A DNA stretch of 58,956 bases from a virus, in IMG/VR virus record IMGVR_UViG_3300019863_000024, positions 1 through 58,956 of that record; one strand, written 5' to 3'. Positions within the stretch are counted from its first letter, which is position 1; each line of letters begins with the position of its first letter. Position numbers and translations under genes: made by a program. Shown piece after piece: positions 1-58,956 of this stretch. Below the pieces are notes generated by a model that saw nothing but the letters and a program-made list of their open reading frames with translations, was not told where the DNA came from and did no database searches.

Positions 1-122
1 AAGTAAGTTATCTAAATCTTTTGATAAAATCTTTAATTGTTTATCATTAAGTTTTAGTATATTGGATAATATGGTTTTTAAGTCGTTAGGGTTATTTCCT
101 TTTGTTGTTTATTTATACTCTT

Positions 123-156
123 AAAATAAGAGTGTTTAATACCTAAGGTATATAAT
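123..156 (+). promoter_or_regulatory. Early-region promoter block, copy 1
   Basis: The block runs from AAAATAAGAGTGTTTAA through a near-palindrome (ATACCT-A-AGGTAT) to a -10-like TATAAT at 151-156. The same block recurs at 624-657 with identical internal spacing. It lies upstream of the small membrane-protein gene starting at 343. Calling it a promoter is inference from the TATAAT box and the duplication. Confidence 0.55.
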
Positions 157-191
157 CATATGGGTGTTAGTTAGTTTAGCTTATATAGGCT

Positions 192-209
192 AAGCTAGAT
201 AGGTAGAAT
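192..209 (+). repeat. AAGCTAGATAGGTAGAAT repeat, copy 1
   Basis: An 18-base direct repeat, identical at 693-710, with an 11-base partial copy (AAGCTAGATAG) at 834-844. The two full copies lie 36 bases after the -10-like box of the duplicated promoter blocks, so promoter and repeat form one duplicated unit. Function unknown; it could be a leader-RNA element or a protein-binding site. Confidence 0.6.
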
Positions 210-342
210 CATGTCTTATGGTGAATAGTAGTTAGTTATTTATACTCCTTTCTTTAGTTTAGTAATTATCTTGTTAATATATTCATCTTATATAGACTCA
301 AATAATGGTATGATTAATTATCTAATTATTAGGAGTAGTGTC

Positions 343-630
343 GTGAATATATTAACAAAAGAGTTTTGGGCTATTGATAAGGTATTACATTGTAGTATCA
401 GTTTAGTGTTATCGTTAGGGTTTACTTTTATTCTACATTTAGTGGTTGAGGTTAATCTTGTATTGTTAGCTATGTGTGGTGGTTTTATAACTGTATTTAT
501 TGGAATAGTTAATGAGTATGTTCAAAGATATTTGCCATTAAGATTTGAAGATATTGATGATGTGTATGCAGATACTATTGGTGTATTGTTATGTATCTTT
601 ATTTGTATAGTTATTACTTTAATAAAATAA
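343..630 (+). CDS. Small YfiM/VanZ-like membrane protein
   Basis: Predicted 95-residue protein with three hydrophobic segments. It has the pattern DKVLH near the N-terminus, a glycine-rich second helix ending in NEYVQ, then FEDIDDVYADTIGV before the last helix. This resembles the small YfiM/VanZ-type membrane proteins of phages and bacteria, whose role is poorly known. I chose the GTG at 343 because AGGAG lies at 331-335 with 7-base spacing; the longer frame opens at a TTG at 271 with no ribosome-binding site. It is the only plus-strand gene in the first 4.9 kb and sits downstream of promoter block copy 1. It could act on the host envelope or in superinfection exclusion, but nothing in the sequence proves that. 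Confidence 0.6.
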   Translation: MNILTKEFWAIDKVLHCSISLVLSLGFTFILHLVVEVNLVLLAMCGGFITVFIGIVNEYVQRYLPLRFEDIDDVYADTIGVLLCIFICIVITLIK

Positions 631-657
631 GAGTGTTTAACTCATTAGGTATACAAT
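624..657 (+). promoter_or_regulatory. Early-region promoter block, copy 2
   Basis: Second copy of the 123-156 block, overlapping the stop of the membrane-protein gene: AAAATAAGAGTGTTTAA, then TTAGGTA and TACAAT (652-657). No plus-strand gene follows for several hundred bases, so a transcript from here would be non-coding or vestigial. The stretch 658-838 holds the second AAGCTAGATAGGTAGAAT (693-710) and a repeated TCTTTTATTGTTTAT sequence, and nothing else I can name. Confidence 0.5.
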
Positions 658-692
658 GGTATTGGTCATGTATAGTTTAACGATTCTCATTG

Positions 693-710
693 AAGCTAGA
701 TAGGTAGAAT
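693..710 (+). repeat. AAGCTAGATAGGTAGAAT repeat, copy 2
   Basis: Exact 18-base copy of 192-209, in the same position relative to promoter block copy 2. Confidence 0.6.
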
Positions 711-838
711 AGGGTATTAAAGTCTTTTATTGTTTATTTACTTGTGTAGTATATTAAAGTCTTTAATAAATAAGGTCTTTTATTGTTTATTCATGTAATT
801 GTATGGATGTTAGTAAATAATGGATTGTAGAGGAAGCT

Positions 839-859
839 AGATAGTAAAGAATACTATCT
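839..859 (-). terminator. Perfect hairpin after the gp49-like gene
   Basis: AGATAGTA-AAGAA-TACTATCT forms a perfect 8-bp stem with a 5-base loop, 6 bases beyond the stop codon of the minus-strand gene ending at 866. There is no T tract on the minus strand, so it may be a weak terminator or an mRNA-stabilising 3' hairpin. It overlaps the partial third copy of the AAGCTAGATAG repeat. Confidence 0.4.
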
Positions 860-865
860 ATTGTG

Positions 866-1171
866 TTAAGAGTATAATTTAGCTATTGTACCTATAGTAT
901 TCCATAGTTCAGTCTTAGCATGGTTTAGAGCTACTTTATTACCAATTTCTTCATCATCATTTAAAGGGTCTAATACTCTTGATACACCAATTACTTCATG
1001 ACCAGATTGAAGAATGAGAATACAAATTCTTGTTGTTGGTGTAGGGTGAATAAATATCTTCTTTGCTGATGTAGCTTCTTTTTCTATTAAACTGTATGGT
1101 ATCTTATTGTCATTATCTTCCATAGCTTCTTTAATATCGTGTAGTAGTTTCTCTCCATAATGTTTATGCAT
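866..1171 (-). CDS. Phage gp49-like small protein
   Basis: 101 residues. The central part (TTRICILILQSGHEVIGVSR, then LDPLNDDEEIGNKVAL) has the layout of the phage gp49/gp66 family (Pfam Phage_gp49_66): a Thr-x-Cys-Ile strand, a glycine-containing turn, then an Asp-x-x-Asn...EIG...A helix. The family is widespread in phages and has no proven function. The start is supported by AAAGGA 6 bases upstream of the ATG. It follows the RNA polymerase gene on the same strand, but a strong terminator separates them and it has its own extended -10 box (TATGATATACT). Family assignment is by pattern and is fairly likely; function is unknown. Confidence 0.65.
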   Translation of the reverse strand: MHKHYGEKLLHDIKEAMEDNDNKIPYSLIEKEATSAKKIFIHPTPTTRICILILQSGHEVIGVSRVLDPLNDDEEIGNKVALNHAKTELWNTIGTIAKLYS

Positions 1172-1198
1172 TGTAATCCTTTTGTGTTTAGTTTTGTA

Positions 1199-1210
1199 AG
1201 TATATCATAA
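1199..1210 (-). promoter_or_regulatory. Extended -10 promoter of the gp49-like gene
   Basis: On the minus strand the sequence reads TATGATATACT (-10 TATACT at 1204-1199). It matches the TA(G/T)GN-TATA(A/C)T box found before many genes in this window, and lies 28 bases before the start codon at 1171. It overlaps the T tract of the preceding terminator. Confidence 0.5.
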
Positions 1211-1248
1211 AAAAAATAATGTAACCAAACCCTAATGGGTCTGATTAC
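1208..1248 (-). terminator. Intrinsic terminator of the RNA polymerase gene
   Basis: Minus strand: GTAATCAGACCC pairs with GGGTTTGGTTAC (12 bp, two G-U pairs) around an ATTA loop, followed at once by a run of about eight T. It begins 5 bases after the polymerase stop codon at 1253. This is one of the clearest intrinsic terminators in the window. Confidence 0.85.
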
Positions 1249-1252
1249 TTTG

Positions 1253-2962
1253 TTAGAACACGTTACCAGTCCTTTCAACTGGTATTGTCCTTTTTATTGG
1301 TCGATTCTCCATCGGAATACCAGTCTCTTTCTCTATACGGGTTAACTCTCCATCAAACCAACCCTCTAGTTCCTCTAGCGCATCATACGCTAACTCTTTG
1401 ATTATTGAGGTGGTTCCTGCTGGAACATAGAACGCATCTAATATTGTAAGATGAGGTATTCCTCGAGTAATTAATCTTTTTCTAATATATCTGACTACAA
1501 ATGCGTCAGACATGTGTTGGTTAATTACACCAAAGGAATATCCTTTATTTTTTCCTATTTTTAATGGTGAGAACGGTAAGACAGCATTCACTTTTATGCC
1601 ATCTATACTTAATTCTCCATTTAGCGTATAGCCATGAAATACTCCCACTACTCCATCAGGAGCTTTTAGTTTTAAATGAGTTACCCCATTGAACAGTAGC
1701 TCTTTACCATACTCGGCCAAGGCATTAATGCCTTTATATGTCTCACCGAATACCTCATTTGCTATAGGCAAGGTTGTTTCTGTTAACCTAGCTCCATGGT
1801 TAGAGCCAACCATTACTTTTTTCGCGTCGTCTCTTGACACTCTTAAGAAATCTGCTACTGCCTGGTGGGCATCTTTTTTCTTATCTCCAATAAGGTTGGA
1901 AATAGTTAGAAACTTTTCATCACCAAATTGGTTGGCAAACATTATTCCTCCCGAATTTGTGAAGTCTAAGCAGACTAGTTCGTTAGTATTGCTTCCTATG
2001 GGAGCTTCGATTAAGTTGTTCACTAATGATATTACTTGGCATGCCTTACCAAGTTGTTTAGTAGTTATTGAGAAGTTTGTTTTGTTACCTTTACCCCAAT
2101 CAGGGAGTAAGGCTAGATTTACTTCTATTAACTCTATACTTTCTTTGTAGAGTTCTTCCCAATCTTTAGTTTTGAATTCGTTTTGTAAATAGGCTATAGC
2201 CTCATTTTTTGCTAACTCGGTTACTGAATACCCGATACTGGGTTGGATCATCCACTTTTGAAATGCATCCCCATATTGGAGAGCATGCCCGAATCTTGCT
2301 AGACTATAATCTCTGGAGCTCCTATCTAGCTTACGATGATCATTAAATACATAACCACAGTAACTATGTGTTTCATTAGCAAGATCTATTAAATATTTTT
2401 TGAATTTATCTTTGTCTTGCTTTACCACATTTTTTCTTTTCTCATACTCTAATGCTGAGTATAGTTTCAATAGACTTATGTCTACTGTCCTAACTCTATT
2501 CTCAGTTGATGAGTATAATTCAAGGATTTCTTTAGAGTTATTGTCTATAATCTTCTCAGACCCTTTAAGGGTAAGATAGGGTTGATTTCTTTTAGGATCT
2601 TTTGTTAGAAAGGTGGTTTTCCTTTCAGGATCCTTTTCTCCTACTATATGAGGGAAGTATTTAACTACTAACTGTCCCTCTTCATCAAAATACTTAACCT
2701 TTCTATCTTCAGTTGAGTATCTATCGTAGATTGTTTCTTTAATTTTATTTAATAGGTTTTGTCTGAAACCTAAAGTCATATCGTTTATTTTATTCACTTG
2801 TTCTGTATGCAATAGTGCTACAGACACTTTATTGATAAGTTGATTTAGCGTCATGTCGTTCTCCACGATGGAGTCTGACATTTCAATTATAGTTTCAACT
2901 GATACGTTTCTTTTAATTAGGTTGTGAGTCTTTCTTAGACTCAATGGGATTATCTTTTTCAT
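1253..2962 (-). CDS. Single-subunit (T7/N4 RNAPII-type) RNA polymerase
   Basis: 569-residue DNA-dependent RNA polymerase of the T7-like fold. Motifs in order: a DxxGR-like DRSSR (D213, R217) in RKLDRSSRDYSLARFG; motif A CLDFTNSGG with catalytic D333; motif B R377-x3-K381-x7-H389-G390; and motif C ILDAF with D509, preceded by a helix (INQHMSDAFVVRYI) matching the one before HDSF in T7. N4 splits this enzyme into two subunits (RNAP1 and RNAP2); here all motifs lie in one chain. Two oddities are His in place of the motif-B tyrosine, which in T7 helps choose ribo- over deoxyribonucleotides, and Ser in place of Gly in DxxGR. AAAGGA precedes the ATG. By analogy with N4 it would transcribe middle genes, distinct from the virion polymerase at 39782-49480. 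Confidence 0.85.
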   Translation of the reverse strand: MKKIIPLSLRKTHNLIKRNVSVETIIEMSDSIVENDMTLNQLINKVSVALLHTEQVNKINDMTLGFRQNLLNKIKETIYDRYSTEDRKVKYFDEEGQLVVKYFPHIVGEKDPERKTTFLTKDPKRNQPYLTLKGSEKIIDNNSKEILELYSSTENRVRTVDISLLKLYSALEYEKRKNVVKQDKDKFKKYLIDLANETHSYCGYVFNDHRKLDRSSRDYSLARFGHALQYGDAFQKWMIQPSIGYSVTELAKNEAIAYLQNEFKTKDWEELYKESIELIEVNLALLPDWGKGNKTNFSITTKQLGKACQVISLVNNLIEAPIGSNTNELVCLDFTNSGGIMFANQFGDEKFLTISNLIGDKKKDAHQAVADFLRVSRDDAKKVMVGSNHGARLTETTLPIANEVFGETYKGINALAEYGKELLFNGVTHLKLKAPDGVVGVFHGYTLNGELSIDGIKVNAVLPFSPLKIGKNKGYSFGVINQHMSDAFVVRYIRKRLITRGIPHLTILDAFYVPAGTTSIIKELAYDALEELEGWFDGELTRIEKETGIPMENRPIKRTIPVERTGNVF

Positions 2963-3033
2963 TTTTTATGTCCTTTATTTAACATTTTAGACAGTTGTTT
3001 AACTGAATTGTTGAGAGACATTAATATCTCCTC

Positions 3034-3045
3034 TATACCCCACTA
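3034..3045 (-). promoter_or_regulatory. TAGTGGGGTATA element upstream of the polymerase gene
   Basis: On the minus strand this reads TAGTGGGGTATA, 72 bases before the polymerase start. An identical 12-mer lies at 3730-3741, about 100 bases before the next minus-strand gene start (3628). Two identical GC-rich 12-mers at similar distances before two minus-strand genes suggest a shared promoter or operator, perhaps for a phage polymerase. Adjacent bases give a CCC-ATAATAGT-GGG inverted repeat here. Confidence 0.4.
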
Positions 3046-3062
3046 TTATGGGATTTAAACGG

Positions 3063-3100
3063 TAAAAAATAAAAGAGAGTACCACAATTAAGTGATACTC
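3063..3100 (-). terminator. Intrinsic terminator of the 173-residue gene
   Basis: Minus strand: GAGTATCAC-TTAATT-GTGGTACTC, a 9-bp stem with one G-U pair and a 6-base loop, then a T-rich tract (TCTTTTATTTTTT). It lies 7 bases after the stop of the gene ending at 3107. Confidence 0.8.
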
Positions 3101-3106
3101 AATATA

Positions 3107-3628
3107 CTACAGGGTTAATAAGGCTAAATCTTCCTCCCCTACAGATTGAATCCCTGTTACACGTCTTCTGATTTCCAAGACTACTTGAGGAGATAGATTC
3201 TCCAGGATTGTTTCCGATAAGTCAATAACTTTTTTGAATGCGGATTCAATTAAAGCCAATTCCAACGATTTATCAGTCAAATCAGACAAGTTAGCCATAA
3301 ACTTGAAATTCTCAATCAAGTCATCTGAAACGGTTTCTTTACTTCCAATTCTAGCCATAACGGCTAGCTTACCATTGGTGTCTAGTTCGAGAGATGATCC
3401 CAATTCTGTCTTTGTCAGGGCTAATGCTTTAGCAAGAGCTAACTCAAGAAATTCTTTTGTCTTCTGAGGGTTAGCCTGAATAAGGAGTCTTTTTATTTTG
3501 TTTAATTCGCCTACTTTTAGGTTTAGGCCTATGGTCATGGCCTCAATTGTCTTTGTTTCCTCTTTTGTTAATAAATTTGTTAGTTCGTTTAATAACTCTT
3601 CGTTACTCATATTTTCATAGTTTGTCAT
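3107..3628 (-). CDS. Unknown helical protein
   Basis: 173 residues, not recognised. It is mostly predicted helix, rich in Leu, Glu, Lys and Thr, with no cysteine, membrane segment or catalytic motif that I can see. Several helices look amphipathic (for example EELLNELTNLL and KTKEFLELALAKALAL), so an oligomeric or protein-binding role is possible. The ATG has AAAGGA 6 bases upstream; an internal Met at residue 7 is a weaker alternative. It lies just upstream of the RNA polymerase gene on the same strand, but an intrinsic terminator between them suggests separate control. The position in the middle-gene block next to the polymerase would suit a transcription cofactor, but that is only a guess. 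Confidence 0.6.
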   Translation of the reverse strand: MTNYENMSNEELLNELTNLLTKEETKTIEAMTIGLNLKVGELNKIKRLLIQANPQKTKEFLELALAKALALTKTELGSSLELDTNGKLAVMARIGSKETVSDDLIENFKFMANLSDLTDKSLELALIESAFKKVIDLSETILENLSPQVVLEIRRRVTGIQSVGEEDLALLTL

Positions 3629-4105
3629 ATTAAATCCTTTTTGATTTGACTCTTACATACTTATGATGAATATGTAAGACATTGGTTGGCTATATAAGCA
3701 CAATGGAGTAATACCTATTATTATTCCAATATACCCCACTAAAAGAACTATAGTTAGCTATTAAACCTATTGCTAAGTTATTGAGTTTGGTATGTGTGCA
3801 TATATAATGTAAGTAGGATATTAAGGTTATTTAGTTAATTAATAGGATAGGTTAGGTTTAGTATAGTTAATTGATTGTAGGTTATTCTCAGCTTAGTGTG
3901 CTATGGTTATGTATAGGTTATTTATCTATATGGTATAGTAGTTTATATAGTAGTCTATTAGAGCTGATTTATATAGTAAGGTAACCAATGTGTTAGGGTA
4001 GGTAAGTAATGAGGTTATATAGGGCAATACTAGCTATTAATGTATGATGTGCGAGTATATAATTATAATATAGTAATAAAAAAATATAGATAAAGGAATT
4101 AACCT
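3629..4105. other. Gene-poor intergenic region
   Basis: About 480 bases without a supportable gene on either strand. It contains the second TAGTGGGGTATA element (3730-3741, minus strand) and many short TAGGTTA/ATAGGTTA-like repeats that form no clear array. I see no tRNA-like cloverleaf. Confidence 0.5.
3730..3741 (-). promoter_or_regulatory. TAGTGGGGTATA element, second copy
   Basis: Exact minus-strand copy of the 12-mer at 3034-3045, about 100 bases before the start codon at 3628. Candidate promoter or operator for the 173-residue gene. Confidence 0.4.
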
Positions 4106-4291
4106 CTATCTATCATATCCCCTCCAGTCGAAAGGGATTTTTGTATATGTATATGCTATGGTAGTCTTTCCATAGCTTTCAAATACGTTATATTTAAATT
4201 CATGGTCATTTGGAGTATTCTGTATCAGTTTATCAATTACACTAGACAATCTGTCTATTTCCACTTTTATCACTCTTCTTTTTCTATGCAT
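4106..4291 (-). CDS. Unknown small protein
   Basis: 61 residues, not recognised. The N-terminus is basic (MHRKRRVIKVEIDRL) and the rest has two short strand-like segments (KYNVFESYG, TTIAYTYTKI). The basic start could mean nucleic-acid binding, but no known domain is visible. The ATG is preceded by AAAAGGA with good spacing. It is the second gene of a two-gene minus-strand unit, 19 bases after the 47-residue gene at 4311-4454; both have strong ribosome-binding sites, which supports them as real small early genes. Confidence 0.55.
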   Translation of the reverse strand: MHRKRRVIKVEIDRLSSVIDKLIQNTPNDHEFKYNVFESYGKTTIAYTYTKIPFDWRGYDR

Positions 4292-4310
4292 CTTTTATCC
4301 TTTTAATTCA

Positions 4311-4454
4311 TTATTTAACTATGGTACTTATGACATCAGCTGTTGAACTTATTTCTTTTCCTACAGCGTCTGTAACGTCTACAGATGTAGATGCTAGTCG
4401 TATTGTTTCTGACTTGAATGATTTTCTTTTTCTTGTTATTGGTTGATTTGTCAT
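4311..4454 (-). CDS. Unknown small protein, 47 residues
   Basis: A short gene of 47 codons starting MTNQPITRKRKSFKSETIRL and ending in a Ser/Thr/Val-rich segment that could form an amphipathic helix. AAAGGA lies 6 bases before the ATG at 4454, the same signal used by nearly every gene here, and it is followed at 19 bases by the 61-residue gene on the same strand. The basic run TRKRK is the only notable motif. Short length and absence of a recognised family keep confidence moderate. Confidence 0.5.
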   Translation of the reverse strand: MTNQPITRKRKSFKSETIRLASTSVDVTDAVGKEISSTADVISTIVK

Positions 4455-4999
4455 GATGTATCCTTTATTGATAATACTTTGATTAACAGTACTATTTACT
4501 GCACTATGACCTACTAACCAGTAGAGTACCTAGCTATGTTATTTGTATGGTAGTATGGTAGCTATAGGATGATTCTATGTGCTGGTACTCTTGACCCTAG
4601 GGGGGTATCTGTCAGGTATTTGGTTTGTACTTTTTAGATGATAACTGGATTATATTTTAGGTAGGTATGATGAGATATTGGGGTGTACTACATCCTATAT
4701 TATATCACTTGTCTTTTATCACTTGTCTTTTATTACCTATATCATACTCCCTATCTAAATACTCCCTATCTAAATCCTACATCCTGTATTACTCTAACTG
4801 TATATTATTTATTAACTACAAACTACATATTGTTACCTCATCATTATTACTTTATTAAAGGTATCTAGCTAAGCCTAGGAGGGTTTTTATTACTCTTGTT
4901 GATAGATTGTATAGGTTATAGGTTAATCATGCTTATTTCATTAGGTATTTAATTGGATAGTAGGTATACTGTTAATATTAATTAATGAAAGGGTTAGAG
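4455..4999. repeat. Gene-poor region with short tandem duplications
   Basis: I see no gene here. A 14-base unit (TATCACTTGTCTTT) is tandemly duplicated at 4703-4730 and a 15-base unit (ACTCCCTATCTAAAT) at 4746-4775. A five-base inverted repeat (CAGTA/TACTG) lies about 4488-4501, upstream of the minus-strand pair, and could be an operator. Overlapping open frames of about 60 codons at 4667-4868 lack ribosome-binding sites and span these repeats, so I do not treat them as genes. Confidence 0.5.
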
Positions 5000-5149
5000 A
5001 TGTATGTAGATACAAAGTATGGTTTAGGAATAGTGATTAAAGAGTTTAGTGATGGTATGGTATTAGCATTTATAGATGGTCATAGATACTTTCTTTTAGT
5101 TGTTAATTCTGATGTAAGAAGAAGTATTGCTTATAATAAATATAAGTAA
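5000..5149 (+). CDS. Unknown small protein, 49 residues
   Basis: Short gene starting MYVDTKYGLGIVIKEFSDGM and continuing with an Ile/Phe/Leu-rich strand segment (VLAFIDGHRYFLLVV). It looks like a small beta-rich domain. I chose the ATG at 5000 because GAAAGGG lies 6 bases before it; an upstream in-frame ATG at 4985 overlaps that ribosome-binding site and lacks one of its own. It stands alone on the plus strand, just before the origin-like region. No family is recognised. Confidence 0.45.
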   Translation: MYVDTKYGLGIVIKEFSDGMVLAFIDGHRYFLLVVNSDVRRSIAYNKYK

Positions 5150-5185
5150 AAATAATGCAAATTCTTTTAAAAGATTTTATGAAAG

Positions 5186-5428
5186 TTATTCACATAGTTA
5201 TTCACATCATTTAGTTAACATGTGAATAAGTAAGAAAGTCCTATATTGTGGGGTTTAGTTAATTTCTATGTTTAAGGTTAAAGTTAAAAAATTTATTCTC
5301 TAGCAGGGGTTTTATGGGCTTTAAACGCTTAAGAAAAGTCAAATACCTATATTGTGGGATTTACTAAAATTAATTATTAAATTATTTATGATGTGAATAA
5401 AATTGATATGCCTATATTGTGGGATTTG
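5186..5428. other. Origin-like cluster of DnaA-type boxes and 13-mers
   Basis: Four copies of the 9-mer TTATTCACA occur within about 215 bases: two direct (5186-5194 and 5198-5206, 12 apart) and two inverted (5221-5229, 5392-5400). They interleave with three copies of the 13-mer CCTATATTGTGGG (5240, 5346, 5411), whose longer form ends GGATTT or GGGTTT. A further inverted 13-mer lies at 58705-58717. TTATTCACA is a DnaA-box-like sequence, and Campylobacterota boxes share the core TTCAC. Very AT-rich DNA surrounds the cluster. A replication origin is the simplest reading; a regulatory region for the late operon is the alternative. Confidence 0.5.
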
Positions 5429-5599
5429 CAAGCTCTTGACAAAATAAATATATACGATATAATAAATAATGTGAACGCCAGTGAACTAAACCCATATACT
5501 AGCCTCTATGGCGACTGAATAGAATACCCACTCCACACAACAATAATAGATAAGAGAGAAAGAAGAATGTATTAAGGTAGTTAAGGGTAGAATGGTTTG

Positions 5600-5674
5600 T
5601 ACCTAAGATAAGTTTTTCCTTTTAATATTCCCCTCTCTCTCCTTTTATTTTTCTTATCTTAGGTATGGTATACT
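5600..5674 (+). promoter_or_regulatory. Late-operon promoter inside a 13-bp inverted repeat
   Basis: TACCTAAGATAAG (5600-5612) and CTTATCTTAGGTA (5653-5665) are perfect inverted repeats separated by a 40-base pyrimidine-rich loop. Directly after the second arm comes TATGG-TATACT (-10 at 5669-5674), then AAAGGAG and the ATG at 5696. The 5654-5674 segment fits the recurring TTAAGTT-N8-TATA(A/C)T promoter (TTATCTT, exact 8-base spacing). It probably drives the terminase operon and everything downstream; the arms may be a repressor operator. Confidence 0.65.
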
Positions 5675-5695
5675 ATTGTACTTAAAGGAGAAACC

Positions 5696-6592
5696 ATGAA
5701 AGATACTGAACAGATTACATTAGAACATCCTTTGTTTAAAGATAATGCTAAGACTCTATCATCTGATGCTAAACAGCTGTTAGTTGATAGAATTAATTCT
5801 ATTATAGATACTGATGAGAATGGAGAGTTCTTTGAACAATCATTACTTGACTACTCTTCATTAATTAAGAATACAAGATATACAGTTGAGCAGTATATTA
5901 ATGCTATACGTTACTGTTCTCTTAAGATGATTATGCCTAAGTATAAAGCTTGGGGTAGAGTATTTCCTACAAGGTTAGCTACTCTTGAACAAAAGGCTAA
6001 AGATAATAATTGGTGTAAACAGGACTTTGTTAAGACAGCTGGTTCTTATGCTACTACTTATGAACGTAATCCTTTAACTGTATCTGTAGACTCTGAAATG
6101 ATGATACCTACACATTTACTTTATGCTGGTTATAGGAATAAGGCTGTAGAGAAACTTATTTCATTAATGGATGGTAAAGCATCAGTTGGTATGAGTTATG
6201 TTTATGAGAAAGATGAGTCTGGTAAATTTACTAAAGATGCAGATGGTAGAAGAATTAAATTGTTAGATAGTGAGGGTAAACCAGTTATAGAGGAGTATTT
6301 ACAGAGTGTTACTCCTAAAGTACAAGGTGAAATGGCTTCTAAACTACTCGATATAACAGAGATACCTACAGATAGACAAGTTAATGTTAAGATTAAACAT
6401 TCATTATCTGATGAGTTAGTAGAGGCTCAGAAGAGAGCTCAAGAGACATTCTTAAATATATCTAAGAATCAGAGAGAGTTAGTTCTTAAAGGTGAGAGTA
6501 TTGATTCTGTACAACAAATTGGTAATGTTATAGAGGCTAGTATTATTGGAGATGATACTGATATTGGTGAAGACCCATACTATGAGGATTAG
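5696..6592 (+). CDS. Putative terminase small subunit
   Basis: 298 residues. It sits immediately before the terminase large-subunit gene (2-base gap), the usual position of the small subunit, which binds phage DNA and starts packaging. The N-terminal half (YTVEQYINAIRYCSLK through RVFPTRLATLEQ) looks like a helical DNA-binding region; the middle has repeated charged segments, and the C-terminal 30 residues are acidic (GDDTDIGEDPYYED), as often seen in small terminases that contact the large subunit. No Walker motifs. The ATG has AAAGGAG 6 bases upstream and follows the inverted-repeat promoter directly. Assignment rests on position more than sequence. Confidence 0.55.
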   Translation: MKDTEQITLEHPLFKDNAKTLSSDAKQLLVDRINSIIDTDENGEFFEQSLLDYSSLIKNTRYTVEQYINAIRYCSLKMIMPKYKAWGRVFPTRLATLEQKAKDNNWCKQDFVKTAGSYATTYERNPLTVSVDSEMMIPTHLLYAGYRNKAVEKLISLMDGKASVGMSYVYEKDESGKFTKDADGRRIKLLDSEGKPVIEEYLQSVTPKVQGEMASKLLDITEIPTDRQVNVKIKHSLSDELVEAQKRAQETFLNISKNQRELVLKGESIDSVQQIGNVIEASIIGDDTDIGEDPYYED

Positions 6593-6594
6593 AT

Positions 6595-9500
6595 ATGTAT
6601 GCTAAAATTCCTAAGACAGAAGTTAAGTCAGAGAGTGGTGAATCTGTATTGTTTCATGATACTAAAGGTATTCCAAGAACATTACCTGAAATGCAATGGG
6701 CTAAAGAGTCAAAGTATGTTATACCTGCGTTTCGAAATGGCTCTATAGACGTTGAAAAGCTATTAGACTATGTAGACGTTAAGCTAGACTGGTATACACC
6801 CTCTGAGGAAGCTTTTAATGTTATAAACTTTATTAGATTATCTATGGGTAGAGAACCAGAGAACCTTAATAGTAAAGCTCATTACTTCTTTATTGATGCT
6901 ATGCTTGGTTCTGATACTATTAAACCTTATTATGATGTTAGAGGTATGGATTTTAAGGCTATGGTTGGTAATTCTTTAATCTTGAGTACACGTGAGTTCT
7001 CTAAAGCACTAGCCCATGATACTTTAATAGCTACTCCGAAAGGAGATATTGCAATAGAGGATATAGAAGATGGAGATTATGTATATTCAAGGACTGGTAA
7101 ACCTACTAGAGTAAAGAAAAAGTCACCAATGTTTTTTGACAATACTTTTGAAATGAAACTATCTGATGGTAGAAGTTTTAAATCATCAAACGATCATGAA
7201 CATATTCTATGGAGACGAACAAGTAAACATCTTGGATATTTTGATGAAGATGGTAATAGAGTTAAAAAAGGTAAAGGTAAATCATTTAGGTTATCAGGTA
7301 TGGAAGAGGTTGTAATGACTTCTCAAGATCTTGAAATAGAGGGTGTTAGAGCATCATGTAAAATTACCAATAAAAATATAAGAGGTGATGAGTGTAAATA
7401 CTTTATTCCAATGATTGATAATCCAATAGAGTATCCTGAAGTTGATTACCCTATAGATCCTTATACTGTAGGTGTATATGTATCTGATGGTTCTAATTTG
7501 AGAAGAGATAATGATATAGATTTAAATAACTGTAATGAAATAATGTCTGATTATATTGTCGATAAACAACGAATACCTAATGTATTAATGAAAGGTTCAG
7601 TATATCAGAGAATGGAGCTTCTAAAGGGTTTAATGGACACTGATGGTACAATAGATGATAAAGGTAATACTAGCTATACCTCGGTCTCTAAACAACTAGT
7701 AGAGGACGTGAGAGACTTAGTCTATAGCTTAGGTGGTTCTGCTTATATATCCGAACGTATGATTGGTAGTGATTCTAGTGTAGTATATTGTGTTATTATA
7801 AGGATAAACAAAAGTATTTTTAAACTTAGAAGAAAGAAAGATAAAGAGGTATATGTATCATCAAGAAACTTTGTTGCTATAGAGAGTTTTGAAATGGTTC
7901 ATTCGGTTCCAAGCTATTGTTTAGCTGTTGAGTGTCCAACAAAGTCATTTGTAATGTCTAATGGTTTATTAACACATAACAGTGTATTGGTAACATTCTT
8001 TATTTTATATATAGCGTATACAGGTAAGAAGACAGGGTTTGGTAGGGTTAACTTATTACTTTATGTCTCTGATAGGATGGAGGGAAATGTTAAAGCTACT
8101 ATGAGGACTATTAAAGGTTTAGTAAAGAAGTCTGAGTTTCTATCTGATGCTTTTGAAGATACTCACTTTACTGATTCTGCTATACGATTGATTCGTCATC
8201 CTAGGAGTCCTAAAGAGATTAAAGCTTTTAGAAAAGGTATGGAAGAGGGTAAATCACTTGATCAAATTATGTTTAGAGGTCAAAGAACATTTACATTACA
8301 AGGTGTAGGTAGCTCAGGTGGTAGAGGGCCTCTAAGTTTAGACTCCATACTTTTTACTGATAATGGAAAGGTTACTATGAAAGACATAAAGGTCGGAGAT
8401 AGGGTATTTACTCCAAAAGGTAATCTTTCAACTATAACCAAGAAGTCAAAGATATTTAATAATAGAATGTTCAAGCTGACGTACAAAGATGGAAGAACTC
8501 TAAAGGTTAATGAGAGTCATATTAATGTAGCATGGTTCAGACATGATAGATTCTCAAACTTCAAAAAAGAGCATATAACAACACTAGATTTACTTGATAG
8601 ATTTAGAAAAAATAATGAACAAATAGCTACTAGGTTTACAAGTAAAGTTCAATACACTAAAAAGAGTTTAATTATAAATCCCTATTTACTTGGACTATAT
8701 CTTGGTGATGGAGACTGTGAGTATGGAAAGTCAATGAGAATTAAAGGTTTAAGAAATGATTGTGAATCCTATGCAGATAAGCTTTGTAATGAATATAATA
8801 TAAATAAGTCATATACTATTGAGGGTAATAATTTAACAGAAATGCTAAGACTTACAATTCTTAATACCAACAAGATACTTATAAGTCTTGATCTATCAGG
8901 AATAACAGGAGAGAATAAGTTCATACCAGATGAATATCTATATGGAAGTATAGAGCAAAGAAAGGAACTATTAGCAGGTTTACTTGATACGAATGGTTCT
9001 TGCTTACTAGACAAAAGATATAATACGACAACAATTTCATTTTCAAACATATCTAAAAATTTAGTAGATGGAGTTGCTGAGCTATCAAGAAGTTTGGGTT
9101 ATCGTGCAAGGATTAGCTTTAAGGATAAAGGTGGTAATAGAAAGAGACTCTATACTGTTAATATAAGTTCTGAAGATAATCCTTTCATTCTAAAAAGAAA
9201 ACATGATGCTTTTGTTAAACCAAAGAGATTTATTGAGTTTGAGAAGCTTGTTAATATAGAAGAAATTAAATCTGAACCAAGTCAGTGTATAGCTATAGAT
9301 GATGAAGAGCATGAATTTTTGACAGATGGGTATCTTCCTACACACAATACTAGAGATGAAGACCTTGCTAGACCTGATGGTGTTGTGTTTGATGACCTTA
9401 TAGCTAATGAGAGAGATGCATTTTCTAAGGCTATACTAGAGTCTATTGAGTCTACTATTACTTCTGATGTAGGGTCTTCATTGAGTGGAAATAAGAGTTT

Positions 9501-10563
9501 TCAGATATTCATTGGAACAGCTTACCATACTAATGATCCTATATATAAGAGAGCTGGTAATGGTACAGTTCTCCCTGTAGTGTTCCCAAGGGCTGAGGTT
9601 GCTCCTCATGGGGATATCTATGATAGTACTGGTAAACTTATTAAGAAAGCAATTACAGAGGAGGAATTCATCTCTGTATGGCCTGATAGACATTCATTTA
9701 AGAAACAAAGAAAAGCTTATAAAGAAGCTGAACTAGCATTAGAATCTGGAGATGCTAAGTTACTCAAAACAAGAAATCAAGAGTATTATGTAAGAGTTGT
9801 ATCATCAAGTGATAGGTTAATAGCTGAGGAGAGTATCAAATTTGTTAATTGTGTAGATGTAATTATGAATGCAAAAGATTACTCATGGTTTGTAACTACA
9901 GATTATACTACATCTAATAATGTAGGAGCTGACTTATCTGGAGCAGCATTATGGGCAAGAGACTATCTAGGTAATACTTATTTAATGATGATTTCTTTAC
10001 ATCTTAAAGCTATTGAGGAGCAGTATGATGATACTTTAGATATGACAGTTAAAGCTACTAACTGGGGTGCAAGATGGGTTGATGTTGGTGTTGAGATAGA
10101 TGGTCAACAAGCTGTTCATTTATATGGTTTAAGGAAACGAGCTGATGAACGAGGTGTACCATTATATCTAGCTAGACAGATCGATCCACAAGGTAAAGGT
10201 GTTACTTGGGAGGGTATTCGTTCTAAAGAAGCTGGTAGTAAGTTATGGAGGTTAAAACTGATTGAGCCTGAGTATAGTATGGGTAGAATGTACTTTAATG
10301 AGACTCTAAAGTATAATGAAGACTTAGACGAGTTGTTAAGAGAATTAGCTTTAACAACACACTTTGAGATTAAGAGTAAGCATGATGATGGGTTAGATAT
10401 ATTATCTCAACTTGCTTTAATGCAACAATGGCATGAGTTACCAAGTAAGGTTATAAGTAAGTCATTAGACAATACTGAGTACAATGATGACATAAGACTT
10501 AGTGAGTTTAATGATATAGAAGAATCATCAAGTAATACTCCTATGTATAATATTAGTTATTAA
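6595..10563 (+). CDS. Terminase large subunit containing two inteins
   Basis: 1322-residue precursor; removing the two inteins (residues 138-462 and 579-918) leaves about 657 residues. The enzyme is the ATP-driven DNA-packaging motor and nuclease of the capsid portal. Joined exteins give an R-containing Walker A (STREFSK then S), the terminase signature GGRG-TR...RPD, a Walker B-like VVFDDLI, and a nuclease domain with an aspartate-containing first strand (FVTTDYTTS) and a C-terminal HDDGLD motif. Intein 1 splits Walker A exactly between Lys and Ser; intein 2 splits RG/TR just before Walker B. Without splicing, the ATPase cannot form. The gene overlaps nothing and starts 2 bases after the putative small subunit. 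Confidence 0.92.
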   Translation: MYAKIPKTEVKSESGESVLFHDTKGIPRTLPEMQWAKESKYVIPAFRNGSIDVEKLLDYVDVKLDWYTPSEEAFNVINFIRLSMGREPENLNSKAHYFFIDAMLGSDTIKPYYDVRGMDFKAMVGNSLILSTREFSKALAHDTLIATPKGDIAIEDIEDGDYVYSRTGKPTRVKKKSPMFFDNTFEMKLSDGRSFKSSNDHEHILWRRTSKHLGYFDEDGNRVKKGKGKSFRLSGMEEVVMTSQDLEIEGVRASCKITNKNIRGDECKYFIPMIDNPIEYPEVDYPIDPYTVGVYVSDGSNLRRDNDIDLNNCNEIMSDYIVDKQRIPNVLMKGSVYQRMELLKGLMDTDGTIDDKGNTSYTSVSKQLVEDVRDLVYSLGGSAYISERMIGSDSSVVYCVIIRINKSIFKLRRKKDKEVYVSSRNFVAIESFEMVHSVPSYCLAVECPTKSFVMSNGLLTHNSVLVTFFILYIAYTGKKTGFGRVNLLLYVSDRMEGNVKATMRTIKGLVKKSEFLSDAFEDTHFTDSAIRLIRHPRSPKEIKAFRKGMEEGKSLDQIMFRGQRTFTLQGVGSSGGRGPLSLDSILFTDNGKVTMKDIKVGDRVFTPKGNLSTITKKSKIFNNRMFKLTYKDGRTLKVNESHINVAWFRHDRFSNFKKEHITTLDLLDRFRKNNEQIATRFTSKVQYTKKSLIINPYLLGLYLGDGDCEYGKSMRIKGLRNDCESYADKLCNEYNINKSYTIEGNNLTEMLRLTILNTNKILISLDLSGITGENKFIPDEYLYGSIEQRKELLAGLLDTNGSCLLDKRYNTTTISFSNISKNLVDGVAELSRSLGYRARISFKDKGGNRKRLYTVNISSEDNPFILKRKHDAFVKPKRFIEFEKLVNIEEIKSEPSQCIAIDDEEHEFLTDGYLPTHNTRDEDLARPDGVVFDDLIANERDAFSKAILESIESTITSDVGSSLSGNKSFQIFIGTAYHTNDPIYKRAGNGTVLPVVFPRAEVAPHGDIYDSTGKLIKKAITEEEFISVWPDRHSFKKQRKAYKEAELALESGDAKLLKTRNQEYYVRVVSSSDRLIAEESIKFVNCVDVIMNAKDYSWFVTTDYTTSNNVGADLSGAALWARDYLGNTYLMMISLHLKAIEEQYDDTLDMTVKATNWGARWVDVGVEIDGQQAVHLYGLRKRADERGVPLYLARQIDPQGKGVTWEGIRSKEAGSKLWRLKLIEPEYSMGRMYFNETLKYNEDLDELLRELALTTHFEIKSKHDDGLDILSQLALMQQWHELPSKVISKSLDNTEYNDDIRLSEFNDIEESSSNTPMYNISY
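7006..7980 (+). other. Intein 1 in terminase Walker A, with LAGLIDADG domain
   Basis: 325 residues (precursor 138-462). Block A reads ALAHDTLI, with Ala at position 1 instead of Cys or Ser; block B DGRSFKSSNDH; block F YCLAVE with Cys at the position (F:4) used by class 3 inteins; C-terminus LLTHN followed by Ser of the extein. The homing endonuclease has two dodecapeptide motifs (TVGVYVSDGS, LLKGLMDTDGT), both with their acidic residue. Ala1 with Cys at F:4 and Thr before the penultimate His resembles class 3, but the class 3 Trp two residues after the block-B His is absent (His there; a Trp lies five after). Confidence 0.9.
8329..9348 (+). other. Intein 2 in terminase, Pro at position 1
   Basis: 340 residues (precursor 579-918). 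Block A PLSLDSIL aligns with intein 1 so that Pro is residue 1; extein continuity (GGRG then TRDEDLARPD, the terminase RGTR...RPD signature) supports this boundary. Block B DGRTLKVNESH, with Trp five residues after the His; block F QCIAID with Cys at F:4; C-terminus YLPTHN followed by Thr. The first endonuclease motif (LLGLYLGDGD) keeps its Asp; the second (LLAGLLDTNGS) has Asn where LAGLIDADG enzymes carry the catalytic acid, so cleavage may be weakened or lost while splicing remains necessary. Confidence 0.88.
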
Positions 10564-10574
10564 AGGAATTAAAT

Positions 10575-10979
10575 ATGACTTATGGTCAAATAAAAGCACT
10601 TACTCAAGTTCTACTATCAGGAGATATGTCCTACCCATCTGATGAGGTAGAGTCAGCAATGATATTAAAATATGCTTTAGAAGAAGTAGCATTGACTGCT
10701 GATACTGCTGTATTATCTTTTCCATTAGAAGAGTTAGGAATGTACCCTGAACGTAGTATTATAAGGGTTACAGAGCAAGATAGAGTAGTCTTTAGAGCTA
10801 AGCTTCCTGTGGATGATGAATCTAAGATTGAGATGGATAATGGTCTTATGTTTGCTGTAGCTAGATTTATGGCTTCATTTGTATCTGTTGAGAATAAACA
10901 ATATCATTTTAATGTTGCTCATAAGATTGTAACTAGATATAATCAGAATAATGCATATATAAATGGTGTAATACTATGA
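10575..10979 (+). CDS. Unknown virion/neck-type protein
   Basis: 134 residues, not recognised by motif. It looks like a compact mixed alpha/beta domain: an N-terminal helix (TYGQIKALTQVLL), an acidic EVESAMILKYALEEVAL helix, a strand-rich middle (RSIIRVTEQDRVVFRAKLP) and a C-terminal helix with Phe/Ala. In N4-like phages the genes next to the terminase encode portal-vertex, neck or tail parts, so a head-tail connector role is plausible. It has AAAGGA before the ATG and overlaps the next gene by the 4-base ATGA, showing translational coupling. Confidence 0.5.
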   Translation: MTYGQIKALTQVLLSGDMSYPSDEVESAMILKYALEEVALTADTAVLSFPLEELGMYPERSIIRVTEQDRVVFRAKLPVDDESKIEMDNGLMFAVARFMASFVSVENKQYHFNVAHKIVTRYNQNNAYINGVIL

Positions 10980-11917
10980 ATCCTCCATTAAAAGTAATCT
11001 TAACAAGAGGATACACAGAACTACTTAATGGTTTACGAGATTTAGTAATATCAAATGAATTTGCAGATGATTGTGCTTCCAAGAAAGATTCTTATATTCA
11101 TATGGTATTTAATGCTGTGTCTTCTGAGTTAGTAATATCTCTTGATAGCTCTAATAGCCCTACAATGGACGAGACTAAAGATATTATGGTTTTAGTTGAT
11201 GATGAAGTAGTTGCTCAAGAGAAAGACCATACAAGTGAGTATTTAGCTTCAATACCTATTGATTCATTCTCTCAAGTTATTGATAAGACTATAATAGTAG
11301 CTGTTAATGGTAGTGATAAATTAAAAGGTTGTATCTTTACTTATCATTTAGTGTTTAATCCATATACTGATTTATTATTAACGAGTGATGATAGTAGAGT
11401 ATACTCTGTTCAACTTATCCAGAATGATGAATCTGAGATACAAATAGCTATTGACACTAGTAATACCCTGTTTATGTTAAATGGAGAACCTTACCCTACT
11501 GGAACTGCTTTAACCAATGCAAAATCAAGACAACTTGTATCAGACACTGTAGGTATTGTTACTGCTGATATAAATGGGTTTATTGTTACTTCATTACCTT
11601 ATAGCATAGATCAATCACCTTGTGTAGTAACCATTGAACAGGGTGAATCTAATAGAGATGATGGTGCATATATAGACTTTATTGTAACTGTAGAAACAGA
11701 TACTCCTCACTCTACATACTATTATATTGATGATAATATTTATAATAGTAATAGTATAAAATATGATGAATCATTAGTTGGTAAGGTTGTTACTGTAGTG
11801 TTAAGACCTGTAGACCAATCTGTATTAACAAATCTTAATAATGTACTTGATAACATTGAAAACTATTGTGCTTTTGATAGATTTACCATAGAACATAGGT
11901 CATATGTCATGCTTTGA
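10976..11917 (+). CDS. Unknown virion protein, coupled to the upstream gene
   Basis: 313 residues, not recognised. Composition is typical of beta-rich virion proteins: many Asp, Ser, Thr and Val, few Lys, no membrane segment. It overlaps the preceding gene by ATGA, so the two are probably made in fixed ratio. Strand-like segments such as VIDKTIIVAVNGSDKLKGCI and TVGIVTADINGFIVTSL suggest repeated beta-sandwich folds, as in tail or neck proteins. After its stop the operon has a new -10-like box (11966-11971). Confidence 0.5.
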   Translation: MNPPLKVILTRGYTELLNGLRDLVISNEFADDCASKKDSYIHMVFNAVSSELVISLDSSNSPTMDETKDIMVLVDDEVVAQEKDHTSEYLASIPIDSFSQVIDKTIIVAVNGSDKLKGCIFTYHLVFNPYTDLLLTSDDSRVYSVQLIQNDESEIQIAIDTSNTLFMLNGEPYPTGTALTNAKSRQLVSDTVGIVTADINGFIVTSLPYSIDQSPCVVTIEQGESNRDDGAYIDFIVTVETDTPHSTYYYIDDNIYNSNSIKYDESLVGKVVTVVLRPVDQSVLTNLNNVLDNIENYCAFDRFTIEHRSYVML

Positions 11918-11965
11918 TTAAGAAGCTGACCTTATCCACTAAGTAAACTATTTATTTGAAATGGA

Positions 11966-11971
11966 TATAAT
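11966..11971 (+). promoter_or_regulatory. Internal promoter (TATAAT)
   Basis: ATGGATATAATT with TATAAT at 11966-11971, in the only AT-rich gap of this operon (11918-12004). It precedes AAAGGATTATAGT and the mini-gene at 12005. The TTAAGTT upstream element is not conserved here, so confidence is moderate. Confidence 0.4.
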
Positions 11972-12004
11972 TTATATATTTATATAATAATAAAGGATTA
12001 TAGT

Positions 12005-12064
12005 ATGGTTTTAGTTAAAGAATTAGATTTAGAATTTATAGTGTGTAATAGTTATGGTGGATAA
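12005..12064 (+). CDS. Possible 19-codon leader peptide
   Basis: ATG at 12005 has a clear AAAGGA ribosome-binding site and opens a 19-codon frame (MVLVKELDLEFIVCNSYGG). The next gene's ATG codons (12054 and 12069) have no good ribosome-binding site and lie around the stop codon of this frame (12062-12064). The arrangement fits a leader whose translation allows re-initiation at the following gene. A frameshift error in a longer gene is the alternative. Confidence 0.35.
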   Translation: MVLVKELDLEFIVCNSYGG

Positions 12065-12398
12065 TGAGATGGTAGCATTAACAGAAAAAGTACATAAGTT
12101 AGATACTGATTTAGCTCTTGTAGGTCAAGCTATGGAGTCTAATAACAAAGAGATGTCTAGTTTAACTTCTCAATTAAAGAAATTAACAGAGGGTTTTCCA
12201 ACTATTGCTAACTCTGTTAAAAAGATAGGTGAATTAGACTCAAAGATTAATGCAGTCTCTGATAGGCAGAATAGGTTAGATAGTAGATTACTTATTCAGA
12301 GTGAGAAGCTTGCTTTACATTCAAAGTTATTATATGGTGGTGTTAGTATTATCTTGAGTTCTGTCTTGTTAGCTATAGTTGCATCCCGTGTACATTAG
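12054..12398 (+). CDS. Coiled-coil protein with C-terminal membrane anchor
   Basis: 114 residues. Residues 1-90 form a long predicted coiled coil (repeated hydrophobic heptads, e.g. EKVHKLDTDLALVGQAM), followed by one membrane segment (LLYGGVSIILSSVLLAIVAS) near the C-terminus and a short basic tail. This layout is that of XhlA-type lysis accessory proteins and some holin partners, but the gene lies among tail genes rather than next to the amidase. The start may be ATG 12054 or ATG 12069; neither has a strong ribosome-binding site, and coupling to the 19-codon frame at 12005 is likely. The role in lysis or in membrane contact at DNA entry is open. Confidence 0.5.
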   Translation: MVDNEMVALTEKVHKLDTDLALVGQAMESNNKEMSSLTSQLKKLTEGFPTIANSVKKIGELDSKINAVSDRQNRLDSRLLIQSEKLALHSKLLYGGVSIILSSVLLAIVASRVH

Positions 12399-12415
12399 CA
12401 TCAAAGGAGTACAAT

Positions 12416-12712
12416 ATGAATGAATTTGTTGGACAAGATATTTACCAACCAGATGTTTATATAAATAAGAATACTATACTTGCTGATGGAGCTATTGGTT
12501 ATGATAGATCTACAGGGAAGTTCAAGATAGGTGATGGAACAACTGTTTGGTCTTTATTAGACTTTGTAGTAGGTGAATTAGTTGATGGTAGTATTAATAG
12601 TAGTCCAGATGCAGTTGTGTCTATTGATGCTATAATACATATAGATGGTGGTAGAGCTGACAGTATATATACTGCAGAACAAGTAATTTCAGGAGGAAAT
12701 GCAAATGGCTGA
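12416..12712 (+). CDS. Small Mtd-like fibre protein
   Basis: 98 residues. The segment GYDRSTGKFKIGDGTTVWSL is the phage fibre signature TG-x-x-KIGDGTTxW seen at the N-terminus of Mtd-type receptor-binding proteins and hyaluronidase-like fibres. The C-terminal part is a short Asp/Ile-rich tail ending in a Gly/Asn-rich stretch that overlaps the next gene's ribosome-binding site. AAAGGAG precedes the ATG. It probably forms a trimeric fibre adaptor. There is no reverse transcriptase or variable repeat nearby, so it is not part of a diversity-generating element. Confidence 0.6.
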   Translation: MNEFVGQDIYQPDVYINKNTILADGAIGYDRSTGKFKIGDGTTVWSLLDFVVGELVDGSINSSPDAVVSIDAIIHIDGGRADSIYTAEQVISGGNANG

Positions 12713-13412
12713 TATAATTCAAAAACGTAGAGATACAGCAGTTAATTGGACAAATACAGATCCAATCCTAGCTGAGGCAGAAGAGGGATTCGAAACAGAC
12801 ACTAAGAAAATTAAGATTGGTGATGGAGTAACAGCTTGGTCTTCTCTTCCTTATAGAGGTGGTGGGGTAAGTAGTTTAGTAGGTGGAACAGATATTACTA
12901 TTGACTCTTCTGATGCAAGTAATCCAATTATTTCTTATAGTGGTAGTGCTTCAGGTGGAGCTATAGCTTTCAATGATTTAACTGATGTTAGTATTACTTC
13001 TCCTGAATGGGGGAGTCTTATAGTTTATGAGAATGGTACATGGTTAGATATAAGTTCAACTTTATTTGCAAAGGTAGGTGAACGAAATGTCTTTACAGCT
13101 CCTCAGTTATCTGGTGTAGTTTCAGTAAGTGCAGAACCATTTGATTTAAGTTTAACAAATAAGTTTTCTACGTCCATAACTGCAGATACAACATTAGTAT
13201 TTTCAAATGTTAGTGGTCAGGATGGTATGGGTGGAACTATTTTACTTGATAACTCTAGTAGTTATACTATTTCAGTAGATAGTGCTGTTCTTATAGATAG
13301 TGATTTCTTAACTTCAATTAACTCAGATGGTCGATTCTTAATAGGTTTTGAGGTATTTGGTGGAGAGGTTTATTTAACTTTATCAGGAAAATATGATGCT
13401 GTTTACGTCTAA
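12705..13412 (+). CDS. Fibre protein with Mtd-like N-terminus
   Basis: 235 residues. Begins MADIIQKRRDTAVNWTNTD, then GFETDTKKIKIGDGVTAWSS, the same KIGDG-T-W fibre motif as the preceding gene but in the longer, classical form. The rest is a Gly/Ser/Thr-rich beta region (SSGSGSGG-like linkers, then FNDLTDVSITSPEWGS), typical of fibre shafts. I chose the ATG at 12705 because AGGAGG (12691-12696) is 8 bases away; ATG 12699 is only 2 bases from it. It overlaps the preceding and following genes slightly. Confidence 0.65.
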   Translation: MADIIQKRRDTAVNWTNTDPILAEAEEGFETDTKKIKIGDGVTAWSSLPYRGGGVSSLVGGTDITIDSSDASNPIISYSGSASGGAIAFNDLTDVSITSPEWGSLIVYENGTWLDISSTLFAKVGERNVFTAPQLSGVVSVSAEPFDLSLTNKFSTSITADTTLVFSNVSGQDGMGGTILLDNSSSYTISVDSAVLIDSDFLTSINSDGRFLIGFEVFGGEVYLTLSGKYDAVYV

Positions 13413-15927
13413 TGCACTTCCTAAGAAGATTGTCTCAGTAAATAGTTCTCAAGACCAAAACCCAGCTCCAGCTCCTATATGTGCAAATGCTCAAATACCT
13501 CAAGATGGTCTTGTATCGTCTTATTTATTTCAAGGTACAGGTGTGGATGGAACTACAACATATAACCTAACAGAGACCAATATGGAATATCATTATTTGA
13601 ATTCCTTAGGTATTGTAGGGTATCTTAATGGTATTGATGGGTATCTGACTACACCATCTATTACTGGTATGACTAATTGGACAATGACTTTTTGGTTTGA
13701 ATCTATTGATGAGACTAAGAGTGGTTTTATATTTATGGGTCAAGATGAGCTTGATTTCTCAATTAAACATTTTGGTGATAATGAATATCTATCCCTCATT
13801 AGTGCAGGCAATGAAGCATTAGTTACTCCTAACAATTCATTACCCGTTAATACATTGAATCATGTAGTTATAACAAGTACATCTACAGGAGTAAATATTT
13901 ACATTAATGGTGTTATCAGTACATCCTCTCAAACTGCATATGATATGCCAACATTTACTTATACTATAGGAACATATAGTCATGAATGGTCTGATATGTT
14001 TTTAGCTAATTTTCATCTATATAGTAGAGTATTAACTGATGATGAGATAACTGGAATATATAGTTTAGAGCTTAATAGACATAATGTAATTGTAGATGAT
14101 GGGTTAGTCCAATTCTATCCTCTTAATGGGAATAGTTTAGATAATGGAGTTAATCAGATTGATGGTGTCTCTACTGGTCTTACCTACACTGCAGAGGCTT
14201 CTACTGGTCTTATTATGGCTGACTTTGATGGTAGTTCAAGTAGCTTATCTATAGACAATACAGTAGCTTTAACGAGTTGGAGTATGGGTGTATGGTTTGA
14301 ACCTAAAGGATCTACATATGGTCATTTACTTATTGCTTCTGATGCTACTACCTTTGAAATTAAATATCTTGATTCTGATAATAGAGTTTATATTCAGAAC
14401 TCTGCTAATGGTGAATTATCAACACCAAACTCTTCAATACAAGATTCAGTATTACAACATATCGTAATAACAAGTACAGATACTAAAACATTTATATATG
14501 TTAATGGAGTTCAAGTTGCTGAGGCAGATGTTAATTACTCTCTTAATGCTGATACTTTTAAAGTTGGTAGTGATGACTCTACATATAGTCTTATGACTTT
14601 ATCAAATTTAAGATTGTATGATAGGGTTATAACAGCTGATGAGGTAGTTAAGATTTATAATATGGAGAAACCAAATTCAGAGTTATGTCCTTTAAATAGT
14701 ATTATCCATGATCCAGATCCATATAGAGATGGTAGTGGTCTTAGTTTATGGAGATTTGAGGGTAACTTACTTGATGATACAGGAAACCTTAACTTAAATG
14801 GTTCATCTACTACATCTAATGCAGATGGTTATACTCAAGATGGTATTTTTAATAGATCAATAATATTAGATGGTTCAGCAAAGTTTATAGAGAGTTCTAG
14901 TAGTGTTCCTGAGTTTAATTTACAACGTTTTAATATGTCTTGTTGGGTTAGATTTAATACTTTAGGTTCATTGCAATTTATTATGAATAATCAAGCTATA
15001 TCTCATAGTAGTGGTGGTGCTAATGCTGGTACATACATATCTATCACTCCTGATAATCAGTTCTCGATTACTTACATGGTTACAGATGATGAAGATTATA
15101 CAGATAGTAATGGAAACTCTGCTACTTCATATAGTATTAGAGCATTATCTTCAACTATTGCTCAAGTCGATACATGGTATCATGTTTCTGGTAATTTTGA
15201 TGATAATTCATGTTCTTTATATATTAATGGTGTATTGGATGCAAATGTATCTACAACACAGCTTATTTCTTGGGACTCTACAGAGGGATATTTTTCTATA
15301 GGAAGTTATGAGATTAGTAGTGGTGATTACCATTATTATATGTTAGATGGAAGTATAGATCAAGCAAGATTCTTTAGTAGGGTATTGACAGAAGAAGAGA
15401 TAAATGCTATATACACTGGAGATAAAAGCTATGCACCACCAGTAGACTCGTCTAATTCAAGTTTAACTATATGGACTATTGATAATAGTACATTTGCTAG
15501 TTTAGATAATGAGTACATTGCTGATAAAGCACCTATTGAAGATTCTTTCCACTATGACTCATCTCTTGGTATAGGCTGGGGTACAAGTGCATCAAATGCA
15601 GTTATAATGACTGTTAATGTACCACCCAATGTTACAGATATGAATATAACATTTAGTGGAGACTATAAAGGTTTGGGTCGTTTAATTATTTTAGATCAAG
15701 ACAGTAATGAATTATTATCATTTCTTGATGGTTGGTCTAATGATGATAGTGGTCAAAGGTTACATATTAGTGATGTATCCGTTTATGAGAATGATGTAGT
15801 AACAGAGATTAATAGAGTAGAATCAATTCCATTAAATGGAGCTACTTCATTAACTTTAAACATGCAGGGTTCTGGTTCTAGTTATACTTATGCACCCAGA
15901 TATATAAAAGAATTGAAATTCACTTAA
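13393..15927 (+). CDS. Tail-fibre/adhesin with three LamG-like domains
   Basis: 844 residues. Three successive concanavalin/LamG-like domains (about residues 40-220, 230-425 and 445-670) each show the pattern: a variable first strand, NWTMTFWFE-type or FNMSCWVRF-type strand, then HVVITSTST...IYINGV...A, and a closing FLANFHLYSRVLTDDEITGIY-type helix. Such domains bind carbohydrates or surface proteins. The last 170 residues form a separate beta-rich domain without close match. It is likely the main receptor-binding fibre or spike. The N-terminus has a poly-Pro/Ala stretch (QNPAPAPICANAQ), a flexible link to the virion. It overlaps the upstream gene by 20 bases. Confidence 0.8.
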   Translation: MMLFTSNALPKKIVSVNSSQDQNPAPAPICANAQIPQDGLVSSYLFQGTGVDGTTTYNLTETNMEYHYLNSLGIVGYLNGIDGYLTTPSITGMTNWTMTFWFESIDETKSGFIFMGQDELDFSIKHFGDNEYLSLISAGNEALVTPNNSLPVNTLNHVVITSTSTGVNIYINGVISTSSQTAYDMPTFTYTIGTYSHEWSDMFLANFHLYSRVLTDDEITGIYSLELNRHNVIVDDGLVQFYPLNGNSLDNGVNQIDGVSTGLTYTAEASTGLIMADFDGSSSSLSIDNTVALTSWSMGVWFEPKGSTYGHLLIASDATTFEIKYLDSDNRVYIQNSANGELSTPNSSIQDSVLQHIVITSTDTKTFIYVNGVQVAEADVNYSLNADTFKVGSDDSTYSLMTLSNLRLYDRVITADEVVKIYNMEKPNSELCPLNSIIHDPDPYRDGSGLSLWRFEGNLLDDTGNLNLNGSSTTSNADGYTQDGIFNRSIILDGSAKFIESSSSVPEFNLQRFNMSCWVRFNTLGSLQFIMNNQAISHSSGGANAGTYISITPDNQFSITYMVTDDEDYTDSNGNSATSYSIRALSSTIAQVDTWYHVSGNFDDNSCSLYINGVLDANVSTTQLISWDSTEGYFSIGSYEISSGDYHYYMLDGSIDQARFFSRVLTEEEINAIYTGDKSYAPPVDSSNSSLTIWTIDNSTFASLDNEYIADKAPIEDSFHYDSSLGIGWGTSASNAVIMTVNVPPNVTDMNITFSGDYKGLGRLIILDQDSNELLSFLDGWSNDDSGQRLHISDVSVYENDVVTEINRVESIPLNGATSLTLNMQGSGSSYTYAPRYIKELKFT

Positions 15928-15937
15928 GGAGGTAATA

Positions 15938-16606
15938 ATGTGGATAGATAGCAATAATAACGTAATTAAAAGACCAAAGAGTATGGTGACTGATAAAGTA
16001 ACCTATTCAAAAGAAATATTTAATGATGAGGAGAAATTAAACTCATTAGGTATATTTAGGTTAACTGAGGATTTAATTCCTGATAGAAGATATTATTCTT
16101 ATGAGGAAAGTATCAATTATTCTACAAGGAATATAGATAGGTTAAAGGTCGAGAAGCCCTTAGAATCCATTAAAGCACGTATCTTGAAGAATATATCAAA
16201 GTCATTTAAATCAGTGTCTAAAAGGCCTATTGTGGACACAGGACTAGGGTTTAGTATTGATTGTGGTATTGACGATATTAAACGTTTAGAGATAGGTAAA
16301 GAGATGAATACATCAATTATAGTTGACTCTGATGGAGTTCCTCATATCTCATCTCCTGAAATGTATTCCACTATTTTGTTTAAGATGAAAGCTAGAGGTC
16401 TTGAGTTATACCAACAAAAATGGAGTAAGGAGGAAGAAATAAGAAACATGGATACAATTAAAGATATAATGATGTATGAACGATATCCTATTGCTTATGA
16501 GAGTGCATCCCTTGATGAGAATTTAAAACCTTGTCTCGATGTTAATGGTAACCCTATACTTGAGAAGAAAATAAAGTATATAGATAAAGCTACAATTTGG
16601 AATTGA
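15938..16606 (+). CDS. DUF4376-like tail accessory protein
   Basis: 222 residues. The C-terminal part (about residues 75-190: IKARILKN...GLGFSIDCGIDDIKRLEIG...VDSDGVPHISSPEMYSTILFKMKARGLELYQQKWSKEEEI) has the layout of the DUF4376 domain found in phage tail and tail-fibre-assembly genes: a start-helix, a G-x-x-x-D strand, a D-G turn, an L-S-P-E helix, then a long closing helix. Function is unknown; proposed roles are fibre assembly or attachment. AAGGAGG lies before the ATG. It follows the LamG-domain fibre gene by 10 bases. Confidence 0.5.
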   Translation: MWIDSNNNVIKRPKSMVTDKVTYSKEIFNDEEKLNSLGIFRLTEDLIPDRRYYSYEESINYSTRNIDRLKVEKPLESIKARILKNISKSFKSVSKRPIVDTGLGFSIDCGIDDIKRLEIGKEMNTSIIVDSDGVPHISSPEMYSTILFKMKARGLELYQQKWSKEEEIRNMDTIKDIMMYERYPIAYESASLDENLKPCLDVNGNPILEKKIKYIDKATIWN

Positions 16607-16608
16607 GA

Positions 16609-16707
16609 ATGTATAGGAATATGAGTGTTCAAACTAAATTATTAAATAGTATAGTTGGATTTGATCAAATAGAAAAAGATAAATCACTTTATAGTAAAGG
16701 AAATTAA
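16609..16707 (+). CDS. Tiny linker gene, 32 residues
   Basis: Short frame MYRNMSVQTKLLNSIVGFDQ and so on, ending 1 base before the next gene's ATG and beginning 2 bases after the previous stop, so it fills an otherwise gene-free gap exactly. Its own ribosome-binding site is weak (GAG at 16605-16607), suggesting coupling to the upstream gene. It also carries the AAAGGA site used by the next gene. Real or not, no function can be given. Confidence 0.35.
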   Translation: MYRNMSVQTKLLNSIVGFDQIEKDKSLYSKGN

Positions 16708-16708
16708 G

Positions 16709-16963
16709 ATGGCAGAAAATATAGATGTAGGACGTATAGAGATCTTACAGAATGAAATTATGGTTCCAGTAGAAGTTACTCAAGCTAACTTGATACAGAT
16801 TCCCTCATTTGATTGGAATCAGAATGAACCTATTAGGATATCAAAACATGGTGTAGCTACTGATACATGGGTTTCTATTCCACAAAATGCTTTGATTAAG
16901 ATAACACCTCCATTCTATGTCCTTAGTAGATATAAATGTAATATTCCAGCTATGGTGGTGTGA
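16709..16963 (+). CDS. Unknown small tail-region protein
   Basis: 84 residues, not recognised. It is a compact, beta-looking domain (EILQNEIMVPVEVTQANLIQ, then PIRISKHGVATDTWVSIPQN) without cysteine-rich or membrane features apart from one Cys near the end. AAAGGA lies 8 bases before the ATG, and the end overlaps the start region of the next, large fibre gene. Position between the DUF4376-like gene and a large fibre gene suggests a small structural adaptor. Confidence 0.5.
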   Translation: MAENIDVGRIEILQNEIMVPVEVTQANLIQIPSFDWNQNEPIRISKHGVATDTWVSIPQNALIKITPPFYVLSRYKCNIPAMVV

Positions 16964-16965
16964 TT

Positions 16966-19542
16966 ATGAAAAATAATTTATCATTTATTGACTTAAGTAA
17001 TCATACCTCAGACCCTAGTGATGTTAAAGCTCAATATGAAAGTAATCCAGACACTAATGCATTAACAGATAGTAGAGCAGCAATTGTGGATGCTACTACT
17101 TTAGCTGGTAAAGGGATAACTGATGCCTATACTAAGACAGAGGTAGATAATGCATTAGATGGTCAAAATGAAGCTATTGAGATATCATATGACAACTCTA
17201 GTAGTGGTTTAAATGCTACTAATGTTAAAGATGCTGTAGATGAGCTTGGTAATAGGTTAGATACATCAGGAGCTAAACTAGCAACTATTGAAGAGAATGC
17301 TACAGGAGATCAAACACCTCAAGAGATAAAGACAGCTTATGAGAGTAATGCAGATACTAATGCATTGACTGATGCTCTTAAATCGTCTATAGAACAAAAT
17401 AAAATTAAGAGTGTAGACTCAGATGTAACTAACAATACTTTAACATTCACGTATATTGATGATACAACAACTAGTATAGACTTAACTTCATTAGTACCTG
17501 ATGTTCATGTTTCAGGAGCTGTGTTAGATGCTACTACTAGTGTTTTAACTCTAAGTAGTGAAGATAATGGTGCTGATGTTACAGTAGATTTATCTGATTT
17601 TGTGAATAGTTCAGAGTTAACTACTGCTTTGAGTACCAAGGTGGATAAAGTTATATCAACTGATAATGCTATTGTTAGATTTGATGGTATTGCTGGAGAT
17701 GTACAAAATAGTGATACTACTCTTTCTGATGATGGTAGTCTGACTGCTACTGCATTTATTGGTGATGGTTCACAACTTACTAACTTACCAACTACTGCAG
17801 GCTCAGGTAGCTTTGCTCAACATGGGTTAGTTCCTAATGCAGAGATTAATGAGATAAGACCTCAAGATATGTTTATGGAGATTGATGTAGCAAATACACT
17901 TGTAGATAAGAAAGGTTATCCAGTTAGATTTACTGATAGAGTGTATGATAGACTTGGTGCTGAGTTAATTGTTAATGGTGATTTTAGTAGTGGTTCTGAC
18001 GGATGGACTCTTGATTCAACATGTATAGAAACTATTAGTGATGGTAAGATAGTTATTGATAGAAATGGTAGTTTTTCATATCCTTACCAACAAATTCAAT
18101 TTATAGCTGGTCATACTTATAGAATGTCTTGTAATGTCTTAGAAGAATCTAATGATTTTGTATTTTCTGATGCTAATACAGACTTTGGTTCATATGCACC
18201 AGGTGTAGGGTATTATGAGCTTATATATTACTCTCCTAATACTAAACTCGTTAAATTCTCAATTAAACCTACATCTAGTGTTGATGCTATTGCAACTATA
18301 AGTAATGTATCAGTAAGAGAACTTCCACAATTCTCATTACCATTAGCACCATTTGCTACAGGGAGTACAGATGAGCTACTTGATGATAAAGTAAATGGAT
18401 TAACTACACAAACTAACCATAGTAAAGGTGATATAATTGTTACTGGTAATGAGCTAGTTACTAATGGTACTTTTGACACTGATATTGACGGGTGGGAAGA
18501 TGTTTCAGCTGATGGTGGAACTGCAACTTATAGTAATGGTACTCTCGCACTTTATAGAGATAGTTCTGGTAACACAGGTGCTACAAGACAAATTATTCCT
18601 ACTATTCCTAATGTTACGTATAATTTAGTTTTCTCTATACTAGGAAGTAGAGGAAGAATAACAATTAGAGATAAAGCAACAAACAATGTTTTGTATGTTT
18701 TAGATAATACTACTGGTTCTCATTCTTCTACTTTCGTAGCAGTATCAAATTCAGTGTATATCGAGACATTAAATAATGTTAATGATACTAATAGTTATTT
18801 TGATAACATCTCAGTGAAACTTAAAGAAGACTCGTATATAGCATTACAAGATTCAATTGGTGGTAATACACTAGATAGTATGCCTGAGTTAGTAACAAAT
18901 GGTGATTTTAGTAATGATATTACTGGTTGGGAGCCTATCAGTGATTCTACTTTAACAGCATCAAATAATGAATTAACTATAAAGAGAGATGGTAATGGAA
19001 ATGCGTATCCTAAAGCATCACAAAATTTAACTCTCGCATCAGATAAGTATTATGTAATATCGACTAAATGTGTAAGTTCTACAAGTGGAGCCTATGAGTT
19101 TTACTTATCAAATAGATTACCTAAAACCTACACTCAAAATGATTTTGCAATAGGTAAAGAGATATCATTAACTATTAAAGGGTCAGATTCTAATTCTGTT
19201 ATTCTTGGAGGTGCAAATTTCAGTACAGATAATACTGATGACTCAGTTGTGTTTGCTCCAGTATCTATAAAAGAGTTACCTCACTCGTACTTAAAACATC
19301 CAGATTATTTTAAACCTATTCCTTATGTAACTAAACAAGTAGCTTTACTTATTGAGAAGACAAGTAATGGACAAATCTTAAACACTGTTAAACCTTTAGT
19401 AAATATGTATGGGGAAGACAATGTATTAACTTATGAAGAGGATGTATTTGGTGAGTTAGGATATATTCAGAAAGTTGATAGAGTATACACAGATGGTAGT
19501 AGTGAGTTTATATTACTTGGGTTAAAAGGATATTTAGCTTAA
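16966..19542 (+). CDS. Large tail fibre with three carbohydrate-binding-like modules
   Basis: 858 residues from the ATG at 16966; a GTG two codons earlier is an alternative start that overlaps the previous stop. The N-terminal third is a fibre shaft with two copies of KAQYESNPDTNALTD / KTAYESNADTNALTD, a common tail-fibre repeat, and a DKVISTDNAIVRFDG-type collar region. Three later modules begin ELIVNGDFSSGSDGW, ELVTNGTFDTDIDGW and ELVTNGDFSNDITGW, each followed by a beta-sandwich of about 110 residues; this is the start pattern of CBM4/9-like carbohydrate-binding modules. The C-terminal 80 residues differ and may trimerise. It is probably a second receptor-binding fibre for a glycan. Confidence 0.75.
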   Translation: MKNNLSFIDLSNHTSDPSDVKAQYESNPDTNALTDSRAAIVDATTLAGKGITDAYTKTEVDNALDGQNEAIEISYDNSSSGLNATNVKDAVDELGNRLDTSGAKLATIEENATGDQTPQEIKTAYESNADTNALTDALKSSIEQNKIKSVDSDVTNNTLTFTYIDDTTTSIDLTSLVPDVHVSGAVLDATTSVLTLSSEDNGADVTVDLSDFVNSSELTTALSTKVDKVISTDNAIVRFDGIAGDVQNSDTTLSDDGSLTATAFIGDGSQLTNLPTTAGSGSFAQHGLVPNAEINEIRPQDMFMEIDVANTLVDKKGYPVRFTDRVYDRLGAELIVNGDFSSGSDGWTLDSTCIETISDGKIVIDRNGSFSYPYQQIQFIAGHTYRMSCNVLEESNDFVFSDANTDFGSYAPGVGYYELIYYSPNTKLVKFSIKPTSSVDAIATISNVSVRELPQFSLPLAPFATGSTDELLDDKVNGLTTQTNHSKGDIIVTGNELVTNGTFDTDIDGWEDVSADGGTATYSNGTLALYRDSSGNTGATRQIIPTIPNVTYNLVFSILGSRGRITIRDKATNNVLYVLDNTTGSHSSTFVAVSNSVYIETLNNVNDTNSYFDNISVKLKEDSYIALQDSIGGNTLDSMPELVTNGDFSNDITGWEPISDSTLTASNNELTIKRDGNGNAYPKASQNLTLASDKYYVISTKCVSSTSGAYEFYLSNRLPKTYTQNDFAIGKEISLTIKGSDSNSVILGGANFSTDNTDDSVVFAPVSIKELPHSYLKHPDYFKPIPYVTKQVALLIEKTSNGQILNTVKPLVNMYGEDNVLTYEEDVFGELGYIQKVDRVYTDGSSEFILLGLKGYLA

Positions 19543-19595
19543 TCGTTAAATAAGTTCGGTTTAGATGTAATATGTGTATAAATATAGGAGTTAAA

Positions 19596-20510
19596 ATGAA
19601 TACAGGAAATACTGCTAAGATACTTAATAATAAGAAACATCACTATACATATATAATTACTAACCAAGAAACAGGTATGAAATATTTTGGAGTTAGGAGT
19701 TGTAATTGTATACCTGATGAAGATATATATATGGGTTCATCAAAGTCCTTAAGAGCTGATATGGATGAATTAGGTATAGATAAATTTAGTAAAGTGATAC
19801 ATGGTAATTGGGATAGTAGAGAAAAAGCTAATATGGTTGAAGAAAATTACCTAAAAGATATAAACGCTAAAAATAATCCAGGATACTACAATAAGGCTAA
19901 TAGCCATAGAGATATGTACTTCGACTATGACTCACTAAGTGATGAAGAGAAAGAAGCTATGACAGCTAAGTTACTAGAGTCAACAGGAACAAAAGAAGCT
20001 AAAGCTAAAATGAGTATTGGATTAAAGAAGACTTGGTCAGAACAAAAAGATAAGATGGTAGCAAAGATACACCACGCTGATAGGGACTACAGTAACCATA
20101 TGCAATCACTAGATGTAAACAGAGGTACAGGTAATGCAAGGCTGAAAGGTGCAGATAGAACCGAAGCACAGAAGTTGTCTGATAAGACAAAGGATAGTAG
20201 CCATCTACACTCAGCAGAAGTGATAGCTAAAAGTGCAGCTACTAGGACTGGAAGAAAAAGACCAGAGCATGCTGAAGCAATGGTTGGTAGAAGAGCGATG
20301 ATGAAAAATAGTGAACAGATTAGTGTACCAATGGATGAAATAGATAAGTACATAGCTGATGGTTGGGAACTAGGCAGTAAGCAAAAAGGGCAGCCAAAAG
20401 GTAAACAAATAAAACTGACTTGCCCACATTGTGGTAAAGTTGGAGGGTTATCAAATATGAAGAGATACCATATAGATAATTGTAAATTAAAACAAGATAA
20501 GGATAAATAA
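19596..20510 (+). CDS. GIY-YIG homing endonuclease, free-standing
   Basis: 304 residues. GIY-YIG nuclease domain at about 15-105: YTYI...GMKYFGVRS (GIY-YIG strands with the Arg), YMGSSK, then VEENYL with the catalytic Glu and YYNK with the Asn. The middle has a Lys-rich DNA-binding region with a NUMOD3-like segment (KAKMSIGLKKTWSEQ) and similar short repeats. Near the C-terminus a zinc finger is visible (C276, C279, H292, C296). I chose the ATG at 19596, 5 bases after AGGAG; an upstream ATG at 19572 has none. It sits between two fibre genes and its stop overlaps the next start (TAATG), the typical position of a homing gene that cuts an empty allele of the neighbouring site. Confidence 0.8.
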   Translation: MNTGNTAKILNNKKHHYTYIITNQETGMKYFGVRSCNCIPDEDIYMGSSKSLRADMDELGIDKFSKVIHGNWDSREKANMVEENYLKDINAKNNPGYYNKANSHRDMYFDYDSLSDEEKEAMTAKLLESTGTKEAKAKMSIGLKKTWSEQKDKMVAKIHHADRDYSNHMQSLDVNRGTGNARLKGADRTEAQKLSDKTKDSSHLHSAEVIAKSAATRTGRKRPEHAEAMVGRRAMMKNSEQISVPMDEIDKYIADGWELGSKQKGQPKGKQIKLTCPHCGKVGGLSNMKRYHIDNCKLKQDKDK

Positions 20511-22249
20511 TGGCAGGAATAGCATTTCATCCATGGTACGCAGTACATGGAACAAAGAATTTTAGTGATGGTAATTTGTGGTATAACACAACAGATACTA
20601 TAAATAGCTTATATGACTGTGTAGTTAATGCTGGTACAGGCAATGGTAGACCAGATAGCAAAGAAGCAGACCTTAGTTATATAGAGGGTCAAGGAGGTTT
20701 ACTTTGTTACTCTATCCCTAATGCTAAGACACCTACGTATAAACACCAAGAGGAAGTAAAGAGAAACTTAGTTGATGGGTATATTGAGAATGGTGTTGAA
20801 ACTAATTATGGTGTAACTTGTACCTCCGTTAGGGATGGTTTCAGTGATGGTGGGGCAGGTAATAGAACTTATGTATACCTCAGTGATGGATGGTATACTA
20901 CTGTAGGTGACCAAACTGGTATAGATACTACATTTGGTTATATAATTCACTCTTCAGGGGTATATAAAATATCAGGTAGAAATAATAGTGGTGCAGCTAT
21001 ACTAGATGTAGAACTTGGTAATATATCAGCAAACTTTACTAATGGAGACTCCTTTTTTATTATTCATAAAACTAAATCCCCATACCTAGCAACTCAAGGT
21101 ACGATGACTCATACTGACCTGATAGGAGACCCAGCACCATACAATAGCTTAGATGCAACATACATAGCAAATGATGGAAATACTGATACAGATGTTACAG
21201 ATATGCCAACAGGTACTTTAGTATGGAATGCTGATGATGGAAAAATATGGAAAACTAAAGTTGACACAATAGACTTAACAGATAGTACACCTAGTGTAGA
21301 CATTGAAGAGGGTGATAACTGGACTGAAGTTAAGAAAGGCTATCCAGTTGAGTTAAGAAATAGATTGGCTAGCGGTAAAGGTGTTGGGTTTATGAATGCT
21401 TTACTTGTTGGACAGGATGGAACAAGTTACAATTTACAAAATTGGAATACCATGATAGCTTCAAAGAAAAACATACATGCATTTGATTTTACAAGATGGT
21501 TAGGAGATAGTAGTACTTCTTATAGTCATGGTGCTTTAGAGGATAGCTCTACTTATAATACTTTTGGTACTTCTGGTGTCATATATTCAGGTGGTCATGT
21601 ATTCTTATCGTACCAAGCTCAGAACCAACCAGCTATTCCAGTAACTTCTATTCAACCAATAGAGGTAGTAGATAGAGAGTTGATAGCAAGTGATAGTCAT
21701 ACTTTATATGCTTATAATGGTCTTACATATGCTGCTAGTGGTAAGATTGCAACTGGTGATAGTATTGAAGCTAAAGGTCTTGATGGTACATTGATAGCAT
21801 ACTCTAATAATAAGATAGTAACTGATAACTCAACTACTATTCATCTAGTAGAAAATGAATTATTTACAGTATATGGTAATGATCATGTTTCAGATGGAAC
21901 AATACTTCAAAGACTTAACTCTGATCTTACTGGAATTTTAGATAGTTCATATAATTTTATTGATCTTTACGATTTAGCTTATAGATACATTGGTAGTTTA
22001 CTTACAACTCCTACTCATAATCCTTTACAATTAGACCCTCAATCAATAGTAGGTTCTAAATCTTTAATCACTCAAACATCAAGTGCTACTCAAGTATTTA
22101 CACAAGAGTTAGTTTTAGATACTTCAAATAATGATTGGGGTGATAGTGGTAAGTTTGATAAGCTTGACTCAGGTACTGTTTATAATCTTAATGGTTCACC
22201 AGTTCAAACTAAAGTCTTAATTAAAGGTAGTTCAATTAAGATAGGTTAG
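20510..22249 (+). CDS. Tail/appendage protein
   Basis: 579 residues, not assigned to a family. The start MAGIAFHPWYAVHGTKNFSDG and the Asn/Gly/Thr-rich, repeat-poor body with many short beta segments (e.g. VDTIDLTDSTPSVDIEEGDN, GLTYAASGKIATGDS) are typical of phage tail-appendage or fibre proteins. No catalytic motif is visible, although a lyase-like beta-helix could be hidden. The start overlaps the stop of the homing endonuclease gene. A hairpin follows its end, closing this operon before the lysis genes. Confidence 0.55.
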   Translation: MAGIAFHPWYAVHGTKNFSDGNLWYNTTDTINSLYDCVVNAGTGNGRPDSKEADLSYIEGQGGLLCYSIPNAKTPTYKHQEEVKRNLVDGYIENGVETNYGVTCTSVRDGFSDGGAGNRTYVYLSDGWYTTVGDQTGIDTTFGYIIHSSGVYKISGRNNSGAAILDVELGNISANFTNGDSFFIIHKTKSPYLATQGTMTHTDLIGDPAPYNSLDATYIANDGNTDTDVTDMPTGTLVWNADDGKIWKTKVDTIDLTDSTPSVDIEEGDNWTEVKKGYPVELRNRLASGKGVGFMNALLVGQDGTSYNLQNWNTMIASKKNIHAFDFTRWLGDSSTSYSHGALEDSSTYNTFGTSGVIYSGGHVFLSYQAQNQPAIPVTSIQPIEVVDRELIASDSHTLYAYNGLTYAASGKIATGDSIEAKGLDGTLIAYSNNKIVTDNSTTIHLVENELFTVYGNDHVSDGTILQRLNSDLTGILDSSYNFIDLYDLAYRYIGSLLTTPTHNPLQLDPQSIVGSKSLITQTSSATQVFTQELVLDTSNNDWGDSGKFDKLDSGTVYNLNGSPVQTKVLIKGSSIKIG

Positions 22250-22264
22250 TATGAACTACTACCA

Positions 22265-22313
22265 AGAGTAACTATTTAATATATATATATATATATCATA
22301 TAGTAGTTACTCT
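22265..22313 (+). terminator. Hairpin between the tail and lysis genes
   Basis: AGAGTAACTA (22265-22274) and TAGTTACTCT (22304-22313) form a perfect 10-bp stem; the 29-base loop is mostly alternating AT. It is followed by ATTTAATT, only a weak T-rich end. Probably a terminator or mRNA-processing hairpin; a -10-like TATGAT follows near 22327. Confidence 0.55.
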
Positions 22314-22362
22314 ATTTAATTCAAAGTATGATAAACTTACTTAAATGTCTAAAGGAGGCAAT

Positions 22363-22845
22363 ATGCGAAAGATAACTCAAATCAGTATACATTGTAGTGA
22401 TACCTCTATAGGGTCAGCTATAGCTTATGATAAGTACCATAGAGAGCATAACCATTGGAGTGCTATAGGTTACCATTATGTCATACTTAACGGTAATGCA
22501 GGTAATGGGTATGAGTCAATGCTAGATGGGTCTTTAGAGGTAGGTAGAAGCATTAATCAAACACCTGCAGCTGTAAGAGGGTATAATAAAGGTATGATAG
22601 CTATATGCCTTACTGGTACTGAAGAAAGTGGTTTTACTATGAATCAATTTGAAACATTGTATAAGCTTCTAAAGTATCTTATGAATAAATATAAAGTTAG
22701 TTCAAGAGATGTTAAAGGCCATAGAGACTATCCAAAAGTTACTAAGAATTGTCCTTGCTTTGAAGTCTCATCATTTGTATCTGCTATGGAATCAAGTATT
22801 AACTTTGAAGACTTTGTAAAGATTCTAAGTAAGGAAAAGGTTTAG
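22363..22845 (+). CDS. N-acetylmuramoyl-L-alanine amidase (endolysin)
   Basis: 160 residues, cuts the bond between muramic acid and L-alanine of peptidoglycan to lyse the host. It is a T7-lysozyme-type (amidase_2) enzyme: ISIHCSDTS with zinc ligand H10, HNHWSAIGYHYVI core, GHRDYP with H120 and NCPCF with C130, the same H/H/C ligand set as T7 lysozyme (H17, H122, C130). I chose the ATG at 22363 because AAAGGAGG (22351-22358) directly precedes it; an ATG at 22345 would read through this ribosome-binding site. The holin gene follows 2 bases later. T7 lysozyme also inhibits T7 RNA polymerase; whether this one acts on the phage polymerases is unknown. Confidence 0.9.
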   Translation: MRKITQISIHCSDTSIGSAIAYDKYHREHNHWSAIGYHYVILNGNAGNGYESMLDGSLEVGRSINQTPAAVRGYNKGMIAICLTGTEESGFTMNQFETLYKLLKYLMNKYKVSSRDVKGHRDYPKVTKNCPCFEVSSFVSAMESSINFEDFVKILSKEKV

Positions 22846-22847
22846 TC

Positions 22848-23327
22848 ATGTCGTTATTAAGTAATATAGGTTCAGCATTAGGTTCTAATATCTTACATAC
22901 AGTTGCTGACACTGTAGATGAGTACTTCTATACAGACCAAGAGAAATCTGAGGCTGTTAGTGATAAGACTAAGATGTTAATGGATTTATACAACTCAGAA
23001 GCTGAGAGAAGTATTAAGGTTAGAGAAATTAATGCATCTGACAGAGATTCTGCTAGGAAGTTACAAATATCAGCTATGACCAATGGAAAGGGTATAGAGA
23101 GAGTATTTGTGTATCTATTAGCAATGTTCCTTATAGGTGGTTCATTTTACTTCATGAATATTGTGTTTACACAACACATTCAGAATGAAAAGGTAGCTAT
23201 GTACACTTTAGGAACTATTAATACATTGTTGATGTCAGTGGTTTATTACTTCTTTGGTTCATCGTTAGGTAGTAAGTCTAAAACTGATATACTTCATGAA
23301 ATATCTAACCATGGTGGTCGTAAATGA
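22848..23327 (+). CDS. Holin (3TM/GTA-holin-like)
   Basis: 159 residues. It forms the membrane holes that let the amidase reach the wall. The N-terminal half is soluble and charged (REINASDRDSARKLQ), then two membrane segments lie at about 86-107 and 118-139, ending YYFFGSSLGSKSK. The REINASDRDSARK...YYFFGSSLGS signature is that of the phage/GTA holin_3TM family. It lies 2 bases after the amidase and overlaps the next gene by ATGA. Confidence 0.8.
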   Translation: MSLLSNIGSALGSNILHTVADTVDEYFYTDQEKSEAVSDKTKMLMDLYNSEAERSIKVREINASDRDSARKLQISAMTNGKGIERVFVYLLAMFLIGGSFYFMNIVFTQHIQNEKVAMYTLGTINTLLMSVVYYFFGSSLGSKSKTDILHEISNHGGRK

Positions 23328-23635
23328 TGTATGAAACTGATCTACCATTAAGGGTAAAGACTTTTTATAAGAATACAAAAGAACTCGATATTATTAAAGT
23401 TCCAAGTACTCTTGATAGTGCAAGTGTTCAATGCTATTATAGTATTCGTAACATTCCTTATCATTCTCAAATCGTTACTAAGTTTCAAGCTGATATTATT
23501 GATGGGAGAGTAGTCATACCTAATTCATTGTTAGACCAGTTAGCCTCTGGATACTATAATCTACTCTTAGTCTTCTACTTACAAAATACAGTTGTTCAAT
23601 TTGAAGAACTAAAATTGCATATAAAGGATTTATAG
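23324..23635 (+). CDS. Unknown small protein before the portal
   Basis: 103 residues, not recognised. It contains several short beta-like segments (TKELDIIKVPSTLDSASVQC, GRVVIPNSLLDQLASGYYNL) and looks like a small beta-sandwich, as in head-associated or tail-fibre-anchor proteins. It overlaps the holin gene by the 4-base ATGA and is followed 1 base later by the portal gene, so it is made with lysis and portal proteins. Function unknown. Confidence 0.5.
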   Translation: MMYETDLPLRVKTFYKNTKELDIIKVPSTLDSASVQCYYSIRNIPYHSQIVTKFQADIIDGRVVIPNSLLDQLASGYYNLLLVFYLQNTVVQFEELKLHIKDL

Positions 23636-23636
23636 T

Positions 23637-25952
23637 ATGATGAATGACATATTACATATTGTTCAAGAGAAACTAGAACTGAGTAGAAACTATTCTGATA
23701 TTATAAAAGGTAGGATAGTTAATTATAGGAAGTATTACTCAGACGTAGGAGCAACATCTCCATCTACATCTAAATTCAGTACTTATAGGAGTAAATCTAT
23801 AAGAAAGGAGTTTAGTAAGATAATACCATCCATTACTGAGCCAGTGTTAAGTAATGATAGGTTATTTACTTCCTCAGGTCTTAGTGATGATGATAAGAGT
23901 ATTAAACTATTAAACTTTCAATGGAACTTCTTTTTAGATAAGAATAGAATTGTAAATGAAGCTGTTAATAACTTTGTAATTGATGGTACAGCTATTATTA
24001 AATCTGAATGGGAGTTGATTACTGAGGTTAGACAAAAGAAAAGTCTTATCTATAGTTCAGATGCTAAAGAGGTCTTACATGTAGCTTCATTAAAGACTAA
24101 ATCACAATCTAAAAAGATATTAGATGAGTTTAATACTACAGGTAAAGCTCCTATAGGTATCAGAGAGGAAGATGAAGAGGTTGTGTTAGAGAATAGACCT
24201 ACAATCAAGTGTATTAACCCTTTGAACATCATAGTAGACACTACAGCTAAGAATATTAAAGATGCTAGGTTTGTAATTGAATCTTATGAATTAACTTATA
24301 AGAAGATTTTAAATAATTATAGATTGTATACTGTATCACCATTAGAGATTATTAAAGAAGCATTTAGTCAATCATCAGATTACTCTATATATGATGCAGA
24401 ACAGTTCTCTATGGTTAATCAGAATGGTAATATTGAAAACTTAATTAATGCATTTGTAGGTTCATATAATACTCTAGCTGATAAGAAAGTATTAGCCTAT
24501 GAGTATTGGGGTGAGATAAGTGAAGATGGTATTATTACTAAACCTAAGGTAGTTACTTGGATTGGAAGTACTGTTATTAGATATGCTGATAATCCTTTTA
24601 CTCATAAGACTCATCCATATTCAGCTGGTTCATACAATCATAGTAATGACTCTATATTTGGTGAATCAGATAGTGAGTTAATAGTTGATGACCAGACAGG
24701 GTTAACTAGAGTTATGAGGGTATTAGATAATGCATCTATTAAAGCTGAGAGTCAACAAGAGTTTATTGAGGAGGGTTTCTTACCTGACATTACTCAACAA
24801 CAAAACTATAAGAATAGTAAGACTGTATTCTTTAAGAGAGGTTCAGATCCAAGAAAAGCTATTTATAAGAACTCTGTAGAAGCCTTACCTGAGAATGTAG
24901 CTTTCCTTAAGGATGTGTATAGTAGACAGATTAGTGATTCATTAGCTATAACACCTGATTATGTGAATAATACCAATTCAGTAGAAGATCCTGTAGATGA
25001 TAAAGAAATGAGTAAACTTAGAAACTTTCTTGATATCCTGAGTGATGTAGGTTCTAAGATTCTATCTATGAATAAACAGTTTATTTATGAAGATATTGTT
25101 ATTTCATCTAATGATGATGAGGAGTCAACTAGAGTATTCCCTGAGGATTTAGTTTATAAGAATGGTATGACTGTAGCCTCAGCAATATCAAAGAGACAAC
25201 GTAGACTTAATGAAGATAGAATTATGAAGTTAATGTCTACACAGTCAGCTAATATGTCTCCTAAGATTGCTTCACTTCATTACTTAGAGTTGGCTAAGAT
25301 GTTTGGTAAGTATAAATTAGCTTCTAACATTCAAAGAGAAATAGCTAACATGGACAAACCTAACCCAAGAGATGAATTAGAACTTGAGAAACTAAAACTT
25401 GAGAATAATAAGATTCAATTAGAAATGAAAAGATTAGAAGCAGATTCTAAACAATTAAATTCTAAAGCTGAAGAGAACATAGCTAAAGCAGTTGAACGAT
25501 ACTTTGCTGTTAGTAAAGATGTAGCAGGTTCTGAATCTGAATTAAATATGTCAAGAAGTGACTTAGCAGAATCACAAAAATCTAAGTTTAATGCTCAAAC
25601 AGAATTATTTAATCAAGAGTTCCATTTGATTAATTCAGGTGTTAAACAAGAGAATGAAGATGCTAAGATAGAGTTCCAACATCAAGCTAATATGGAGCGT
25701 GAGAGAGTTAGAACTGATAGAGAGTTAGAACTTAATGATAAAGCACACAAACAAGCCCTAGAACAGTCTTCTAAGGGTTCTAAACAAGATGATAATGCTA
25801 ATCCATTGCTTCAATATATAAAGGCAGGAACACTTAATAATACATCTTATGATTCTGCAGATGATGTCTATAGAAACATACTTGGTAAGAACTCATTAGA
25901 TACATCAAAATACACTAAACCACAAGGAGATAACAATGCTAACAATGAATGA
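23637..25952 (+). CDS. Portal protein (N4-type)
   Basis: 771 residues, the length of N4-type portals (about 760). The portal forms the dodecameric ring through which DNA is packaged and ejected. The N-terminal half is alpha/beta (VQEKLELSRNYSDIIKGRI..., WEYWGE-like strand, then DDQTGLTRVMRVLDNASIKAESQQ), and residues from about 570 form a very long coiled coil rich in Gln, Glu and Lys (DELELEKLKLENNKIQLEMKR and on), the barrel/tail region of large portals. Gene order portal, small gene, scaffold-like, major capsid matches N4. AAAGGA precedes the start. Confidence 0.8.
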   Translation: MMNDILHIVQEKLELSRNYSDIIKGRIVNYRKYYSDVGATSPSTSKFSTYRSKSIRKEFSKIIPSITEPVLSNDRLFTSSGLSDDDKSIKLLNFQWNFFLDKNRIVNEAVNNFVIDGTAIIKSEWELITEVRQKKSLIYSSDAKEVLHVASLKTKSQSKKILDEFNTTGKAPIGIREEDEEVVLENRPTIKCINPLNIIVDTTAKNIKDARFVIESYELTYKKILNNYRLYTVSPLEIIKEAFSQSSDYSIYDAEQFSMVNQNGNIENLINAFVGSYNTLADKKVLAYEYWGEISEDGIITKPKVVTWIGSTVIRYADNPFTHKTHPYSAGSYNHSNDSIFGESDSELIVDDQTGLTRVMRVLDNASIKAESQQEFIEEGFLPDITQQQNYKNSKTVFFKRGSDPRKAIYKNSVEALPENVAFLKDVYSRQISDSLAITPDYVNNTNSVEDPVDDKEMSKLRNFLDILSDVGSKILSMNKQFIYEDIVISSNDDEESTRVFPEDLVYKNGMTVASAISKRQRRLNEDRIMKLMSTQSANMSPKIASLHYLELAKMFGKYKLASNIQREIANMDKPNPRDELELEKLKLENNKIQLEMKRLEADSKQLNSKAEENIAKAVERYFAVSKDVAGSESELNMSRSDLAESQKSKFNAQTELFNQEFHLINSGVKQENEDAKIEFQHQANMERERVRTDRELELNDKAHKQALEQSSKGSKQDDNANPLLQYIKAGTLNNTSYDSADDVYRNILGKNSLDTSKYTKPQGDNNANNE

Positions 25953-26349
25953 TATTAGAACATACCAAAGAGGTCAAAAAGCTAAAGCTGAGGACTTAGC
26001 TAACAATAAGATTAACCAATTGATAGGACAGGAAGAGAGTCAAGCTAATGCTATGGAACAACAAGTTAATCAACAGACTGAGAGAAGCCTTGAAGAGGAT
26101 GCTAACACTGTTCTACAAGAGCTACACAAGGCTAAAGATCCTCAAGCTGAATTTGAACAATTACCTCCTATCCTACAAAAGAAAGTTATGGAGCTTATGA
26201 ATGGTGGGAATCAACAACAGACTGAACAACAACCACAAACTGAACAGTCTAATGATGGGTATACAAGACAACCTATGGGTGATGGAGATGGTGACAATGA
26301 TTCATTACCTGATACACAACCTGAGAGTCCTGAACAATACTCAAGATAA
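25936..26349 (+). CDS. Gln-rich small virion protein
   Basis: 137 residues. N-terminal helix rich in Gln and Glu (QRGQKAKAEDLANNKINQLI), middle PPILQKKVMELM, then a low-complexity Gln/Asn/Glu/Pro tail (NGGNQQQTEQQPQTEQSND). It overlaps the portal gene by 17 bases and uses GGAGA in the portal's last codons as ribosome-binding site. Such Gln-rich proteins between portal and scaffold are typical of N4-like phages and act in head assembly. A hairpin terminator candidate follows its stop by 5 bases. Confidence 0.5.
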   Translation: MLTMNDIRTYQRGQKAKAEDLANNKINQLIGQEESQANAMEQQVNQQTERSLEEDANTVLQELHKAKDPQAEFEQLPPILQKKVMELMNGGNQQQTEQQPQTEQSNDGYTRQPMGDGDGDNDSLPDTQPESPEQYSR

Positions 26350-26353
26350 GTAA

Positions 26354-26379
26354 TCTACCTATTTAGTTAGGTAGAGTTT
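26354..26379 (+). terminator. Hairpin after the Gln-rich gene
   Basis: TCTACCTA-TTTAGT-TAGGTAGA forms a perfect 8-bp stem with a 6-base loop, followed by GTTTT. It begins 5 bases after the stop. Its TACCTA/TAGGTA arms and TTTAGT loop resemble the hairpins in front of the KilA-N cassettes. Confidence 0.6.
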
Positions 26380-26456
26380 TAAAATTACTTAATATATAAT
26401 TTGCATAACTTAAGTTTAGTTTCATTCTACACCTATGAATCACTATCTTATTTACT

Positions 26457-26477
26457 TTATAAAAGTTATGCTATAAT
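26457..26477 (+). promoter_or_regulatory. Promoter of the scaffold-capsid unit
   Basis: TTATAAA, then AGTTATGC, then TATAAT (26472-26477): the recurring 7 + 8 + 6 layout with an extended -10 (TATGC-TATAAT). AAAGGA and the ATG at 26505 follow. Confidence 0.6.
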
Positions 26478-26504
26478 CACCTCATACAAATATAAAGGAT
26501 TATT

Positions 26505-26993
26505 ATGGAAACATATAAAGTAGAAGTACCTCAAGAGTTAATGGATAGAATGTTAGGTTTAGGGTATACTTCTGTAGAAATTCAAACATCTATTGACGAG
26601 AGAGAGCAAGAAGATTGGACTAATGCATCATCAGAAGATATTAAATACTCGTTAGATGCTTGTAAAGAAAAGATTGATGCAAGAGAAGAAGCTTTAGAGT
26701 TAACAAATAGCATTACAGAATTAGAAGAAACATCTGACCTATTTAAGACATTTATTGATGGCTATACTGTACTAGAGAGAGATAGAATTACAAGAGCATT
26801 GACTACTAATGCACCTTTAAAAGATGATGTTAGACAAGACTTAATTGAACAACTATCAGGTATTCAGAAACTAAATAGATGGATGTTTAATACTAAGAAT
26901 AGTACTGACACTTATGCCTCTGAGATTGTTGGATTAGAGTTAGATAAGATTCAATATACTTCAGTTCTTAAACATAGAGGAGACTTAGTATAA
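26505..26993 (+). CDS. Acidic virion-assembly protein
   Basis: 162 residues, helical and acidic, no recognised motif. Likely helices include VEVPQELMDRMLGLGYTSVE and DIKYSLDACKEKIDAREEAL. It is the first gene after an internal promoter and couples to the next gene by TAATG, so the two are co-translated. Position before the scaffold-like and major-capsid genes suggests a head-assembly factor. Confidence 0.5.
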   Translation: METYKVEVPQELMDRMLGLGYTSVEIQTSIDEREQEDWTNASSEDIKYSLDACKEKIDAREEALELTNSITELEETSDLFKTFIDGYTVLERDRITRALTTNAPLKDDVRQDLIEQLSGIQKLNRWMFNTKNSTDTYASEIVGLELDKIQYTSVLKHRGDLV

Positions 26994-28123
26994 TGAACGA
27001 GAGTAACCAAAATACACCAGAGAAGACTGATGAAGAGCTTTCAGCATATCTAGCTTCTTTATCCAATACACTACCTACTGAGGATTCATCTATAGAGGAG
27101 GTTACTACACCTCCAGATGAGACTTCTGATACTACAAACACTCCTATAGAAGCTACTGAGGGTGAAGACTCTGATAATGTAGACTCAGGAAATGTTAAGG
27201 AAGTAGATGCTACTATTGATTCAGATACAAATACTTCTATTGATGGAAGTGATATTGAAAAAGTTACAGATACTTTACAAGATGCAAATGAAACACCTGA
27301 TTTTACAGAAGCACTCAAGAACATAGGAGTTACTTCATTAGAGAAGTTAGATGAATTAAATAATGCATTTAAATTAAATAAATTAAAGTCTAAGCAATAC
27401 TCACAGTTTGATGAACAACTGCATATAGTTAAAGAAGCTAAATTATCAGCTACAGACTTAGCATTAGCTACAGAAGCTTTACAAGGTAATCCTGAGGCTA
27501 TTAAGAAGATTATGAAACTAAAAGAGTTAGACCCTGTAGACTTCATTACAGATGATGAAGATGAAGAACCTACAATAGATGAGTCAAAGTATAAGGTTAA
27601 GAGTGAAGAAAAACTCTTTAATGATGCTTTACTTGTAGCAGAATCACGAGGTGTTAGTGATAACTTTATGAATGCATTTAACTCTTGGGACGAGGGTTCC
27701 CTTAATGATATGATGAGTAATAAGAACAATGTAGACTTATTCATTAAAGAGTTATCAGATGGTAGTTTTGATGAGATTCAGACTATTATTAATGAGCAAG
27801 AAAGTCAGGATTTTAATGGTTCTTTTGGTGAAAAGGATTCATTAGATAAATATATTTATGCTCAACAAATTTATAAAGATAGACACAAACCTATTGAACC
27901 AAAAGTTCAGGTAAATGATGCTGAACCTACTTCTAGTAAAGAGGAGGTACAAAAGGTAGTCGTTAATAATAATAATACACAGAAACTAAATGAAGCTAAA
28001 CTAGCCTCAGAACAGAGAACCGTTTCTAATTCAAATACAACTAATAGTGAGCAAACTAACAAGGCTTACTCAAGTGTAAGTGATGAAGAATTTTTTAAAA
28101 TGTTTGATGAAAAATATAAATAG
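26993..28123 (+). CDS. Scaffold-like protein
   Basis: 376 residues, very acidic in the N-terminal 110 (Glu, Asp, Ser, Thr and Pro-rich, e.g. EDSSIEEVTTPPDETSD), helical in the centre, with a short helix at the C-terminus (SVSDEEFFKMFDEKYK). Acidic, disordered N-termini with a C-terminal helix that binds the coat protein are common in phage scaffolds, and it directly precedes the major capsid gene as in N4-like phages. Coupling to the preceding gene is by TAATG; the capsid gene follows after 18 bases with its own AAAGGA. Confidence 0.6.
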   Translation: MNESNQNTPEKTDEELSAYLASLSNTLPTEDSSIEEVTTPPDETSDTTNTPIEATEGEDSDNVDSGNVKEVDATIDSDTNTSIDGSDIEKVTDTLQDANETPDFTEALKNIGVTSLEKLDELNNAFKLNKLKSKQYSQFDEQLHIVKEAKLSATDLALATEALQGNPEAIKKIMKLKELDPVDFITDDEDEEPTIDESKYKVKSEEKLFNDALLVAESRGVSDNFMNAFNSWDEGSLNDMMSNKNNVDLFIKELSDGSFDEIQTIINEQESQDFNGSFGEKDSLDKYIYAQQIYKDRHKPIEPKVQVNDAEPTSSKEEVQKVVVNNNNTQKLNEAKLASEQRTVSNSNTTNSEQTNKAYSSVSDEEFFKMFDEKYK

Positions 28124-28141
28124 TAACTTAAAGGATAAATT

Positions 28142-29461
28142 ATGGCAACAAATGGTGTACAAAGCTTCAATGGTGGTAATCCATCAGTAGGAGAACAATT
28201 AACAGAGTTTGATATGACAAGAGTGGCTGTCAGAGAATCAAGACGTAAAAGACCTTGGTCTCAAATGGCTAAATTACAAAAGATTAAAAGAAACCATGGT
28301 GATACTTTCAAGAAAGAACGTAAATACCCTGTACTTCATAAAGCTAATATTAATACTATGGGTGTTGATCCAGAGGGTTTACAACTTCTTCCTACAAAAT
28401 GGTATGCTTGGGATGTTAATAGAGTTAGAACTGAGCATGCAACTAAAGCAGAAGCATTAGCAAGTCCAGGTCAAGTGAGTATTATGTCAGGTGAGGGTAA
28501 CCTTTATGGTGGTTCAAAAGACTTTGCTCAACAAGAGGGAAGTATTCCAGAATTACGTGAGTCTGGTGGACGTGTTAACGTTGTAGGTAGTAAACGAGTT
28601 ATTCTAACTGGAAAGATTAAGCTATATTCATTGTCTGAGGAGTTTTCTCGTACTGAAATGGAACTTGGTGGTGAAGAAAGATTAAAAGCTGAAAAGTCTA
28701 TGGAACTTGGTGAAGCTTATGCTGACTTACGTGAGACTATGATTAGAAATGACTTGTTAAGTCAAGCATTAACATCTCCAGTATATGCAGGAACAGCTTT
28801 AACTATGGATCAAATTGATGAGACATGTCTTGTTACTTATGATACATTAAGAAGATTTCAATCTAAACTTGACCTTTTAAGAGTTCCTATGGCTACTCGT
28901 ATGATTACTGGTTCAACTAAAGTTGGTACAAAGGTTGTTGAAAGTGCTAGATACTATTATATTCCTTTAGAACTAGAAAGAACAATTGAAGAGATCCAAC
29001 ACAATGGTACATCAATGTTTAAGTTTGTCTCTGAGTATGCTGGCTCTACTGTAGGTATTGCTGATCGTGACCAAGATGTTAATGCTGCAAATGGTGAAAT
29101 TGGTGCTATTGGTAAGGCTAGATTCATTTCTGATTCTAATATGGGTTACTTCCAAGGTGTAGGTGCAGATGCTACTGATGGTAATGATGCAGATGGTAAT
29201 GGAATTGAAGATGCTGGTGAGGGTCTATCTATCACAGACGGTAAGTATGATGCATTCCCAATCCTTTCTGTAGGTGCTGAGTCATTTGAGGTTCTAGGAC
29301 TTGAGGGTGATGATGTTAGTGTTAAATATGCAGCTCCAAAGATTATTCCAGGTATTGATAATACTGGTGAATTAGGAGTTGTTAGTGTTAGATTCTGGTA
29401 TGGTCTTCTATTCAACAAGATTGAGCAATGTAACTGTATTCTAACAGCAGGATTGAAATAA
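28142..29461 (+). CDS. Major capsid protein (N4 gp56-like)
   Basis: 439 residues, close to N4 gp56 (about 400). It forms the icosahedral shell. Features are the N-terminal arm (MATNGVQSFNGGNPSVGEQL) with a basic helix (RESRRKRPWSQMAKLQKIKR), a long HK97-like E-loop region, and an acid insertion near residue 335-360 (GADATDGNDADGNGIEDAGE), which may be an insertion domain or a Ca-binding loop. Gene order after the scaffold-like gene and downstream of the portal supports this strongly. AAAGGA precedes the ATG. A hairpin and promoter of the first regulator cassette follow its stop. Confidence 0.85.
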   Translation: MATNGVQSFNGGNPSVGEQLTEFDMTRVAVRESRRKRPWSQMAKLQKIKRNHGDTFKKERKYPVLHKANINTMGVDPEGLQLLPTKWYAWDVNRVRTEHATKAEALASPGQVSIMSGEGNLYGGSKDFAQQEGSIPELRESGGRVNVVGSKRVILTGKIKLYSLSEEFSRTEMELGGEERLKAEKSMELGEAYADLRETMIRNDLLSQALTSPVYAGTALTMDQIDETCLVTYDTLRRFQSKLDLLRVPMATRMITGSTKVGTKVVESARYYYIPLELERTIEEIQHNGTSMFKFVSEYAGSTVGIADRDQDVNAANGEIGAIGKARFISDSNMGYFQGVGADATDGNDADGNGIEDAGEGLSITDGKYDAFPILSVGAESFEVLGLEGDDVSVKYAAPKIIPGIDNTGELGVVSVRFWYGLLFNKIEQCNCILTAGLK

Positions 29462-29488
29462 GGTAGCTTAGTCAATCTTATAAGTATT

Positions 29489-29519
29489 AACCTAGACATT
29501 AAGTTGTTTAGGTTATACT
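29489..29519 (+). promoter_or_regulatory. Cassette 1 hairpin-promoter (loop TTAAGT)
   Basis: AACCTAGACA-TTAAGT-TGTTTAGGTT forms a 10-bp stem (one G-U) with loop TTAAGT, 28 bases after the capsid stop; TATACT (29514-29519) overlaps the last stem base. It fits the recurring TTAAGTT-N8-TATA(A/C)T layout exactly. Probably a terminator for the capsid operon joined to a promoter for the regulator gene. Confidence 0.7.
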
Positions 29520-29657
29520 GATTTATATATCTTTTATGGTTATTACTCTACTTAACTCTATAGTAACCCTAAAAGGTATTAATTTGATATGAGTTGCTTG
29601 GTAATCAATTTCATATAACCTTTAAAACTTATTATTATTACCGAAAGGGTATTCATT
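29520..29657 (+). ncRNA. Structured leader of cassette 1
   Basis: About 138 bases between promoter and start codon. It contains a GGTTA(T)TACT ... AGTAACC stem and an AAAGGT ... ACCTTT pair enclosing ATATGA ... TCATAT, and ends TTATTATTATTACCGAAAGGG before the ATG. Part of it (GTATTAATTTG...GGTAATC) is shared with the leader at 30367-30519, and its 3' end with 30534-30675. Candidate 5' leader RNA; function unknown. Confidence 0.5.
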
Positions 29658-30326
29658 ATGAATGAACTACAATTATATGGGTTTAAAGCTGAGACTCTAG
29701 CTGATACTAAAGTTACATTTGCATTACAACAAGGTTTATGGCTAAATGCTACTGAAGTTGCTAAGAGTTATGGTAAAGACTTACAGGGATATTGGAGACT
29801 ACAAGATACTATTGATTATATAGATGTTGTTGCAGAATCTAATTCAGTTCTCACGACTGAATTAAAAATAGCTGTAAAAGGTAAGTATGGTGGTACATAT
29901 ATTCATCCAGATTTAGTAATTAGTTTTGCTAGATGGGTAAATCCTAAGTTTGCTTACGAATGTGATAAGTTCATTAAAGATGAAATCATAAGAGTAAATA
30001 CTATTAAAACTGAAGCATTACTTGAACAAGCTGAGAAAGATAAACAACAAGCTGTGATGGAAGCTAAGAGATGTAAAATCTATGACGATGGTTCAATGAG
30101 TGTTAGAGGTATTATTCAACATTTAGGGTTAGATGTAACAGAAGACTTTGTTTGGGATGCTTTAACCTATGCAGGGTTTAATGAGGATATTACCAAAGTA
30201 ACAAAATATAGACGTATCCCAGATAATACACCATCTTATATTGGTACACCTAGAGGTACTCAAAGTCCTACTTTTTTCCCACAAGTAGTTAAACAAGTAG
30301 TATTAGACTATATGGATGTAGTATAA
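29658..30326 (+). CDS. KilA-N domain protein, cassette 1
   Basis: 222 residues. A KilA-N domain (about 15-120) shows LQQGLWLNATEVAKSYGKD, then YWRLQDT, and GGTYIHPDLVISFARWVNPKFA, the core of phage and DNA-virus KilA-N DNA-binding proteins. The second half (residues 115-222) starts with a Lys/Gln helix and has RCKIYDDGSMSVRGIIQ and PSYIGTPRGTQSP, a C-terminal domain seen again in the 243-residue protein at 49513-50244 (KLYSDGKASVR, GHIGNTKGVLP). It begins MNELQL; four regulator genes here begin MNEL. It has its own hairpin-promoter and leader inserted between capsid and internal virion genes. Probable DNA-binding regulator; target unknown. Confidence 0.75.
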   Translation: MNELQLYGFKAETLADTKVTFALQQGLWLNATEVAKSYGKDLQGYWRLQDTIDYIDVVAESNSVLTTELKIAVKGKYGGTYIHPDLVISFARWVNPKFAYECDKFIKDEIIRVNTIKTEALLEQAEKDKQQAVMEAKRCKIYDDGSMSVRGIIQHLGLDVTEDFVWDALTYAGFNEDITKVTKYRRIPDNTPSYIGTPRGTQSPTFFPQVVKQVVLDYMDVV

Positions 30327-30335
30327 ATTAATTCT

Positions 30336-30366
30336 TACCCTATTATTAAGTTTAATAGGGTATACT
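30336..30366 (+). promoter_or_regulatory. Cassette hairpin-promoter (loop TTAAGTT)
   Basis: TACCCTATTA-TTAAGTT-TAATAGGGTA is a perfect 10-bp hairpin 10 bases after the stop at 30326; TATACT (30361-30366) overlaps its last two bases. TTAAGTT is exactly 8 bases before TATACT. Confidence 0.75.
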
Positions 30367-30519
30367 TTAAAAGATACTTTAGAGGTTACCAAGCCAATTC
30401 AGTTATCATCTATTACACTCGTAGTTGATGGTAACCTCTAAAGTATTAATTTGTGATAAGCATAATGGTAATCTTCCACTCAAGAGACAATCTTCTATTT
30501 TTGAATCTATACTTAAATT
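30367..30519 (+). ncRNA. Orphan leader with an 18-bp inverted repeat
   Basis: ATACTTTAGAGGTTACCA (30374-30391) pairs perfectly with TGGTAACCTCTAAAGTAT (30429-30446) around a 37-base loop. The following bases (GTATTAATTTG...GGTAATC) match the cassette 1 leader. No gene starts where one would be expected; instead the next promoter (30513-30533) begins. This looks like a leader whose gene has been lost, or an independent small RNA. Confidence 0.5.
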
Positions 30520-30533
30520 ATGTATGGTATACT
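30513..30533 (+). promoter_or_regulatory. Cassette 2 promoter
   Basis: TTAAATT, 8 bases (ATGTATGG), TATACT (30528-30533): one mismatch from the cassette consensus, without a flanking hairpin. It lies 148 bases before the ATG at 30676. Confidence 0.6.
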
Positions 30534-30675
30534 TATGTCTTAATGGTTTTAATGGTGGTCTTATAATCTCTTTATCACTTGGTAAAGGTCTCCATTAAGG
30601 TTGTTAGTTACACAATTAGTACTGAGACTACTAAACCATAAACCTTAAACTTATTGTCTCGAAAGAATATTTAGC
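30534..30675 (+). ncRNA. Structured leader of cassette 2
   Basis: Two nested stems: CTTAATGG (30539-30546) with CCATTAAG (30592-30599), and GAGACAAT (30484-30491, upstream of this promoter) with ATTGTCTC (30653-30660). It is clearly homologous to the minus-strand leader at 50632-50781: shared blocks are TCTTAATGG, TTTATCACTTG, CCATTAAGGTT, GAGAC...CTACTAAACC and TTATTGTCT-GAAAG, in the same order from promoter to start codon. Confidence 0.65.
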
Positions 30676-31347
30676 ATGAGTAGACTACAACTACAAAGCC
30701 TTAAATCAATTACTTTGCATGAGTTACAAGTGTCACTACAACAAGGCTTATGGTTAAATGCAACCCATATTGCTAAAGACTATGGTAAAGACTTATCTAA
30801 CTATTGGAGAAGTTCAGGTACAGAACAATACTGTAAAGCATTAATAAACTCTAATTATGAAGATTTCACTGATATCAAACAGATTGTTGTAGGTAGAGGT
30901 AAAACACAAGGAACTTTTATACATCAAGATTTAGTAATTAACTTTCTATTATGGATTGGTATAAAATATAAAGATATCATTAGTATACCATCTATTAGTG
31001 AGAGTATGCGACAAAAGAACATAGAGATTGGTGGTTCAATAGAGGTAAAGAATACTAAAAAGATTTCAAATGTTTTATACTTAATAACTGATGGTATATA
31101 CACAAAGATAGGTATAGCTACTAAGAATGCTACTAGAAGACTTAAACAATGTCAGACTGGTAATCCTAAGAAATTATGGATTGAGTTTGAAGTCTTTATT
31201 ACAAATGCAAGAGAGATAGAAGCTAAACTTCATAAAGAGTACTCTGATAAAAGACTTATGGGAGAGTGGTTTAAGTTAGATAAGAGTGATATTGAAGACA
31301 TTAAGTTTAAGACATTATATCCTTTCCATAAAGACTCTATCAGCTGA
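30676..31347 (+). CDS. KilA-N protein with T5orf172/GIY-YIG-like C-terminus
   Basis: 223 residues. KilA-N-type domain at about 10-110 (LQQGLWLNATHIAKDYGKDL, YWRSSGTEQY, GTFIHQDLVINFLLWIG), then a T5orf172/MUG113-type domain (about 130-215: VLYLITDGIYTKIGIATKNA, RRLKQCQTGNPKKLWIEFEV, REIEAKLHKEYSDKR). That domain belongs to the GIY-YIG nuclease fold; its conserved Arg, Glu and His are present (R in RRL, E and H in EAKLHKEY). The combination KilA-N plus T5orf172 is common in phage regulatory or anti-repressor-like proteins. GAAAG precedes the ATG. Whether the nuclease domain is active is unknown. Confidence 0.75.
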   Translation: MSRLQLQSLKSITLHELQVSLQQGLWLNATHIAKDYGKDLSNYWRSSGTEQYCKALINSNYEDFTDIKQIVVGRGKTQGTFIHQDLVINFLLWIGIKYKDIISIPSISESMRQKNIEIGGSIEVKNTKKISNVLYLITDGIYTKIGIATKNATRRLKQCQTGNPKKLWIEFEVFITNAREIEAKLHKEYSDKRLMGEWFKLDKSDIEDIKFKTLYPFHKDSIS

Positions 31348-31363
31348 AGATACTTTTACCCAC

Positions 31364-31391
31364 GTATTTATTAAGTTAAGTATGCTATAAT
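31364..31391 (+). promoter_or_regulatory. Cassette 3 hairpin-promoter (loop TTAAGT)
   Basis: GTATTTA-TTAAGT-TAAGTAT (stem with two G-U pairs) followed by GC-TATAAT (31386-31391), 17 bases after the previous stop. TTAAGTT is exactly 8 bases before TATAAT. Confidence 0.7.
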
Positions 31392-31536
31392 TATATACAA
31401 ACAATTTCATTATATTCACTAGAAGTTTTCTTGACGGTCTTTCTGCTAGTGGATATACTGAAGTTGTTAAGTGAAAGACCGTCAATCTCTCACTCGATCC
31501 AAGAATCGACTTACATTTTGACATATAGGATTCATT
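31392..31536 (+). ncRNA. Structured leader of cassette 3 with exclusive stems
   Basis: TTGACGGTCTTTC (31431-31443) pairs perfectly with GAAAGACCGTCAA (31473-31485). An alternative stem pairs ATATTCACTAG, just upstream, with CTAGTGGATAT (31445-31455), which lies in the loop of the first. The two stems cannot both form, as in attenuators and riboswitches. A small TCGAT/ATCGA hairpin follows near 31494-31509. Confidence 0.55.
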
Positions 31537-32139
31537 ATGAATGAATTAATTAAAGTATTTGATGATGCAGTGTTACCTATAGAGGTAATTAATGAAAAAG
31601 AGTTTATGGTAAACGTTAGTGGTATTGCTAATAAGTATGGTAAACGATTTAAGGATTGGAAAGATTCTGCTAGAGTTTCAGAATTACTTAAGATAAGAGA
31701 AAATTCGCATAACTTAAAGCAAACTGAACTTATACTTATTAGTGGTAATACACAAAAAGTACATAATAGTATGTTGGTATCTTTCGCAAGATTTATATCA
31801 CCAGAGTTTGAGGTATGGTGTGATGATACTATCTATGAGATTCTCACTGAGTCTAAAGATAAGGAGATTAAGAGACTCAAAGAAGAACGTAAGTTATGTA
31901 TGGTAGATGCTAATGGTTACTCATCTATCAGAGGTATTGCACAACGTAGTGACTATACCGAGTCTCAGATACAAAGGTTCTTTGTTAAGCTTGGAGCTAT
32001 TGAGGACTCTATTAGACCAACAAAGTATTGGTATATGAAAGATGATAATAATGGTCTATTAATGAGTAGAGGAGAGTTTCAAACTCCTTATATAAAGCTA
32101 GATAAAGCTATTAGACTACTAGACCAATACTATAAATAG
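31537..32139 (+). CDS. KilA-N-like regulator, cassette 3
   Basis: 200 residues. N-terminal KilA-N-like region: VNVSGIANKYGKRFKDWKDS, then ISGNTQKVHNSMLVSFARFISPEFEVWCDDTI, equivalent to NATEVAKSYGK...W and HPDLVISFARWVNPKF of cassette 1. The C-terminal half (about 115-200) has KLCMVDANGYSSIRGIAQRS, parallel to the KIYDDGSMSVRGI segment of cassette 1, and a final helix. It begins MNELIK. AGGA is close to the ATG. Probable DNA-binding regulator; the His before DLVI is changed (HNSMLVSF), so its DNA target may differ. Confidence 0.65.
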   Translation: MNELIKVFDDAVLPIEVINEKEFMVNVSGIANKYGKRFKDWKDSARVSELLKIRENSHNLKQTELILISGNTQKVHNSMLVSFARFISPEFEVWCDDTIYEILTESKDKEIKRLKEERKLCMVDANGYSSIRGIAQRSDYTESQIQRFFVKLGAIEDSIRPTKYWYMKDDNNGLLMSRGEFQTPYIKLDKAIRLLDQYYK

Positions 32140-32147
32140 ACTATTCA

Positions 32148-32176
32148 CATACTTATTAAGTTAAGTATGTTATACT
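32148..32176 (+). promoter_or_regulatory. Cassette 4 hairpin-promoter (loop TTAAGT)
   Basis: CATACTTA-TTAAGT-TAAGTATG, a perfect 8-bp stem 9 bases after the stop at 32139, then T-TATACT (32171-32176). TTAAGTT is exactly 8 bases before TATACT. It restarts transcription into the virion genes at 32317. Confidence 0.75.
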
Positions 32177-32316
32177 AATACTACCTACATTACAATTAAA
32201 ACCTGGTGTGTAGGGAAATCTACCAATTTACTTACTTTACCTTACTTTCCTATTAAACCACTAATTAAGACTTCATACAGTATAATGAGTTCAAACTAAC
32301 AATAAAGGATAGACCT
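32177..32316 (+). ncRNA. Leader upstream of the 201-residue virion gene
   Basis: Leader of about 140 bases with a small GTAG-GGAAAT-CTAC hairpin and a pyrimidine-rich middle. A second promoter-like box inside it (TTAAGAC, 9 bases, TATAAT at 32281-32286) lies close to the gene. The promoter-to-ATG distance (146) matches the regulator cassettes although the gene is not KilA-N. Confidence 0.4.
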
Positions 32317-32922
32317 ATGGAAATAAAATTTGAGGATATTAGTGTTGAATACATTAACTCATTAGATAAGCAAAAAGAGTTACAAGATATCTTACTATCA
32401 GCGTTTAATAAGACAAGTGTCCCATTTGCTAAGAACCCTAAGAACCCTAAAACTGATGATTTAAAAGCTTATATGATTGGACTCTATGTAGCAAAGATTG
32501 AATCTATCGAAGAAGCTAAACGAGCTAAAGAACTAGCTGAACTAAGTAAAACTTCTGAGGGTAAAGCTAAGAGTAGACGAGAGAGACTTCAAGAAGCTAC
32601 TAAATTAGTTCCTGTAATTATTTCTGATTCAAACCCTAATCAAACTTTAGATGATTCATCAGGTATTGCTGAGTTTAAGACTTATGGTAATGATGAGATA
32701 GGTTTACATACTAGATTAGTAGTATTTGATGTACCATGGTTACTCCCTAATGCATTACTTGATAGCATGAGACAAGCTACTTATTCGAAGTTTGTTCAAA
32801 GAGGTAATAGTGTTATGCAAATTGCTCCTACACCAAGATATAGTATTCAAGAACTCCCTATGTTAACTCCAGAAGATATAGAAAAAATGAAGAAGATTAA
32901 AGCTACAATGGAAAACTATTAA
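32317..32922 (+). CDS. Virion protein, N4 gp55-like position
   Basis: 201 residues, not recognised. N-terminal helices (ISVEYINSLDKQKELQDILL), a Lys/Glu-rich middle helix (EEAKRAKELAELSKTSEGKAKSRRERL) and a C-terminal beta/alpha part (IGLHTRLVVFDVPWLLPNAL). It is the first of a run of virion genes between the capsid gene and the virion RNA polymerase gene, where N4 keeps its internal and minor head proteins. AAAGGA precedes the ATG. Confidence 0.5.
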   Translation: MEIKFEDISVEYINSLDKQKELQDILLSAFNKTSVPFAKNPKNPKTDDLKAYMIGLYVAKIESIEEAKRAKELAELSKTSEGKAKSRRERLQEATKLVPVIISDSNPNQTLDDSSGIAEFKTYGNDEIGLHTRLVVFDVPWLLPNALLDSMRQATYSKFVQRGNSVMQIAPTPRYSIQELPMLTPEDIEKMKKIKATMENY

Positions 32923-32938
32923 TAGTAAAGGATAACTC

Positions 32939-34540
32939 ATGCCTATAGTTACAAACCACCCTAATGCCGAAGTAGATAGCGTAGACTTTAATACAATATT
33001 AGATAGTCTACCTGATGCTTTAGATATACCTACAGATTTAGGTAAACTTGATGACTTAATTTCTAAACTTACTGATAGTAATAATAGGATTTCAAGTGAG
33101 AAATTAATTGGAGAGGGTACATTAGAGGATGGTGGTTTAGTAGGCTCATTACTTCATTTATTAAGAGCTCATAGTGTTGCATCTTTAAAGTCTGGAGAGT
33201 TAACTAAAGCTAACTTAGGTGAAGTATACTCAGGTCTTTTAAATGTTGCTACAGATACAGCTGTTAAGATGTTAACTTCAAGTTCTACAGAGTTACAAAC
33301 TGCAACTGAAGCCTTATCAAGAGCTATTATGGCTAAGATTAGTATAAATGAAGAAGTTGCTAAGTTACAGTATGAAAAGTATAAAGTAGCTGGAGAAGCT
33401 TACAAATTAGAAGTATTAAACCCTTTAACAAGAGAACAACTTAAAGAGACTAATGAAAAGCTTCATATAGACCATGAGATAGCTAAATATACCTACGATT
33501 ATATCTTACCTGAGGATTTAGGTGCTAAGGTAAAGAATAACAGTCTATTAGATATTAATTATAAAGAGAGAGAGTACTCCTATACAAATATACTACCATT
33601 AGACAAGTCTATCAAAGATAAACAGATAGATGATATGACTGTTGGAACCAGTATCAAAGAGTATAACTTATCAGATATGTTACCTACTGACAAAGAAATC
33701 AAATTAAAACAAATTGATGATTTAGCTAAAGATACATCTATTAAAGACTATAACCTTACTAATATTCTCCCAGCTGATAAAGATATGAAGTTAAAACAGA
33801 CTCAAGGTATAGAGAAAGATACATCCATTAAAGATTATAACTTAACAAATATCTTACCTTTAGATAAGAGTATGAAAGAAGATCAGATTGCTGATTTAGC
33901 TAAAGAGACAGAAATTAAAAGTTATAATTTAACTAATATACTCCCTTTAGATAAGAATTTCAAGACAAATCAAGTTGCTGACTTAGCTAAAGATACTGCT
34001 ATTAAAGACTTTAATCTAACAAATCTTCTACCTTTAGATGAAAGCCTTAAAAATAATCAGATTAGTGACTTAGCCAAGAGTACAGAAACTAAAGCATATA
34101 ACTTATCAGATATACTACCAGCACAGAAAGATAAACTATTGGCTGATAATGGTCTTGTAACACAAAACACCACTAATGCAGCAACACAGAATGACATCCT
34201 TGGTATAGAGAAGTTAATTAAAGATTATTATCATACTAACATTCAACCTGAAGAGTATTCACTATCTAAAGCAAAAGCATTCATAGAGGAAGTTAATGCA
34301 GGAGAGTATGTTGTAGCTGACTCTTTACCTTATAAGAAGATGCAACAAATAGATGTTCAAACATCACTATATGATAGACAGATAGGAACTTATGATGATG
34401 TTAAGTATCAAAAGTTATTAAATACTATTATGAATTATAACTCCATGATTTTCCCTGACAATACTGCAACTGATAAGTTATTACCTTGGGCTGTAGATCA
34501 TACAAATAGTCTTAATATCTATAACACTTTAATGGGTTAG
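32939..34540 (+). CDS. Virion protein with 29-residue tandem repeats
   Basis: 533 residues. The middle (about residues 184-398) holds seven full 29-residue repeats and a partial eighth, consensus YNLTNILPLDKSxKxxQIxDLAKDTxIKD, with the strongest conservation at Y-N-L, I-L-P and D-L-A-K. Flanking parts are helical: an N-terminal SLLHLLRAHSVASLKSGELT-type region and a C-terminal helix that ends the protein. Such regular helical repeats form rods or a lattice lining the portal or head. It may be an ejected core or tail-needle protein; no family is recognised. Confidence 0.55.
   Translation: MPIVTNHPNAEVDSVDFNTILDSLPDALDIPTDLGKLDDLISKLTDSNNRISSEKLIGEGTLEDGGLVGSLLHLLRAHSVASLKSGELTKANLGEVYSGLLNVATDTAVKMLTSSSTELQTATEALSRAIMAKISINEEVAKLQYEKYKVAGEAYKLEVLNPLTREQLKETNEKLHIDHEIAKYTYDYILPEDLGAKVKNNSLLDINYKEREYSYTNILPLDKSIKDKQIDDMTVGTSIKEYNLSDMLPTDKEIKLKQIDDLAKDTSIKDYNLTNILPADKDMKLKQTQGIEKDTSIKDYNLTNILPLDKSMKEDQIADLAKETEIKSYNLTNILPLDKNFKTNQVADLAKDTAIKDFNLTNLLPLDESLKNNQISDLAKSTETKAYNLSDILPAQKDKLLADNGLVTQNTTNAATQNDILGIEKLIKDYYHTNIQPEEYSLSKAKAFIEEVNAGEYVVADSLPYKKMQQIDVQTSLYDRQIGTYDDVKYQKLLNTIMNYNSMIFPDNTATDKLLPWAVDHTNSLNIYNTLMG
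33488..34132 (+). repeat. Coding tandem repeat, 87-base units
   Basis: Seven full units of 87 bases plus a partial one encode the 29-residue repeats. Protein is better conserved than DNA, so the repeats are maintained by selection on the protein and not by recent duplication. Confidence 0.75.
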
Positions 34541-34553
34541 AGGTTACTCATTT

Positions 34554-37151
34554 ATGGGCTTATTCTCAGGTAAAAAGGTTACTACTATTGGTGTATCAGC
34601 ATTAGACCTAGGAGTAAGTGGTTATAATGCATATTATGCCTTTAGGAAGAACTTACTCTTTGCTGTAGAGCCTAGTATAAATCCTATAGAACGTTTCCAA
34701 GAAGAAATGTTTAAATACAAACAAAGTGTTAAACATGCATATTCAAGTGCTAGGCTAAGTCAGTATGGAATAGACCCTATTGAGACTACTACGACTATAT
34801 CTAAGACTCCTACAGTTGTTAACTTCTTTAAAGATAACCCTAGTTATTACAATCTTAAATATCCTGACTTTATCATACCTAGGAGTATTGATTGGCAAAC
34901 TACAGTAGCTACTGATCCTTTTGATCCTAATGAAGCTCCAGCAGTACAAAGAGGTATAGATGGTCGTGATACTTGGATTCCAGTTCATATCGACTCATTA
35001 AACGAAGATGGGTATGCTCAACATGAATTAAGTGATGCTTATGATCCAGACTCTGGTGTTAGTACTCCTGAGAACTTTTATCTTGTGTATGATTCTCAAT
35101 CTTATGATGACACAACAAGAGTGTTTACAACCTCCTTTAGATTATATCAAAGACCTCAAGATAGTAATGATGTAAATCTTATAGAGACACATACTGATGA
35201 TACTTATGACTTAACAGATTATGTCTTTAAAGGTATCTCTGTATTTACTACTGGGTTTAATCAAGGTGAAGTAATACTCAGAATGGGTGTAGATATAGAT
35301 ACTTCGACACAATCCTTTTCAGTTACACAACAATATGAACCTTTAATATCATTGAAAGAAGCTAATAAGGCTACTCTAGCAGACTATGGAGGTGGTAACT
35401 TAACAGATGAAGAGAAACTAAAAGCTTTCTATCAAAATAAGATATTAGAGAGTATAGGTATGAACTTTGATTCTGCAAAACCTTATTTAGATAATGATAA
35501 GATTACTGATTTGAAAGTAGGAATGATTTTTAACTTGAACACTATTAATGAGAATAGAGGTGTTATACATAGTTTTTTCAATAACTTAGAGATATTTTCA
35601 AATCAAGAAGACTCTTCATACATAGGTAGTGATCACATTTATGAACCTACTTATTATCCTATTCATGAGTTAACTACTATTAAATTACCATTGAGTGATA
35701 TGACTTTAGAAGTATCATTTCAGCTAGAACGGTTTACAAGAGATTCAATATCTTTAGCTATCAATGAGAAGTTAAGATGTAAATTAAAATTAATCTCAAA
35801 TGATACAATGGACAATATCAACTCACCTGAGATGGTAAGTGTTTATGAAGATTTGTATGGTGCAGGTTCATCAGATGGTTTAACTGTGTTTGAAATGAGA
35901 AATGATGTAATAGCTGATTATAATAGCTCAAGTGACCCTAGTGATGCTCTTAAGGAAGCTTATGGGTTATTACCTACAATTAAACAATTAAGTGCTTTAT
36001 ATGACATTATAGACACTGTGCTATACATCCCTGAGTTTACAAATACAACTGATATAGAAGACTTCTTGGTTTCTTTAGATCCTGATACTTATACAGGGTA
36101 TAGTGTTACATCCTATAGGTATATTAGTGCCTCTACCAACTCTAACTTTAAGTATGAAGTTATTGAACAATCTGTAACTACCTTATCTCACTATACAGAC
36201 TTTAATAATGTAGATAATTGTGCTAAGTATATAATTAGAAGAACTGATGACTCTACAGATTCAGAAGTAATTTATGTATTATGTGGATTAAAAATGAGAT
36301 ATTATGACTCATCAGGACATGATTATACAAGTTATGGTCAGATAGGTTCAACTACTCCTTTCTTTATGCCTGTAAGATATGGTGCTTTAGATAATATACC
36401 ATTCTTTGACTATATAGAATCAAAAGATGCAATGTTAAATGGTATTGTGTTCACAGTCCAAGTAGTAAAGTTAAAATGGTATCAGACTGGGATATTTAGA
36501 GTAGTGTTACAGATAGTATTAGTGGTTATTGCTGTTGCCATAGAGATAGCTACATCAGGTACAGCTACAAGTATAGCAACTGTTCTATTGTCCACAGCTG
36601 AGAGCTTAGCAGTAGCTTTTGCTATAAGTACTGTTGTTACAGAAGTAGCTAAAGCATTTAATATAGATTCATCTATTGTTCAGATAGCCTTAGCTGTAGT
36701 TGAAGCTTATTTTACATCAGATACTACTAATTTATTTGAATCATTAGGGTTATTAATTGCTGACCAAGCATTAAAGTATCAAACTATACAATATCAACAA
36801 GATACTGAAAGGTTAATAGCTCAACAGAAAGAGATAGATAGAAAGTTAAAACTTATTCAATTAACTGCACAGAGTAGTGACAAGAAGATAAAACCTTGGG
36901 CTATCTTAGAGAACATTATAAATAGTCAAGATGCAACTTCTACAAGTGACTCAAGTATTAACTTATCCATGCAAAAACTAGAAGAGGCTATGGAAAGGAG
37001 TAAATACTCAGTAGAACCTGAAGTTAGAGGTGTTACTTACGACTTACAATCATCAGCTTTCTCTACTCTTAATCATGCTGAAAGACAGTATAGCATAGAA
37101 TATCAAATAGGTATTGTTAATAATTCATTTGGTGACAATACAAACTTATAA
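34554..37151 (+). CDS. Large internal/ejection protein with hydrophobic segment
   Basis: 865 residues. The N-terminal three quarters is a mixed alpha/beta virion protein. At about residues 645-700 lies a long hydrophobic stretch (FRVVLQIVLVVIAVAIEIA, ATSIATVLLSTAESLAVAFA), then a helical C-terminus with Gln/Lys/Glu. This pattern of a soluble body plus a glycine/alanine-rich hydrophobic segment is typical of podovirus internal core proteins that insert in the host membrane during DNA ejection. Located four genes upstream of the virion RNA polymerase, as N4 internal proteins. AGAGG precedes the ATG. Confidence 0.55.
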   Translation: MGLFSGKKVTTIGVSALDLGVSGYNAYYAFRKNLLFAVEPSINPIERFQEEMFKYKQSVKHAYSSARLSQYGIDPIETTTTISKTPTVVNFFKDNPSYYNLKYPDFIIPRSIDWQTTVATDPFDPNEAPAVQRGIDGRDTWIPVHIDSLNEDGYAQHELSDAYDPDSGVSTPENFYLVYDSQSYDDTTRVFTTSFRLYQRPQDSNDVNLIETHTDDTYDLTDYVFKGISVFTTGFNQGEVILRMGVDIDTSTQSFSVTQQYEPLISLKEANKATLADYGGGNLTDEEKLKAFYQNKILESIGMNFDSAKPYLDNDKITDLKVGMIFNLNTINENRGVIHSFFNNLEIFSNQEDSSYIGSDHIYEPTYYPIHELTTIKLPLSDMTLEVSFQLERFTRDSISLAINEKLRCKLKLISNDTMDNINSPEMVSVYEDLYGAGSSDGLTVFEMRNDVIADYNSSSDPSDALKEAYGLLPTIKQLSALYDIIDTVLYIPEFTNTTDIEDFLVSLDPDTYTGYSVTSYRYISASTNSNFKYEVIEQSVTTLSHYTDFNNVDNCAKYIIRRTDDSTDSEVIYVLCGLKMRYYDSSGHDYTSYGQIGSTTPFFMPVRYGALDNIPFFDYIESKDAMLNGIVFTVQVVKLKWYQTGIFRVVLQIVLVVIAVAIEIATSGTATSIATVLLSTAESLAVAFAISTVVTEVAKAFNIDSSIVQIALAVVEAYFTSDTTNLFESLGLLIADQALKYQTIQYQQDTERLIAQQKEIDRKLKLIQLTAQSSDKKIKPWAILENIINSQDATSTSDSSINLSMQKLEEAMERSKYSVEPEVRGVTYDLQSSAFSTLNHAERQYSIEYQIGIVNNSFGDNTNL

Positions 37152-37178
37152 TAAATAATTACTCACAAAGGATAACTC

Positions 37179-37739
37179 ATGAGTTCAGAATCATACTTTA
37201 GACCTACAACATTCAATGGTGTCGCAACTGGAGTTCAACAACCAGCATCAGACATTAGTTCATCAGCATTTAATGGAGATACCTCTTTTGGTCAATACAA
37301 GTCTCCATCATTCTTACAAAGTAATAATAATTATAACAATAGTGGTAGTAGTAATAGTAGTGGTATAGACACTCTAGGAGCTATAAACTCAGGAGCATCT
37401 ATACTTAGAACTCTAGGTGGTTTATGGTCTGCTCATGAACAGAATAAGATGGCTAAGCAAGAGTTTAACTTTAATAAAGATGTATTTAACAAACAATGGA
37501 CTGCATATCAGGAAGACAGACAAAGGAAACATGATTTTGAGGATAGTGTAGGAGACCAATATGATAGAGTTAATCATACAGGTAAGTATGCAAAAGACAC
37601 TACTAAAACTCCAGTAACTACACAACAAGCTCAAAGTAAAGAAAGAGGTACAGCTTCACCAGTTACTTCTTTAAACAATCAAAAGACTAAAGAGGTACAA
37701 TATACTAGACCTAAAAATCAAAATGTTTTAAAAGGATAA
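37179..37739 (+). CDS. Small internal virion protein
   Basis: 186 residues. The N-terminus is Ser/Asn-rich and disordered (SNNNYNNSGSSNSSGIDTLG), the middle helix (AHEQNKMAKQEFNFNKDVFNKQWTAY) is of the kind found at the start of podovirus minor virion proteins, and the C-terminus is Lys/Gln-rich. It precedes two proteins of the internal core and is spaced by AAAGGATAACTC before the ATG, the same spacer used by neighbouring genes at 32939 and 37743. Confidence 0.5.
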   Translation: MSSESYFRPTTFNGVATGVQQPASDISSSAFNGDTSFGQYKSPSFLQSNNNYNNSGSSNSSGIDTLGAINSGASILRTLGGLWSAHEQNKMAKQEFNFNKDVFNKQWTAYQEDRQRKHDFEDSVGDQYDRVNHTGKYAKDTTKTPVTTQQAQSKERGTASPVTSLNNQKTKEVQYTRPKNQNVLKG

Positions 37740-37742
37740 GTC

Positions 37743-39767
37743 ATGGCTATTAAAGATTTTATAAGACCTCCATCAGGACAAATTAGAGCACCTCACCTTT
37801 CTAGTTATGGTGATGCTTTTGCTCCATTAACAGATCATATTCAAAGATTAGTAAATGCAAGAAATAAGAAAGAAGCAGTTCAAAAACAGATGGACTTTCA
37901 AATTGCTAGAGATAAAGCAAGACAAGACTTTCAAGCTAGAATGCAAGATGATAATCAAGAGTTTCAAAGTAATCAACAAAATACTAGGATTCAAGCTAGT
38001 GTTAATGCAGCTAAGGAACTACAAAAGAATCATGTAATCAATGCTGCAACTAACCATAGATATGATGTAGATAATAATAAAAGAAATTATAGAAACCAAG
38101 TGAACCTTAAAGGCATTGCTCATAAATATGATGTAGATAATAGTCAAAGAAACTTTAGAAACCAAGCAAACCTTAGAAGTATTGATCATAACTATCGTAT
38201 GGAAGATGCTCAAAATGCATATAATAATCAAGTGAATCTTAGGGAAATTAACCATAACTATGATATGGAAGACAGAGCTAAAGCTTACGACAATCAAGTG
38301 AATCTTAAAGACATACAACATAACTACGATGTAGAGGATAGAAACACTGCTTATGATAATCAAGTTAATTTAAGTAATATTCGACATAACTATGCTGTGG
38401 AAGATAGAGCTACAGACTATAACAATCAAGTAAATCTAAGAGGCATTGATCATAATTATAGAGTAGAAGATGCAGACAGAGCGTATGACAACCAAGTCAA
38501 TCTTAGAGGTATCGATCACAACTATAGGGTTGAAGATGCAGATAAAGCATATAACAATCAAGTTAACCTTAGGGGTATTGACCATAATTATAAAGTAGAA
38601 GACGAAGATAGAGCATTTGGTAATCAAGTTAACTTGGATAGTGTTAGGCATACTTATGACATAGATAAAATCAATGCTACAGCTGAAAAACAAAAAGAAA
38701 TGGCTAACCTTGCATTATCAAATAATAAAAAGCTAATTAACTTCAAGAATGGTTTAACAGAAAAAGCAAATAAGACTTATAGTAAGTTTCTTGAACCCTC
38801 TATTGTTTACTCTAAACCTAACGATGTTGCTACTAAAGAGGCTACAGTTAAAGCTCAATCTATCTCAGAGCCTAAGGTTAAAACATTATCAGATTCCTTT
38901 AATAAGAAGATTAATTCTGTTAGTAAGAAGTTAGGTATATCCTATGAAGATTACAATAAGAATAAAGATAAAGTAGACTCTCTCATAAAATCTACAGGAC
39001 TGACTTTAAAAGACTTTAAAGCAACTAAAGGAAGTTATACAACAAAGTATGGTAGTGTAATAGACTTATCAAAACCATCAGAAGCAGAAGATACAGTATC
39101 TTCTCTAACTGAATCAATATCTTCAGACTCTAAGAAGTTAAAATTTTTAGCTAAAAAGGGTTTAACTTATAGAGATGCATCATTCAGAAAGATAAGAGAT
39201 AGTATTGATAAGAAAACTGAAAAGGTTAATAATATTTACAAGTTAATTAACAATCCTAACCTTATTGAAGTAGCAAAAGCTTCTAAAGTATTTAAACCTA
39301 TAGAGTCAAAGTTTAATAAAGCTAGAGAGGCTATCAAAAAAGATGCATTTCGGTCTATAGGTATTAAAGACTATAAGCATTTACCAACTGATAATAAACC
39401 ACATATTGATTATGAAGCTACTATTCAAAGAAAGGCTGATAACCTAAAACAAGCTATGGCTAAAGGTGCTCCTAAGACTATAATATCTTTTTTACAAAAG
39501 GATTTAAGTAACTTACAGAAAGTTAATGCTAGTGCTCAAAAGCAAGTAGTATCAAAGAATAATACTCAACAAAATATTATTAAGAATACAAGGATCTCTA
39601 GTATTAACAGCTCTATAGCATCAGCAAGAGATGAACTTAAGGCTATTAACACTCAAAGAGCTAAGGATGATGGAGATATCAGTGAGAGCAATAAGAAAAG
39701 AATACTAGACTTAAAGAGAGAAATTAAAAAGCTTAATGCAGAAAAAGCTTCTGAAAAAATGAATTAG
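37743..39767 (+). CDS. Virion protein with 22-residue tandem repeats
   Basis: 674 residues. Residues 105-302 are nine repeats of 22 residues, consensus HNYRVEDADRAYDNQVNLRGID, with a start of a tenth. H-N-Y, E-D, N-Q-V-N-L are nearly invariant. The rest is helical and Lys-rich, e.g. KKLGISYEDYNKNKDKV and a C-terminal Asn/Lys coiled coil. A repeat of 22 residues, twice 11, suggests a right-handed coiled coil or long rod, as in structural needle or core proteins. It lies 14 bases before the virion RNA polymerase gene, so it may form the ejected polymerase's channel or scaffold. Confidence 0.6.
   Translation: MAIKDFIRPPSGQIRAPHLSSYGDAFAPLTDHIQRLVNARNKKEAVQKQMDFQIARDKARQDFQARMQDDNQEFQSNQQNTRIQASVNAAKELQKNHVINAATNHRYDVDNNKRNYRNQVNLKGIAHKYDVDNSQRNFRNQANLRSIDHNYRMEDAQNAYNNQVNLREINHNYDMEDRAKAYDNQVNLKDIQHNYDVEDRNTAYDNQVNLSNIRHNYAVEDRATDYNNQVNLRGIDHNYRVEDADRAYDNQVNLRGIDHNYRVEDADKAYNNQVNLRGIDHNYKVEDEDRAFGNQVNLDSVRHTYDIDKINATAEKQKEMANLALSNNKKLINFKNGLTEKANKTYSKFLEPSIVYSKPNDVATKEATVKAQSISEPKVKTLSDSFNKKINSVSKKLGISYEDYNKNKDKVDSLIKSTGLTLKDFKATKGSYTTKYGSVIDLSKPSEAEDTVSSLTESISSDSKKLKFLAKKGLTYRDASFRKIRDSIDKKTEKVNNIYKLINNPNLIEVAKASKVFKPIESKFNKAREAIKKDAFRSIGIKDYKHLPTDNKPHIDYEATIQRKADNLKQAMAKGAPKTIISFLQKDLSNLQKVNASAQKQVVSKNNTQQNIIKNTRISSINSSIASARDELKAINTQRAKDDGDISESNKKRILDLKREIKKLNAEKASEKMN
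38055..38648 (+). repeat. Coding tandem repeat, 66-base units
   Basis: Nine 66-base units encoding the 22-residue repeats. The regularity also opens long spurious frames on the opposite strand (38019-38363, 38436-38693), which I reject as genes. Confidence 0.8.
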
Positions 39768-39781
39768 AAAGGGTCTTCAAT

Positions 39782-42700
39782 ATGCCTATATACAGTGATA
39801 AGACATACAATGAGAACATACAAAATCAAGTAGATAGTTTTCAAAATGATGCTATAGATAGAGAACAAACTGTTCAGGATCAAGCTGACATCGGTGAAGA
39901 GGTTAGTGATAGACTAAACTATGAAGCTGGACGTGATTATGAAATAGCTCAAGATAATAATAAAATTAAGTTTACTGAACCTCAAAAAGATACAGGTAAG
40001 GTTGCTGAGTATTGGAATAAATCTCTTGATTTCTTAGGAGCTCCAGAATCATTAAGAGCTAATGAGGTTCATAATGGTAAAGCTTATGATGCAAGAAATA
40101 AAAGACCAACTATCTATGCTGATTATAGTAAAGATGATTTAATTAATGAAGTTAATAATGTCAAAGAAGATCCTAATGCTAAACATGTCTTATACAATAT
40201 AAAGTATTATGTAGGTAAAGATAAGTATGGTGACAGTAAGTATGCTTACAAGACAGGTGTTGATTCAGTATCTGCATTCAATAGATATAAAGAACAATTA
40301 GGTAATAACGTTAAGATAGTATTTGAAAAAAGATTTGCAGGTGCTGAGGATGCTGAGAATCGCTTTCACCAGCTAGAAGCAGAGCAAGGTACACAATTAG
40401 CTTCTGACAAACAAGAAGCCTTTAAACAGGGTATAGGATCATTTGGTTCAGGATACACAGAGTTTACTAATGAAGATTACTTTAATGGTGAAGATAAGAA
40501 CTATAAAGACTTTAATAGTGCTTTCAATAAATCTGAACAAGAATACAGTGAGGATATGAAGTATAGAGCAACTCATAACTCAAATAATACTACATGGGAT
40601 AAGTTAAAAGGTGGAGACTATACAGATGCTTTTGAGTCAGGAGCTATGGAGCTTGTTGGTGGAATTGGTGATGCTATAGCTACTGGAGTTGGTTTTGGTT
40701 TGAACGAGTTAGGATTAAGAAATAACTTAGCCAACACTAACTGGTTTAACAAACTAAAGAATAATGCTGATAAGTATTCAGGATACGATAGAAGAAGCTC
40801 AACACAAGCTATGGTTGAATCTACTAACTTATGGAATAAAGGGTATTATGTTCAAGCTCTATGGAATAATAAAGCTGATTTATCTGATTCAATTGTAGAG
40901 TCTATTCCTGAGATGCTAACAATGACAGTAGGGTTACCAGAATTAGGTGCTATAAAGCTAGTAAAGGGGTTAAATGAAGCTAATAAGGCTTTAAGGGTAG
41001 CACAAGAAGCTGGAGACATAGAAAAGGTCTCAGAGCTAAGCAATAAAGTAAGAGTATTATCAACTTCATTCAAAGATTTAGGTGAAGAGGGAATTAAAGC
41101 TGCAGACACTATAAATAACCTTTCTTTAGGTAATAAGATTACTAACATTATGAAAAGAGAAGCTGGATTTGAAGCAGTAGTATCCAAGAACACTAATAAT
41201 GTAATTGAAGAACGTATACATAATGGTGATAATGATATTACAACTGGAGAGTTTGCTGGAATCTTAGCTTCTCAATTCCTATCTACAGCTACTGATAGAT
41301 TTGCATTCAAAGAGATAGTTGGTGATAATAAAGTCTTAGGAGCTTTAAAAGATGTATTCAAAACCTCATCAGAGGAAGTTAAAAAGAATATTATCCATAA
41401 GGTAGCATCAACAGCTATAGGTTTAGGTGTTTCAGGAGTGGAAGAGGGAACTCAAGAATATCTTCAAACTTGGAGTGAGATTGCTGGAGCTCAACTAGGA
41501 GTTAAAGGTAAAACAATAGATGATGTCTTATCAGATAAGAGTAATCAAGACCAAGCTTTAGGATCAGCTATAGCTGGAGCTGTTGGTGGTGTAACTATGC
41601 ATAGCATTGCTCATGGCTCAAAAGCAGTATTAAAAGGTGCAAAGGCTGGAACAAAGAAAGGTGTTAATGTAGCTAATGATTTACTAAAACGAAATAATAT
41701 TCATTTAGAAACATCTGAGGAAGAAGCTTCACAAATCAAGACAATAGATGACTTTAACAATAAAGATTTATCACCTGAAAGTAAGATGATGTCTGTTGGG
41801 TTACACTTAGACAAATCAAAATCTCATGTCATTACTGGTATGGACTCTAAAGGTATAACTCCTCTAGTTTCTGATATTCTAAAATCTGTTAAACATGATA
41901 CTAAAAAGACAGACTTATTTAAAGAGTATCTAACACAAAAGTTAGCAGATAATGTCTATAACACTAATACTACAGATAAGAAAGATTTACTTATAGCTAG
42001 AGATTTAGGTCTTGATATAGATAACTCTATGTACAACAAAGCTTTAGAAACTGCAAGAAATGTTGTTAATAATGTAGTATCTGAGAAAAGAGAAGAACAG
42101 TTAAATAAGGCTGTTAATTCTCAAGGGTCTGAAACAATAGGTGATGCTTTAGAAATCTCTCCAGATGAAGGATTCTTTGAAGATTATAGAGTTAATAAAA
42201 GTAGTCCATCTTTAACTAAAACACCTGATGGAAAGAAAGAAAATCCTTTCTACGGTAAGTTTGATAGTCAAATAATATCTCTAAATAGACAGATAGAAGC
42301 TATGGAATCTTCTAAATTAGACACTAAGAAGACTAGAGAATATAGAGACTCCTTAATTAAAAAGAATACTGCTAAGTATACACCACTTAAATCATTAGAG
42401 GAAGTTGTAGAAGATATTGAAAACCTAGGATTTAGAGATGAGAATGGTGTAATAGATCCTGATAAACAATCATTAAACTATTATGATAAATCATTACCAT
42501 TAAGTGTATCTTCTTTTGGTTATGATGAGAATATCTTATTAAATAAGTTTGTAGGGTTTGCTAAGTCTCGGATCAATAAAGCTGATTATATTGAAAAAGA
42601 TAATTTAGCATCTAAGGTTATTGAAGAGAACTCATCTTTATTGGATATAGCAGTTAAAACATTGTCAACTATTAAGAGAGATGAAAACTTAACTTCAAAA

Positions 42701-45700
42701 CAAAAAGAAGAAAGTGTCTCTAAAGTTACTGAGGCTATTGACAATGTTCATGTCTCAAATAGAGCTTTATTGGATAGAGCATTAAATAGACATAGTGAAC
42801 CTTTAGACTCAAAAGAGAGTAATCCTGAGTTAGATGGTTCTTATGTTGTTAGTGATGGTGTAGTAAAGCAATTAATCTTAAAAGACTTAACAGATGCTAA
42901 ATCATACCAAGATATAGAGGTTGTTAAGAATAAGATTAAAGGAACTTATGGAACTCTACCAGTGTACTTTAATGATAAAGATGGAAGTGATATCTTACTT
43001 GCTATAGAAGATAAGAAAGATAAGTTATTTAAAGAACATGTACGATCTAAACCTAACAATAAAAAAGTTAATGTTAATAATACAAATAATAATGATAACT
43101 CTAATGATAGTGATACTAACCCTACTTCTATTACTAATGATGCTATGTCTATTGGTGATAGTGAAAGTCTTAATAATAGTGATGATACTACTTCTACAAG
43201 TAATGATAACAACACTAATGTTAGTACTGACTATGGAAAGATTAACTTTATTAGTTCAATGAGAAACTTTTTGATTAAGAGTAAACCAACAAATACTATT
43301 ACATCAGAATTATTTGAAGCATCTATCAAAGGTTTGTTAACTATTAAAGATCCACAAACTAGAGAGAGTATATCAAGTAAGTTATCTACATACAATCTTA
43401 ATGATAATCAAATTAGTGCTGTCTATGATGCATTAACATACAATAAGAAAGATTATAATGATAATATACCTACTCAAGGAGTTAAACAAAATAATTCTAT
43501 AGAAGAGTTTAAAAGGTTAACATCCTTAAAAGAATCAATAAATAAGTTAATTAACAACATTAAGGTATCTAACAATAGACTAGAGTCCAAAGCGTTAAAA
43601 GAAGCCTTAAGTGAAGCAGAGTCAGAGTTAAATACCCTATCTAAAGTAATTGTTGATATGGAAAACAACCTTAATACTCAAAAGAAGCATTTAACTAATG
43701 ATAATACTATTACTAAAGAAAATCCTGAAATGAACTCTATCAGAACCTTATATCTAAAGGGTCTAAGAATTGTTGAATCTTTATATAATAAGTTACTTAC
43801 TGTTAAAGCTTCTAAAAAAGAGTTAAATTATACATTCTCATATTTACAAAAGATAGTTAAACAGATAGATAGAAGTTCTAAAGTTAATAAGTTATCTATA
43901 GATAAGGCTACTAAAAATTTACAGATACTTGAAAGAACTATTCAAAAACGATTAGATAACTTGAGTATACCTACTATTGCATACAAGTCAGAGATAGCAG
44001 AAGTGGCTAAGCTAGAAAAACATACTAACCCTAAAGTAGTTAAATTTGCTAAAAATGTTAAACGTAAGCTACTCAGTAAAGATGATGATCATGTTGGTAA
44101 AATTAAACTTGTTAAAAAGTTAAGAGAATACTCTAAATCTATTAATGCTAAGTCTGATCAAGTTGGTACTAAAGAAGATATTGAAACTTCTACTAAATCT
44201 AAAGTTGAGAATACTACTAAATCGTCTGAAAATGCCCGTGAAGAGCAATCTAACACTATAGGCAATGGATTGGTTAAACCTACTAATAAAACTGTTATTT
44301 CAGATACTCTAAACAAGACTGATACTAATACCTCAGATAATAATCTTACAAATGAAAACACTACAGAATCTTCAGAAGACGAAGTAATACTTCAATCATG
44401 GGATACTAAAGCTACACACTCCTTACTAGATCAATTCAAAGTTAATTTTAATGAGTTAAAAGTGTTACTTAGTAAAGATAGGAATGATGCAAACAATACC
44501 AGCATTAATAAAACATTAGAATCTATGAAGAAGAATACACTGGATAGATTAGACACTTTAGAGTTTGATTTAAAGAATAATGAAAGAAGAACTCATGATA
44601 AGATAGTAGATGCTCAAGATAGGAAATCAAAGACAATCTCATCACTTGAGAAACAGATTTTTAGTTTATACAAATCATTAAATCATCATGCAAAACGTAA
44701 AGATACTCCTAAGTTCTATACTACTTATAAAAATATCCTAAAGAAAGAGATACTATTACAAAGTTTAACATTTAAAGAATCTCCATCAAAGCTTAATGGA
44801 TATAAGAATGTTGCTAAAGCTTATGCTAAATCTATAGACGATGAATTAGAGTTAAATACATTAGAGGTCAATCATAATAATAAGGTTAAGATATTAGCTT
44901 CTAAACTAAAATCAACATTAAAACTAGGAAGACTACTTGTTAATAAATACTTTAACCAAAAGAAGAGAATCCTAGAAAAGATTAAGACTGAAACAGAAAC
45001 ATTAGATACTTTAAATGAGACTATATCAACATTCAATGATCAAAATAAGATTAGTGATGAAGCTATGGATTACCTTGAATCTAAGTTTCTATCTACTAAA
45101 GTTAAAGATTCTACTGATGTTCGTATATTCTCTAATGGTGAGAAGATAGTTAACTGGTTTAGTAAATATAACCCAAGTCTATTACAAATATTTGAAGTCT
45201 CTAATAGCCCTATCTCTAAGATATCTAGTATATTAACTTCTAACAAACCTATATCTAAGATAGAAGAAGAATATTTACATGAGAATCTATCTGAGAGTAG
45301 TTCTGACAAATTAACTACTATAGACTTAGACAACATTAAATCTCTCAATAAGGTAGTTAATGGGTTCGTAGGTTCATTACAAGGGTCTACAGAGGTAGAT
45401 AATGGTAGTTTCTTCTCAACAAATGGGGTTGTATTCAACATAGCTAACATGTTTAGAAGAGTAAAAGGTGCAAAGACTATCTCAACTCAAGGTGATGTGA
45501 ATAGAGCTACAAAGTTAGTTAATGGTCTTACTTACTCAGCTATACAAGAAGTTAAATTTAATATCTTAAAGATGGATAATTCAGATATCTCAAAAAACTT
45601 TAATATCCTTGGTGACTCTAACATTACAACATTTAGAAGAGATATTATAAATAATCATATTCCTCTTGCATCAGTACGTGAAGACCTTGCTAATGAATTA

Positions 45701-48700
45701 AAAACCCTTATAGGTATCAAAGTAAGAAAAGACTCTGATGAGAAGAATAATAGACTATATGATGCTACTATGAAGACTATAATAGAGTCTGTCTTACAAG
45801 AGAGTCCTATGTTTTCTTTAGAGACTAAAAAGTATAGTGCAAATCAATCATATAAGCTTATAACACTTAACAATGACTTCCTAGATAGTAACTTTTCAGA
45901 AGAAGATATCTCAGGTATTAAGAATGCATTCTCTAAATTATCATATATAACTGGAACTAAAAAGAAAGCTCATCCAAGCTATAAACCTCATAAGATTCCT
46001 GATAAGATTCGTAATGGTGTAGTTAAACTTTTAAAACAAGATATAGAAAAGCTTACTAAACTAAACAATACTCCTTATGTTTATTCAGATAGATTTGAGA
46101 GTGTTGCTAAGGTGTACGAGAATGACAAAGAGTTAGCTTATAGTATGTTTGGTAAGGTTAGTGAAGAAAAGCTCTCAGAATTGAACCTCGAAGACTATAC
46201 GACTACTCAATCAGTTAATGAACAAATAGAAAGAGACTTAGATAATCTATATAAGTATTATGGTGAGTTTAAGGGTAAAGAATTTTATTTACCTTATGGT
46301 GTAACTAAGTCTAACAGAACACAAATATTCTCTGATATCACACCTATGGATAGTAAGATTCATAGAGAGTTTGTAATTAAGAAACCATTTATTAAAGATA
46401 TATCTCCTCATATAGGTAACTATAGAGATCCTATTGATATGCATGGGGATTCTTTTAGTGATGAAGAGTTATTTGAGATAGCTTTATCAGAATCTTTTGA
46501 TTTAGATCCAGATAAGAAAGGTAGATTCCAATTATTCTCTGATTTAAGGGATATTGTAGATATTTACCCTACAGATGGTGTTAAGATAAAAGGTAAGAAG
46601 TTTCAATTTATTAAAGACTTTATAGAAAACCCTATAGAAGACTTATCTATACTTGATACAGGAGATTGGTCTAAGAATATGCAATCTCATAAACAGTTTC
46701 ATGCTATCCTTGAGTTAAGAAATATTCATCAAAGTAAAGTGAATGGATATCAAACAGTTAAACATGATCTTACAATTGAAGCAGATGCTATAACCTCAGG
46801 TACAGGAATCTTAACATTACAATCAGGTTTAAGTCCTCAGAATGAAGAGTTAATGGAGAAAGCTGGTATCTTAAATAATGAACAATTAACTAAAAGAACA
46901 GCATATACTAAGAAGTTATTAGCTCATAAACATAATGTCTCAGAAGATGATATTGACATGACTATGCCATCACTAATTGAAGCTGGAGATTATCACTATA
47001 AGATAATGAATGACAACTCTTTTGATGCTCATACACTTGGTATTGATGACAATGAGCTCTATTTAGATATCTATAAAACTATGGGTTCTGATGTTATGCA
47101 TGAGGGTTTTGATGGTGACTCTATGGATGGTGAAGATACTGATGTTAAAGTTAGAGCATTCAATATGGCAAAGTCTACCTTAGAGGCTTTAGCTTTAGAG
47201 AAAGGTCTATCTTGGTTTAGAAAGATATCTAAGCCTCCAGTAATGACCTTTAACTATGGTTCAGCTATATCATCTATCAAAGAAGACTTAAGAGAGAATA
47301 CTTTTGATAAGATGTTCTTAAGTAGCCTAAGAGGTGATAATAAATTTGCTAACCTTGTTATTATCTCTGCTCATAATAAGACTAAGAAAGTAAACAGACA
47401 AGGGTGGAGTAAGCATCAAAATATAGCTTATAATAAAAAAGTTATATCAGACTATTGGCTTGCTCTAAATAAGAACTTTTATATTCCAGATGAGTTTATA
47501 GAAGACTTAAATACTAATGATAGAAAAGAGTTGAGTAAATATGCTCAAATAACTGATAAAGGTATTATTAACATTCTTCAAGAACAATCAGATATATTAC
47601 TAGGTGATAAGTTTGAAAAGTCTTTTAATAATAGAATGAAAACTATAACAGAGTATAGAGAAGCTTTACAACATATGGATGTAGTTCATGCTGAAACCTT
47701 TAAGTTCTTATTTGAACATTCAGTAGATGAATTAAGAAAAAATAAGAAAATTGAAGTAACAAGTAAAGATAGATTAGACTTTGCTGAAAGAGCTAAGGTT
47801 GAAAATTTAGAAGACCTAGAGAAAGAGTATGAAGTTAAAGCTAATATTAATGCTAATAGATTAACTATTCAAGATATATCAAATGTCTTAGATACTCTTA
47901 ATGCTGATGGTCTAGGCTACACCTTATCATTGTTTAATAGACTTCAAGAGTTCTATAAATCTGCAGATGATAAACAAGTCTTAACAGAACGTTCATATTT
48001 CAAAGGTAATAATCAGAAAGATGGTATAAGTTATGAAGCTCAGGTAGAAGAATTTATTGCAAACTTTAGAGCCTATACTACAACTTCTATCCATAATATT
48101 GATGATGAACAAATGAGAAGAGCTTTACTTGATAATGATTTTTCATCTATTTATGATGCTATCATATTTCCTAGTGAACAAAAGGTAATTAATAAGACTA
48201 CTGATACATATAACCAAGAGATGATTTATACCAATAGAGATAATAGTATTATGACATCTACAGTAGCTAAGTTGAACACCATGATAACTAAGATTAAAGA
48301 ATTAGGATTAGAACAAGAGTTCTATGATAGATTCAATATGTTTGATGCTAAGAATGCTCCTGAGGTATACTCAGAGACTACTATAGTAGCAAATGGACTA
48401 GACCCTATGAGAGGTATCTACAATGGTAAGACAGCTAACAATAGAAAGATTCAGACATTACCAGATGTTAAAGGAACTAGAAAAGTAGGTACATACACTA
48501 TTAAACTTTCAAATAGTAAAAATTCATTCTCTGTCAGTGAAAACATCAAAGGTAAGAATGATAGTAATATAGAAACTACAAGGTATCAATATACAAAGTC
48601 AGATAATGGAGATTCTTTATACGATTTGAAGATAATAGCTACAGGTTATAATTTCAAGACTAGAGAGTTTAATTTTAAGAGGGATAGACTTGTAGGTGAG

Positions 48701-49480
48701 GTAACTGACTTACCAATAAATCCTGAATCTCTAAATGGATATGGAAATGTTTTAAATCTAAACAATGAGATTATCAGAGATTTAACCAATAATAAAACTC
48801 CTTTAAAAAATCTACATACTGAAAAACGTAATGAAACAGCATTATCAAGTGAAATGATTCTAAATGAAAACTCTCTTCATGATGCATTAAGACAAATAAA
48901 GTTTGTAGGTGATGGTGTAGACTTTCAAGTTAAATCTACTATAGATACTATAAATAAAGTTAACAATGGTAGAGATAAGTTATCTAAGAAGTCTCTCAAC
49001 GTTAACCATATGGCTGTACTAGGAACTCAATTTAAAGGAGTAAATGCATCTGACTCTAAAGATATCAATAAAGATGTAGATGTTAATGTTGTTAGAGATA
49101 TACTTACTAAATCACAAAATAATTATATAAAAGGTATAGTTGACTTCTTATCAGCTAAATATCCTGATATAGAATTATTCAAAGATATAAGTATGATAAA
49201 GGATGGTCTTGTTGATATAACACCTCTGATAAATGATGGTGAGTATATGCGATTAGCGACATTATTTAATGAAGTTACTGGATTGGAAGAGTATCAGAAT
49301 ACGATATTTAACCCTAATTTAGCATTTAAGTATACTACTAAGGTTATTGATAGAAAAGCTCATATAGTCGAAAATAAGGCTAACAATGATGTATCTTCTA
49401 AACCTATAAAACCTATTATAGAAAATAAGTCTATGAAGATTATTGAAGACTATCTAAATGATCCAGATAGAGGATGTTAG
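39782..49480 (+). CDS. Virion-associated RNA polymerase (N4 vRNAP-like)
   Basis: 3232 residues, close to N4 gp50 (about 3500). Ejected with the DNA, it would transcribe early genes. Polymerase motifs lie in the C-terminal third: FKGKEFYLPYG (G2165-K2166, the place of TxxGR, here ExxGK); motif A EADAITSGTG (D2335); motif B with exact spacing R2480-x3-K2484-x7-Y2492-G2493 (KPPVMTFNYGS); motif C SIYDAIIFP (D2792). The A-to-C distance of 457 is in the range of N4's 392. The N-terminal 600 residues include Gly/Ala-rich hydrophobic stretches (SGAMELVGGIGDAIATGVG; GSAIAGAVGG) that could insert in the membrane, and an EEGTQEYLQ motif common in ejected phage proteins. The middle is coiled coil. Residues 135-205 look GIY-YIG-like. 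Confidence 0.85.
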   Translation: MPIYSDKTYNENIQNQVDSFQNDAIDREQTVQDQADIGEEVSDRLNYEAGRDYEIAQDNNKIKFTEPQKDTGKVAEYWNKSLDFLGAPESLRANEVHNGKAYDARNKRPTIYADYSKDDLINEVNNVKEDPNAKHVLYNIKYYVGKDKYGDSKYAYKTGVDSVSAFNRYKEQLGNNVKIVFEKRFAGAEDAENRFHQLEAEQGTQLASDKQEAFKQGIGSFGSGYTEFTNEDYFNGEDKNYKDFNSAFNKSEQEYSEDMKYRATHNSNNTTWDKLKGGDYTDAFESGAMELVGGIGDAIATGVGFGLNELGLRNNLANTNWFNKLKNNADKYSGYDRRSSTQAMVESTNLWNKGYYVQALWNNKADLSDSIVESIPEMLTMTVGLPELGAIKLVKGLNEANKALRVAQEAGDIEKVSELSNKVRVLSTSFKDLGEEGIKAADTINNLSLGNKITNIMKREAGFEAVVSKNTNNVIEERIHNGDNDITTGEFAGILASQFLSTATDRFAFKEIVGDNKVLGALKDVFKTSSEEVKKNIIHKVASTAIGLGVSGVEEGTQEYLQTWSEIAGAQLGVKGKTIDDVLSDKSNQDQALGSAIAGAVGGVTMHSIAHGSKAVLKGAKAGTKKGVNVANDLLKRNNIHLETSEEEASQIKTIDDFNNKDLSPESKMMSVGLHLDKSKSHVITGMDSKGITPLVSDILKSVKHDTKKTDLFKEYLTQKLADNVYNTNTTDKKDLLIARDLGLDIDNSMYNKALETARNVVNNVVSEKREEQLNKAVNSQGSETIGDALEISPDEGFFEDYRVNKSSPSLTKTPDGKKENPFYGKFDSQIISLNRQIEAMESSKLDTKKTREYRDSLIKKNTAKYTPLKSLEEVVEDIENLGFRDENGVIDPDKQSLNYYDKSLPLSVSSFGYDENILLNKFVGFAKSRINKADYIEKDNLASKVIEENSSLLDIAVKTLSTIKRDENLTSKQKEESVSKVTEAIDNVHVSNRALLDRALNRHSEPLDSKESNPELDGSYVVSDGVVKQLILKDLTDAKSYQDIEVVKNKIKGTYGTLPVYFNDKDGSDILLAIEDKKDKLFKEHVRSKPNNKKVNVNNTNNNDNSNDSDTNPTSITNDAMSIGDSESLNNSDDTTSTSNDNNTNVSTDYGKINFISSMRNFLIKSKPTNTITSELFEASIKGLLTIKDPQTRESISSKLSTYNLNDNQISAVYDALTYNKKDYNDNIPTQGVKQNNSIEEFKRLTSLKESINKLINNIKVSNNRLESKALKEALSEAESELNTLSKVIVDMENNLNTQKKHLTNDNTITKENPEMNSIRTLYLKGLRIVESLYNKLLTVKASKKELNYTFSYLQKIVKQIDRSSKVNKLSIDKATKNLQILERTIQKRLDNLSIPTIAYKSEIAEVAKLEKHTNPKVVKFAKNVKRKLLSKDDDHVGKIKLVKKLREYSKSINAKSDQVGTKEDIETSTKSKVENTTKSSENAREEQSNTIGNGLVKPTNKTVISDTLNKTDTNTSDNNLTNENTTESSEDEVILQSWDTKATHSLLDQFKVNFNELKVLLSKDRNDANNTSINKTLESMKKNTLDRLDTLEFDLKNNERRTHDKIVDAQDRKSKTISSLEKQIFSLYKSLNHHAKRKDTPKFYTTYKNILKKEILLQSLTFKESPSKLNGYKNVAKAYAKSIDDELELNTLEVNHNNKVKILASKLKSTLKLGRLLVNKYFNQKKRILEKIKTETETLDTLNETISTFNDQNKISDEAMDYLESKFLSTKVKDSTDVRIFSNGEKIVNWFSKYNPSLLQIFEVSNSPISKISSILTSNKPISKIEEEYLHENLSESSSDKLTTIDLDNIKSLNKVVNGFVGSLQGSTEVDNGSFFSTNGVVFNIANMFRRVKGAKTISTQGDVNRATKLVNGLTYSAIQEVKFNILKMDNSDISKNFNILGDSNITTFRRDIINNHIPLASVREDLANELKTLIGIKVRKDSDEKNNRLYDATMKTIIESVLQESPMFSLETKKYSANQSYKLITLNNDFLDSNFSEEDISGIKNAFSKLSYITGTKKKAHPSYKPHKIPDKIRNGVVKLLKQDIEKLTKLNNTPYVYSDRFESVAKVYENDKELAYSMFGKVSEEKLSELNLEDYTTTQSVNEQIERDLDNLYKYYGEFKGKEFYLPYGVTKSNRTQIFSDITPMDSKIHREFVIKKPFIKDISPHIGNYRDPIDMHGDSFSDEELFEIALSESFDLDPDKKGRFQLFSDLRDIVDIYPTDGVKIKGKKFQFIKDFIENPIEDLSILDTGDWSKNMQSHKQFHAILELRNIHQSKVNGYQTVKHDLTIEADAITSGTGILTLQSGLSPQNEELMEKAGILNNEQLTKRTAYTKKLLAHKHNVSEDDIDMTMPSLIEAGDYHYKIMNDNSFDAHTLGIDDNELYLDIYKTMGSDVMHEGFDGDSMDGEDTDVKVRAFNMAKSTLEALALEKGLSWFRKISKPPVMTFNYGSAISSIKEDLRENTFDKMFLSSLRGDNKFANLVIISAHNKTKKVNRQGWSKHQNIAYNKKVISDYWLALNKNFYIPDEFIEDLNTNDRKELSKYAQITDKGIINILQEQSDILLGDKFEKSFNNRMKTITEYREALQHMDVVHAETFKFLFEHSVDELRKNKKIEVTSKDRLDFAERAKVENLEDLEKEYEVKANINANRLTIQDISNVLDTLNADGLGYTLSLFNRLQEFYKSADDKQVLTERSYFKGNNQKDGISYEAQVEEFIANFRAYTTTSIHNIDDEQMRRALLDNDFSSIYDAIIFPSEQKVINKTTDTYNQEMIYTNRDNSIMTSTVAKLNTMITKIKELGLEQEFYDRFNMFDAKNAPEVYSETTIVANGLDPMRGIYNGKTANNRKIQTLPDVKGTRKVGTYTIKLSNSKNSFSVSENIKGKNDSNIETTRYQYTKSDNGDSLYDLKIIATGYNFKTREFNFKRDRLVGEVTDLPINPESLNGYGNVLNLNNEIIRDLTNNKTPLKNLHTEKRNETALSSEMILNENSLHDALRQIKFVGDGVDFQVKSTIDTINKVNNGRDKLSKKSLNVNHMAVLGTQFKGVNASDSKDINKDVDVNVVRDILTKSQNNYIKGIVDFLSAKYPDIELFKDISMIKDGLVDITPLINDGEYMRLATLFNEVTGLEEYQNTIFNPNLAFKYTTKVIDRKAHIVENKANNDVSSKPIKPIIENKSMKIIEDYLNDPDRGC

Positions 49481-49512
49481 TCCTCTTCTGATTGATACTG
49501 CATAAAGTAGAT

Positions 49513-50244
49513 TTATTTAGCTTGTTCTATCTTCTCTTTGTAGTATTCAGATATTTGGTTAAACTCCTCTACTAAACGTTCATATTCACTCTTAACAGGA
49601 CTTCCTGACTCTATCCACTCAGATACTACTTTACGAACTGTTAATGGGTTAAATGTAGGCAGTACACCTTTAGTGTTTCCTATATGTCCCTCTAGGTCTG
49701 GATTAATTGTTCTTATAGTAGTAGCTTTAGCTTTAGTTACTACAAACCCTTTCCATACCAATGCATTCCAAATATCATGTTCAGTAGGAGCTTCCTCATC
49801 TTCTGTCCAAGCTTCTATACTACATCTTCTAACAGAAGCTTTGCCATCAGAGTATAATTTAGGTTTTTTAGCTTCTAATACAGCTAAAGTCTTTTCTTGT
49901 TGTAGTTTCTCAAATGCAAAGTTAATAATATCTGCTCTTAAGTCTGCATCAAATTTAGCAATAAACCATACCATTGTTTTTAAATTCATCCCGTATGTCT
50001 TTAATTTCTCAATTTTACCTTTACCTGTTTGGACATCCACCATAGATACCCAAAAATCCATAGTGTCAAATCTATCGGCAGATAGTTCAGAAACTTGTAT
50101 TTCAAAACTTTTAACAATTTTGCTATGTTGAAGTTTTGTTTTATTTTTTGTTAAATAATTATCAGCTACATCCTTTAATGTCATAGTCATGTTAGTGTTA
50201 GCTAAAAATTGCTCAGTAGGGTTAAGTGTAATAAGTTCATTCAT
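49513..50244 (-). CDS. KilA-N/Rha-like regulator, minus strand
   Basis: 243 residues from the ATG at 50244, which has AAGGAG 8 bases upstream; an upstream frame extension lacks one. Starts MNELITLNPTEQF and resembles Rha/KilA-type regulators in MTLKDVADNYL...HSKIVKSFE and the MNLKTMVWFIAKFDADLRADIINFAFEKL region. The second half (KPKLYSDGKASVR, ALVWKGFVVTKAKATT, GHIGNTKGVLPTFNP) matches the C-terminal domain of the KilA-N protein at 29658-30326 (KIYDDGSMSVR, ALTYAGF, SYIGTPRGTQSPTFFP). So genes of the same group sit on both strands, in two loci 20 kb apart. Confidence 0.6.
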   Translation of the reverse strand: MNELITLNPTEQFLANTNMTMTLKDVADNYLTKNKTKLQHSKIVKSFEIQVSELSADRFDTMDFWVSMVDVQTGKGKIEKLKTYGMNLKTMVWFIAKFDADLRADIINFAFEKLQQEKTLAVLEAKKPKLYSDGKASVRRCSIEAWTEDEEAPTEHDIWNALVWKGFVVTKAKATTIRTINPDLEGHIGNTKGVLPTFNPLTVRKVVSEWIESGSPVKSEYERLVEEFNQISEYYKEKIEQAK

Positions 50245-50337
50245 GATGAAACTCCTTATAAGATTAAGAAGTTTTACAGAGTGCTTCAAGTAGTCACTCC
50301 AAGGTTTACATCTCCATTCAATGTAAATCCATATAGT

Positions 50338-50358
50338 ATTATATCCTATCTAACTTAA
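50338..50358 (-). promoter_or_regulatory. Minus-strand cassette promoter
   Basis: On the minus strand: TTAAGTT, 8 bases (AGATAGGA), TATAAT. Exact match to the cassette consensus, but on the opposite strand and without a clean TTAAGT-loop hairpin. It precedes the regulator starting at 50244 by 99 bases; a TTTACAT/ATGTAAA stem and a GAGTG/CACTC stem lie between. Confidence 0.65.
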
Positions 50359-50445
50359 AAGGTATGACAGTTGTTTATTCACCGAAAGGATAACCAAGTA
50401 ATTCATTCAACATAGCATTATCTTTAATCTTTCTAATCATTAATT

Positions 50446-50631
50446 CTAGTCTAATAAATCACTTAAGCTAAAATTGGCTTCAGTGAAAAGATGTTCTTTT
50501 TCTCTGATTCTAACAAGAACTTTTCCATGTTCTTTACCAAATACTTTAGCAATTGTTAAACTATCTGTAAATACAGAATCCTCTTGTTGTTTAAACACTA
50601 CTGTAGTGTCATTAATAATTAATTCATTCAT
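50446..50631 (-). CDS. Truncated Rha-family protein
   Basis: 61 residues from ATG 50631 (a TTG further upstream is less likely). It matches the start of Rha-type phage regulators: DSVFTDSLTIAKVFGKEHGKVLVRIRE is the Rha pattern D-S-L-x-I-A-x-x-F-G-K-E-H-x-x-V-L-x-x-I-R. Full Rha proteins go on for at least 40-60 more residues (tyrosine-rich and Gly-Phe part); here the frame stops after ANFSLSDLLD. It may be a decayed gene or a short single-domain form. It has the leader shared with cassette 2. Confidence 0.55.
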   Translation of the reverse strand: MNELIINDTTVVFKQQEDSVFTDSLTIAKVFGKEHGKVLVRIREKEHLFTEANFSLSDLLD

Positions 50632-50781
50632 GATTAATACTTTCAAGACAATAAATTTTAGGTTTAGTAGTAGAGGGTCTCAATCACTACTACTTAAATT
50701 AATAACCTTAATGGAAAGCCTATCAAGTGATAAACTCTCTCATGGAATAGTTTGAGACCCTCCATTAAGATTACTTCTGTT
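50632..50781 (-). ncRNA. Structured leader homologous to cassette 2
   Basis: GAGGGTCTCAA (50673-50683) pairs with TTGAGACCCTC (50752-50762), and CTTAATGGA (50707-50715) with TCCATTAAG (50761-50769); the right arms overlap by two bases. Block by block it matches the leader at 30534-30675 and keeps the same distance from promoter to ATG (about 150). Confidence 0.65.
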
Positions 50782-50792
50782 AGTATAACCTA
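50782..50792 (-). promoter_or_regulatory. Promoter of the truncated Rha gene
   Basis: TAGGTTATACT on the minus strand (-10 TATACT at 50787-50782). It overlaps the stop codon of the frameshifted Rha-like gene at 50790-51057. The TTAAGTT element is not conserved. Confidence 0.5.
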
Positions 50793-51057
50793 TTTGTTTG
50801 ATTTTCCATTTGAAGCTTTATAATTACTTAAGCTCAATTTTGAGCTGTACTCAGAATCTTCCAATAACCCACTAATGACTATATTAAACTCAAATTCTGG
50901 TAATAGATAGTGTTTTGCATTTCTATTTTGTTCAGTTAAATAGGATAGGGTAAATTTCCCCCTCTTCTAATTCAAGCTCTTTAAATGTATTTCTACATGT
51001 TTTTAATACTTCAGAGTGTTCTTTACCAGTAACCTCAGCAATTCTAAGACTGCTCAT
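50790..51057 (-). pseudogene. Frameshifted Rha-like gene
   Basis: From the ATG at 51057 the frame gives SSLRIAEVTGKEHSEVLKTC (Rha-like) and stops at an in-frame TGA after 41 codons. Removing one G from the GGGGG tract near 50960 restores a continuous frame of about 88 residues ending KASNGKSNK, with the Rha-type second half (EQNRNAKHYLLPEFEFNIVI). The interval is 268 bases, one more than a multiple of 3. So this is a gene broken by a single G insertion, a programmed frameshift site, or a sequencing error. Confidence 0.6.
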
Positions 51058-51070
51058 TATTAGTTAATGA

Positions 51071-51076
51071 TATAAT
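51071..51076 (+). promoter_or_regulatory. Promoter of the helicase-protease gene
   Basis: TATAAT at 51071-51076, 31 bases before the start codon at 51107, preceded by AATGA. It lies in the divergent gap with the frameshifted Rha-like gene. Confidence 0.5.
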
Positions 51077-51106
51077 CTATAAAATCTAACAAATGGAGAT
51101 TTCACT

Positions 51107-54100
51107 ATGCCATGTGACTTTAATAAAAGAATGAATAGCCTGATAAAAGAGTTAAAAGATAATAATGTATCTAAAGAGGATATTGCCATAGCTACAGAAA
51201 GATTAAGAGAGTTCGATAAAGCAAGAAGAACAGTTAATACTCTTAGTGATGCTGTAGTAGTCTCTAATGACACTCCAAACGAGAGGTATGAGCTATTTGA
51301 TGGTGTGTACTCTAATAAAGAACAGACATCATTTATAAACAAATTCAAAGACTGGTATAGTGAGGACTTTGATCATAAAAACGATAGTAATAATGTATTT
51401 GTTTTATCAGGTCGAGGTGGTACAGGTAAGTCAAGTTCAGTCCAAGCTGTAATAAATGAGACTATAGGTAAAAAACATAATCATGCAGATGTTCTATATG
51501 CTACACCTACTAACAAAGCTTCAAAGGTATTAAAAGACTCTTTAAGTGAAGATGAGACTGTTTATACTATTGCTCAATTACTAAGTATGGTTCTTAAGAA
51601 ACAAGCTGATGGTTCTTTAAAGTTAGTTAAGTCTTTAACTTATAATAAGAAAACAGGTCAGATGGAAGAGGTACCTACAAAGATTGAAGAAATGTCATCT
51701 CCTAAAACACTCCTAGATACTTTTAGTGATCTCATAGTTATTGATGAAGCTTCTATGCTATCTACAGATACTATGAATAGCATTATAGAAGAAGCTAAGA
51801 AATATAAATTTAAAATACTTTTCATGGGAGATAATGTACAACTTCCTCCAGTAGACAAAGACTCTATAGATACTTCTGATGAATCACCTGTATTCCTCTA
51901 TCCTACCAAGTTTAGATCTGAATTAAAAGAAAGAATGAGACAAGGAGAAGAATCACCAATACTCCAAGTTACAGATTTGTTTGCTAATCAGATAGAGTCT
52001 AATGACTACTCTACTAAGATTGAAAATAAAAATTATGATGATAGTTTAGAATTTATAAACTCTACACCTAAAGCAATTGAAAACTTCTCAAAAGACTTCA
52101 AAGATAACCCATTACACACTCGATACATCATATTTAATAATGCTTCTAATAAGAAATACAAAACATTAGAGAAGAAGTTAAAAGATAGTATTTATGGGAC
52201 TGGAAGAAGTCAATACTCTAATCATGAACAGATTTATTTCTCATCTCCAGCAATGAATATGCAAGGTCTATCAGGAGAATTTGAAAATAAAAGTTCTAAA
52301 GGTAAGCCTATAGAGATATTTTCTCCAAGTACTGGTGATGAGTATACTATTATAAATAATAACATTAAAAGAGTAGTTGTTAAGACTACTACAAATATGT
52401 GGACAGAGACATCATCAGGTAAGAGTATTAATATAGATATTCCTTTAAGTTTCTCAGTTAACACAGTAGATGTTATAGCTAACGAGTTCATAAATAATGA
52501 TATGAGTATTAACTACAATGCTATAAAAGAAAAGTATGATGAACTCTATGAATATGATAAGAGTGAAGTATTCTACCATATGCCAGTGTCTAATAAACGA
52601 GATATTGAAATTGATACTATAGACTATGATTCAATTAGAAAGGTTGGAGGAAGTAGAGGAACAAGTGTAACTGATGTAGATATTGGTAGTCTTACTACTA
52701 GTATTATTAAAGAGATAAATAAAGACTTACCTCTAACCAATAGTGCAATGTTAATAAACTCACATCAAGCTCAAGGGTCTACATATGATACTGTATACAC
52801 TGATATATCAAATACAACCAATCTAATTAAGAATAACTTTCTTAGCTATAAGTTAGGTACTAAAGCAATGTATGTAGCTACATCAAGACCTAGAAATAAA
52901 CTTGTTCTAGTTAATTCTCAAGATATTACAACTAAAGCAGAAGAGGATAAAGTAATAGAGAGTAAAGTTGTTCCAGATACTAAAGGGTCTTTCATTAAGA
53001 GAGAGTCTGTAATTAAAGAGGGTAATGGTTATAAGAAGATTGATGATAAGTTAGCTGGGACTGTATACGAGAAAGAGTTTATAGACTCAGATGCTAAGTT
53101 ATTTAATATTCCTTTAGCTATAAGATACATACCATCAACTAGAACTTGGTCTATTATGAAGAGGTCAACAAATTTAGTATTTGAGTCTGGTACACATTTT
53201 AATAGAAACGATGCATATAGAGCCTTTAAAGCAGTTGTAGCTAATAAGACTAGAATAGATATTCTTAATGCATTAAAGAATGGTAAAAGCTTAGAAGACA
53301 CTCCAATAACACTAACTACTGATTCAAAAGCATCAGAAGTTAAAGCATATGCTAACTCTATAGGATTTACTCCATTGTCTGGTATATTTGGGTCTTATGA
53401 GAAAGAATATTTAAGACTATTTCAGAAAGAAAATAATAAATCAACTAGAGATAATACATGGTTACTTTCCCATATTGGTAAGTTTCTTGAAACAGGAAAG
53501 GAATTACCTAAAGAGCTAAGGGTTAATGAAAACTCTTCTATAGATGAAGATATCCTAAAGTTATATCATAAAGTAAAAGCTAAAGAATCAAGTGTAATGG
53601 GTTCTGAGATTGGTACAGAGTTTAAGGATAGTCAGAAGCTAGATGAATCAGATTTCAATGTTAGTGAAGACCTAGAAAATACTATAGATAAATTATTAAC
53701 TCATGAGTCTTTATTAAAGGATAATGAATATACAGATGAGTACAGAGAAGATACTAAAAGGATAGCATCTAAGATAACAAGTATGTTTAAAGAAGTATTA
53801 CCTGATTACTCATTCAAATTCACTAAGTATAGACCAATTAATAATGAAGAAACAAAAGGAGCTTTCTCATCTACTCTTGGTTATTTAAATGAAGATAGAG
53901 TCCAATTGATAGCTAACCCTAATAGTCGATTAACTACTGAATCAGAAGTAATGTTACATGAAACAGTCCATGCTACACTAAAGCATATCTTCTCAAATGA
54001 TCCTAAATTAAGGAATAGGGTTAAGATTATACGGGATAACTTTAGAAAAGCTCTTCAAAGCAAATTTGACACTGATAAAGCTATGATTACATTTGTATCC

Positions 54101-57100
54101 TCTAACATGATTAAAGATGATGTATCTGATATGTACCTTGAGATGGAGAAGAGATTTAATTATGTTTTTAGTGAAGAGAGTAATGTTGAAGAGTTTATGA
54201 CATATATGCTTACTAACCCATCAATGCGTGAAGCAGGTAAGATGTTTAATGCTGATGATACTCCTGTAGAAGATAGTAATATTTCTAAAACCTTTTGGGG
54301 TAAATTAAGAAGAATGTTTAGTGAATTTCTTAAAAAGTTTAATAAAGAATCATCTGTTAAAGATATTAAAGTTACCCAATCTGTTGAGAACATCTTTGAT
54401 ACTATGTTAGCAGCTAGACGAGACTATGAACTTAGAAATTCTCAATCTTTAGAAGACTTAGTTTCAGGGTATGTTCCTATACCAGTATTTAACACTGTAG
54501 CAAGGTTTGGAGCAGTAGGCTATACAAAGTTCATAGATAACGTAGAAATGGCTTTAAATAGTAAATTAAGTAAAACAACAAAGGCATTAATATTGAGAGA
54601 GTTTAATAAGATAAAGTATTCACTTAAGAATAATAAATCTTTTAAGCGTATGATGAATGCTCAGAAGTCCTCAGCAACTATAAGTAAAATTCTTAAGAGT
54701 GAAGTTGTTTCATCTATCTGGAATCAGTATTTTAACTCTAATGTATACTCTCCTGATAAAAGTGTTAGAGACTTAATGAGAAGCTTTGAACGTATTGATT
54801 CTGAAAGTAGAAACATGAGAGCATCAATATTCAAAATAATTGAAAATAAGTTACTTGATGGTATAGATAAGGATAGTGAGGGTAAGTATAAATTAACTCT
54901 TGAGAAGAAAGCTAAAGTCATTAAAGACTTAATTCTTGGTAGTGGTTTAAATAAAGTATTTGCTTCCTTAGTTCCTACAGACTTAGATAGAGATAGTGTT
55001 AATGCTGACTTACAATTCTTAAAGGATGATATTGAAACCTTTGCTAAAGATAGTATAGATAATTTAGACTCTTTAGCACTCTATGGGAGAAATAGACAAA
55101 GTAATGAACAATTTCAAGTTATTAATATACGAGGAGCTGTAGGTAGTGAGTTATTCTTTAAACTTAATGATTCACAGAGAGATATCTTAAATAGATATGT
55201 TATTACAAAAGGTTTAAGTCTAATGACTGATACTGAATTAAATAGTATTAAATCTATTGTTGGTAACCAAGATGTTATTCATATGTTAAAGATTATTAAC
55301 TCTACTAAAGCTGAGTATGACTCTGTTGTTTCTCGTGATGGTTATAATGAACCATTCTATTATTCCCTAAATCCAATGTCATCAACACCAAGAACTATTC
55401 GTGTAGGTACTCTTAAAGAAGCTAAAGCAATAGGATCAAGACTTGTTAGTACAGAGCCTGTATTCACTGTAGATAATGTAAAGTATTATAAGTATACAAC
55501 TGTTAACTATTCACCATCTCTTGACTCTGGAGCTATATCTACCTTGAGTACAGACATAGATGGTTATCCAGTGTCTAGTATCCTTAAAAAGCATTTCAGT
55601 AAGATTGATTTAGATGCAAGAAATAAACAGAATGTTAACTCAAAGATTTATGATATGAATACTCAATTACTTAAAAATAATATAAAAGTAAAGTCTTTAA
55701 TTCCTAAGTATAATTCTGCTGGTATGGTAGTAGATTATATTATACCTTTTGATAAATCTGATGTATATGTTCTACAAGATACTAAAAACTCTTCTGTAGA
55801 GTTCTTATCTAACTTAGCATTCCATTATAAAGATAGAGCTAACAGAGTTACTCAAAAGGATAAAGTATTAATTGAGTTACTCAAGCATAAAGTATCAAAA
55901 GAAGATTATAACAAGAATAAAGAGAATTATATACCTCTTAGTGATATTAAAGGTCTATCCTTAGATGATGAGTTCTACATAGCATTTAAGGACATTAAAG
56001 TACCAAGATACTTAGCTTTATATCTTACAGGTGCTAAAAGACCATCACTATCAAACATGAAGCTTACATTAGGTAAACATGAATTATTTGATATGTCTGA
56101 ACATCCAAGTATTAAAAATATAGTAGGTACCTCAGAGAAGTTTCTTGAAGAAGTATTTAGTGAATTTAAACAACAATTGACTCTATTTAATACTGGTATA
56201 GCTATAGGTAACTTTAGTTCAAATATGTATTCTGCAATGAGTGATGGTATTGATCCAGTAACCTTTAGTAAGGAGTTTAAGAAGAATAGTGAAATGCTTT
56301 ATGAGTTTGAACGAATGATTATAGACTTTGAAGATATGAGAACAAAAGTTCGTGCAGGTATACTTGATAGTACAGATAGTAATTATAATCTCTTATTTGC
56401 TAATATAAAAAATAATAAGTTCTTTCCTCTATATAAACAAGGTCATATAACACCTACAGTAGATGATGGAGATATTCTACATGATACAACAATCCTTAGT
56501 AAAGTAACAAATAAGTTTGCAAGGAATAGTAACATTAATAAAGAAATTCAATTAGAAGCTGAAAAATTATCTTATAAGAATGGAAAGAGTGTAGAAGACA
56601 ATTTGTTAACTGCAAAAAGAAATATACGTAATAAGATTAAGGTAGCTATTCCTGATATTATAGCTGATATTAAAGGTAATTTATATGGAAGTGATGAAGC
56701 ATCTACCAAGAAAGTAGCTGAAAAGGTATTAATTTATGGTGATGTAGTAGCTAAAATGATAATGTTAGAGCATAGAGCAAAGAAGAATGATGGTAATTTC
56801 AATTTAGATAATGAAATCAGAGAGTTAGGAGAATTATTTGTAAACTATTCTCACCCATCATCAGGATTTGAACAGTATATAGAGAAAGTAACAGGTTTCT
56901 TATTCCTTAAGTATCTATTTAGAAGTCTTAAAGGGTATTATACCTTAGCTGTTAAGAATCCATTACGTATAGGGTTAATGACAGCTACTGGAGCATTTAC
57001 AGGTATTAATGTATCTTCTCCTGATGATGCTAACTTTAAAAATGGAACTATAGATGCTTTAACCAACAGAGCTAAAGGAGATGACTTAGATGAAGTATTA

Positions 57101-57172
57101 ACAAGTATTTTATCATGGAGAGTAGAAGACATCCTAAGTGGAGGTTTAAATAGTGTTTATACAACAAAGTAA
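51107..57172 (+). CDS. Giant SF1 helicase plus zinc-metalloprotease protein
   Basis: 2021 residues. SF1B (RecD/Dda/Pif1-like) helicase at about 70-605: Walker A GRGGTGKS (102-109), ATPTNKAS, Walker B LIVIDEAS (D213, E214), GDNVQLPPV motif III (241-249), NSHQAQGSTYDTVYTDIS and YVATSRPRNKLVLV (about 551-602). A zincin motif HETVH follows at 951-955, with an ESNVEEFMTY Glu segment downstream as possible third ligand. The remaining ~1000 residues are helical, with a hydrophobic region near the C-terminus (YTLAVKNPLRIGLMTATGA). Helicase, protease and long helical parts in one chain match the polyvalent proteins described in phages and conjugative elements (Iyer and colleagues), which are thought to enter cells with the DNA and act on host defences. 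It has its own promoter right after the virion polymerase locus. Confidence 0.8.
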   Translation: MPCDFNKRMNSLIKELKDNNVSKEDIAIATERLREFDKARRTVNTLSDAVVVSNDTPNERYELFDGVYSNKEQTSFINKFKDWYSEDFDHKNDSNNVFVLSGRGGTGKSSSVQAVINETIGKKHNHADVLYATPTNKASKVLKDSLSEDETVYTIAQLLSMVLKKQADGSLKLVKSLTYNKKTGQMEEVPTKIEEMSSPKTLLDTFSDLIVIDEASMLSTDTMNSIIEEAKKYKFKILFMGDNVQLPPVDKDSIDTSDESPVFLYPTKFRSELKERMRQGEESPILQVTDLFANQIESNDYSTKIENKNYDDSLEFINSTPKAIENFSKDFKDNPLHTRYIIFNNASNKKYKTLEKKLKDSIYGTGRSQYSNHEQIYFSSPAMNMQGLSGEFENKSSKGKPIEIFSPSTGDEYTIINNNIKRVVVKTTTNMWTETSSGKSINIDIPLSFSVNTVDVIANEFINNDMSINYNAIKEKYDELYEYDKSEVFYHMPVSNKRDIEIDTIDYDSIRKVGGSRGTSVTDVDIGSLTTSIIKEINKDLPLTNSAMLINSHQAQGSTYDTVYTDISNTTNLIKNNFLSYKLGTKAMYVATSRPRNKLVLVNSQDITTKAEEDKVIESKVVPDTKGSFIKRESVIKEGNGYKKIDDKLAGTVYEKEFIDSDAKLFNIPLAIRYIPSTRTWSIMKRSTNLVFESGTHFNRNDAYRAFKAVVANKTRIDILNALKNGKSLEDTPITLTTDSKASEVKAYANSIGFTPLSGIFGSYEKEYLRLFQKENNKSTRDNTWLLSHIGKFLETGKELPKELRVNENSSIDEDILKLYHKVKAKESSVMGSEIGTEFKDSQKLDESDFNVSEDLENTIDKLLTHESLLKDNEYTDEYREDTKRIASKITSMFKEVLPDYSFKFTKYRPINNEETKGAFSSTLGYLNEDRVQLIANPNSRLTTESEVMLHETVHATLKHIFSNDPKLRNRVKIIRDNFRKALQSKFDTDKAMITFVSSNMIKDDVSDMYLEMEKRFNYVFSEESNVEEFMTYMLTNPSMREAGKMFNADDTPVEDSNISKTFWGKLRRMFSEFLKKFNKESSVKDIKVTQSVENIFDTMLAARRDYELRNSQSLEDLVSGYVPIPVFNTVARFGAVGYTKFIDNVEMALNSKLSKTTKALILREFNKIKYSLKNNKSFKRMMNAQKSSATISKILKSEVVSSIWNQYFNSNVYSPDKSVRDLMRSFERIDSESRNMRASIFKIIENKLLDGIDKDSEGKYKLTLEKKAKVIKDLILGSGLNKVFASLVPTDLDRDSVNADLQFLKDDIETFAKDSIDNLDSLALYGRNRQSNEQFQVINIRGAVGSELFFKLNDSQRDILNRYVITKGLSLMTDTELNSIKSIVGNQDVIHMLKIINSTKAEYDSVVSRDGYNEPFYYSLNPMSSTPRTIRVGTLKEAKAIGSRLVSTEPVFTVDNVKYYKYTTVNYSPSLDSGAISTLSTDIDGYPVSSILKKHFSKIDLDARNKQNVNSKIYDMNTQLLKNNIKVKSLIPKYNSAGMVVDYIIPFDKSDVYVLQDTKNSSVEFLSNLAFHYKDRANRVTQKDKVLIELLKHKVSKEDYNKNKENYIPLSDIKGLSLDDEFYIAFKDIKVPRYLALYLTGAKRPSLSNMKLTLGKHELFDMSEHPSIKNIVGTSEKFLEEVFSEFKQQLTLFNTGIAIGNFSSNMYSAMSDGIDPVTFSKEFKKNSEMLYEFERMIIDFEDMRTKVRAGILDSTDSNYNLLFANIKNNKFFPLYKQGHITPTVDDGDILHDTTILSKVTNKFARNSNINKEIQLEAEKLSYKNGKSVEDNLLTAKRNIRNKIKVAIPDIIADIKGNLYGSDEASTKKVAEKVLIYGDVVAKMIMLEHRAKKNDGNFNLDNEIRELGELFVNYSHPSSGFEQYIEKVTGFLFLKYLFRSLKGYYTLAVKNPLRIGLMTATGAFTGINVSSPDDANFKNGTIDALTNRAKGDDLDEVLTSILSWRVEDILSGGLNSVYTTK

Positions 57173-57228
57173 TCTTATAGTATATAGCTCTATGCGTTAC
57201 GAGGTTAGCTCATATGAGTTAAATATAA
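57173..57228. terminator. Palindrome between convergent genes
   Basis: TTAGCTCATATGAGTTAA (about 57205-57222) contains the 10-base palindrome CTCATATGAG. It lies between the end of the giant gene and a minus-strand gene. It may be a bidirectional terminator but lacks a strong T tract. Confidence 0.35.
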
Positions 57229-57514
57229 TTAATTAGACTCATTGTATAGGGAGTAGGTAATTCTTCTTCCTTGAGCATTACTATTAATTAATTTATTATC
57301 TACCATACTTGATAGAATAGATGGGATCATATCTTTATGTAATATACCACTCTTCATAGTATTATACACCTTGACTTATTGCTAATCTTGTTTTTCCTGA
57401 ATTTGGGATCAATTGACTATATGATAGGTGAATCATACATGTATAATCATATGGTTCTATTGTAGTTTCTTTACTAGATAAAGATTCAATCCACTCTAAT
57501 CTCTTATTTTTCAT
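57229..57514 (-). pseudogene. Broken small winged-helix-like gene
   Basis: Two minus-strand frames: 57362-57514 (50 codons, AAAGGA before the ATG, starts MKNKRLEWIESLSSKETT) and 57229-57357 (42 codons, ILHKDMIPSILSSMVDNKLI, then GRRITYSLYN, which looks like the wing and last helices of a winged-helix domain). Joining them with one frame change near 57360 gives a single product of about 95 residues; the interval is one base more than a multiple of 3. I read it as one gene broken by a 1-base insertion, with two separate small genes as the alternative. Confidence 0.45.
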
Positions 57515-57940
57515 AATTTTCCTTTAATTTTAATATATTAATGTAATATACATAGTACTTGCTTAACCTAATATTAATGTAGTAAGTAGTAGTAGAGGGG
57601 TCTCTTTTTTTATGAAAGTAATATATATATAATTATATATATATGTATATTAGTATGTATGGTAGGTGTAATATACATATATTCATATATACACCATTGC
57701 ATGAGACAGTATTCTACCCCCCCCCCTATAATGACATTTATACATATATACACATTCTTCCAATAAACTATTAATTAATTTATTATCTATCATATAGCTC
57801 TAATTTAGTTTAATGAATACAATTACTCAGGTACATAGGAGTTTAACGATTGTAGGCTAACCTCGACCTGAGAATGAGGTATTATGAATAATGGTAAAAT
57901 AAAAATAACCTAACTCCCAAATATCTCTTCTATCAATAAC
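57515..57940. other. Gene-free region with homopolymer and AT runs
   Basis: No gene seen. It has a tract of ten C at 57717-57726, striking in DNA this AT-rich, an alternating AT run near 57626-57650, and an inverted repeat GGTGTAATATA...TATATACACC (57665-57695). The stems and runs could be terminators or phase-variable or slippage sites. Confidence 0.4.
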
Positions 57941-58540
57941 TCATAATAAATCCTTTACATTCTTAATCTTTTCAAATTCAGAAGAACTTACAGACATAAA
58001 ATCTTTTGCATCACTCAGCATACTCTCTACTTCTACTTGAATCTCAGAGGCTATTACTTCTTTTGACTTCTTAAAATCACTATCCCAGTATTCTTGTAAT
58101 ATCTTCAAGTTAAGATCACTAACGTATGGGTAGAATACATAAGGACTTAACATAAAGTTTTTCTTATGTCTTTTTATTAACTCAGCATCAGTAAGTTTTT
58201 TTATATACTTTGATACCGTTGGTCTTGAAACATTTCCAGCTAGACTCATTAGACTTGACGTAGTAACTGCAGTACCATCATATGATAATATATTATGTCT
58301 ATTTGAATTTCCATAGATTAAATTCATGATTGGTAATATTGCTTTTCCAGAGTGCATACTAATTTCATTAAATTCTAATATACTTTTTTTATTTGTCATT
58401 CTTAATCCGTCCTTTATTATTTTTACTTTATACTTGTAAGACTTACTTTTTTTAGTCTCTATATACTTACCAGTACTATCTACTTCTTTCTTTCTAACTA
58501 GTTCTTGATAGTCTGGTATAGTTCTAAACTTATTACTCAT
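57941..58540 (-). CDS. RepL-like winged-helix protein
   Basis: 199 residues. The central part (about 75-150) is a winged helix: SSLMSLAGNVSRPTVSKYIKKLTDAELIKRHKKNFMLSPYVFYPYV, the usual recognition-helix pattern (SRPTVSKYIKKL) and wing. The whole layout (a lysine-rich N-terminus, the LPIMNLIYGNSNRHN segment, then this domain and an acidic C-terminus) resembles RepL-type replication initiators of plasmids and phages. A transcription regulator is the alternative. Three perfect palindromes lie just upstream (58584-58683). AAAGGA precedes the ATG at 58540. Confidence 0.55.
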   Translation of the reverse strand: MSNKFRTIPDYQELVRKKEVDSTGKYIETKKSKSYKYKVKIIKDGLRMTNKKSILEFNEISMHSGKAILPIMNLIYGNSNRHNILSYDGTAVTTSSLMSLAGNVSRPTVSKYIKKLTDAELIKRHKKNFMLSPYVFYPYVSDLNLKILQEYWDSDFKKSKEVIASEIQVEVESMLSDAKDFMSVSSSEFEKIKNVKDLL

Positions 58541-58583
58541 TACTAAATCCTTTAATTGTTATTTAATTAATTGTACCGTATAT

Positions 58584-58683
58584 TAACTGTGAGTTACTTT
58601 TTAAGAAAATAAAATAGTAACTAATAGTTAACTGTTTTAGCCATTTTCTATGTTTTTCTATAAAAAATATTAACTATCAGTTA
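58584..58683 (-). promoter_or_regulatory. Three TAACT-N3-AGTTA palindromes
   Basis: Perfect 13-base palindromes TAACT-GTG-AGTTA (58584-58596), TAACT-AAT-AGTTA (58618-58630) and TAACT-ATC-AGTTA (58671-58683), in the 150 bases before the RepL-like gene. Half-sites are identical and the 3-base spacers vary, as for a dimeric protein. Either autoregulatory operator sites or initiator-binding sites of an origin. Confidence 0.7.
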
Positions 58684-58956
58684 CACCTTAAAACCTCTAT
58701 GCTTCCCACAATATAGGTGTTTGCTCTACTTTTTTTAAAAAATGCTTTTAATATAATATATATATATATTTAAAAAGAAAAAAAAATAAAAAAAAAAAAA
58801 TAAAAAATAAAAAATAAAATAACTCACAAATATTTCTCTAAATCTTATTCTTGTAGTTTAGTAATATAACATTTTGATTTTCTTGATTGTCTAAATAATT
58901 CATTGAATTATAAAGGGTATTAAAATTAATAAAATTTATATTGTTGTTACTTATAT
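58684..58956. other. AT-rich end region with inverted 13-mer
   Basis: Holds CCCACAATATAGG (58705-58717), the inverse of the 13-mer repeated in the 5186-5428 cluster, then a long A-rich and AT-alternating low-complexity stretch (about 58735-58820). The A-rich run would suit a DNA-unwinding element or a transcription-free end. I see no gene in the rest. Confidence 0.45.

Follow-up and report, generated by a model that had tools for sequence, protein, structure and literature searches.

We identified a family of structured RNA leaders in a 59-kb contig of an N4-like phage (58,956 nucleotides, referred to here as the window). Several leaders in the window are members of one family with an H-type pseudoknot at the 5' terminus, and this family is undescribed and absent from Rfam 15. 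The units that include these leaders are probably mobile cassettes exchanged among distantly related N4-like phages, in which the leaders, a new family of structured RNA, would provide control in cis from the 5'-UTR. The fold, its compensatory conservation, its position where the mRNA is predicted to begin, and the way leaders have been reassorted with genes were demonstrated computationally, and point to an undescribed, portable gene-control element.

The window encodes the Schitoviridae genes for the capsid, the portal and the giant virion RNA polymerase (phrog_1357, phrog_1216, phrog_2206). The features discussed here are as follows:

28142-29461, plus: major capsid protein; its 3' junction is an insertion hot spot
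29514-29519, plus: -10 box TATACT of the first unit, adjoining a hairpin with loop motif ATTAAGTT (29498 on)
29526-29657, plus: leader L1, a divergent member; helix a ATATCTTTTATGG.../...AAAAGGTAT, helix b weak
29658-30326, plus: KilA-N regulator, 222 aa (E 5e-18; 63-65% identity to G004 and G002 homologues)
30361-30366, plus: -10 box TATACT, on the 3' flank of hairpin CCCTATTA/TAATAGGG
30371-30501, plus: gene-less leader-like unit with its own hairpin promoter 5' of it, directly upstream of the 30676 unit
30528-30533, plus: -10 box TATACT of the 30676 unit
30537-30675, plus: leader L2; helix a 30537-30546/30592-30601, helix b 30553-30563/30623-30633, hairpin c 30570-30587 with ACUU loop
30676-31347, plus: fusion of KilA-N and GIY-YIG-type (MUG113/T5orf172) domains, 223 aa, a candidate homing-type endonuclease
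31386-31391, plus: -10 box TATAAT of the 31537 unit
31400-31536, plus: leader L3, folding as an H-type pseudoknot; helix a 31400-31422/31446-31468, with pairing at 22 of 23 positions, and a 13-bp helix b 31431-31443/31473-31485
31537-32139, plus: KilA-N regulator, 200 aa (66% identity to a G004 protein with a different leader)
32171-32922, plus: not a cassette but the unit that bounds the capsid-side cluster on the right; -10 box TATACT (32171-32176), leader lacking the pseudoknot, phrog_2130
39782-49480, plus: N-terminal part of the virion RNA polymerase (matching profile positions 98-1990 of 3406)
49513-50244, minus: Rha/antirepressor-like protein, 243 aa, with the common C-terminal domain and a 99-nt leader lacking the pseudoknot
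50446-50631, minus: truncated Rha-type regulator, 61 aa
50632-50775, minus: leader M1; helix a 50762-50775/50701-50714, helix b 50752-50761/50674-50683, hairpin c with ACUU loop near 50716-50737
51107-57172, plus: Dda-like helicase region, then virion RNA polymerase C-terminal part (profile positions 3103-3383)

Six units had been listed in a sequence-only reading of the window. The distances from -10 to ATG given there, counted from the point where the -10 hexamer begins, are borne out: 144 (29658), 148 (30676), 151 (31537), 146 (32317), 156 (50631, minus) and 99 (50244, minus). The same reading described the genes of these units as KilA-N/Rha-type. This holds for 29658, 30676 and 31537, all of which match the KilA-N profile (PF04383) above gathering score, and for the truncated Rha gene at 50631, but the gene at 32317-32922 (plus) is a virion gene (phrog_2130). 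The protein encoded at 49513-50244 has no Pfam match; its homologues are Rha/antirepressor-like. It does share a C-terminal domain with the 222-residue protein, as proposed (36% over 103 aa, E 8e-15), and the MNEL start described as usual is seen in four of the six genes. The minus-strand cluster was said to lie beside the virion polymerase; it is near, but more exactly falls between two ORFs matching the N-terminal and C-terminal parts of that enzyme, which is split here. At about 51057 (minus), a disrupted Rha-like frame begins. The 30676 unit is the only one in the window with a GIY-YIG-type domain, and an HNH gene is present in the G004 cluster. Promoter-adjacent hairpins also occur in the window.

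Sixteen full leader copies, a small set, were curated from five independent phage contigs, with helices picked by hand; all of these contigs are metagenomic. Helix a lies at the predicted transcription start, beginning 3-8 nt past the -10 box in 13 of the 16 leaders, and the inner strand b5' pairs with b3', which is downstream of a3'. The pseudoknot usually encloses an inner hairpin (c) capped by an ACUY tetraloop, and 41-69 nt separate the pseudoknot from the start codon. The near-constant leader length noticed earlier was confirmed, with some 136-167 nt lying between the last base of the -10 box and the start codon in 14 of the units. Stem sequences are mostly unlike, the b sequences vary from unit to unit, and G-U pairs are present and tolerated in the helices. 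The gene-less unit has a perfect 18-bp inverted repeat (30374-30391/30429-30446) with an apical ACUC and a decayed b3' strand, and its TTAGAGGTTACCAAGCC hairpin recurs at the same junction in G001.

The pseudoknot score of each window leader was compared with those of 100 dinucleotide shuffles. The leaders of 30676 (z -3.2), 31537 (z -12.9) and 50631 (z -5.6) beat all 100, and L1, the 29658 leader, beat 99, its score being reached by 1 of 100. No pseudoknot was found by this test in the leaders of 32317 and 50244 (z -0.2 and 0.0). Fifteen of the 16 curated leaders were scored in this way, and every one was better than all of its 100 shuffles; the remaining leader (G6a) came independently from an RNA pattern search. 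A descriptor that included the ACUY loop gave 11 matches in seven contigs and 0 in 12 shuffled sets, and in a ranking of all 256 tetraloops ACTT (7) and ACTC (4) were the top two (mean of the others, 0.14). Hairpin c is fully paired, with six of seven pairs doubly changed. Between the L3 type and two G001 leaders, compensatory changes occur at 11 of 35 pairs, a result seen in 0 of 500 shuffles. A covariance model held out from the window (built without any window sequence) had as its four best window matches M1 (E 8.5e-7), L2 (2.7e-5), the gene-less unit (0.0074) and L1 (0.079; match at 29526-29637, per-genome E 0.022). MAFFT leaves the b strands of different leaders unaligned, so helix b is without a family-wide test of column covariation, and its support comes from the shuffles and the L3-type subset. 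A third helix (d), between the outer part of a3' and a segment after b3', appeared by eye to covary and was rejected, as it does not stand up against shuffles (p is below 0.05 in no unit, and the combined Fisher statistic is 37.3 on 32 d.f.).

Homologues of the leaders were found in other phages, as had been anticipated. The held-out model gave 0 matches in six Schitoviridae isolates (N4, LIT1, DSS3P2, JA-1, XC38 and EK8), blastn of two leaders against phage isolates gave nothing significant, and no relatives of the query sequences were found in genome_contigs. When viral_contigs was searched with L3-type sequence patterns, only G001 and chance matches were returned. Related leaders also stand before a helicase gene (G004) and a replication operon (G006). 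Thus, the leaders are not tied to KilA-N/Rha genes. Two of the six listed units also lack the structure.

The mobility of the cassettes is well supported by sequence comparison. Cassette proteins of the window and G004 are 63-66% identical, and core proteins of the same pair 22-28%. The capsid junction, about 2.9 kb in the window, is empty in XC38 (63 bp) and EK8 (88 bp), as expected from the earlier proposal; these phages were compared by gene order, exact borders being unresolvable at such divergence. Leader similarity is uncorrelated with protein similarity (Spearman -0.08, p 0.37), indicating that leaders and genes were exchanged separately. For example, the G2a and G4c genes are 91% identical, yet the G2a leader best matches the leader of an unrelated gene, G4e. 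The idea of recombination in the leaders is thus upheld, in that leaders recombine independently of genes. Spread within the genome was only partly confirmed: the cassettes are mobile, but mainly through exchange between phages and leader/gene reassortment, not recent duplication here. G001, G002 and G004 also carry half-leaders, truncated just past a3'. Their missing b3' strands were not found elsewhere in the same genomes, so insertion did not simply split the leader halves.

We propose that a cassette consists of a promoter, a structured leader and a KilA-N/Rha/antirepressor-type gene, and that cassettes gather at hot spots that follow the capsid gene or surround the gene for the virion RNA polymerase. 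Judging from promoters and terminators, each unit would be transcribed from its own promoter. The leader most likely acts in cis, as a portable 5'-UTR element that controls translation, mRNA stability or both. It may be recognized by its fold, perhaps by the ACUY loop, and not by stem sequence, which would explain the free divergence of the stems and the presence of leaders before unrelated genes. Recombination may occur at the promoter, in the interval from a3' to b3', or within a conserved stretch before the ribosome-binding site, and movement was possibly triggered by the GIY-YIG and HNH endonucleases of the clusters. Nested folds showed no consistent sequestration of the Shine-Dalgarno/ribosome-binding region, and A+U content past b3' (0.76) does not exceed that found ahead of other genes of the same contigs (0.75). 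Given these results and the lack of support for helix d, no specific regulatory mechanism is singled out. In several members (G004 27742, G004 49076 and window 30371), b5' is complementary both to the strand adjacent to a3' and to b3', and thus a long hairpin and the pseudoknot are alternative folds. We put forward tentatively that the leaders could be strand-exchange switch operators, responding to a common phage factor, that phages exchange as modules, that time a regulator/replication regulon and that have been selected for, and have spread, separately from the genes they control.

The leaders could instead be passive: needing no regulator, the 5'-terminal stem would shield the start of the message from decay of the RNase E type. 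A stable 5' fold of any kind would then be enough, which would account for sequence drift and interchangeable leaders. Helix a is at the predicted transcription start in those 13 leaders and is retained at the 5' end of truncated leaders that lack b3', and 5'-terminal stem-loops stabilize mRNAs according to work cited in PMC3997798. A simple hairpin would suffice for this role, however, and the pseudoknot, the ACUY loop and the conserved sequence after b3' are left unexplained; we regard this explanation as possible but doubtful. The cassettes also resemble in layout the c4 system of P1 and P7 (Rfam family C4), with a structured RNA that follows a promoter and precedes an antirepressor-type gene. 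The strictly lytic life cycle usual among N4-like phages counts against a leader processed to a trans-acting RNA that represses the gene behind it. The differing b sequences could serve as specificity determinants for such an RNA, and in P1 the trans-acting c4 RNA represses Ant synthesis (PMC8546580). The leaders, in contrast, have no Rfam match above gathering score in the window or its relatives, C4 included (C4 was absent even at relaxed thresholds), pair within themselves, and also precede the helicase gene and replication operon. We regard a c4-like role as unlikely.

DNA hairpins serve as promoters for the virion RNA polymerase of N4, and the window's own promoter-adjacent hairpins and the mobility of the elements would also suit a DNA element (a cruciform or folded single strand) for cassette movement or phage-polymerase promoter recognition, with transcription incidental. 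We consider this improbable, as the fold begins downstream of the -10 box at the predicted +1, G-U pairs are tolerated and orientation to the gene is fixed. Chance folding of AT-rich leaders before ordinary KilA-N morons, with no shared element, would fit the mostly unlike stems and the two of six window leaders without a fold, but is contradicted by the held-out model matches, shuffle controls and compensatory changes, and is very improbable.

The favored reading, cis-acting control by an exchanged leader, has a close known counterpart in the T4 gene 32 mRNA operator, in which a leader pseudoknot is followed by an A+U-rich stretch with UUAA up to the ribosome-binding site (PMC3014915). According to a review of 2010, this T4-type pseudoknot was perhaps still the sole viral pseudoknot known in translational autoregulation (PMC3014915). 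The likeness is the pseudoknot in an mRNA leader. Unlike it, the pseudoknot described here is larger, at the very 5' end, multi-copy, placed before unrelated regulators and able to move between genes, and the genes behind it are KilA-N, Rha/antirepressor, helicase or unknown, not a single-strand binding protein. A multi-copy pseudoknot leader family is thus present in other phages, shuffled as an independent module. If the leader controls expression, it would be a portable phage regulatory part and could explain how antirepressor-type genes dropped into new phage genomes come under controlled expression.

Iyer, Koonin and Aravind reportedly described in 2002 the recombination of KilA-N/Bro-N/Rha N-terminal DNA-binding domains with varied C-terminal domains, including T5orf172. 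In these contigs the leader RNA itself is shuffled, which was not found in the literature searched; the exchange units of phage regulatory cassettes would thus include RNA leaders as well as protein domains. Free-standing phage homing endonuclease genes are self-contained and occupy junctions between genes where relatives have no insert. The cassettes are similar in their empty junction. GIY-YIG and HNH genes are present in the clusters, but most cassettes encode regulators without a nuclease domain, and the 30676 nuclease is putative. When the 222- and 243-residue proteins were modeled (mean pLDDT 70 and 73, respectively), the structures gave only weak matches; for the KilA-N protein, the Mbp1 DNA-binding domain ranked first (E 0.05).

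The window, a complete virus record of 58,956 bases, carries two clusters of cassettes, each cassette comprising a promoter, a leader (the 5′ region ahead of the start codon) and a KilA-N/Rha/antirepressor-type gene. The promoter-to-gene distances and gene assignments of the sequence-only reading were all confirmed on re-measurement. The features of the window are:

Capsid-side cluster, plus strand, first: KilA-N gene
Capsid-side cluster, plus strand, second: promoter-leader unit with no gene
Capsid-side cluster, plus strand, third: fusion of KilA-N and GIY-YIG-type domains
Capsid-side cluster, plus strand, fourth: another KilA-N gene, followed by virion gene phrog_2130
Minus-strand cluster: truncated Rha gene and a 243-aa gene with Rha/antirepressor-like homologues
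51057 to ~50800, minus strand: Rha-like reading frame (MSSLRIAEVTGKEHSEVL...) with an early stop, resembling 22133-22348 of the related contig G004; it reads as a decayed cassette
5528-5694, 228-358 and 57639-57692: large non-coding inverted repeats in the genome arms that score highly as pseudoknots; they were not identified as leader-family members

Genes for the capsid, the portal and the giant virion RNA polymerase fit profiles of Schitoviridae (phrog_1357, phrog_1216, phrog_2206). The closest annotated homologues of the capsid, all from Schitoviridae, are ~31% identical, and no DNA-level match was found among 50,697 phage records. This is thus an N4-like phage remote from every isolate. 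Protein and RNA searches identified the relatives G001 (IMGVR_UViG_3300044576_000027), G002 (3300028030_000019), G004 (3300028030_000011), G003 and G005; G006 (3300019762_000018) and G007, a repeat of a G002 leader, were recovered with an RNA-only pattern. All are metagenomic contigs.

Computational comparison shows that the leaders share a conserved fold, placed where the mRNA is predicted to start, and undergo modular exchange. We curated 16 full copies in five contigs. Their common strand order is a5′, b5′, usually a hairpin c, a3′, a link and b3′, and pairing of a5′ with a3′ and b5′ with b3′ is predicted to form an H-type pseudoknot (helix a 9-24 bp, helix b 9-20 bp, very few mismatches). 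Helix a begins 3-8 nt past the -10 box in 13 of the 16, and its start thus coincides with the expected transcription start. The pseudoknot score exceeded those of all 100 dinucleotide shuffles in 15/15 leaders scored this way. A search descriptor requiring ACUY as the apical loop found 11 strong matches across seven contigs, compared with none in the twelve shuffled sets; across all 256 tetraloops ACTT ranked first and ACTC second, an unbiased comparison that guards against choice of the loop by eye. The curated helices were picked by hand, but the shuffles, the 256-loop comparison and a held-out model are independent of that choice.

Covariation was found in two sets of leaders. One set comprises the leader of window gene 31537 (31400-31485) together with two from G001: 92% of cells are paired and both sides change in 11 of 35 pairs, divided between helices a and b; none of 500 shuffles reached this compensatory pattern. 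Hairpin c is wholly paired across six leaders from G002, G004 and G006, with double changes in 6 of 7 pairs. A covariance model of these six, containing no window sequence, gave as its best four window matches 50646-50775 (E 8.5e-7), 30542-30659 (2.7e-5), 30371-30501 (0.0074) and 29526-29637 (0.079). It matched nothing in the Schitoviridae isolates N4, LIT1, DSS3P2, JA-1, XC38 and EK8, and Rfam searches gave no match. The family extends beyond KilA-N/Rha genes: its leaders also stand before a helicase gene in G004, a replication operon in G006 and, in G001, what remains of a likely ATPase gene. At the G001 site (L010 14600-14800), a full leader lies after a strong TTGACA-TATAAT promoter and a long hairpin, and is followed only by the apparent ATPase/helicase gene remnant.

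The leader probably acts in cis, affecting how the message is translated or how stable it is. The closest working analogue is the T4 gene 32 leader, in which an A+U-rich stretch follows a pseudoknot (PMC3014915), although the A+U content of the leaders studied here is not special. The strongest rival to such a cis-acting role is passive protection of the 5′ end by the same structure. Release of a c4-like trans-acting RNA from the leader is a less likely alternative. In some leaders b5′ is predicted to be able to pair with two partners, and for these a hairpin-to-pseudoknot switch is conceivable.

Cassette genes are more similar between genomes than most other genes. Reciprocal-best core proteins of the window and G004 share 22-28% identity, whereas for two cassette proteins the values are 63% and 66%. 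In the G002-G004 comparison, two cassette genes reach 84-91% and most other genes 31-61%, and the 84% pair differs in location. The product of gene 31537 is 66% identical to that of a G004 gene, but its leader most closely resembles leaders that precede other genes in G001 (z 13.4 vs -1.0). Similarly, the genes of G2a and G4c, cassette units of G002 and G004, are 91% identical, yet the G2a leader matches that of an unrelated G004 gene (G4e). Leader and protein similarity are uncorrelated over all pairs (Spearman -0.08, p 0.37). These comparisons indicate that leaders and their genes travel separately. G001, G002 and G004 contain truncated leaders that stop once a3′ is complete, with b3′ missing, so junctions map to the link. 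Promoter surroundings differ by phage (the window has ATTAAGTT hairpins, G001 has GGTTCT/AGAACC hairpins and G002/G004 have GATTTATATGATATAAT), suggesting that incoming leaders become joined to local promoters. In G001 (L004 2960-3040), a TTAGAGGTTACCAAGCC...GGTAACCTCTAA hairpin continues directly into a 243-aa-type coding region without its first codons, likely a recombination junction.

The mobility proposed from sequence alone is also supported in related phages. G001 leaders resemble two window leaders, and the capsid junction, where the window has cassettes, is empty in XC38 (only 63 bp) and EK8 (88 bp). A homologue of the 243-aa protein lies immediately past the G001 capsid gene, a homologous frame-broken gene sits between the capsid and phrog_2130 genes of G003, and G004 has one cluster after the capsid gene and another after the virion RNA polymerase gene. 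The G003 capsid match (L034 6034-8036, minus strand) is itself interrupted: the ~860 bases between its two parts encode a NUMOD4/HNH-like homing endonuclease reading frame, and Rfam gave no intron there at gathering score. An HNH endonuclease gene with an I-HmuI-type NUMOD domain (L037 11143-11916, minus strand; G004 50143-50916) lies without a leader between the G004 capsid gene and KilA-N cassettes.

The minus-strand cluster stands between two ORFs. The first (39782-49480) aligns to the virion RNA polymerase profile over positions 98-1990 of 3406; the second (51107-57172) begins with a Dda-like helicase region, ends with a match to positions 3103-3383, and aligns weakly with C-terminal parts of the G002 and G004 polymerases, each a single protein of ~3,600 residues. 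Thus, the window polymerase gene appears to be split in two around the cassettes.

A 199-aa HTH/RepL-like protein (window 57941-58540, minus strand; G004 6041-6643) is 60% identical between the two genomes, compared with 22-28% for core proteins. Upstream of its gene in both are TAACTG..AGTTA-type repeats that look like operators or iterons.
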